Assembly (NCBI GenBank): GCA_947589455.1
Contig: CANQCD010000011.1
Span: 1 to 32,453 of the forward strand
Direction of reading: 5' to 3'
DNA from: an uncultured Lachnospiraceae bacterium
GTDB lineage: Bacteria > Bacillota > Clostridia > Lachnospirales > Lachnospiraceae
Length of the DNA stretch: 32,453 bases
This document shows positions 1 to 32,453 of this stretch, piece by piece; position 1 is the first letter of the stretch; each line of letters opens with the position of its first letter. The translations under genes were made by a program, and so were the position numbers. The notes under the pieces are model-generated. The model searched no databases. It had not been told where the DNA came from and saw nothing but the letters and a program-made list of their open reading frames with translations.

Positions 1-2586
1 CGCTGGTGTGCATTTACAGGAGAGTATGCCGCGTCAAAGACGGCGGGACTTACTGTGCCGAAGGATGCGTATAATACGACAAATCATTTGATGTTTGCCG
101 CACATATTTATAAGGCGACGACAAATGTGCAGTTTACGCTTGCGCAGATCATGGAGATGGATGCCGGCATGAATAATATGCAGAAGAATGGGTTTGGCGA
201 TATTCCGATGTATATTGGCGAGTGGGGCAACAGAAATTATGAACTGGAAGGTTCTGCAAGCGGTTACAACGATATTGAGCGTGCGGTTTACAGCGAGATT
301 GTCCATATGGCGGCACAGGCGCGGGGCATCTGCCCGATCGTCTGGGATACCCAGTGCGCAGAAGGTGAGACGGGAGTATATGCATTCTGGGATCGCAGTA
401 CGCAGAAGCCGTGGTATCAATCAATCATTGATGCAATGATGCGGGGGACTTTCAACAAACCGTCTGAGAAAAATATGGCGGCGGATTACACAGATATCTG
501 GGAGGCGTACGGCCATTCTTCCGCCTCGTCCACAGAGCTTGCAACAGAGCCGGAAGTGCAGGAAATAACAGATATTACAGTAGATGATTCTGTTACATTG
601 AAAAATGGCGAGGTGAAAGAGCTGGGGGCGAAAGCAGAGCCGGAGGGAAGCAATGATGTTGTCTTGTGGAGTACAGACGATGACAGCGTTGTGACAGTAT
701 ATCATGGCAAACTCCGCGCCAAAGGAACCGGTATGACAACGGTACACGCATATTCCCAGAGCGGTTCTGTCACAAAAGATATCAAGGTATATGTTAAAGA
801 TAACAGTGATTCTGCCACGACAGAGATTAAGATAGCAAAAGAGCTTTATTCTTTAAAGCAGGATGCAACAACGTCTATCAAGGCTTCTGTGCTTCCGGAG
901 GGCAGCAAGGATACTCTGACATATCAGTCTACCGATCCGGATGTGGCAACGGTAAACTCTGTCGGAAAGATTACTGCAGTCGGCGTTGGAAAAGCATATA
1001 TCATCGTCACGGCGTCCAATGGCATTACCGCAAGGGTTCCAGTGGAAGTAAAAATGGGAGCGTTGTATACGGATCAGGTAAATATTGCGCTTCACATTCT
1101 GTATAATGATACAGATAAAAATTATTACGGCACAGAGCTCAGCCAGCCGGTAGCGGTGAAAGAAGATGGGACATATACGGTTTCATTTGATTTGGCGTCA
1201 GAATTATCAGATGCGGCGAAGAAGGCCGGCATTACAGAAATCAACAGACTGACTTCTGTTTACCTGAAAGATTATGATATTACGATGAAGAACCAGACAG
1301 ATTCTATCTTGAATGCGGTGAAGCTTAGGTATGATAAGGTGACAGTAAATGATAAAGACCTTACGATAACCAGTTCTGACTGGGCAAATCCATTACAGGA
1401 GGGAACAAATGTCTTTGATTCCGGCGCGCCAATCAATGGATGGGTTGGAAATATCGTGGAGGAAGTTGATATTAATTCCTCTACCCACAGCGTGACATTT
1501 AAAGACATTGCAAATCCAACGAAGATTTCTGTTACGTTTACAGTAGAAGGCCTGGAATTTAAAAAATTCAGCGAGGGGAACACAAACGAAGCAACCGGAA
1601 TGGAGGCGGGGTCTGACAGTGAGATTTCCCTGGGCGCAGCGGGAGATACCGCTTCTGTCAAGGTAAAATTAACTCCTGCAGATACAGATTCCCGCGTATC
1701 ATTTATTTCAAGTGATACATCAATTTCTTCCGTTGATACGAAAGCGAAGGCGGTTGACGAGGAAGGAAATGCGGAGGCTGTGGTCACTGCAGTCGCAAAT
1801 GGCACGGCGGAGATCACGGCGATTACAGAAAATGGCCTGTCTCAGGTATTTCAAGTGATTGTCGGAGATGGAGTCAAGGGCAGCCTGGCAACTGCCGTAC
1901 CGCAGGATCCGTCTTCAACGCCGGGGACGGAAAATCCACCTGCCGCATCAGGGACGCCGGGGACGGAAAATCCACCTGCCGCATCAGGGACGCCGGGGAC
2001 AGAAAATCCGCCTGCCGCATCGGAAGTACCAGGCGGCGCCGGACTTGCCGCACAGAAAATAACCGTGGCAGGCAGCATAAAGAAAGTGTTTGGTGCAAAG
2101 GCCTTTGCCCTGAACGCATCTGTCAATGGTGATGGGGCGCTTTCTTATAGCAGCTCGAATAAAAAGGTGGCGACAGTTAGCAGCAGCGGGAAAGTGACGA
2201 TAAAAGGAGCTGGCATTACGACGATCACTGTTACCGCGGCGGCAACCACTTCCTACAGTGAGGCAGAGGCGGTCTGCAAATTGACGGTTACGCCAAAGAA
2301 GACAGCGCTGACGCGTGTTAAAAATCTGGCAGGGAAGAAGATAAAAGTGACATGGAAAAAGCGGGGAGAAGCTGCCGGTTATGAGATTTCTTATTCTACA
2401 GATAAGAAGTTAAAGAAGGGCGTAAAAAAGAAGCTGGTCAAGAAGGCAAAAACGACTTCTGTAACGCTTAAAAAGATGAAGAAGGGCAAAAAATATTATG
2501 TGAAGGTACGCGCTTATCAAAAGACGTCATCCAATATGATTTATGGGCCTTATTCTTCTGTGAAAAAAGTAAAAGTGAAAAAATAA
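1..2586 (+). CDS. GH5-family glycoside hydrolase with Ig-like and fibronectin III domains (5' end outside window)
   Basis: The frame is open from base 1, so the N-terminus and much of the catalytic barrel lie upstream; 861 codons are visible. The motif YIGEWG, with the Glu at codon 74, matches the GE-W/F-G nucleophile strand of glycoside hydrolase family 5, and a Trp-rich stretch follows (IVWDTQ, AFWDRS), as expected late in a GH5 barrel. After about codon 150 come Ig-like (Big_2-type) domains near codons 190-270 and 274-352, a beta-rich and probably carbohydrate-binding module near 354-520, a third Ig-like domain near 535-620, a Pro/Gly/Thr linker made of three 12-residue repeats, a fourth Ig-like domain near 683-766, and a very Lys-rich fibronectin III-like domain to the end. 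The family cleaves beta-glucans or beta-mannans; the substrate cannot be told here. The architecture suggests a large secreted or wall-associated enzyme, and the basic C-terminus may bind cell-wall polymers (inference). No clear terminator follows. Confidence 0.88.
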   Translation, partial: RWCAFTGEYAASKTAGLTVPKDAYNTTNHLMFAAHIYKATTNVQFTLAQIMEMDAGMNNMQKNGFGDIPMYIGEWGNRNYELEGSASGYNDIERAVYSEIVHMAAQARGICPIVWDTQCAEGETGVYAFWDRSTQKPWYQSIIDAMMRGTFNKPSEKNMAADYTDIWEAYGHSSASSTELATEPEVQEITDITVDDSVTLKNGEVKELGAKAEPEGSNDVVLWSTDDDSVVTVYHGKLRAKGTGMTTVHAYSQSGSVTKDIKVYVKDNSDSATTEIKIAKELYSLKQDATTSIKASVLPEGSKDTLTYQSTDPDVATVNSVGKITAVGVGKAYIIVTASNGITARVPVEVKMGALYTDQVNIALHILYNDTDKNYYGTELSQPVAVKEDGTYTVSFDLASELSDAAKKAGITEINRLTSVYLKDYDITMKNQTDSILNAVKLRYDKVTVNDKDLTITSSDWANPLQEGTNVFDSGAPINGWVGNIVEEVDINSSTHSVTFKDIANPTKISVTFTVEGLEFKKFSEGNTNEATGMEAGSDSEISLGAAGDTASVKVKLTPADTDSRVSFISSDTSISSVDTKAKAVDEEGNAEAVVTAVANGTAEITAITENGLSQVFQVIVGDGVKGSLATAVPQDPSSTPGTENPPAASGTPGTENPPAASGTPGTENPPAASEVPGGAGLAAQKITVAGSIKKVFGAKAFALNASVNGDGALSYSSSNKKVATVSSSGKVTIKGAGITTITVTAAATTSYSEAEAVCKLTVTPKKTALTRVKNLAGKKIKVTWKKRGEAAGYEISYSTDKKLKKGVKKKLVKKAKTTSVTLKKMKKGKKYYVKVRAYQKTSSNMIYGPYSSVKKVKVKK
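1918..2025 (+). repeat. 36-bp in-frame tandem repeat, 3 copies, in the exoprotein linker
   Basis: Three nearly identical 36-bp units start at 1918, 1954 and 1990. Each encodes 12 residues of a TPGTENPPAASG-type linker between Ig-like domains. The period is a multiple of three, so the frame is kept. Copies differ only by single bases, which suggests recent slippage expansion. Confidence 0.95.
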
Positions 2587-2641
2587 TGCAGACAGGGCGG
2601 AAGTTTATTGAGGCAGGGAACAGACGATTGCAAGGATTTTT

Positions 2642-2670
2642 TTGACATATTTCTGGCTATTTTATATAAT
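2642..2670 (+). promoter_or_regulatory. Consensus sigma-A promoter for the GGDEF-like gene
   Basis: TTGACA (2642-2647) and TATAAT (2665-2670) are both perfect consensus hexamers separated by exactly 17 bases. Transcription would start near 2677 and leave a leader of about 190 nt before the start codon at 2865. Confidence 0.85.
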
Positions 2671-2800
2671 AGCTGGTAAGCAGCAGTTTTTTGCATGGTC
2701 GTTCTTACACTGGACTTTTTATGGGGATAGTGTTACACTGTGTATATTAATCCTGTGTTTATTTTAGGTAGTTGTGAAACGGGATCGATTACCGCCCTGT

Positions 2801-2850
2801 GCCTGCGCGCCGCATGGCATAGGACTGTAGCAACAAGGCAGGCGGCGCAG
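2801..2850 (+). other. Leader hairpin with two competing pairings just before the GGDEF-like start codon
   Basis: CTGCGCGCCGC (2803-2813) can pair with GCGGCGCAG (2842-2850) if two bases bulge. Alternatively GCCTGC (2801-2806) can pair with GCAGGC (2838-2843). The two pairings share bases and exclude each other. The structure ends 4 nt before the likely ribosome binding site GGGGA (2855-2859). It matches no riboswitch class I recognise, so any regulatory role is inference. Confidence 0.4.
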
Positions 2851-2864
2851 AAATGGGGATTATT

Positions 2865-3359
2865 ATGAATGAGAAAAGAGATCGGTTGACAGGATTGTTT
2901 GACAAGGACAGCTGTGTCCGGCTGGTACGGGAGTATCTCAGCGAGGAGCAGGGCGGCGGGGTCGCGATTGTGCTGGATATCGACAATTTTAAAAAGATAA
3001 ACTCGTTATTTGGAGTAGAACGCGGGGATCAGGTGCTCAAAGAGACTGCAGAGATTCTAAAGGAATTTTTTCAGGAAAATGATATTATCAGCAGGATCCA
3101 AGGCGATCAGTTTGTGATATTTGCAAAAGACTGCAGGCATAATACCGGTTTGGATATCCGTCTGCATGAACTTTGTACGACATTGGAGCGGGAGCTTACA
3201 GAAGATGAAAACACATGTCTGGTCACAGCCAGTATGGGTGTGGCGATAACGGAGGATGTGGGTACGGATTTTGACCGGATCTATCAGGCGGCATGTGAGG
3301 CGCTGGATCAGGCAAAAAAAGAAGGCAAGGGCTCTGTTCAGTTTTATTCAAAACGCTAG
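2865..3359 (+). CDS. Degenerate GGDEF-domain protein (probably no cyclase activity)
   Basis: This 164-residue protein is a stand-alone GGDEF-like domain with no sensory or membrane segment. The fold is clear: DRLTGLFD near the start, the metal-site strand VLDIDNFKKIN, FGVERGDQVL, and a C-terminal alpha/beta half ending ALDQAKKEGKGSVQFY. The signature loop reads RIQGDQF where active diguanylate cyclases have R-x-GGDEF. The Gly-to-Gln and Glu-to-Gln changes remove the residue normally needed for metal-dependent GTP cyclisation, and no upstream RxxD inhibitory site is seen. It is probably a nucleotide-binding or protein-interaction module (inference). The start at 2865 has GGGGA five bases upstream; an ATG at 2853 lacks a site. 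The gene appears monocistronic behind a perfect promoter and a long leader. Confidence 0.85.
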   Translation: MNEKRDRLTGLFDKDSCVRLVREYLSEEQGGGVAIVLDIDNFKKINSLFGVERGDQVLKETAEILKEFFQENDIISRIQGDQFVIFAKDCRHNTGLDIRLHELCTTLERELTEDENTCLVTASMGVAITEDVGTDFDRIYQAACEALDQAKKEGKGSVQFYSKR

Positions 3360-3424
3360 TGCATCATAAGCGATATCTTTTGATTTTAGCGGGTAACAGG
3401 GTAACAGGTGAAAAGAGGATTTAG

Positions 3425-4912
3425 ATGGAACGTTATTTGGTAAAAAAGACAGACAGACCATTGAAGATCCAGATAGAAGCGCCCGGTTCAAAGAGTATTA
3501 CAAACCGGGCTCTTTTATTGGCTGCAATGGGCGGTGGGGAATCCGTGCTGAGGGGCGTTTTGTTCAGTGATGATTCTAATTGCTTTTTACAGGCGCTGCA
3601 GGACTTAGGTTTTGCGATCTGGACAGACCGTGAGAAAAAGTGCGTCCATATTTTAGGGCAGGACGGGCGGATCCCTAAAAAGAAAGCGGATATCTATGTG
3701 GGAAGCGCCGGGACGGCGGCGCGTTTTCTGACTGCTTTTCTGGCTGTGAGCGATGGAAGTTATCGTCTGGATGCCTCGGAGCAGATGCGCAAAAGGCCGA
3801 TGCGGGAGCTTTTGGAAGCTTTGGAGGCGCTTGGCGCAGAGATTACTTATGAAGAGGAAGCCTATCACTTTCCAATGGCGATCAGGGGGATTGGGTCCTG
3901 CGCTGCCGCTCATGTGGCGCCGGATGAAGAGAACCGTTCCGGGGAAGGCGCAGAGCATCCGGAGTCGGATGGAGAGAACCGTTCTGGGAAAGGCGCAGAG
4001 CATCCGGAGTCGGATGGAGAGAACCGTTCCGGAGAAAGCGCAGAGCATCTGGGATCAGAGGGATTGGATTGTCTGGAGACGGTCAGCGTGGAGTTAGATA
4101 TCGACAGGAGCAGCCAGTTTTTAAGCGCTCTTTTGATGACGGCGCCGCTTTTGGGAAAAAAGCTGACAGTCCGGCTGACAGGGAAGAGGAATGCGAGATC
4201 TTATGTGGAAATGACAGAGCAGATGATGAAGCAGTTTGGTCATCCGGGCGTAAACAGGCTGGATGAAAACTGCTATGAAGTGGAACCTTTCCCTTATCAG
4301 GCGAGGGATTACCGGATTGAGCCGGATGTGTCTGCGGCATGTTATTTTTACGCAATGGCTGCAGTTACGGGCGGTACGGCAGTGGTATACCATGTCCAAA
4401 AGGATTCTATGCAGGGGGATATGCGTTTTTTGGAGATATTGCATCAGATGGGCTGCAATATCTCGTGGCAGAAGATAGAGGGGATAGAGGAAGAGCAGCT
4501 TGTCCTTAGCGGTCCGGCGCATGGACGGCTGAAAGGGTTAGAGGCGTCTTTTAGTGATTTTTCTGATCAGGCGCTGACAATGGCGGCAATCGCTCCCTAT
4601 GCGGACAGTCCGGTTGCTATCCGTGGAATTGCCCATATCCGCGGGCAGGAATCTGACCGGATCGCTGTGATGGCGGAAGAGCTGTCGCGTCTTGGCGTGC
4701 GCTGTGAAGAATCGGAAGACGGCATTGTCATCTATCCGGGGAAAATACATGGCGCAGAGATAGAGACGCATGAGGATCACCGGGCAGCGATGGCTTTTGC
4801 TGTGACGGGGCTTCGGACGGACGGTGTAGTCATTAAAGATCCGAACTGCTGCAGAAAGACCTTTCCAGAATATTTTCAGGTTTTGGAAAAAATCTGTGGA
4901 AATGCCGGGTGA
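3425..4912 (+). CDS. aroA: 3-phosphoshikimate 1-carboxyvinyltransferase (EPSP synthase) with internal repeat insertion
   Basis: AroA transfers the enolpyruvyl group of PEP to shikimate-3-phosphate, the sixth step of the shikimate pathway, in the cytosol. Conserved elements appear in order: GSKSITNRALLLAAM (Lys23), GSAGTAARFLTAF near residue 92, RKRPMRELL, DIDRSSQFLSALLMTAPL, the aspartate-containing SDFSDQALTMAA, RGQESDRIAVMAEELSRLG, DHRAAMAFAV and a C-terminal KTFPEYF. Its 495 residues exceed the usual roughly 430 because residues 168-212 are three copies of a hydrophilic 15-residue repeat, inserted in a poorly conserved hairpin just before the SSQF strand. The basic residue normally before the catalytic Glu (x-K-E-x-D-R) is Gln here, an oddity. 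The ribosome binding site AGAGGA lies just upstream of the ATG. Other shikimate genes in the window are aroD, aroK and aroE. Confidence 0.95.
   Translation: MERYLVKKTDRPLKIQIEAPGSKSITNRALLLAAMGGGESVLRGVLFSDDSNCFLQALQDLGFAIWTDREKKCVHILGQDGRIPKKKADIYVGSAGTAARFLTAFLAVSDGSYRLDASEQMRKRPMRELLEALEALGAEITYEEEAYHFPMAIRGIGSCAAAHVAPDEENRSGEGAEHPESDGENRSGKGAEHPESDGENRSGESAEHLGSEGLDCLETVSVELDIDRSSQFLSALLMTAPLLGKKLTVRLTGKRNARSYVEMTEQMMKQFGHPGVNRLDENCYEVEPFPYQARDYRIEPDVSAACYFYAMAAVTGGTAVVYHVQKDSMQGDMRFLEILHQMGCNISWQKIEGIEEEQLVLSGPAHGRLKGLEASFSDFSDQALTMAAIAPYADSPVAIRGIAHIRGQESDRIAVMAEELSRLGVRCEESEDGIVIYPGKIHGAEIETHEDHRAAMAFAVTGLRTDGVVIKDPNCCRKTFPEYFQVLEKICGNAG
3926..4060 (+). repeat. 45-bp in-frame tandem repeat, 3 copies, inside aroA
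   Basis: Units start at 3926, 3971 and 4016. Each encodes 15 residues of the pattern GENRSGxGAEHPESD. The first two copies are almost identical and the third has drifted near its end. The period preserves the reading frame, so AroA stays intact. Confidence 0.96.
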
Positions 4913-5094
4913 TGTCTCGTCATGCAGATAGAATCCACAATGTAAAAGTGGTTCCTAATGTAAATACGATTTGCGATGCGGACATGGTGTGCGTGGGCTG
5001 TTTGTCTCTGGGTGAAAACGAATAGCAATGATGTCTCGCCAGCGTTTCGTTGAGTCGCAAAAAAATAAGATTTGCTCTGAAATGGAGGATTAAT

Positions 5095-6861
5095 ATGAAA
5101 AAGATAATGGAGCGTTTACAGGAGAAATTAAGCGCTGCCTTTGAAAAGGCGGGTTATGATAAAAAATACGCGAAAGTGGCGGTATCCAACCGGCCGGATC
5201 TGTGCCAGTACCAGTGTAACGGTGCGCTTGCCGCAGCAAAGGAATACCGCAAGGCGCCAATCCAGATAGCGCAGGATGTTGTCGGGCTGTTGGAAGACAG
5301 CGGCATATTTGCTGAAATAACGGCAGTCAGCCCTGGCTTTATCAATATGACAGTCAGCGATCCTTTTCTGGCAGACTTTATCAATGAAATGGCGGGAACA
5401 GAGCGGTTTGGGTGTCAGAAGGCGGAGAGAGAAGAGACGGTCATGATTGATTTTGGCGGCGCTAATGTGGCAAAACCGCTTCATGTCGGACATCTTCGCT
5501 CTGCGATCATCGGGGAGAGCATCAAGCGCACGGCAAGATATCTGGGATATCATGTGATCGGGGACGCCCATCTCGGAGACTGGGGGCTTCAGATGGGGCT
5601 GATCATTACGGAATTAAAAAAGAGACAGCCGGAGTTGGTTTATTTTGACGAGGCATTTCAGGGAGAATATCCAGAAGAGCCGCCATTTACCATGGCGGAT
5701 CTGGAGGAAATTTACCCGTGTGCCAACGGCCGCTCCAAGGAGGATGAAGAATATAAGGCGGAGGCGCAGGAAGCGACGGCGCAGCTGCAGGCCGGCCGGC
5801 GGGGATATCTTGCCTTGTGGAAGCATATTTTAAACGTTTCTGTGGCCGACCTGAAAAAGATTTATGATAAGTTAAATGTGACATTTGATCTGTGGAAAAA
5901 GGAGTCGGACGTCCAGCCGTATATACCGGATATGGTACAGGCGATGAAGGATGGGGGATACGCCCATATTGATCAGGGGGCGTTGGTAGTCGATGTCAAG
6001 GAAGAGACGGATACGAAAGAAATCCCACCGTGCATGATCCTGAAATCAAACGGCGCGACGCTCTATAATACGACAGATCTTGCAACAATCGTGGAACGGC
6101 GCAAGCTGTTTGATCCAGATCGGATCGTTTATGTCGTGGATAAGCGCCAGTCGCTCTATTTTGAGCAGGTATTCCGCTGTGCAAAAAAGACAAAGATTAT
6201 CGGGGAAGACGTAGATTTGGTTTTTCTCGGCTTTGGCACGATGAACGGCAAAGATGGGAAGCCGTTTAAGACGCGCGACGGCGGGGTGCTCCGTCTGGAA
6301 AAACTTCTCAGCGAGGTGGCAGGCTGCGTAGAGGAAAAGATGGCAGGCCGCGAGATGGAAGAAACAATCAGGAAAGACGCTGCGGCAAAGATTGGGCTGG
6401 CTGCGATCAAATACGGCGATCTGAGTAATCAGGCGTCAAAAGATTATGTGTTTGACATGGAGCGCTTCACTTCGTTTGAGGGCAATACCGGTCCATATAT
6501 CCTGTATACGATCGTGCGCATCAAATCGCTGATGAATAAGGTGGCAGAGCAGGGGATTACCGTGCCGGAGGATACGAAAATCCTTCCGGCGGGCGATAAG
6601 ACGCAGACAGAAGTCATGTTAGCGCTGTCAAAATGGAGCGAGACGGTAGAGACGGCTTTTGAGGAGTATGCGCCGCATAAAATCTGTCAGTTTGTCTATG
6701 AACTCTCAGATGCATTTAATCGATTTTATCATGAGAACAGGATCCTTGCGAATCCGGACGACGCAGTGCGCGCATCGCACATCAGCCTGTGCAGGCTTGC
6801 AGGGAAAATACTGGAGACTGGCATAGGGCTGCTGGGGCTGGAGGCGCCGGAAAAAATGTGA
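5095..6861 (+). CDS. argS: Arginyl-tRNA synthetase
   Basis: This class I aminoacyl-tRNA synthetase charges tRNA-Arg and needs the tRNA for amino acid activation. It is 588 residues, normal for the family. An N-terminal additional domain covers about residues 5-100. The HIGH-type motif is in GGANVAKPLHVGHLRS, followed by GDWGLQMGLII. A KMSKS-equivalent region appears as GKDGKPFKTRDGG, and the C-terminal DALR-type anticodon-binding domain contains YELSDAFNRFYHENRI. The start at 5095 is chosen because GGAGG sits 7 bases upstream; the frame is open back to 5050 but without a site. The 182-base gap after aroA shows no convincing promoter or terminator. The last nine codons, including the stop, form the start of a 70-bp tandem duplication that continues downstream. 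Confidence 0.96.
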   Translation: MKKIMERLQEKLSAAFEKAGYDKKYAKVAVSNRPDLCQYQCNGALAAAKEYRKAPIQIAQDVVGLLEDSGIFAEITAVSPGFINMTVSDPFLADFINEMAGTERFGCQKAEREETVMIDFGGANVAKPLHVGHLRSAIIGESIKRTARYLGYHVIGDAHLGDWGLQMGLIITELKKRQPELVYFDEAFQGEYPEEPPFTMADLEEIYPCANGRSKEDEEYKAEAQEATAQLQAGRRGYLALWKHILNVSVADLKKIYDKLNVTFDLWKKESDVQPYIPDMVQAMKDGGYAHIDQGALVVDVKEETDTKEIPPCMILKSNGATLYNTTDLATIVERRKLFDPDRIVYVVDKRQSLYFEQVFRCAKKTKIIGEDVDLVFLGFGTMNGKDGKPFKTRDGGVLRLEKLLSEVAGCVEEKMAGREMEETIRKDAAAKIGLAAIKYGDLSNQASKDYVFDMERFTSFEGNTGPYILYTIVRIKSLMNKVAEQGITVPEDTKILPAGDKTQTEVMLALSKWSETVETAFEEYAPHKICQFVYELSDAFNRFYHENRILANPDDAVRASHISLCRLAGKILETGIGLLGLEAPEKM

Positions 6862-7005
6862 CGGCTGCTGCCGGCATATGAAGCCAGTTTTTTGGAGCTG
6901 CCAGGGGCTGGAGGCGCCGGAAAAAATGTGACGGCTGCTGCCGGCATATGAAGCCAGTTTTTTGGAGCTGCCAGGGCTGGAGGCGCCGGAGAATGTGACG
7001 GCTGC
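6834..7005 (+). repeat. 70-bp tandem duplication of the argS 3' end, 2.4 copies
   Basis: Copy 1 (6834-6903) and copy 2 (6904-6973) appear identical over all 70 bases. A third, diverged partial copy runs to about 7005. The unit starts in the codons for GLEAPEKM and the argS stop. Because copy 3 lacks one G, the repeat frame shifts into the open frame of the next gene, giving that frame a spurious GLEAPEN-like N-terminal extension. Confidence 0.96.
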
Positions 7006-7054
7006 GGACGTAAGACGGAAAAATATAGATTACAGTTTGGAAATGGGGGATTTT

Positions 7055-8371
7055 ATGTACCGTTTAACAGCAAAGCTTGTTATTTATCGGAATTTAGGAA
7101 AAGACAGCATTTTGTTTAAACTGGCGGATATCTGTCAGCAGTTTGATTCCGGCAGTTATGTAAAAGAGGATCTGATAACGGATATTTATGAGGAGATCCA
7201 CCGCCTGTTAGAGATTGCAACGCGCTATGGTTTTGACAAAAACTTGTGGCATAATTATCTTGCTTTTATCCTCGCGATGAATGAAAATCCGTTTACGATC
7301 GTTTCGGAAAAGGTGGGAGCCAACGAGGGGACAGTCAATGAGTTTGCAAAAGGAGATTTTGCAATTTTCAGGCAGCTGTTTTCTTATGATTTTTCAACGC
7401 TGGAAAGGGAGCTGGGGATTAACTGCTTCTCTGTTATCACAAACTATAATGCGATAGTGAAAAGTGAGCAGATTTTTAATAAAAGCGTCAGTGAAAAGGT
7501 GCAGGAATTGAGCCTTCAGATTGAGCGGGCAGCGGATGAGGCGGAGATGTATCAGATCGTGACAGATTTTTACAAGATGTACGGTGTTGGGAAATTCGGC
7601 TTAAATAAGGCGTTTCGTGTATCTCATAGCAAAGAGTTTGGCGTGTTAAGCCCTATTACGGCGACCGGCGACATGACATTGGACGATCTGGTAGGCTATG
7701 AACTGCAGAAGCAGAAACTGATTGAAAATACGGAGGCGTTTGTCGAGGGAAGAAAGGCAAATAATGTGCTTCTTTTTGGGGATGCGGGGACTGGCAAATC
7801 GACCAGTATCAAGGCGATCTTAAACCAGTATTACAGCAGAGGGCTTCGCATGATCGAAGTGTATAAGCATGAGTTTAAGGAACTTTCCAGGATCATTGCG
7901 GAGATCAAAAACAGAAATTATCGTTTTATTATCTATATGGACGATCTGTCTTTTGAAGAATTTGAGATAGAATATAAGTATTTGAAGGCTGTGATCGAGG
8001 GCGGACTGGAAACTAAGCCGGAAAATGTCCTGATCTATGCAACGTCAAACAGACGCCATCTGATCCGTGAGACGTGGAGTGACCGCTCCGATATGTCAAA
8101 GGATGAACTGCACCGATCGGATACGATGCAGGAAAAACTTTCGCTTGCCGGGCGCTTTGGCGTGACGATTGGATTTTACCGTCCATCCCGGCAGGAATAT
8201 TTTGATATTGTGGCGGCAATCGCAAAGAAGTTTCCGGAGATTACCCTGACGGAAGAGGAATTAAAAGCTGAGGCAAATAAATGGGAGCTGAGCCATGGAG
8301 CGATTTCCGGCAGGATGGCAGAGCAGTTTGTACATTATCTGGCGGGGACAGCAGGAAAAAAGGAACAATAA
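7055..8371 (+). CDS. DUF815-family AAA+ ATP-binding protein
   Basis: This is a 438-residue cytosolic P-loop protein. The Walker A motif GDAGTGKST is near residues 242-250, the Walker B-like strand [10 protein letters not shown] near 287-296, and a sensor-like ATSNRRHLI follows, then [27 protein letters not shown]-type sequence typical of DUF815 (Pfam PF05673). The roughly 220-residue N-terminal part is helical and of unknown role. DUF815 members resemble AAA+ ATPases, but no substrate is established to my knowledge. The start is uncertain: the frame is open from a TTG at 6962 inside the argS-tail repeat, while ATGs at 7043 and 7055 lie beyond it. I prefer 7055 because a G-rich site (7045-7050) precedes it and the upstream extension is repeat-derived. 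Only 65 bases separate it from the next gene, so co-transcription is likely. Confidence 0.85.
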
Positions 8372-8384
8372 GGTATCGCAATCT

Positions 8385-8400
8385 TTGCAACAAGTTGCAA
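8385..8400. promoter_or_regulatory. 16-bp perfect inverted repeat upstream of the transglutaminase-like gene
   Basis: TTGCAAC (8385-8391), two bases, then GTTGCAA (8394-8400) form a perfect dyad 36 bases before the start codon of the next gene. No T-run follows, so it is more operator-like than terminator-like. No candidate regulator is encoded nearby. Confidence 0.35.
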
Positions 8401-8436
8401 GTGCGGATGTGATTCGCTATGGAATGAGGGATTTGT

Positions 8437-9630
8437 ATGAAGAGAGTGGCAGGACGGGCGGCGTTTTTTTTGCTGCCCCTTTTATTTTTGTTTGCAGCAG
8501 GCGGCAAAAATGCGTGCGCAGCAGATTATGCGGGGATGAAGAGGGCAGTGATCGCGGCGTATCAGGATTGCAAAACAACTGTCAATGTAGAAAAGTATCA
8601 GATTTATAATAATCCGGCGGGAAGCAAAAAGATCTCTGCTGTGATGGCGGATGTGATCAATGGGACGCCGGGATTGTTTTATGTCGGGCAGCAGTTTTCA
8701 AAAGAGCTGGTTGCCGACACGAAGCAGATCGTAAAGCTGCACCTTTCTTATAGCAAAAAATATCTGTCGGGCGGCAAGGTGGACGTCTCCAGGATCACTG
8801 CAGTCAGACAGAAGCTGGACGCAGCGGTGAAAAAGGCGCTAAAAGGGATTGACAGCGAGATGGAGGAAACCAGCAAGGCGCTTTTGCTGCATGATTATCT
8901 TGTCAGGACAGTTGCGTATTCTGATAAAAGTTCAGATCCTGACCGCCTTTCGGAGGCGGGAGCTTTGCTGAACCGGAAGGCAAACTGCCAGGGATATTCC
9001 GTGGCATACCGGCTGCTGTTGGAAAAGGCGGGGATAAAGGCAAAATGTATTTCTTCAAGTAGGATGGCGCATATGTGGAATCTGGTGCAGATTGCGTCAA
9101 AGTGGTATCATGTGGACGTGACATGGGACGATTCTGTGAGCAAAAGAAACAAGCGGGATATCTTTGGCGTGGCGCTCCATAAAAATTTTTTGCTGAGCAA
9201 TACAGGGATTGAGAAAGAAGGGCATTATGGATTTTCTTCCCCCTCTGCGAAAAAAAAGACTTACGATAAGGCGTTTTGGAGAGGGGTCGAAACCGCTTTC
9301 TGGAAACAGGGGAACAGACTGCTTTATGGGACGGCTTCCGGCATTTATGCGAGGAATCTGGCGCTGCAAAGCGCTGTCCGAATACAAAAAGGTAAGGTAG
9401 AATGCTTGGTGCATTTTAAACAGGATAAATATTTTTTTATTTCCGGACAGTCGATTTATCTTTTTGACGTGTCGTCCGGCAGTCTGAGCAAAAAATATAC
9501 GGCAAAGAGCGGGCAGTATCTGATGCAGCTAAAGTGCAGTGGGAAAAAGCTTTCATTCCGGTATGATCAGAGAGGAAAGCTCTATACGGTGCAAAAAAAT
9601 CTGGCAGAGGATGGAACGTTCCTGACATAA
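8437..9630 (+). CDS. Secreted transglutaminase-like (cysteine protease fold) protein
   Basis: This 397-residue protein starts with a signal peptide (MKR, then a hydrophobic stretch through FLFAAGG, likely cleaved after CAA near residue 29). The transglutaminase-core triad is visible: Cys184 in NCQGYS, His212 in AHMWN and Asp227 in YHVDVTWDD. Families of this fold act as peptidases, cross-linking enzymes or peptidoglycan-related hydrolases, and the substrate cannot be assigned. The C-terminal 130 residues look like beta repeats (ASGIYARN, GQSIYLFDVSSG), possibly a DUF5050-like or propeller-type module (inference). The start is supported by GAGGG six bases upstream. It follows the DUF815 gene closely and ends before a dyad-symmetric element shared with the convergent degV side. 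Confidence 0.85.
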   Translation: MKRVAGRAAFFLLPLLFLFAAGGKNACAADYAGMKRAVIAAYQDCKTTVNVEKYQIYNNPAGSKKISAVMADVINGTPGLFYVGQQFSKELVADTKQIVKLHLSYSKKYLSGGKVDVSRITAVRQKLDAAVKKALKGIDSEMEETSKALLLHDYLVRTVAYSDKSSDPDRLSEAGALLNRKANCQGYSVAYRLLLEKAGIKAKCISSSRMAHMWNLVQIASKWYHVDVTWDDSVSKRNKRDIFGVALHKNFLLSNTGIEKEGHYGFSSPSAKKKTYDKAFWRGVETAFWKQGNRLLYGTASGIYARNLALQSAVRIQKGKVECLVHFKQDKYFFISGQSIYLFDVSSGSLSKKYTAKSGQYLMQLKCSGKKLSFRYDQRGKLYTVQKNLAEDGTFLT

Positions 9631-9735
9631 ACGGAGAGCAAAATTATTTTTTTCGCCTCCCACCTCTTTTTGAACGATTGAAACATCAAACAGTGAGATA
9701 TCCGATGTCTCGCTGTTTGATAGATTTATTTTCAT
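9553..9735 (-). CDS. Possible small protein (60 aa) downstream of degV, doubtful
   Basis: An ATG at 9735 on the minus strand is preceded by a perfect GAGGAGG (9746-9752), about 10 bases upstream. The frame runs 60 codons and overlaps the 3' end of the transglutaminase-like gene antisense by 78 bases. Its first 35 residues fall in the intergenic region and include EVGGEKNN. It would lie 95 bases downstream of degV on the same strand. I recognise no family. The strong ribosome binding site is the only positive evidence, and the long hairpin at 9685-9721 inside it argues for a non-coding explanation. Confidence 0.2.
   Translation of the reverse strand: MKINLSNSETSDISLFDVSIVQKEVGGEKNNFALRLCQERSILCQIFLHRIELSSLIIPE
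9685..9721. terminator. Stem-loop between convergent genes (probable terminator)
   Basis: ATCAAACAGTGAGA (9685-9698) pairs with TCTCGCTGTTTGAT (9708-9721): a 14-bp stem with a single G-U pair and a 9-nt loop. A T-rich stretch follows on the plus strand (about 9722-9733). It suits termination of the transglutaminase-like transcript; on the minus strand the tail is less U-rich. Confidence 0.6.
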
Positions 9736-9830
9736 ATGCCAAATTCCTCCTCATTTTTTTAATGAAATAAATGTCGTTTCATTCCTATTTCGGAGTATTT
9801 TTTATGCTTAGAAATTGATGGAAAATAGTT

Positions 9831-10667
9831 TTAGTATGCCACAACAATACCGCCGTCAGCTGCATAGAGAGAGCTGACGCCGCCAGTTTCTGCGATGATG
9901 ACGTTCTGAAAGGCAACTTGTGAAAGGATGGCTTTTTTTACTTCCTTGGCGCGTTCCGGGTTATTACAGTGGGAAATGTATAATGTCCGCTTTGCGGGAT
10001 CGATGGCGTCTCCGGCAACTGCCTCTGCCATTTTCAGGATTGCTTTTTTCATGCCGCGTCCCTGGCCATATTTTTCAATCTGGCCGTTTCCGTCCGAACT
10101 CATCACCAGCTTTAAATTCAGTACATTGACGAGGGTTGCTGTCAGATTGGAGAGACGGCCGTTTTTGCGCAGATGCTCTAAGGTTTCCAGGACAAACTTA
10201 GTTCCCATTGAATCCAAGAATGCTTCGGTCTCTGATACAATATTGGCAAAGTCCATACCCTGCTCGGCACGTTTCTGGATTTCCAGGGCAATCAGGCTCT
10301 GTCCGGCAGAGGCTGATTTTGAGTCAAAGGCATGAAGTTTTTTGTCGGGATGTGTTTCGTGGTACATTTGTATGGCAAGCCGCGCACTGTTAAAGGAGCC
10401 GCTTAAATGAGAGGACAGCGTAACGATATAAATTTCATCTGCCTGTTCAAAATAATCTGAAAATTTTTCCGGTCCTGGACAGGATGATTTGGGACAGTCG
10501 GGGTAAGCGGCAACACGCGATAAAAAATCTTTTTGGTCAAAGGTCTCATCATCTATAATATCGTGATCTCCGATGTGAAGGGTAAGCGGAATACGGACAA
10601 AATGGGAATCTGCCTCCATTTCCGGTGTAAAATCAGTGCAACTGTCGCATAAAATCAGATATGACAT
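9831..10667 (-). CDS. DegV-family protein (fatty-acid-binding FakB-like)
   Basis: This 278-residue protein matches the DegV family: an N-terminal LILCDSCTDFTPEM strand and Asp/Ser motif, KSSCPGPEKFSDYF, TLSSHLSGSFNSARLA and LEHLRKNGRLSNL. DegV/FakB proteins bind a fatty acid and present it to the kinase FakA for phosphorylation; no fakA is visible here. The start at 10667 is chosen because GGAGG precedes it by seven bases on the minus strand, and the frame upstream of it runs through the promoter. A near-consensus promoter and an overlapping inverted repeat lie directly upstream. No strong terminator follows; a stem-loop lies 110 bases downstream. Confidence 0.92.
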   Translation of the reverse strand: MSYLILCDSCTDFTPEMEADSHFVRIPLTLHIGDHDIIDDETFDQKDFLSRVAAYPDCPKSSCPGPEKFSDYFEQADEIYIVTLSSHLSGSFNSARLAIQMYHETHPDKKLHAFDSKSASAGQSLIALEIQKRAEQGMDFANIVSETEAFLDSMGTKFVLETLEHLRKNGRLSNLTATLVNVLNLKLVMSSDGNGQIEKYGQGRGMKKAILKMAEAVAGDAIDPAKRTLYISHCNNPERAKEVKKAILSQVAFQNVIIAETGGVSSLYAADGGIVVAY

Positions 10668-10678
10668 AGTGTGCCTCC

Positions 10679-10703
10679 ATACATAGTTTTTAATACTATG
10701 TAT
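10679..10703. promoter_or_regulatory. Operator-like inverted repeat at the degV transcription start
   Basis: ATACATAGT (10679-10687) and ACTATGTAT (10695-10703) form a perfect 9-bp inverted repeat with a 7-bp spacer. It sits between the degV -10 box and ribosome binding site and covers the probable start of transcription. It could be a repressor site or a 5' hairpin of the mRNA. Confidence 0.55.
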
Positions 10704-10730
10704 CATAACATTGAATTCGATTACTGTCAA
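10702..10730 (-). promoter_or_regulatory. Sigma-A promoter of degV
   Basis: Read on the minus strand, TTGACA (10730-10725) and TATGAT (10707-10702) are separated by 17 bases. Transcription would begin near 10695, inside the inverted repeat. Confidence 0.8.
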
Positions 10731-10798
10731 TGAATCTCTGCGGCGATGGTTCAAGGTATTTAACTATTCTAGCTATATGAAGAAAACAGGGAGGGAAA

Positions 10799-10930
10799 CA
10801 GTTGTTTCTGGCAGTGGACAGAATGGCCGGCGAGTTGGTTTCCGTGGTGAGCCGGTGGGCTGATCAGTTGCTTCCGGTGATGGACAGGCTGGCCGGCGAG
10901 TTGGTTTCTGTGGCAGTCAGAATGGCTGGC
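10799..10930. repeat. 66-bp tandem repeat, about 2 copies
   Basis: Copies start at 10799 and 10865; each contains GGCCGGCGAGTTGGTTT. They match well to about 10912 and then diverge. With the 43-bp array this fills the 473-base gap between degV and the pyruvyl transferase gene. I see no convincing gene in that gap. Confidence 0.8.
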
Positions 10931-10963
10931 ATCCGGCCTCTTCTGCCGCAGTCTGCCAGCCAT
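10922..10963. other. Stem-loop between the two arrays, possible terminator
   Basis: ATGGCTGGCA (10922-10931) pairs perfectly with TGCCAGCCAT (10954-10963), with an inner CGGC/GCCG stem (10934-10937 and 10945-10948). It lies downstream of the minus-strand pyruvyl transferase gene, but no U-run follows on that strand; an A/T-rich stretch follows on plus. Confidence 0.45.
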
Positions 10964-10976
10964 ATTTTATAAATGA

Positions 10977-11184
10977 TCGACTTCTTTTTATTCCATCTGG
11001 TTCTCTTTGATCTAAATAGTCGACTTCTTTTTATTCTGTCTGGTTTTCTCTGATCTAAATGGTCGACTTCTTTTTATTCTGTCTGGTTTTCTCTGATCTA
11101 AATAATCGACTTCTTTTTATTCCATCTGGTTCTCTTTGATCTAAATAGTCGACTTCTTTTTATTAAGCCCGGTTCTCTCTAATA
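10977..11184. repeat. 43-bp tandem repeat, 5 copies, grown from a gene 3' end
   Basis: TCGACTTCTTTTTATT recurs at 10977, 11020, 11063, 11106 and 11149, exactly 43 bp apart. The copy at 11149 is the coding end of the minus-strand pyruvyl transferase gene, whose stop codon is at 11143-11141, so the other four copies are downstream echoes of its last codons. Copies 1 and 4 share ATTCCATCTGG while copies 2 and 3 share ATTCTGTCTGG. Confidence 0.96.
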
Positions 11185-12559
11185 TATATTGACAGATCAG
11201 GGAATTGCTATTTTTTTCTGGTTCTTGTTTTTGAAGGGTGCCAGAAAATTCCTTTATTCCACCTGTGTTTTGGCGGCCATATTTTCCGGTCGGCTTATTT
11301 TTCTTGCCGTTCCAACGTCCGACGTCTTTCTTCCTTTTGCTCTGCTGTCTTGGCGTCAATGCCGAAAATGCCTGGACAAACGGTGCAAATTTTAGCTTTT
11401 TGGCACGCAGATCGTAGGGGGGATTTTTTTGGGAGGCTTCTTTGTCAAATATTGTATCCAGTCCATTTGTATGCAGAAAATCCAAATAATGTTTAAAACG
11501 TTCCGGATGACCTTTTTGCAGAGCTGAAAAATCCGACCTGTCATACAGATCAAAAATATTGCTCTGTTCTGTCAGCTCTTTCATAGGAAGATGAGGGATA
11601 TGGTGATAATCCACCAGCTCTGAAATTCTCTGGTCTGAAACGATGACAAAACATGGCGTCCCTGCCAGGATTGCTGCGATATTCCCATGGATCCTGCTGC
11701 CAAAAGAGAAATCTCGTCCCTGAAGGAAGCGAATCCATGAAATTGTGTTTGTAAAGGCCAGACCACTGCCGGAAGCATAGATTGGCGCATTAAAATCTGC
11801 CGGGAAATGTTCTGGGACTTTTTTATTCCAGAATGTTTTTGGAAGAGGAGTTCCTGTAAACATCATCCGGATTTCTTCAATAACCTGTGCGATATAAACA
11901 TGATTTGGCAGTGCCTGACAGCTCTTCCACATAAAATTGTGAAATTTTTCGGGAAGGCTGATCTTGGAGTTTATGCTGACCAGGCTTTTCGGCGTCAATT
12001 CTTTTATCTCCATTTCCGGCAATTTTTCCCCATACATATACATAGAAGGGCATCCGATAACGGTATAGTCTTTTTCTGCCTGGAAGCCGAGGCTTGCCAG
12101 ATAATCTGCAGTAAACTCGCCGCGCACGCCTGCGACTGCAGATTTATTTAGCACCGCCTTCATAAAGTTTTTTACAGATTCGTCCAGTTTTGGATCGTTC
12201 GCTTTTTTATCCGGAGGCGCCTGCGCGCCAATTCCAACGACAACACAAGGTATTTTCAAATGATTGATCAATTCTGCCGTATTATCCAATTCATCAATAA
12301 ATGACCGGCGAAAAGCATTGGCAAAAGGCAGGATCAGGCAGCTGTATGTCGCGTTGATCTTGCTGATGTCCTCAGGGGTATAATGCTTTTTGGTATGAAT
12401 TGTATCAATTTGTGTATCTTCTAACAATAAGGCGCGGTTGACGCTGGACTGGAAAAGCATGTTTCCCATATTGTTGCCAATGAGATTACAACAGATTACT
12501 TCTGCCGGGCTATAATTGCCTAGTGGAGCCATTTTTGCCCTGAGTAATATCTTTTTCAT
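11141..12559 (-). CDS. Polysaccharide pyruvyl transferase family protein
   Basis: This 472-residue protein contains the C-terminal signature of the polysaccharide pyruvyl transferase family (PF04230): FSFGSRIHGNIAAILAGTPCFVIVSDQR. Upstream it has VVVGIGAQAP and AGVRGEFTADYL, and an N-terminal NLIGNNMGNMLFQSS-like glycan-enzyme start. Members transfer pyruvyl groups from PEP to sugars of exopolysaccharide or wall polymers; here the acceptor is unknown. The last 90 or so residues are a basic, Gln/Asn/Lys-rich tail outside the family domain. The start is taken at 12559, where AGGAG lies ten bases upstream; an in-frame ATG at 12568 is too close to that site. No other polysaccharide genes are nearby, so it is an orphan. 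Its final codons belong to the 43-bp array. Confidence 0.85.
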   Translation of the reverse strand: MKKILLRAKMAPLGNYSPAEVICCNLIGNNMGNMLFQSSVNRALLLEDTQIDTIHTKKHYTPEDISKINATYSCLILPFANAFRRSFIDELDNTAELINHLKIPCVVVGIGAQAPPDKKANDPKLDESVKNFMKAVLNKSAVAGVRGEFTADYLASLGFQAEKDYTVIGCPSMYMYGEKLPEMEIKELTPKSLVSINSKISLPEKFHNFMWKSCQALPNHVYIAQVIEEIRMMFTGTPLPKTFWNKKVPEHFPADFNAPIYASGSGLAFTNTISWIRFLQGRDFSFGSRIHGNIAAILAGTPCFVIVSDQRISELVDYHHIPHLPMKELTEQSNIFDLYDRSDFSALQKGHPERFKHYLDFLHTNGLDTIFDKEASQKNPPYDLRAKKLKFAPFVQAFSALTPRQQSKRKKDVGRWNGKKNKPTGKYGRQNTGGIKEFSGTLQKQEPEKNSNSLICQYILERTGLNKKKSTI

Positions 12560-12671
12560 GATTTCCATTCTCCTGTTTTACGTAAAGTTTTTTGCGGTCG
12601 TCTCTTTCAGTATTTCCAGCGCGGCAGATATTATCCATATGGCATTTTTCGTTATTTTGGAAAGAACTATT

Positions 12672-12744
12672 TGTCAGCTTCGGCGGCTGCTTTCCTGTCA
12701 GCTTCGGCGGCTGCTTTCTTGTCAGCTCCGGCTGGCTGCTTTCC
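12672..12744. repeat. 24-bp tandem repeat, 3 copies, between divergent genes
   Basis: TGTCAGCTTCGGCGGCTGCT recurs at 12672 and 12696, and with small changes at 12720 (25 bp). The array lies just upstream of the ilvN promoter. Short open frames run through it on both strands but have no ribosome binding sites, and I do not regard them as genes. Confidence 0.93.
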
Positions 12745-12749
12745 ATTTC

Positions 12750-12778
12750 TTGACAAACGATAACCATGTTGCTAAAAT
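12750..12778 (+). promoter_or_regulatory. Sigma-A promoter for ilvN-ilvC
   Basis: TTGACA (12750-12755), a 17-base spacer and TAAAAT (12773-12778). The leader would be about 73 nt. No T-box specifier or tRNA acceptor-binding element is visible in it. Confidence 0.75.
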
Positions 12779-12857
12779 AAAGAACAGTGCGAAAATCATT
12801 TGCATAGAAATAAGATTCGAGTAGAAAAATCCGCCGTCTGGCGAAGATGAGGTGAAT

Positions 12858-13364
12858 ATGGAAGAGCAACGTGTTTTATCAATTTTGGTGGACAATACGT
12901 CCGGTGTTTTGAGCAGGATTTCTGGTTTGTTCAGCCGAAGGGGCTATAGTATTGACAGCCTGACTGTGGGGGCAACGCAGAATCCGGCATTTTCACGCAT
13001 GACGGTGGCAGTGCATGGCGACGAGCAGGTTTTGGAGCAGATTGAAAAGCAGCTGGCAAAGTTAGAGGATGTCCGTTCCGTCAAGGTATTAAAGCATGGG
13101 CACAGAGTGTGCCGCGAGCTGATCCTTGTGACGGTAGCAGCCTCGCCGGTCGAGAGGCCGGCTGTTGTAGCGATCGCTGATATTTTCCGTGCAAAGATAG
13201 TGGACGTCGGCGTGGATACTATGATGATAGAGCTGACGGGGAACCAAAACAAACTCAATGCGTTTGTGAAGCTCTTAAATGGCTATGAGATAAAAGAAAT
13301 GGTGCGCACCGGTGTGACCGGGCTAAGCCGCGGCGCAGAGGATATGTTTGATGAATTGGATTAG
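12858..13364 (+). CDS. ilvN: Acetolactate synthase small (regulatory) subunit
   Basis: IlvN/IlvH is the ACT-domain regulatory subunit that activates acetolactate synthase and makes it feedback-sensitive to valine. The 168-residue protein opens with the ACT domain (VLSILVDNTSGVLSRISGLFSRRGYSIDSLTVG), followed by the C-terminal domain (HRVCRELILVTV, AIADIFRAKIVDVG, IELTGNQNKLNAFV). The catalytic subunit ilvB is not in the window. The start at 12858 follows GAGGTG; a GTG at 12852 is possible. ilvC follows after 56 bases in the same direction, so the two are probably one transcript. Confidence 0.93.
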   Translation: MEEQRVLSILVDNTSGVLSRISGLFSRRGYSIDSLTVGATQNPAFSRMTVAVHGDEQVLEQIEKQLAKLEDVRSVKVLKHGHRVCRELILVTVAASPVERPAVVAIADIFRAKIVDVGVDTMMIELTGNQNKLNAFVKLLNGYEIKEMVRTGVTGLSRGAEDMFDELD

Positions 13365-13384
13365 CAAATGGCTTTTTCAATTAA

Positions 13385-14516
<1,132 letters not shown>

Positions 14517-14523
14517 GGAGAGG

Positions 14524-14551
14524 GGACGCCGCGTGCCGGCGTCCTTTTTTT
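14524..14551 (+). terminator. Rho-independent terminator of ilvN-ilvC
   Basis: GGACGCCG (14524-14531) pairs with CGGCGTCC (14537-14544) around a 5-nt loop, followed by seven T residues (14545-14551). Confidence 0.93.
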
Positions 14552-14572
14552 GGGGATAGGAAATTGCAAGCC

Positions 14573-14584
14573 CTCCTATAGGAG
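14573..14584. promoter_or_regulatory. 12-bp perfect palindrome upstream of the flagellin gene
   Basis: CTCCTATAGGAG is a perfect palindrome about 90 bases before the flagellin -10 box, between two terminators. It could bind a dimeric regulator; it may also be chance. Confidence 0.3.
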
Positions 14585-14626
14585 AACTTTGAAACGTAGT
14601 GGTATGCCCTTTTTGGTTTTTTTCTG

Positions 14627-14665
14627 GCGGGAAACAGATTTTTTCTCTGGTTGCCCGCTTTTTTT
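14627..14665 (+). terminator. Second terminator directly ahead of the flagellin gene
   Basis: GCGGG (14627-14631) pairs with CCCGC (14654-14658), with additional AAC/GTT and AGA/TCT pairs interrupted by a mismatch and a bulge. Seven T residues (14659-14665) follow. It would block any read-through from ilvC. Its descending arm overlaps the proposed -35 box of the flagellin promoter. Confidence 0.75.
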
Positions 14666-14679
14666 GATTGTGCTATAAT
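14651..14679 (+). promoter_or_regulatory. Flagellin promoter, sigma-A-like with extended -10
   Basis: TTGCCC (14651-14656), a 17-base spacer and TATAAT (14674-14679) preceded by TGC, an extended -10. I see no sigma-28 type TAAA/GCCGATAA pair in the upstream region, although flagellin genes often use one. Confidence 0.65.
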
Positions 14680-14727
14680 AAAAGCGTTGATATTATTTTC
14701 AGGGGAATGGACTGGAGGGATTGGAAA

Positions 14728-16677
14728 ATGATTGTTCAGCATAACATCAGCGCAATGGCAGTCAGGCGCATGTTGGGGCAGAATGAAAAAACAAAGCTGA
14801 AATCATTAGAAAAACTGAGCTCGGGATACCGCATTAACCATGCGGCAGACGATGCCGCCGGTCTTGCAATCTCGGAAGAGATGAGGGGACAGATCAGAGG
14901 ACTTGAAAGGGCAGCAGATAATGTAGAAGATGGGATTAGTTATGTGCAGGTGGCGGATGCTGCACTTGAGGAGGTACATGCCATTCTGCAGCGGATCAAC
15001 GTATTGTCGGTACAAGCTGCAAACGATACGAACACGTCAGCGGACAGAGTTATCATTGATAATGAGATTCAGCTTTTAAAAGATGAGATAGACTATATTT
15101 TTGAGGAGACGGAATATAATACGATCAAAATATGGGATACGCATTCGGCGAGCCGGCAGCAGATTGGTGTGGAGAAGCGGCAGGCCTTAACATTTACGAA
15201 TGGTTATCAGAGTTTTTCCGTATCGGAAATCAATAAAGGAGCTGTCGCTTATAGAGGCTATCAAATCGAAGTGAAGGGCATGGATCGGAACGATCCGGAC
15301 AATTATGGTTTTACGGTAAAGTGGCAGGGATGGAACGGCAAGGATTATGAGTCAAAATTGGTAAATTGGGATGACGTAGGGACCGGGGCTTTTGAAATGC
15401 AGCTGGGACATTATCTGGATTTGGATAAGTATCCGGAATTGGAGGGGATCAATTACCATATTGGGTGGACGACACAGCCGACCGCCACGCTGAAAGATGT
15501 TGCCGCCAGCATCGATGGCGTTACTTTTTCCAGCGGCATCTCTTCTTCGGAGTCGATCACATTTAATACAAAGGTGGATGGAGTTAGTTTTTCTGTTTCT
15601 ACAGACTATCTGTCGGAGCTGGCTTCTGGACGAAATGTAGAGCAATATGATACGACGTGGATTGAACCGCTGCCCTCTGGTGGCAGCAACCTGATACAGT
15701 CTCCAGACTATACGGATCCGCAGGAAAATACTCCGTGGAAATTTCAGTTTACCATGCCGGGGATTGGCACGGTTACGGCAACGTCAAGCAGTATGTATTA
15801 TTACTGCAGCGACGGCGACAGCAAATATGAAGATCTGTGGTGGCGTTGGGTAGATGCAAAACCCAGCAGATATAAAGGGACGATTGATCACAAGCCGGCG
15901 TCTTCTGCCGGGACAGGAACGCTCCATGCACTGACAGACTGCATTACGGATTCCGGTAACGAAGGGGATTCGCTTACAAGAGATACAACCAGCGGAGGGA
16001 GGATCATCGTTACGTTCCCATTGATCCCTTCAAGCGGGAGTGTTACTTATGAGGGGAGAAGTGGGCCAGGCAACATCGGGGAAATCACAATGTCTGTCAG
16101 CGTGAGGAAAGATGACACCGAAGAAACTTTGATGAACCGTATCAAGCAGGCATTGAACGAGACAACAATAGCCGATATTTATGAGGGAAACGAGCAGGCC
16201 GGCACGCCATTTCGGTCGACGGCGTCTATGAGCAGCGGAACGGCAAAGGAGCATTTGATCGACATACCGATTTATAAGACAGTACGTGATATCCATGTGC
16301 AGGCGGGGGCAAATGCTTTTCAGGATATAGAGATTGTGTATGATTCTCTGCGGACAGGAAATCTCGGGGTCGCTGATACCAATGTATTGGACAGGAGGGC
16401 TGCCACAAAGGCGATTGCACAGGTACATGCTGCGATTGAGGTGATATCGGGACAGAGAGCTGTTTTCGGATCTTATCAGAACAGGATGGAACATGCCGCC
16501 CTTGTGGATGAGAATACGGCGGAGAATTTGCAGGCGTCAGAAAGCGCCATCCGCGATACTGACATGGCGGATGAGATGGTGAGGCTGTCTGTTTCTAATA
16601 TTTTGGCACAGGCGGGGGAGGCAATGCTTGCCCAGGCAAATAATATGACTTCAGGAGTTCTGACGCTGCTTCAGTAA
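14728..16677 (+). CDS. Flagellin with large central variable domain
   Basis: This 649-residue protein has canonical flagellin ends: N-terminal D0/D1 (MIVQHNISAMAVRRM, LSSGYRINHAADDAAGLAIS, LQRINVLSVQAANDTN) and C-terminal D1/D0 (AIEVISGQRAVFGSYQNRME, ESAIRDTDMADEMVRLS, AQANNMTSGVLTLLQ). About 400 central residues (roughly 150-550) form a Ser/Thr/Gly-rich surface domain, so the protein is well above the 270-500 residues of many flagellins. It is exported without a cleaved signal and polymerises into the filament. Many active flagellins have a Glu in the QR-x(2)-EL segment of the TLR5 site; here the position is Val (RINVL). The start at 14728 has GGAGG upstream, although the frame is open back to 14668. 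No other flagellar genes are nearby. Confidence 0.95.
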   Translation: MIVQHNISAMAVRRMLGQNEKTKLKSLEKLSSGYRINHAADDAAGLAISEEMRGQIRGLERAADNVEDGISYVQVADAALEEVHAILQRINVLSVQAANDTNTSADRVIIDNEIQLLKDEIDYIFEETEYNTIKIWDTHSASRQQIGVEKRQALTFTNGYQSFSVSEINKGAVAYRGYQIEVKGMDRNDPDNYGFTVKWQGWNGKDYESKLVNWDDVGTGAFEMQLGHYLDLDKYPELEGINYHIGWTTQPTATLKDVAASIDGVTFSSGISSSESITFNTKVDGVSFSVSTDYLSELASGRNVEQYDTTWIEPLPSGGSNLIQSPDYTDPQENTPWKFQFTMPGIGTVTATSSSMYYYCSDGDSKYEDLWWRWVDAKPSRYKGTIDHKPASSAGTGTLHALTDCITDSGNEGDSLTRDTTSGGRIIVTFPLIPSSGSVTYEGRSGPGNIGEITMSVSVRKDDTEETLMNRIKQALNETTIADIYEGNEQAGTPFRSTASMSSGTAKEHLIDIPIYKTVRDIHVQAGANAFQDIEIVYDSLRTGNLGVADTNVLDRRAATKAIAQVHAAIEVISGQRAVFGSYQNRMEHAALVDENTAENLQASESAIRDTDMADEMVRLSVSNILAQAGEAMLAQANNMTSGVLTLLQ

Positions 16678-16748
16678 CAGATTGAAAATGATCCGGAGCG
16701 ATCCGGGAAAAACAGATAATAGATAATGCAGATTATGGAGGAAAAATT

Positions 16749-16862
16749 ATGGCAATTATTGTAGGAGTAGTGGGGATTGTTTTGATCGCAGTAGTGGTGG
16801 TAGTAGCGGCAACAGTAGCGATCGTGGCCGGCGCAAAAGATTCCTTAAAGGATGAGGAATAG
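16749..16862 (+). CDS. 37-residue single-span membrane peptide
   Basis: ATG at 16749 is preceded by a strong GGAGG (about 16737-16741). The frame encodes 37 residues: a hydrophobic run rich in Val, Ile and Ala over about residues 2-28 and a charged end, KDSLKDEE. A single transmembrane helix with a cytosolic acidic tail is likely. It lies 71 bases after flagellin, and its stop overlaps the region carrying the aroD ribosome binding site. I do not recognise a family. The clear ribosome binding site, hydrophobic pattern and spacing make it plausible that it is translated. Confidence 0.55.
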   Translation: MAIIVGVVGIVLIAVVVVVAATVAIVAGAKDSLKDEE

Positions 16863-16872
16863 AGGAATGCAG

Positions 16873-17676
16873 ATGCAAAAGGGAATGGGTTTGGATATCG
16901 GCGGCGGAAAGACAAAAATCTGTGTGCCGGTGATTGAGAAGACGCGGGAAGCCATTTTAGACAAAGCGAGGGAGATCCCTGGAAATCCAGTAGATTTGGC
17001 AGAGTGGCGCGCCGATTTTTACGAGGATGTAATGTCGTTTGACAAGACGGCTCGGACTGCGGAGCTGTTACAGGATATTCTGGGCGGGATTCCGCTGTTA
17101 TTTACTTTCCGGACGGCAGAGGAGGGCGGCGAGCGAAAGATTTCTCTGGAGCAGTATCAGGCGCTTTTAAAATATATGGCGGACAGCGGGACTGTTGACC
17201 TGATGGATGTCGAGGTGTTTCGCGGCATGGAAAAAAGAGACGGCGTGCACTGGAAAGAGGGAGGGCAGGATTCGGGTGATGAAAAACTTCCGATGCAGGA
17301 GACGATCCGCATTCTTTCTGCCAAAATGCCGGTGGTCGGCTCTTATCATGACTTTTCCGGAACGCCGGAAAAAGAGGAAATGATCTCCCGGCTGGAAATT
17401 ATGGTAAATGCGGGCGTCGAGATTCCGAAACTGGCGGTGATGCCACAGGCGGAAGAGGATGTGCTGCGCCTGATGGACGCATCGCTTGCGGTGAAAAAGA
17501 AATTTCCAGATAAGCCGCTGATTACAATGGCAATGGGAGAATTAGGCGCAATCACCCGGATTGCGGGAAAAAATTCCGGATCCGCAGTGACTTTTGGCTG
17601 TCTGGGGAAAGCAAGCGCTCCAGGGCAGATAGAGGTATCCGATCTGAAAAAAATACTGGAAATACTGGACAGGTGA
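16873..17676 (+). CDS. aroD: 3-dehydroquinate dehydratase, type I
   Basis: AroD forms 3-dehydroshikimate through a Schiff-base intermediate. In this 267-residue protein the Schiff-base Lys is Lys186 (IPKLAVMP) and the catalytic His is His159 (GSYHDFSGTP). Substrate-binding motifs are LAEWRADFYED, FTFRTAEEGG and GSAVTFGCLGKASAPGQI. The start at 16873 has GAGGA six bases upstream; ATGs at 16852 and 16867 are in frame but poorly spaced, and 16852 overlaps the small membrane gene. aroK follows on the same strand but is separated by a 413-base gap holding a 17-bp minisatellite. Confidence 0.96.
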   Translation: MQKGMGLDIGGGKTKICVPVIEKTREAILDKAREIPGNPVDLAEWRADFYEDVMSFDKTARTAELLQDILGGIPLLFTFRTAEEGGERKISLEQYQALLKYMADSGTVDLMDVEVFRGMEKRDGVHWKEGGQDSGDEKLPMQETIRILSAKMPVVGSYHDFSGTPEKEEMISRLEIMVNAGVEIPKLAVMPQAEEDVLRLMDASLAVKKKFPDKPLITMAMGELGAITRIAGKNSGSAVTFGCLGKASAPGQIEVSDLKKILEILDR

Positions 17677-17762
17677 TCTATGGAAATCCCAGACGGCTTC
17701 GGGGAACCGGTGAAAGTGTCACGCCAGTGTGACGCCTTTTCGGCTAATCCCCATTCCAAGCG

Positions 17763-17966
17763 AATTGATTCGTTTTGCGGATTCAGTTGCTTTGCGGATG
17801 TATTCGTTTTGCGGATTCAGTTGCTTTGCGGATTCATTCGCTTTGTGGATTGATTCGCTTTGCGGATTGATTCGTTTTTTGGATTCAGTTGCTTTGTGGA
17901 TTCAGTTGCTTTGCGGATGTATTCGTTTTGCGGATGTATTTGCTTTGTGGATTGATTCGTTTTGTG
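17763..17966. repeat. 17-bp tandem repeat, 12 copies, between aroD and aroK
   Basis: Twelve direct 17-bp units run without interruption from 17763 to 17966, with starts every 17 bases. The consensus is GATTSATTCGYTTTGYG, with variant forms containing CAGTTGC. Variant types recur in order along the array, a sign of block duplication. The period is not a multiple of three, and no ribosome binding site supports the open frames across it. The rest of the 413-base gap holds no feature I can support. Confidence 0.97.
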
Positions 17967-18089
17967 TTTTTTACGTGTTGGGAAGCTGAAAAATCTGCGT
18001 ATGCAGTTTCTTTCGCTTATCACAAAAGGGAAGCGCAGCTTCGCTTAGCTATCTGCATTGCGAACGCAGTACAGAAAGAGGAGACAGAG

Positions 18090-18620
18090 ATGGAATTGAA
18101 GAAACATATTTTTTTGATTGGTTTTATGGGGGTTGGCAAGACAAGTACATCAAGACAGTTAAGCCAGAAAATGAACGTGGGCGAGACTGATACAGACGAG
18201 AGGATTGTCAGGCAGGAAGGCAAAAGCATAGCAGAGATCTTTGCTGATTCCGGTGAAGAAGCGTTCCGCGAAATGGAGACAAAGCTGCTGGACGCACTGG
18301 CAGGGGAGACGCCGTGTATTGTTTCCTGTGGAGGAGGTATGGCTATGCGTGGGGAAAATGTCCGCAGGATGAAAGAGAGCGGTACGGTAGTCTTTTTGAC
18401 GGCATCGCCGGAGACGATTTACTCCCATGTGAAAGACAGCACGGACAGGCCATTGTTAAACGGCAACATGAATGTTCCGTATATCAGGCGCCTTATGGAA
18501 GAGAGGACGCCGAAATATCAGGCGGCGGCCGATATGATAATTGAGACGGACGGACTGGATCCAGAGCAGGTGGCAGACAAAATCATGAAATCACTTGAAA
18601 AAAAACCGGATATGCGGTAA
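18090..18620 (+). CDS. aroK: Shikimate kinase
   Basis: AroK phosphorylates shikimate at O3 with ATP. The 176-residue protein has the Walker A loop GFMGVGKTS (residues 11-19), the substrate Asp in [17 protein letters not shown] with the shikimate-binding Arg, SCGGGMAM, the lid Arg in STDRPLL and a C-terminal [15 protein letters not shown]. The start at 18090 has AGGAG eight bases upstream; the frame is open far upstream but runs into the minisatellite. Its 3' end overlaps the promoter proposed for efp. Confidence 0.95.
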
Positions 18621-18623
18621 AAT
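18595..18623 (+). promoter_or_regulatory. Sigma-A promoter for efp, overlapping the aroK stop
   Basis: TTGAAA (18595-18600), a 17-base spacer and TAAAAT (18618-18623). The -10 box includes the aroK stop codon. The leader would be about 60 nt. Confidence 0.65.
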
Positions 18624-18690
18624 GGGATTCGGGTTTTGTGGTTCTTGGGCAGTGATGGTAAACCACAACTACATGAAGGAGGATTATATA

Positions 18691-19245
18691 ATGGTATCAG
18701 CAGGAGATTTTAGAAACGGTTTGACGATTGAAGTAGAGGGAAATATTTATCAGGTCATCGAATTTCAGCATGTAAAACCAGGTAAGGGAGCGGCTTTCGT
18801 CCGTACCAAGTTAAAGAATATTAAGAGCGGCGGCGTTGTAGAAAAAACATTCCGCCCAACGGAAAAATGTCCGCAGGCGCATATTGACCGCCAGGAAATG
18901 CAGTATTTATACAGTGACGACATGTTCCATTTTATGAATACAGAGACGTTTGACCAGGTTGATATGACGGCAGACCAGGTAGGAGATTCTTTAAAGTTTG
19001 TGAAAGAAAATGAGATGGTAAAGATGCTTTCTCATAATGGCCAGATATTTGCGATTGAGCCGCCGTTGTTTGTAGAATTAGAAGTAACGGAAACAGAGCC
19101 GGGCTTTAAGGGAGATACTGCGCAGGGTGCAAATAAACCGGCTATCGTAGAGACAGGCGCACAGGTTGCAGTGCCGTTGTTTGTAGAGCAGGGCGATGTT
19201 ATCAGTATTGATACGCGTACCGGAGAATATTTAAAGAGAGTGTAA
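18691..19245 (+). CDS. efp: Translation elongation factor P
   Basis: EF-P rescues ribosomes stalled at polyproline stretches. The 184-residue protein shows all three beta-barrel domains: KOW-like N-terminus with the loop [11 protein letters not shown] carrying the tip Lys, middle domain [24 protein letters not shown], and C-terminal domain ending [24 protein letters not shown] lies upstream of the ATG at 18691. No EF-P modification gene is in the window. A long bidirectional terminator follows. Confidence 0.97.
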
Positions 19246-19282
19246 CTTGCCTGGGATGATTTTAGATCATAATGAAAATACA

Positions 19283-19325
19283 AAAACTAAAAAGAGTTTC
19301 CAATCTGGAAACTCTTTTTAGTTTT
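19283..19325. terminator. Bidirectional terminator between efp and aroE
   Basis: A perfect 20-bp stem (19283-19302 with 19306-19325) closes a 3-nt loop. The ends are A-rich on the left and T-rich on the right, so it can terminate from both directions. It serves efp (plus) and aroE (minus). Confidence 0.93.
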
Positions 19326-19455
19326 AAAGGGGATGGCGGCGATATGTTTTATGCCCTTTTGTTCTGTTTTTTCTGGTACTTGGAAACTCTTTTAGTTTTA
19401 AAAGGGACAGTGGCGATATGTTTTACGCCCCTTCGTTCTGTTTTTTCTGATACAG
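19306..19455. repeat. 75-bp tandem duplication joining the aroE 3' end and half of the terminator
   Basis: Copy A (19306-19380) and copy B (19381-19455) match closely; both start TGGAAACTC and end in the codons for YQKKQN. Copy B contains the true aroE end (stop at 19425-19423). Copy A contains a second version of the tail plus the right arm of the terminator. As a result there are two right arms and one left arm of that hairpin. Confidence 0.92.
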
Positions 19456-20199
19456 CGTCTGAAAAACTTCATCTATTTTGGCTTCGTCTAATTTGGTATC
19501 CAGGAAAAACTCAACGGCATAGAGCGCCTGTGCGACAAGCATCTCCAATCCATTTACGCCGGTCATGCCCAGGTCTTTTGCCTGTGTTATAAGTTTTGTC
19601 TGCAGCGGGTTGTAAATGACGTCTGCCACGGCCTTGCATTTTGGGAAACGAGTCAGGTCAACCGGGCTGAGATCGCATTTGGGGTACATTCCGACCGGGC
19701 TGGCATTCGCAATAAAATCTGCGTCGGCGTGCCGTTCAAAACATTCTTCATAAGTGATGGAATGTTCTGTTTTGACGATATCAACAATAACAACTTCGCC
19801 TGCTCCTAATTTATTTAACACGGCGACAACTGCCTTTGATGCGCCGCCGGCTCCCAGGACAACGCACTTCTTTCCGGCAACGTCGATGTTATGTTTTTGC
19901 AGCATATATAGAAAACCGGAAAAATCGGTATTGTGTCCGCATAATCTGCCGTTTTTGTTGACAATCGTATTGACTGCGCCGATTGCTTTTGCATTTTCAT
20001 CTATTTCATCCAGGTAGGGTATGACGTCCTGTTTATATGGGATCGTAACATTGATTGCTTTAAAGTCATGCCGCTCCATAAACGGTTTAAATTCATCCTT
20101 TTCCAGCGGGTACAGGTCGTATTTGTAGTCTGCCAGCATTTCGTGGATGTCTTTTGAGTAGCTGTGTCCTAATTTTTCTCCAATTAATCCATAATCCAT
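19423..20199 (-). CDS. aroE: Shikimate dehydrogenase
   Basis: AroE reduces 3-dehydroshikimate to shikimate with NADPH. The 258-residue protein has the substrate Ser pair in GHSYSKDIH, catalytic Lys56 in NVTIPYKQDV, catalytic Asp92 in GHNTDFSGF, the glycine-rich cofactor loop VLGAGGASKAV, NASPVGMYP and a C-terminal GLEMLVAQALYAVE. AGAGG precedes the start on the minus strand. It is convergent with efp and divergent from the spoIIIA operon. Its last ten codons are copied downstream in the 75-bp duplication. Confidence 0.95.
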   Translation of the reverse strand: MDYGLIGEKLGHSYSKDIHEMLADYKYDLYPLEKDEFKPFMERHDFKAINVTIPYKQDVIPYLDEIDENAKAIGAVNTIVNKNGRLCGHNTDFSGFLYMLQKHNIDVAGKKCVVLGAGGASKAVVAVLNKLGAGEVVIVDIVKTEHSITYEECFERHADADFIANASPVGMYPKCDLSPVDLTRFPKCKAVADVIYNPLQTKLITQAKDLGMTGVNGLEMLVAQALYAVEFFLDTKLDEAKIDEVFQTLYQKKQNEGA

Positions 20200-20235
20200 A
20201 ATGATCTAACCTCTTTTCTGTATTATTTAAGATGG

Positions 20236-20415
20236 GCGCCCGGTTCTGCCGGCCTGCGGGCTTTCTGCTAAAATGCTGCGCTGCAAAATAGCGCCGGGAA
20301 ATCTGGTTCTGTCGGCCTTTGAGCTTTCTGCTAAAATAGTGCGCTGCAAAATAGCGCCGGGGAATCTGGTTCTGCCGGCCTGTGAGTTTTTCGCTAAAAT
20401 GGTGCGTCGGAAAAT
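20236..20415. repeat. 63-bp tandem repeat, about 3 copies, between aroE and spoIIIAA
   Basis: The units are anchored at 20240, 20303 and 20366 by (T/C)GGTTCTG(C/T)CGGCCT. They share a TTTCTGCTAAAAT block and a GCGCTGCAAAATAGCGCC segment, itself a small hairpin. The period happens to be divisible by three, so open frames cross it, but none has a ribosome binding site. This array takes up half of the 356-base divergent gap. Confidence 0.93.
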
Positions 20416-20489
20416 CCATCTCTGTTATCATAACGTATTTTTTCCATTTAGGCAATCCACCGTTTGCAAATGCAGCGGCCGGTTTGCGT

Positions 20490-20517
20490 GAATAATTTTC
20501 CATGTCTTTCATATATA
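20490..20517 (+). promoter_or_regulatory. Possible sigma-E promoter of the spoIIIA operon
   Basis: GAATAAT (20490-20496) matches six of seven positions of the sporulation sigma-E -35 consensus KMATATT. After 13 bases, CATATATA (20510-20517) matches six of eight positions of CATACAHT. It lies about 40 bases ahead of spoIIIAA, whose homologues are sigma-E controlled. Confidence 0.5.
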
Positions 20518-20555
20518 TGATTTAGGCAGGATTTAGCGTACAGGGAGGTGAGGGA

Positions 20556-21539
20556 TTGGATAGGAAAAGAAAAGAAGAAGAGATCTTGCGGATCTTAGCG
20601 CTCCCCCTGCGCCGGTTATTTCAGGAAGGAAAGATTCCTTTTAGCCGTTTGCAGGAGATACGGCTTCGGACAGGCCAGCCGCTTCTGGTAGTATATGACG
20701 GCAGGGAATTTTTTGTAGACGGGCACGGGAGGCTTTTGCAGGATCAGTCTAAGGCATATCTGACTGGGGAGAGCGATATCAGGGAATCTATGGAATATAT
20801 CAGCAATTTTTCGTTATATGCGTTCGAGGAAGAGCTGAGGCAGGGTTTTCTCACCATTCGGGGAGGCCACCGCATCGGGGTGGCGGGGAAACTGATCGTA
20901 GAGGATAATAAAGTGAAAAATATCCGCCATATCTCCTGCCTGAATATTCGGCTTGCCCATGAAATACCAGGATGTGCGGACAAGATCCTCCCATATCTGC
21001 TGGAAGAGGGGGAGTTTGTCCATACACTCCTGATCTCACCGCCGCGCTGCGGCAAGACAACCCTTCTGCGGGATCTGGTGCGCCAGCTGTCTGACGGGGG
21101 AGAACGCCGCGCCGGGGTTACAGTCGGCGTAGTGGATGAGCGCTCGGAGATTGGGGCGTGTTATATGGGAGTACCGCAAAATGCATTGGGCTGCCGTACA
21201 GATATCCTGGATGGCTGTCCTAAGGTAGAGGGGATGATGATGCTGGTGCGCTCTATGGCGCCGCAGGTGATCGCGGTGGACGAGGTTGGTTCGAGGGAGG
21301 ATGTGGAGGCAATGGAATATGTGATGCATTCCGGCGTAAAGCTGATCGCAACCGCCCACGGTTCGTCTTTGGCCGATATCAGGAGAAAACCGGTGCTCTG
21401 CCGTATGGTAAAAGAGCAGCAGTTCCGGCGTTACATTATTTTGCAGAAAAAACAACCGGGGCATTTGCAGGCTGTCTTAGATGAGCGGGAGCGGTTTTTA
21501 TTTCGGGCGGGACAAGGCCGGGAATGGGGGACAGGCTGA
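20556..21539 (+). CDS. spoIIIAA: Stage III sporulation protein AA (ATPase)
   Basis: SpoIIIAA is the cytosolic ATPase of the SpoIIIA-SpoIIQ channel, related to type II/IV secretion ATPases, in the mother cell. The 327-residue protein has the N-terminal IRLRTGQPLLV domain, Walker A SPPRCGKTTLL near residues 161-171, VVDERSEIGACY and Walker B QVIAVDEVGSREDVEA, and then ATAHGSSLADI. The start is a TTG at 20556 after GGAGGTGAGGGA; no in-frame ATG fits. It overlaps spoIIIAB by one base and opens the spoIIIA operon. Confidence 0.95.
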   Translation: MDRKRKEEEILRILALPLRRLFQEGKIPFSRLQEIRLRTGQPLLVVYDGREFFVDGHGRLLQDQSKAYLTGESDIRESMEYISNFSLYAFEEELRQGFLTIRGGHRIGVAGKLIVEDNKVKNIRHISCLNIRLAHEIPGCADKILPYLLEEGEFVHTLLISPPRCGKTTLLRDLVRQLSDGGERRAGVTVGVVDERSEIGACYMGVPQNALGCRTDILDGCPKVEGMMMLVRSMAPQVIAVDEVGSREDVEAMEYVMHSGVKLIATAHGSSLADIRRKPVLCRMVKEQQFRRYIILQKKQPGHLQAVLDERERFLFRAGQGREWGTG

Positions 21540-22054
21540 TGGGAAAGCTGATAGGCTTTATAATGGTTTTTCTGGGAAGCAGTGGGATCAGCGGATATAT
21601 TGTGGGAGGATACGCCGTGAGGATTCGGATTTTAGAAGAGCTTGAGCAGGCATTGCAGTTCCTGTGCGGAGAAATCGAATATGCCGCATGTGATATGGCG
21701 GAGCTTATGGAACGCCTCGCCCAGAGAGGATATTATTTTTCTGATTTTTTTACGCAGCTTAGGGAAAAAATCCTGCTGTGCGATGGGCAGCCGTTGTCTG
21801 CCTACTGGAAACAAGGAAAGCGGGCGGTCAGGGGATATGAGAGCCTGACCGCAGAGGATTTGGAACTGTTTGAGGCGATTGGCGCCAATCTTGGAAATTT
21901 GGACAGGCAGACACAGCTTCACACATTATCTATTTTCAGCGGACGGCTTGCTGAGACGATAGCGCAGGCGAGGAGTGAATACCGGAATAAAGCAAAGGTC
22001 TGCAGCGTGGCTGGGATTACAGCGGGGCTCTTCCTCGCGATTGCATTATTGTGA
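21539..22054 (+). CDS. spoIIIAB: Stage III sporulation protein AB
   Basis: This 171-residue membrane protein has a TM segment near residues 3-25 (IGFIMVFLGSSGISGYIVGGY), a helical cytosolic domain with LEELEQALQFLCGEIEYA, and a C-terminal TM (VAGITAGLFLAIALL). The layout resembles type II secretion GspF-like proteins, as known for SpoIIIAB. The start at 21539 overlaps the stop of spoIIIAA (TGATG); an ATG at 21524 is in frame but inside spoIIIAA. A 276-base gap holding a 55-bp array separates it from spoIIIAC. Confidence 0.92.
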   Translation: MGKLIGFIMVFLGSSGISGYIVGGYAVRIRILEELEQALQFLCGEIEYAACDMAELMERLAQRGYYFSDFFTQLREKILLCDGQPLSAYWKQGKRAVRGYESLTAEDLELFEAIGANLGNLDRQTQLHTLSIFSGRLAETIAQARSEYRNKAKVCSVAGITAGLFLAIALL

Positions 22055-22062
22055 TATAAGGG

Positions 22063-22270
22063 GCGGAAAGCCATGCGTTTTGTATTGATCTGGCAGAACA
22101 GGAAAAAAGCATTGAAGCGGAGAGCCATGCATTTTGGCGCTGATCTGGCAGAACAGGAAAAAAGCATTGAAGCGGAAGGCCATGCGTTTTGGTATTGATC
22201 TGGCAGAACAGGAAAAAAGCATTGAAGCGGAAAGCCATGCGTTTTGGCATTGATCTGGCAGGGAGTGGCT
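22063..22270. repeat. 55-bp tandem repeat, about 3.8 copies, between spoIIIAB and spoIIIAC
   Basis: TGATCTGGCAG recurs at 22086, 22141, 22196 and 22251, exactly 55 bp apart, and the block AGGAAAAAAGCATTGAAGCG is conserved in each full copy. The period is not a multiple of three. The array fills a junction that is usually tight in spoIIIA operons. Confidence 0.96.
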
Positions 22271-22330
22271 TTAGGTATTGCAAGATGCCGGAAAACAGCC
22301 GTTTTTTGCAGAAAATGAGAGGAAGGGATC

Positions 22331-22525
22331 ATGACAATTAATTTGATTTTTAAGATTGCCGCAGTAGGCATTCTGGTATCCGTGCTTGGACAGGTATTAA
22401 AACATTCCGGCAGAGAAGAACAGGCATTTTTGGTCAGCCTGGCGGGGCTTATTTTAGTGCTTTTGTGGGTGGTGCCATATATCCAGGAATTGTTTGAGAC
22501 GATCCAGGCGCTGTTTTCACTGTAG
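22331..22525 (+). CDS. spoIIIAC: Stage III sporulation protein AC
   Basis: This 64-residue protein has two TM helices (about residues 3-22 and 32-50), as is normal for SpoIIIAC: IFKIAAVGILVSVLGQVLK, a polar GREEQ loop, and FLVSLAGLILVLLWVVPYI. It is an integral part of the SpoIIIA channel complex. GAGGAAGGGA lies upstream of the ATG. Confidence 0.93.
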   Translation: MTINLIFKIAAVGILVSVLGQVLKHSGREEQAFLVSLAGLILVLLWVVPYIQELFETIQALFSL

Positions 22526-22565
22526 GCTCTGGTGTGGAAAACGCTGGCGGAAGGAGTGGGAAATT

Positions 22566-22940
22566 TTGATAAAAGTAGCGGTGATTGGCGTTATGGCAGC
22601 CTTTTTGGCAATTCCGCTAAAAAAAGACAAGCCGGAATTTAGTATGCTGGTTATCCTGTCTTCCTGTCTTGTTATTCTTTTCCTCGCAGCCGGGAAACTT
22701 CAGGATATCATCGGACGGCTGAAAGGGCTTGGAGAGTATCTGGGGGAAGGCGCGGATTATCTGGGGATTTTGTTAAAGATGGTAGGGATTACCTATGTGG
22801 CGGAATTGGGGGCAAATCTCTGCCATGATGCGGGATATGCAGCCGTGGCGCATCAGATTGAATTTTATGGGAAGCTGATGATCATTGCAGTCAGTATGCC
22901 GGTCATATTGACTCTGATCGAAACAATCGCGGCGTTGTAG
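22566..22940 (+). CDS. spoIIIAD: Stage III sporulation protein AD
   Basis: This 124-residue membrane protein has three or four hydrophobic segments (VAVIGVMAAFLAIPL, MLVILSSCLVILFLAAG, YLGILLKMVGITYVAELGANL, KLMIIAVSMPVILTLIETI). The motif KMVGITYVAELGANLCHDAG is typical of SpoIIIAD. The start is the TTG at 22566 with AAGGAG nine bases upstream; no ATG is available after the spoIIIAC stop. It follows spoIIIAC by 40 bases. Confidence 0.92.
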   Translation: MIKVAVIGVMAAFLAIPLKKDKPEFSMLVILSSCLVILFLAAGKLQDIIGRLKGLGEYLGEGADYLGILLKMVGITYVAELGANLCHDAGYAAVAHQIEFYGKLMIIAVSMPVILTLIETIAAL

Positions 22941-22958
22941 AGGCGGAAAGGAGACGTT

Positions 22959-24014
22959 TTGGAAGAGACGGGGGCGTTATTGGACGAACTGTCATATGAT
23001 GATATCCAGAATATGATGGATAAGATGCTGGGAAGCCAGACTTTTTCTTTTGGGGAATATGTAAACAAGCTGGTTTCCGGGCAGATGCCGTTTTCGCTGG
23101 AAACGGTTTTTCAGACGGTGGCAAATGGATTTTTATCCAATTTGGAACAGGAGAGAAAGCTGTATTTTTATTTAATCCTGATCGCGGTGGTCGGGGCGCT
23201 GTTTAGCAATTTTGGGGCGCTTTTACAGGGAAAACAAGTGGCTGATACTGCGTTTTATGCGGTATATCTGTTATTTTTCTCAGTGCTTCTGACGGCGTTT
23301 CACCAGGTATCGCAGATCGCATCGGACACGCTGGGGCAGCTTCTGGAATTTATGAAAATCCTCACGCCTTCGTATTTTATGACAATGGCGTTTTCCCAAG
23401 GGGCGATGGCGTCAGGAGTTTATTATCAGTTTACTCTTGTCATGATCACGCTGGCAGATTATGTCCTGGTGAAATTTGCAGTGCCTGCGATCCATATCTA
23501 TTTTATGCTGCGCATTGCAAACCAGCTTTCCGGGAGAGATATGTTTAGCAAGATGGCGGAGCTGATCCGGGATGTCGTGAAATTTGCCATGAAAACATTG
23601 TTTGGGGTTATGATGGGGATCAATGTGGTACAGGGGCTTTTGCTGCCTGTGGCGTCAAAGATGGAGAGCAGCGCCGTCGTCAAGATCGCAGGGGCGATAC
23701 CGGGGGTCGGCAATACCGTCAGCACTGTGACAAACACAGTTTTGTGCGCCGGGACGCTGGTGAAAAATGCGGTTGGCGTAGCGGGGGTGCTCGTAGTGCT
23801 TTTTTATTGTGGGATTCCGCTGCTGCGCCTGATTGCCAGCCGCTTTTTGTTCCAGCTGGCGGGCGCTGTGATCCAGCCGGTATCGGACAAGCGGATCGTC
23901 GCCTGTCTTTCCGGCGTGACCGAGGCGCTGCAGATGCTGGTATATGCGCTGTTTGTCGGCTGCATGACGTTCGTCCTGTCAATAGCGCTGATGAGCGCCA
24001 TGACTTCGGGATAG
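22959..24014 (+). CDS. spoIIIAE: Stage III sporulation protein AE
   Basis: This 351-residue polytopic membrane protein of the SpoIIIA complex has a hydrophilic N-terminus (about 65 residues) followed by six or more hydrophobic segments from YFYLILIAVVGALF on. FMKILTPSYFMTMAFSQG, MMGINVVQGLLLPVA and GAIPGVGNTVSTVTNTVL are recognisable family blocks. The start is the TTG at 22959 after AAAGGAG. An in-frame stop at 22938-22940, the spoIIIAD stop itself, rules out a longer N-terminus, so no signal peptide is encoded, unlike the well-studied B. subtilis protein. A 320-base gap holding a 50-bp array follows. Confidence 0.93.
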   Translation: MEETGALLDELSYDDIQNMMDKMLGSQTFSFGEYVNKLVSGQMPFSLETVFQTVANGFLSNLEQERKLYFYLILIAVVGALFSNFGALLQGKQVADTAFYAVYLLFFSVLLTAFHQVSQIASDTLGQLLEFMKILTPSYFMTMAFSQGAMASGVYYQFTLVMITLADYVLVKFAVPAIHIYFMLRIANQLSGRDMFSKMAELIRDVVKFAMKTLFGVMMGINVVQGLLLPVASKMESSAVVKIAGAIPGVGNTVSTVTNTVLCAGTLVKNAVGVAGVLVVLFYCGIPLLRLIASRFLFQLAGAVIQPVSDKRIVACLSGVTEALQMLVYALFVGCMTFVLSIALMSAMTSG

Positions 24015-24040
24015 GAAGCGCGGCTCGCGCAGAGAACATA

Positions 24041-24325
24041 CCTGGTTCCGGGGTTTTGCAATCGCCACAGAAAGCCGTTCGAAAATAAATGCCCGGTTCG
24101 AGGGGTTTGCAATTACCGCAGAAAGCCGTTTAAAAGTAAATGCCCGGTTCGAGGGGTTGCAATCACCGCAGAAAGCCGTTTAAAAGTAAATGCCCGGTTC
24201 GAGGGGTTGCAATCACCGCAGAAAGCCATTCGAAAATAAATGCCCGGTTCGAGGGTTTTGCAATCACCGCAGAAAGCCGTTTAAAAATAAATGCCCGGTT
24301 TCAGGGTTTTGCAATCGCCACAGAG
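24041..24325. repeat. About 50-bp tandem repeat, 5.5 copies, between spoIIIAE and spoIIIAF
   Basis: CAGAAAGCC (last copy CAGAGGG) recurs at 24068, 24119, 24169, 24219, 24270 and 24319, that is 49-51 bp apart. The units share CCCGGTTCGAGGGGTTGCAA. One- and two-base indels shift the reading frame between copies. The array ends directly at the spoIIIAF ribosome binding site. Nothing else is seen in this 320-base gap. Confidence 0.96.
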
Positions 24326-24334
24326 GGAGGGAAG

Positions 24335-24901
24335 ATGAAAGAATTAATACAGAGCGTTTTGGTATACTTAGTGATCGTCTCGGTGCTTCGCAGCCTCGTA
24401 GGCAATCCGAAATTTCAGCAGTATTTTCAGTTTTTCAGCGGCATGATCCTGATTTTCCTGCTGTTGTCTCCGGCGCTCTCCCTGTTAGATGAAAAGGGAG
24501 AGTGGTTTTCTCTTTTGGAGAAAAATATCCTGGGGGTGGATTTAGAGGAGATTGAGGAGCAGATGGAGGTTGCACAGGGAAAATTTACCGGCGTATTGGA
24601 AAAGGAATATGCGGAGGCGCTGGAAAAGCAGGTAGAGGCGGCGGCAGAACAGCGGGGAGTAGAGCTTGAGGGGACGGAGGTAAAGATTGAGAAAGGGAAA
24701 GAAGGGTACCAGATTGTAGAAATTTCCGGCAGGATTGCCGCTCGGCAGGAAGAAGATGGCGAGCCTGCGGCGCAGCCCGCAGTGGCAGGGCAGAAAAAAC
24801 TCTATGCGGCGGAAGACGGTTCCAGAGAGGCAAAAGCTTTGAAAAAGGAACTGTGCAGGCAGTTTCTGGTAGAAAAGGAGCAAGTACATATATGGAAATA
24901 A
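24335..24901 (+). CDS. spoIIIAF: Stage III sporulation protein AF
   Basis: This 188-residue protein has two N-terminal TM helices (SVLVYLVIVSVLRSLV and FFSGMILIFLLLSPALSLL) and a soluble C-terminal domain starting near residue 60. A predicted coiled-coil-like stretch (EEQMEVAQGKFTGVLEKE) leads into a ring-building-motif-like region. The start at 24335 has GAGGGAGGGA upstream; the frame is open through the repeat array, but those upstream codons are repeat-derived. It overlaps spoIIIAG by ten bases. Confidence 0.9.
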   Translation: MKELIQSVLVYLVIVSVLRSLVGNPKFQQYFQFFSGMILIFLLLSPALSLLDEKGEWFSLLEKNILGVDLEEIEEQMEVAQGKFTGVLEKEYAEALEKQVEAAAEQRGVELEGTEVKIEKGKEGYQIVEISGRIAARQEEDGEPAAQPAVAGQKKLYAAEDGSREAKALKKELCRQFLVEKEQVHIWK

Positions 24902-25473
24902 AGGCAAAAAATATCAGAGATTTCGTACAAAAAATTGGACTGCCAAGGCTGGTGCTGTTCGTTCTGGCAGGGGTGGTTCTGCTGGTCTTGTCACTGCCAT
25001 CCGGCAGCGGGGAAACAGAAAGCCAGACGGGAGACGGCTCCGGTTCTGCAGCCCATCAGGATGTGCTGCAGGCCATGGAAACCTATGTCAAAGAACAGGA
25101 GAAAGAAACAGAAGAAATTCTTTCCCGGGTAGAGGGAATCGGCGCGGTGGAAGTCATGGTGACTCTGGCGGCTTCAGAGGAAAAAATACCGCTTCAGGAT
25201 CAGGACGTCACCGATGACAATACATCAGAGCAGAATCAGACTGGAAGCGGCAGGACTCAGTCAAGTTACCAGTCCCGAAAGGAAAACGTATTAGTTTCCG
25301 GGAGCGAGGGGGAAGGCCCATATGTGGTACAGGTTAATTCTCCGACAATCGAAGGGATTGTCGTCGTGGCAGAAGGGGCCGGTTCCGGCAGGGTAAAAAA
25401 GGAAATAATTGAAGCGATTCAAGCATTATTTCCGATAGCGTCTCATAAGATTAAAGTAATGAAAATGAAATAA
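24892..25473 (+). CDS. spoIIIAG: Stage III sporulation protein AG
   Basis: This 193-residue protein has one N-terminal TM helix (RLVLFVLAGVVLLVLSLP) and an extracytoplasmic ring-building domain: EEILSRVEGIGAVEVMVTLAAS, an insertion rich in Gln/Ser/Thr, then VVVAEGAGSGRVKKEIIEAIQALF. SpoIIIAG forms a large ring in the intermembrane space of the feeding-tube complex. AAAAGGAG precedes the ATG inside spoIIIAF. Confidence 0.93.
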   Translation: MEIKAKNIRDFVQKIGLPRLVLFVLAGVVLLVLSLPSGSGETESQTGDGSGSAAHQDVLQAMETYVKEQEKETEEILSRVEGIGAVEVMVTLAASEEKIPLQDQDVTDDNTSEQNQTGSGRTQSSYQSRKENVLVSGSEGEGPYVVQVNSPTIEGIVVVAEGAGSGRVKKEIIEAIQALFPIASHKIKVMKMK

Positions 25474-25519
25474 CGCTGTTTTACCGCATAAGAAGTGGGA
25501 ACAGGGACAGGAGGGCAAG

Positions 25520-26209
25520 GTGAAAAAAGTAGTCAGGAAAAATCAAATTATCATTACGGCATTAGCGATCATGATTGTCGTAGCGGGGTATCTGAATTTT
25601 ACAGGCCAGGAGATCAGTACCAGCGGATTAGTAAGCTCCCAGAACAAGGAAAAGACAGAAACTGCAGATCATAGGAAAGATACAGCCGCTTCCGGCGACG
25701 ATGCGGTGGAAACCTCGGCAGAGAAGAGTGGGAAGACAGATCTTTCTGCAGAAGAAGACGGGGAGGACGGTTATACGGTAAATGCCGACGGGGAGATTGT
25801 TGCTTCCGAAAAAAATCCCGGCGAGGCGGTCATGGTATCCAATGCGTTAAGCAGCGATTATTTTTCCTCTGCCAAGCTTTCCAGAGAGCAGAGCCGTGCG
25901 AAAAACAAAGAGACATTAATGGAGATCATCAACAACGAAGAGCTTGCGTCCGCCGATAAAAAGTCAGCGGTAAAAGAAGTGGCGGCGATCACAAAATGGG
26001 CGGAGCAGGAGAATGCGGCAGAGTTAATGCTGGAGGCAAAGGGATTTTCAGAAGCGATGGTCAGCATCAGCGACAACGGAGCCGACGTCGTTGTAAATGC
26101 CAGCAAGCTGTCAAAACAGCAGATGGCGCAGATTGAGGATATCATGCTCCGCAAAACAGACGTGGCGGCAGAAAACATTGTGATCACTCCGGTTACAGTA
26201 GAGGAATAA
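25520..26209 (+). CDS. spoIIIAH: Stage III sporulation protein AH
   Basis: This 229-residue protein has an N-terminal TM (IIITALAIMIVVAGYLNF), a long acidic Ser/Asp/Glu-rich linker (about residues 35-110), and a C-terminal ring-building domain (SREQSRAKNKETLMEIINN, AAELMLEAKGFSEAMVSIS, AAENIVITPVTV). SpoIIIAH binds SpoIIQ across the septum. The start is GTG at 25520 after GGAGGG. It is the last gene of the spoIIIA operon; no hairpin terminator is visible before the next promoter. Confidence 0.93.
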   Translation: MKKVVRKNQIIITALAIMIVVAGYLNFTGQEISTSGLVSSQNKEKTETADHRKDTAASGDDAVETSAEKSGKTDLSAEEDGEDGYTVNADGEIVASEKNPGEAVMVSNALSSDYFSSAKLSREQSRAKNKETLMEIINNEELASADKKSAVKEVAAITKWAEQENAAELMLEAKGFSEAMVSISDNGADVVVNASKLSKQQMAQIEDIMLRKTDVAAENIVITPVTVEE

Positions 26210-26214
26210 AAGAA

Positions 26215-26243
26215 TTGCATTTATCCTGCGTTTTGATTATAAT
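26215..26243 (+). promoter_or_regulatory. Sigma-A promoter for the asp23-nusB-xseA operon
   Basis: TTGCAT (26215-26220), a 17-base spacer and TATAAT (26238-26243), starting six bases after the spoIIIAH stop. It separates vegetative expression of the downstream genes from the sporulation operon. Confidence 0.7.
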
Positions 26244-26288
26244 CAGTTATAGCAAGAAGATTCCGGCGTTAGTAAAGGAGGTTCGGTT

Positions 26289-26666
26289 GTGGGCAAAACA
26301 CAGGAAGCGCAGGGCGCTGCAGAAGAAAAAAAAGGGATTGGGGAAGTAAAGATTGCGGCGGACGTCGTGACATTGATCGCCGGACTGGCGGCAAACGAGG
26401 TAGAGGGCGTCTATTGCACGGCTGGCAATGTCACAAATGAACTGATAGGAAAGCTTGGGAGAAAGAGACTTTCCAAAGGGGTTAAAGTCAATATGGAGGA
26501 TGGGGCGGTGCGCGTTGACATCATATTCCATGTAAAATACGGCTATAGCATTCCGAAAGTATCAAAGATGGTGCAGGATAAAGTCAGCCAGCAGATTGAG
26601 ATGATGACAGGCCTGGTTGTCCCGGAGGTAAACGTCAGGGTGGCGGGAGTCAATCTGGCAGAGTAA
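26289..26666 (+). CDS. Asp23/Gls24 family envelope stress protein
   Basis: This 125-residue protein has the Asp23 core: IAADVVTLIAGLAANEVEGVY, KGVKVNMEDGAVRVDIIFHVKYGYSIPKVSKMVQDKV and a C-terminal MTGLVVPEVNVRVAGVNLA. Family members sit at the cell envelope in Firmicutes, and a copy upstream of nusB is common in clostridia. The start is GTG at 26289, with AAAGGAGG eight bases upstream. Its last codons (NLAE and stop) begin a 71-bp array that runs to nusB. Confidence 0.9.
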   Translation: MGKTQEAQGAAEEKKGIGEVKIAADVVTLIAGLAANEVEGVYCTAGNVTNELIGKLGRKRLSKGVKVNMEDGAVRVDIIFHVKYGYSIPKVSKMVQDKVSQQIEMMTGLVVPEVNVRVAGVNLAE

Positions 26667-26883
26667 GGAAAGAGACAGAAAGGGAAATTGTCAGAAGACG
26701 CCGGCATAGGCTAAGTTAAGCTAATCTGACAGAAGAAGGAAAGAGACAGAAAGGGAAATTGTCAGAAGACGCCGGCATAGGCTAAGTTAAGCTAATCTGG
26801 CAGAGTAAGAGAAGAGACAGAAAGGGAAATTGTCAGAAGACGCCGGCATAAGCCAAGTTAAGCCAATCTGGCAGAAAAAGGAA
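26651..26883 (+). repeat. 71-bp tandem repeat of the asp23 3' end, about 3.2 copies
   Basis: AGAGACAGAAAGGGAAA recurs at 26671, 26742 and 26813 (71 bp apart), and a shortened form starts at 26883. The codons for NLAE and the stop of asp23 recur within the array; the copy near 26793 preserves CTGGCAGAGTAAG. Copies are nearly identical, so expansion is recent. Confidence 0.95.
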
Positions 26884-26906
26884 GAGAAAGAAAAGGTACT
26901 TTGATA

Positions 26907-27323
26907 ATGACAAGGAGAAGAAAACGGGAAAATCTATATCTCATGTTGTTTCAGATGGATTTTCACGCAGAGGCTGATATAGAAGAACAGGCGGACATTT
27001 TTTTAGAAGAGTTAGAAGACGACAGTGCGTCACAAAAAGTAAAAAAAGAGTTAAAAGAGCGTTTTTTACAGGTGCGCGCACATTTGGGAGAAATTGACGG
27101 TCATATTGAAAAGACAGCGGACGGCTGGGAGCTTTCCCGGCTTGCAAAGGCAGACCTTACCGTGCTTAGGCTGGCTGTTTTTGAAATCCTTTTTGACGCA
27201 GACGTGCCGGACGGCGTGGCGATCAGCGAGGCAGTCGAGCTGGCAAAGCGCTACGGCGGGGATAAATCGTACCGCTTTGTAAATGGGATCTTGGGCACGA
27301 TCGCCAGGCAGGAGAAAGCGTGA
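26907..27323 (+). CDS. nusB: Transcription antitermination factor NusB
   Basis: NusB is the helical RNA-binding protein that with NusE/S10 recognises boxA and promotes rRNA antitermination. The 138-residue protein opens with TRRRKRENLYLMLFQMDF and ends with the family's VAISEAVELAKRYGGDKSYRFVNGILGTI. ATG 26907 is preferred because family members start MTRR; a TTG at 26901 is in frame. xseA starts 37 bases after its stop. Confidence 0.93.
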   Translation: MTRRRKRENLYLMLFQMDFHAEADIEEQADIFLEELEDDSASQKVKKELKERFLQVRAHLGEIDGHIEKTADGWELSRLAKADLTVLRLAVFEILFDADVPDGVAISEAVELAKRYGGDKSYRFVNGILGTIARQEKA

Positions 27324-27360
27324 TCAAAGCTTTGCAAGGCAAAGGGAGGATGAGTTTTTT

Positions 27361-28560
27361 ATGCAGGAAGTATGCACCGTTTCACAGATTAATATGTATA
27401 TTAAAAATCTGTTTGTCAGAGACAGTTCCCTGCGGCGGGTAAGGGTAAAAGGCGAGGTGTCCGACTGCAAATACCATTCGTCAGGGCACATTTATTTTAC
27501 CATTAAGGACAGGAAATCCCAGCTTGCCTGCGTTATGTTCCGCTCTTATACACGTGGTCTTGCTTTTCGCCTGGAAGAGGGACAAAGTGTAGTTGTCGAG
27601 GGCGGCATCAGCGTCTACGAGCGCGATGGAAAATATCAGATGTACGCAGCGGCAGTCACGCAGGACGGCGCGGGAGAATTATATGAAGAATATGAAAGGT
27701 TAAAAAAGCGCCTCTTAGCGGAGGGGCTTTTTGATGACAGCAGGAAAAAGCAGATTCCGCGTTATGCCAAAAAAATTGGTGTTGTGACAGCGGAGACAGG
27801 CGCTGTGATCCAGGATATCTGTAATGTTTCCAGGAGGCGGAATCCATATGTGCAGATTGTCCTCTACCCCGCAAGGGTACAGGGGGAAGGGGCGCATCAG
27901 ACTGTGATCCGTGGAATCCGGTATCTGGAAAATACCGATGTTGATACGATCATTATCGGGCGCGGCGGCGGTTCGATTGAGGATTTGTGGGAGTTTAATA
28001 ATGAAGCGCTGGCAAGAACGGTCGCAGATTGCAAAAAGCCGGTCATATCGGCAGTAGGCCACGAGACGGACACAACGATCGTTGACTTTGCGGCGGATCT
28101 GCGCGCACCGACGCCGTCTGCCGCCGCAGAACTTGCCGTGTTTGCCTACCGCGATTTTGAGATTGGGCTGCGGGAGTATGCTTACACGATGAACCGCCAG
28201 ATGGACAACCTGATACAGATGTATCGGATGCGCCTGAAGCATTATGGGACAAGGATTTCCCATGCGGCGCCGGAAGATCAGATTCGCCAGAAGAGGATGT
28301 TCCTGGCGGATTTTGAGGCGCGCCTGGGACGCGAGATAGAGCGGAAGCTGGAGGCGGCAAAGCATCAGACTGCCCTGTATATTGAAGAGTTAAAAGGAGT
28401 CTCGCCTTTAGAGAAGCTGCAGGCGGGCTATGCCTATGTCTCCGATGCAGAGGGAAATCATGTGTCCTCGGTAGGGACGCTCTCTCCCGGACAGAAGCTC
28501 TCCCTGACAATGGCAGACGGAAAGGCGGAAGTATCTGTAGAGAAGATTGTCTGCCCCTGA
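27361..28560 (+). CDS. xseA: Exonuclease VII large subunit
   Basis: XseA is the catalytic large subunit of exonuclease VII, which degrades single-stranded DNA to oligonucleotides. The 399-residue protein has the N-terminal OB fold (VRVKGEVSDCKYHSSGHIYF) and the catalytic core motifs GRGGGSIEDLWEFNNE and GHETDTTIVDFAADLRAPTP. A coiled-coil-like helical region follows, and a C-terminal PLEKLQAGYAYVSD tail. ATG 27361 is the only in-frame start after AAAGGGAGGA. Its last 16 codons are the first copy of a 53-bp tandem array. Confidence 0.95.
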   Translation: MQEVCTVSQINMYIKNLFVRDSSLRRVRVKGEVSDCKYHSSGHIYFTIKDRKSQLACVMFRSYTRGLAFRLEEGQSVVVEGGISVYERDGKYQMYAAAVTQDGAGELYEEYERLKKRLLAEGLFDDSRKKQIPRYAKKIGVVTAETGAVIQDICNVSRRRNPYVQIVLYPARVQGEGAHQTVIRGIRYLENTDVDTIIIGRGGGSIEDLWEFNNEALARTVADCKKPVISAVGHETDTTIVDFAADLRAPTPSAAAELAVFAYRDFEIGLREYAYTMNRQMDNLIQMYRMRLKHYGTRISHAAPEDQIRQKRMFLADFEARLGREIERKLEAAKHQTALYIEELKGVSPLEKLQAGYAYVSDAEGNHVSSVGTLSPGQKLSLTMADGKAEVSVEKIVCP

Positions 28561-28723
28561 CGACGGCAGACGGAAAAGCAGAAGAAGTTGTAGAAAAGAC
28601 TGTCTGCCCCTGACGACGGCAGACGGAAAGGCGGAAGTATCTGTAGAGAAGATTGTTTGACTCAGGCGACGGCAGGCGGAAAGACAGAAGAAATTGTAGA
28701 AAAGACTGTCTGAACCGGACGGA
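28512..28723 (+). repeat. 53-bp tandem repeat of the xseA 3' end, 4 copies with 106-bp higher order
   Basis: GGCAGACGG (last copy GGCAGGCGG) recurs at 28512, 28565, 28618 and 28671. Copy 1 is coding and ends xseA. Copies 1 and 3 share GGCGGAAGTATCTGTAGAGA, whereas copies 2 and 4 share the GAAGAA(G/A)TTGTAGAAAAGACTG type. A 53-bp duplication therefore preceded a 106-bp one. Confidence 0.96.
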
Positions 28724-28795
28724 TGGGAAGAAACCGCTTCGGTCTGCGACAGACAGGGCAATGCAAGATAAATTTGGGATAGATGGAGGCTTGTG

Positions 28796-28993
28796 ATGGC
28801 AAAAAAATTGACGTTGGAAGAATCCTTTGACGCACTGGATGAGATATTAGATGAGATGCAGCAGGGCACGCTGACATTAGAGGAGTCTTTCAAAAAATAC
28901 GAAGAGGGAATGAAGCTGATCAAGGGCTGCAATGCGGCGATTGACAGGGTGGAGAAAAAACTGCAGGTGATCAACGGGGAGGAAGAGGCCTGA
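28796..28993 (+). CDS. xseB: Exonuclease VII small subunit
   Basis: This 65-residue helical protein is the partner of XseA: LTLEESFDALDEILDEMQQGTLTLEESFKKYEEGMKLIKGC is typical XseB sequence. ATG 28796 has GGAGG seven bases upstream. The stop overlaps the ispA start (TGATG). The 235-base gap to xseA is almost wholly taken up by the xseA-tail array, which is unusual for these normally adjacent genes. Confidence 0.93.
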   Translation: MAKKLTLEESFDALDEILDEMQQGTLTLEESFKKYEEGMKLIKGCNAAIDRVEKKLQVINGEEEA

Positions 28994-29901
28994 TGGAGAT
29001 ATTAGAAAGCAGATTATTTCAGGAAGAAATGAAAAAGAAAACTGCTGCGGTAGAGGAGTTGCTTGAGAAAAAACTCCCAAAGCAGGATACGCTGCAAAAG
29101 ACAGTTTTTTCCGCAATGGAATACAGTGTGATGGCGGGGGGCAAGCGGCTTCGCCCGATCATCACCGGAGAGGTTTACCGGTTGTTTGGAGGGACGCAGC
29201 AGGATGTCGTAGAGGCTTTTATGGCGGCGATTGAAATGATCCATACTTATTCTCTGGTGCATGACGACCTGCCGGCGATGGATAACGATGATTTCCGCCG
29301 CGGGAAAGAGACAACGCACAAAGTGTTTGGGGAGGACATGGGGATCCTTGCCGGCGACGCCCTTCTCAACTATGCCTACGAGACGGCAGTCCAGGGGATT
29401 CTGGCAGCATCGGATAAAACTCCCGCCGTAAAGGCTCTGGCTGTCCTTGCCGAAAAATCAGGCGTCTTTGGCATGGTAGGCGGCCAGGTAGTGGATGTGG
29501 AAATGACAGGAAAGCAGCTGTCAGAAAAACAGCTTCAGTTTATTTACTGTTTAAAGACAGGCGGGCTGTTAGAAGCTGCTTTTATGATGGGGGCTGTCCT
29601 TGCCGGCGCAGCGGAAGAGGATGTCCGAAAAATGGAACAGATTGGAGAATATGTCGGGATGGCATTTCAGATACAGGATGATATCCTGGACGTTACCGGC
29701 ACCCGCGAAGAGCTTGGCAAGCCGATCGGGAGCGACGACAGGAATGCAAAGACCACATATGTCAGCTTGTTTGGGCTGGAAGAGGCGAAAAAAGCGGTAG
29801 AGCAGTATTCAGACAAAGCGTTGGAGATACTAAAGGGACTGCCAGGAGAAAATCCTTTTTTAAATTCTCTTGTCATGCAGTTGATCCGCCGCAGAAAGTA
29901 A
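28993..29901 (+). CDS. ispA: Polyprenyl (probably farnesyl) diphosphate synthase
   Basis: This 302-residue enzyme condenses isopentenyl diphosphate with allylic diphosphates. First aspartate-rich motif: SLVHDDLPAMDNDDFRRG, with the short-chain two-residue insertion. Second: FQIQDDILDVTGT. GGKRLRP is the diphosphate-binding loop. The product is probably FPP (C15), but GGPP cannot be excluded. The start overlaps the xseB stop; dxs follows after 11 bases. Confidence 0.93.
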   Translation: MEILESRLFQEEMKKKTAAVEELLEKKLPKQDTLQKTVFSAMEYSVMAGGKRLRPIITGEVYRLFGGTQQDVVEAFMAAIEMIHTYSLVHDDLPAMDNDDFRRGKETTHKVFGEDMGILAGDALLNYAYETAVQGILAASDKTPAVKALAVLAEKSGVFGMVGGQVVDVEMTGKQLSEKQLQFIYCLKTGGLLEAAFMMGAVLAGAAEEDVRKMEQIGEYVGMAFQIQDDILDVTGTREELGKPIGSDDRNAKTTYVSLFGLEEAKKAVEQYSDKALEILKGLPGENPFLNSLVMQLIRRRK

Positions 29902-29912
29902 GGGGAAAAGCC

Positions 29913-31808
29913 GTGGAAGAGTTACTAGAACAGATAAAAGGACCCAATGACATAAAAAAGCTTGATCCGAAAGAATATCCCGTGCTGGCACAGGAGATCA
30001 GGAAGTTTTTAGTGCAAAACATCAGCCGTACCGGAGGCCATCTGTCCTCAAATCTGGGAGTGGTAGAGCTTACAATGGCGCTGCATTTGTGCTGCGACCT
30101 GCCCAATGACAAGATCATATGGGACGTGGGACATCAGTGTTATACCCATAAGCTCCTGACAGGGCGAAAGGATGGATTTCAAAATTTACGCCAGTTTGGA
30201 GGGATGAGCGGTTTTCCGAAACGCGTGGAGAGCGACTGTGATATTTTAGATACCGGACACAGTTCAACCTCAATCGGAGCCGCCCTGGGTCTTGCCAGGG
30301 CAAGAGATATCCGTGGGGAAAACCATAATATTTTTGCCGTGATAGGAGACGGCGCGCTTTCCGGCGGAATGGCATACGAAGCGTTAAATAATGCGGCCAG
30401 GCTGAAGTCCAATCTGGTGATCGTGCTCAACGACAACCAGATGTCAATTTCCAAAAATGTGGGAGGAATGTCGAGATATCTCGGAAAGATCAGGACAAAT
30501 GCAAATTATACCGGGCTAAAAGAAGATGTAGAGCGGGCGCTGCAGAAACTTCCAGTGGTCGGAAATGCGCTGGCTGGACAGATACGCAGTGTGAAAGATC
30601 TGCTAAAACGCATCCTGATCCCCGGCATGTTATTTGAAGATATGGGGATTACCTATGTCGGCCCGATTGACGGACATGATATCAGGCAGATGGCAGTGGC
30701 GTTTAAGAATGCTTCCAAGCTGCAGGAGGCCGTGCTGGTGCATGTGATCACGCAGAAAGGGAGAGGGTATCTCCCGGCGATGAAAGACCCGGCGCGCTTT
30801 CATGGCGTGGCGCCGTTCCGGGTGCGGGACGGTATCGAGCGGAACGAGGGAAAAAGAGGGACGTCCTATACCGAGATCTTTAGCAGGGCGGTCGTAGAGC
30901 AGGCGGCGGAAAATCCAATGATTACGGCAATCTCTGCAGCGATGCCGTCGGGGACCGGACTGGTAAAGTTCGCAGAAAAATATCCGGCGCGTTTTTTTGA
31001 CGTGGGGATTGCAGAAGAACATGCGGTCACTTTTGCGGCCGGGATGGCGGCGGGCGGTCTCCATCCGGTTGTGGCGGTATATTCCACCTTTTTGCAGAGG
31101 GCGTATGACCAGATTTTGCACGACGTCTGTATTAATAAATTTCCGGTCACGTTTGCCGTGGATCGCGCGGGGCTGGTCGGGAGCGATGGAGAGACGCATC
31201 AGGGGATTTTTGATATCGCCTATCTGTCGCAGATGCCGGGGATGATAGTGATGGCGCCCAAAAACACATGGGAACTGGAAGCGATGCTGTCTTTTGCCCT
31301 GCGGTACGAGGAAGGTCCGACGGCAATCCGCTATCCCAGAGGAGAGGCATACAAGGGGCTGATGGAGCATACCGAACCTATTGTGCCGGGAAAGGCGGAA
31401 TGGATTTACAGGGAGTCGCAGATCGCACTTTTGGCGGCAGGGAGCATGGTGGAAACAGCCGTAGAAGTGCGGGAGAGATTAAAAGAAAAAAAATTCAAAG
31501 TATCACTGATCAACATGCGGTTTTTAAGCCCGCTTGACGAAGAATTGCTGCGTGAACTGCCGGAAAGCCATTCCGTGCTTGTGCCGATGGAAGAAGGGGT
31601 TTTTGAGGGAGGTTTTGGCCAGAAGATTGCGGCGTGGTATCAGGATGACCGCAGGACGGCAGTCTGCCCGGTTGCCCTGCCGAATCGCTTTATTGAGCAT
31701 GGTTCGGTCGGCATTTTAAAGAAAAAATACGGCCTGGACGCCGCCGGGATCGCAGAACGAGTGGAGGCATATGTAAAAGAACAGCTTTTAGGAGAACTTT
31801 TGCAGTAA
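29913..31808 (+). CDS. dxs: 1-deoxy-D-xylulose-5-phosphate synthase
   Basis: Dxs makes DXP from pyruvate and glyceraldehyde-3-phosphate with thiamine diphosphate and opens the MEP isoprenoid pathway. The 631-residue protein has RTGGHLSSNLGVVELT, the TPP motif GDGALSGGMAYEALNNA ... NDNQMSIS, YVGPIDGHD, and the C-terminal half with FFDVGIAEEHAVTFAAGMA and DRAGLVGSDGETHQG. The start is GTG at 29913 after AAGGGG. It lies in the operon with ispA, which consumes its pathway's products. Confidence 0.96.
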   Translation: MEELLEQIKGPNDIKKLDPKEYPVLAQEIRKFLVQNISRTGGHLSSNLGVVELTMALHLCCDLPNDKIIWDVGHQCYTHKLLTGRKDGFQNLRQFGGMSGFPKRVESDCDILDTGHSSTSIGAALGLARARDIRGENHNIFAVIGDGALSGGMAYEALNNAARLKSNLVIVLNDNQMSISKNVGGMSRYLGKIRTNANYTGLKEDVERALQKLPVVGNALAGQIRSVKDLLKRILIPGMLFEDMGITYVGPIDGHDIRQMAVAFKNASKLQEAVLVHVITQKGRGYLPAMKDPARFHGVAPFRVRDGIERNEGKRGTSYTEIFSRAVVEQAAENPMITAISAAMPSGTGLVKFAEKYPARFFDVGIAEEHAVTFAAGMAAGGLHPVVAVYSTFLQRAYDQILHDVCINKFPVTFAVDRAGLVGSDGETHQGIFDIAYLSQMPGMIVMAPKNTWELEAMLSFALRYEEGPTAIRYPRGEAYKGLMEHTEPIVPGKAEWIYRESQIALLAAGSMVETAVEVRERLKEKKFKVSLINMRFLSPLDEELLRELPESHSVLVPMEEGVFEGGFGQKIAAWYQDDRRTAVCPVALPNRFIEHGSVGILKKKYGLDAAGIAERVEAYVKEQLLGELLQ

Positions 31809-31841
31809 GGGCAATGTTTGGCAGACAGACGAGGTGTTGAT

Positions 31842-32453
31842 TTGAGCGAGAAAAAGAAAAAAGAGCGTTTGGACGTGCTGTTAGTGAAACGGGCGATGGC
31901 AGAGTCCAGGGAGAAGGCAAAGAAGATCATAATGGCGGGCAGCGTCTTTGTAAACGGGCAGCGGGAGGATAAAGCGGGGACTTTTTTCCCGGAGGATGCG
32001 CAGATCGAGCTGCGGGGAATGCCGATGAAATATGTCAGCCGCGGCGGTTATAAGCTGGAAAAAGCGATCAGGACATGGGATATTTCCCTTGAGCAGATGT
32101 GCTGCATGGACGTTGGCTCGTCTACCGGCGGATTTACGGACTGTATGCTGCAAAACGGCGCAGAAAAAGTATATGCCATTGACGTCGGGACAAACCAGCT
32201 GGCATGGAAACTGCGGCAGGATGCGCGGGTAGTTTCCATGGAAAAGACAAATATCCGCTATGTGGGCAGGGAAGAGGTCGCAGAACCAATCGACTTTTCT
32301 TCTATTGACGTGGCGTTTATTTCCCTGACTAAGGTTTTGCCGCCGGTCAGGGCGCTTCTGGCAGAGCGCGGGCGGGTGGTCTGCCTGATCAAGCCACAGT
32401 TTGAGGCCGGAAGGGAAAAAGTCGGCAAAAAAGGGGTAGTCCGTGACAAAAAG
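31842..32453 (+). CDS. tlyA: TlyA family rRNA 2'-O-methyltransferase (3' end outside window)
   Basis: Of this protein, 204 residues are visible and the frame is open at the right edge. An N-terminal S4 RNA-binding domain (ERLDVLLVKRAMAESREKAKKIIMAG) is followed by YVSRGGYKLEKA with the first catalytic Lys, the SAM-binding motif DVGSSTGGFTDCML, and DVAFISLTKVL and LIKPQFEAGREKVGKKG. TlyA methylates ribose 2'-OH of cytidines in 16S and/or 23S rRNA. The start is TTG at 31842 with GAGGTG upstream. Clostridial operons often place it after dxs. Confidence 0.93.
   Translation, partial: MSEKKKKERLDVLLVKRAMAESREKAKKIIMAGSVFVNGQREDKAGTFFPEDAQIELRGMPMKYVSRGGYKLEKAIRTWDISLEQMCCMDVGSSTGGFTDCMLQNGAEKVYAIDVGTNQLAWKLRQDARVVSMEKTNIRYVGREEVAEPIDFSSIDVAFISLTKVLPPVRALLAERGRVVCLIKPQFEAGREKVGKKGVVRDKK

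Follow-up and report, generated by a model that had tools for sequence, protein, structure and literature searches.

The window analysed here, a whole contig (C11) of 32,453 bp, comes from a metagenome assembly of 2.62 Mb in 228 contigs that is 87.7% complete. It carries aroA, argS, ilvC, a flagellin gene, aroD, a shikimate kinase gene, efp, aroE, spoIIIAA-AG, nusB and xseA, and further a farnesyl diphosphate synthase gene and dxs, all called with our own simple codon-usage script and not with a standard annotator. The nearest named record for SpoIIIAE is in the assembly 'Clostridiaceae bacterium U.11_7' (82% identity), and others are bacterium D16-36 and two 'uncultured Lachnospiraceae'; we take the organism to be probably Lachnospiraceae-like. 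The flagellin open reading frame (14728-16677) encodes 649 aa with family matches at both ends. An Rfam search of the window gave no matches.

The genes are interspersed with tandem repeat arrays. With TRF at a score of at least 50 we find 12 distinct arrays (periods 36, 45, 70, 43, 24, 51, 74, 63, 55, 51, 71 and 53/106), every one of which scores at least 100, the level called strong below. The first-pass annotation had listed 14 arrays from the letters alone, and all 14 are real, the remaining two being imperfect two-copy duplications under the TRF threshold. One pairs 10799-10847 with 10865-10913 (84% alike, spacing 66), and the other 14417-14466 with 14467-14516 (78% alike, spacing 50). 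The 14 features are as follows.

1918..2021: 36-bp array, 2.9 copies (TRF), in frame inside the open reading frame at 1-2586, unit TPGTENPPAASG
3921..4049: 45-bp array, 2.9 copies (TRF), in frame inside aroA (3425-4912)
6834..7005: 70-bp array, 2.5 copies (TRF), beginning in the 3' end of argS, with the argS stop codon in the first copy
10799..10913: imperfect two-copy duplication spaced by 66 bp, in the gap below a minus-strand DegV-family gene
10970..11180: 43-bp array, 4.9 copies, in the same gap and entering the 3' end of the minus-strand open reading frame at 11141-12568
12672..12744: 24-bp array, 3.0 copies, in the divergent gap that precedes the gene for the small subunit of acetolactate synthase
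14417..14516: imperfect 50-bp duplication, in two copies, that takes in the 3' end of ilvC and its stop codon (NEDEKLINN* / NEDEKRINN*)
17760..17964: 17-bp array, 12.1 copies (TRF also gives 51, or 3 x 17), in the gap that separates aroD from the shikimate kinase gene
19306..19453: 74-bp array, 2.0 copies, in the gap where efp and aroE converge
20242..20406: 63-bp array, 2.6 copies, in the gap from which aroE and spoIIIAA diverge
22063..22261: 55-bp array, 3.6 copies, beginning 8 nt past the spoIIIAB stop codon
24044..24324: 51-bp array, 5.5 copies, in the spoIIIAE-spoIIIAF gap
26652..26893: 71-bp array, 3.4 copies, before nusB, with the stop codon of the open reading frame at 26289-26666 in the first copy
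28502..28712: 53-bp (or 106-bp) array, 4.0 copies, beginning within the 3' end of the xseA gene, whose stop codon is at 28558-28560

Two of these arrays (1918-2021 and 3921-4049) are intragenic and 12 lie in gaps or across gene ends, just as had been annotated. An excess over shuffled controls is also seen, since 100 dinucleotide shuffles of the window yielded 9 arrays of score at least 50 when summed, against 12 in the real sequence, and none of at least 100. That nearly all longer gaps hold an array is true of the window, where 8 of the 11 gaps of at least 200 bp in our gene calls contain a TRF array (9 if 14417-14516 is counted), but fails for the genome, where 80 of 198 sampled gaps of this length contain one. 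As a separate observation, within 19246-19453 the array between efp and aroE repeats the second half of a putative terminator stem and then T-rich DNA.

The same search was applied to 776 kb of the 2.62 Mb, drawn from this one metagenome assembly as 41 loci including the window, mostly the largest contigs, and to 1,571 kb from 27 congeners, made up of 397 kb of the closest sister genome (G017) and 1,173 kb of the other 26. The focal sample contains 188 arrays, 134 of them strong, which cover 4.3% of the sequence by TRF; in the 745 kb outside the window there are 176 arrays, compared with 2 in a single dinucleotide shuffle of the same sequence. Strong arrays number 1.72 per 10 kb here versus 0.22 in the congeners (34 in total), of which 18 are in the sister (0.45 per 10 kb) and 16 in the other 26 genomes. 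With the window excluded, rate tests gave P=6.6e-9 against the sister and P=1e-33 against the other congeners. Three congeners (G015, G019 and G023) have 0.75-1.0 strong arrays per 10 kb, their samples being just 20, 40 and 40 kb long. As at least one strong array is found in 38 of the 41 sampled loci, the excess reflects neither one odd island nor a stray contig. The genome-wide tendency that had been suggested from the window therefore holds, and compared with the sampled congeners it is lineage-specific: the excess of local tandem duplication in this lineage is real. It may stem from a higher birth rate of arrays or from weaker removal.

It could be argued that these are ordinary bacterial minisatellites arising at an ordinary rate and that the window is merely rich in them, since minisatellites (VNTRs) are common in bacteria and strong arrays are about twice as frequent in the window as in the remaining sample (12 in 32 kb versus 122 in 745 kb). 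We consider this very unlikely, as the sample without the window is still about 7-8 times denser in arrays than the pooled congeners, and one 50-kb stretch of E. coli K-12 contains no array of score at least 100. Tandem duplications of tens of bases are seldom seen in bacteria, whose genomes tend to be compact, and they are unstable. The arrays do share with minisatellites the direct head-to-tail copies with units longer than about 10 bp, here 17-200 bp in 2-20 copies; what sets them apart is their density, their spread to nearly every sampled locus and their confinement to one species.

The arrays follow the reading frame where they are translated. Periods are divisible by three in 66 of the 71 wholly coding arrays, compared with 27 of the 69 wholly noncoding ones (Fisher P=4e-12) and 15 of the 48 that are mixed, in agreement with the proposal that frame selection acts inside genes alone. 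The coding arrays encode hydrophilic, low-complexity segments (42 arrays listed). The frame bias also bears on whether assembly or binning has joined strain variants or misassembled pieces end to end. The assembly is a metagenome in 228 pieces, and tandem self-matches are commoner at contig termini (4 of 41) than in internal pieces (10 of 400), and both points speak for such an artefact. An assembler is blind to reading frame, however, and would hardly keep nearly all coding arrays in frame; moreover, the copies differ from each other by about 11% and arrays occur in almost every locus, and we regard this explanation as highly improbable. The surplus of tandem matches at contig ends suggests instead that arrays are under-called in our sample.

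Arrays are concentrated at gene junctions. Mostly intergenic arrays account for 115 of the 188, against 28.5 expected at random and a maximum of 50 in 200 random sets, which corresponds to an approximate density of 10 per 10 kb in gaps and 1 in genes. Within codirectional gaps, 42 of 58 arrays are closer to the upstream stop codon than to the next start codon (P=0.0009; median distances 8 versus 80.5 nt), and a stop codon falls within a strong array 39 times, a start codon 12 times. Such a preference for DNA past stop codons is what would be expected if that DNA is the least constrained. Using reciprocal best hits between partial samples of the focal genome and the sister as orthologues, we find 78 adjacent gene pairs kept in both, of which 12 carry an array here. 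The sister's gap is the shorter one in all 12 (medians 271.5 bp here versus 109 bp there), whereas the 66 array-free pairs are about equal (medians 57 versus 54 bp; 29 longer, 27 shorter, P=0.21). Among array-free pairs that differ from the sister by more than 60 bp, 13 are longer and 6 shorter, and the longer ones may be decayed arrays. Of the arrayed junctions, that between spoIIIAE and spoIIIAF spans 320 bp in the focal genome versus 26 bp in the sister. Only the junction before nusB has arrays in both species, with periods of 71 bp (here) and 45 bp (sister), the sole shared case of the 12. At argS, ilvC and the open reading frame at 26289-26666, the gene's own last codons and stop lie in the first copy and the extra copies follow downstream. 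The junction arrays thus expand in place from local DNA, the alignments inspected covering about nine of the 12 arrayed pairs, some of them in part.

In genes the comparison with the sister is different. AroA (3425-4912), a conserved enzyme, has 495 aa versus 439 in the sister and carries an insertion of 43 aa made up of repeats; 38 of the 43 array residues lie opposite a gap in the sister protein. In the other nine comparable genes with coding arrays, most array residues align to sister residues, and thus a gain in place is seen at junctions but in just one gene.

The strong enrichment in gaps, the placement just past stop codons and the occurrence of arrays within an operon-like run (spoIIIA, nusB, xseA) would also be compatible with functional elements, such as spacers, insulators, mRNA 3' elements or regulatory repeats, which selection maintains at junctions. 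Selection for spacer length had indeed been offered as a cause, and we find no sign of it, nor any sign of function. The units are mostly locus-unique, only 12 of the 134 strong arrays having a match elsewhere in the sampled sequence, which agrees with the statement that units differ between arrays. They are also less structured than array-free gap pieces, with a fold z below -2 in 5 of 62 units compared with 33 of 120 gap pieces (the first 120), so that we reject hairpins as the driver of the arrays. A single arrayed junction of 12 is also arrayed in the sister, and with another period. Furthermore, 73 of the 188 arrays are mostly coding, which speaks against the idea of a process aimed at gene junctions as well, and a selection filter alone would leave the same gap enrichment and 3' preference. 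We therefore find it improbable that the arrays are functional elements. That so many arrays are mostly coding suggests instead that the duplications arise everywhere and are then filtered.

Adjacent copies differ at 716 of 6,711 sites (10.7%), chiefly by transitions (ts/tv 3.1), and divergence between the focal species and its sister is 59.7% over 9,449 four-fold sites; given equal neutral clocks, a typical array would be roughly a tenth as old as the species split. Only 2 of 92 noncoding arrays have copies at least 99% alike, and a perfect array of at least three units occurs once in 776 kb. This scarcity of near-perfect arrays is better matched by a past burst, or by young arrays having dropped out in assembly, than by a steady birth that still goes on. 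Periods are mostly 35-75 bp, and higher-order repeats are clear in just 2 of the 27 arrays with at least four full copies.

How the copies are made may be read from the array edges. TRF copy numbers show no preference for whole numbers, and the remainders spread evenly across the period (134 arrays). A single slip between short direct repeats leaves only a few bases of homology, and of the 16 arrays whose copies are at least 95% alike, 11 have a remainder of 15-109 bp, while a simple short slip fits 5; the argS array has a remainder of just 3 bp by an ungapped measure. Because the last copy is partial but long in most of the near-identical arrays, we favor backward template switching, in which the polymerase would jump backward on its template and re-enter at a shifted point, leaving a partial last copy. 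We put this copying step forward tentatively, at less than even odds, since edge deletions occurring later could give the same picture of partial copies.

A repair or replication cause had been proposed, and none was found among the genes tested by family-match search, in which a match stands for gene presence and function is predicted from sequence. That DNA polymerase I has lost its flap nuclease, an idea that rests on work on yeast rad27 and E. coli polA, is rejected, the 5'-3' exonuclease domain being full length here (25 of 28 genomes matched); the polymerase domain is found as two pieces on two contigs. Loss of MutL, SbcD, RecJ or RecG is rejected as well, with a family match for each in the focal genome. 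In the part of the E. coli literature available to us, RecG and RadD are tied to RecA-independent template switching. Ku end joining gave no match in the focal genome and a match in 1 of 28 genomes. A Y-family polymerase has one match here and is present in 21 of 28 genomes, and reverse transcriptase has one match here compared with 0-9 in the other genomes, which indicates no excess.

Two genes of mismatch-repair families themselves carry in-frame arrays. A MutS-like open reading frame (G000:C7:6830-7597) has an in-frame 48-bp array of 3.7 copies between the halves of its MutS_V domain match, and mutL is split across two contigs (the end of C189 and the start of C193) inside a 97%-identical 48-bp linker array. 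These in-frame arrays, together with slightly more lineage-unique protein changes than in the sister (1964 versus 1683), could point to a general hypermutator or mismatch-repair defect of which the arrays are one symptom among raised mutation of every kind. The ratio of protein change is merely 1.17, however, over 94 triplets in which some genes have more than one outgroup, and this argues against a strong general mutator. MutS_V matches are present on three contigs, the MutS_V and MutL matches exceed the family cut-off, and the sister mutL region also has a 48-bp array (3.1 copies; L068:18861-19011). Mismatch repair, besides, acts chiefly on short loops and not on loops of 20-130 bp. We accordingly judge a hypermutator to be quite improbable.

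Taken as a whole, we favor a lineage-specific excess of local tandem duplication (units of about 20-130 bp) filtered by selection, to which we assign a probability of about 0.7. Each array would grow from DNA already at its site. We infer that the duplications arise chromosome-wide during replication or gap repair, and that selection removes most of those that disrupt genes, promoters or ribosome-binding sites. The survivors would then be those downstream of stop codons, or in frame within hydrophilic protein linkers. The signature of such selection is visible in this genome, with out-of-frame copies nearly absent from genes, in-frame copies kept in linkers and free build-up past stop codons. 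With about eight times the array density of its congeners while the tested main repair genes are present, the focal species and its sister offer a natural comparison, which could show what suppresses or provokes tandem duplications of tens of bases.

The closest parallel that we know of is found in the Borg elements, for which the text available to us (PMC9879509) describes pervasive tandem arrays that have locus-unique units and are seldom conserved from one close relative to another, periods divisible by three in open reading frames and not in gaps, and hydrophilic coding arrays. Some Borg arrays begin within gene ends, and the arrays are often flanked by partial repeats, which the authors report as a puzzle (PMC9879509). 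As far as that text goes, the focal genome has in common with Borgs the locus-unique units, the in-frame periods of coding as opposed to intergenic arrays, the partial copies at array edges, the arrays at gene ends, the hydrophilic coding arrays, the pervasiveness and the scant sharing of arrays among relatives. On the other hand, the Borg is a linear archaeal extrachromosomal element, and the arrays described here lie on a bacterial chromosome, with housekeeping and sporulation genes in the window. The perfect-copy rule of the Borg study (at least three units, at least 50 nt, no mismatch) selects one array in 776 kb here, and the array share of 4.3% by TRF stands against 0.62% by that stricter rule (PMC9879509). 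Unlike in Borgs as described there, adenine is not enriched on the gene strand, adenine making up 30.8% both of 58 arrays and of 195 array-free gaps, with G higher and T lower in the arrays; units are mostly 35-75 bp, and there is no PolB-family polymerase in the 28 genomes of the genus. The focal arrays work like Borg repeats but are not a member of that system. The likeness to Borg repeats suggests that no polymerase specific to Borgs is needed for the pattern. One might go further and propose a Borg-like process on a bacterial chromosome, in which a lineage-specific template-switching activity or failed safeguard has, since the split from the sister, created local tandem duplications genome-wide, lengthened junctions and added in-frame disordered segments to housekeeping enzymes (AroA, the MutS-like protein, MutL); we see this as somewhat unlikely. 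In the literature covered, consisting of listings and the openings of abstracts with preprints excluded, no such pattern is described in Lachnospiraceae.

Intergenic tandem units, often near gene ends, are also seen in bacteria as dispersed families. The mycobacterial MIRUs are one such sequence family present at many sites. The staphylococcal STAR elements are likewise described, in the portion of the STAR literature at hand, as a single-sequence intergenic family at many sites. The focal arrays resemble these in location and differ, on the same partial basis, in being mostly locus-unique. They do not make up one dispersed family of the MIRU or STAR kind, and only five arrays, all among the 12 with a match elsewhere, belong to one such family. 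These five (L044:6099-6241, L044:14779-14942, L046:16594-16886, L058:6987-7144 and L138:11980-12151) are sites at which a dispersed, imperfect intergenic repeat has become tandem. In addition, a related 17-bp unit is common to three of those 12 arrays, at 17760-17964 in the window, L134:5902-6058 and L134:10244-10323.
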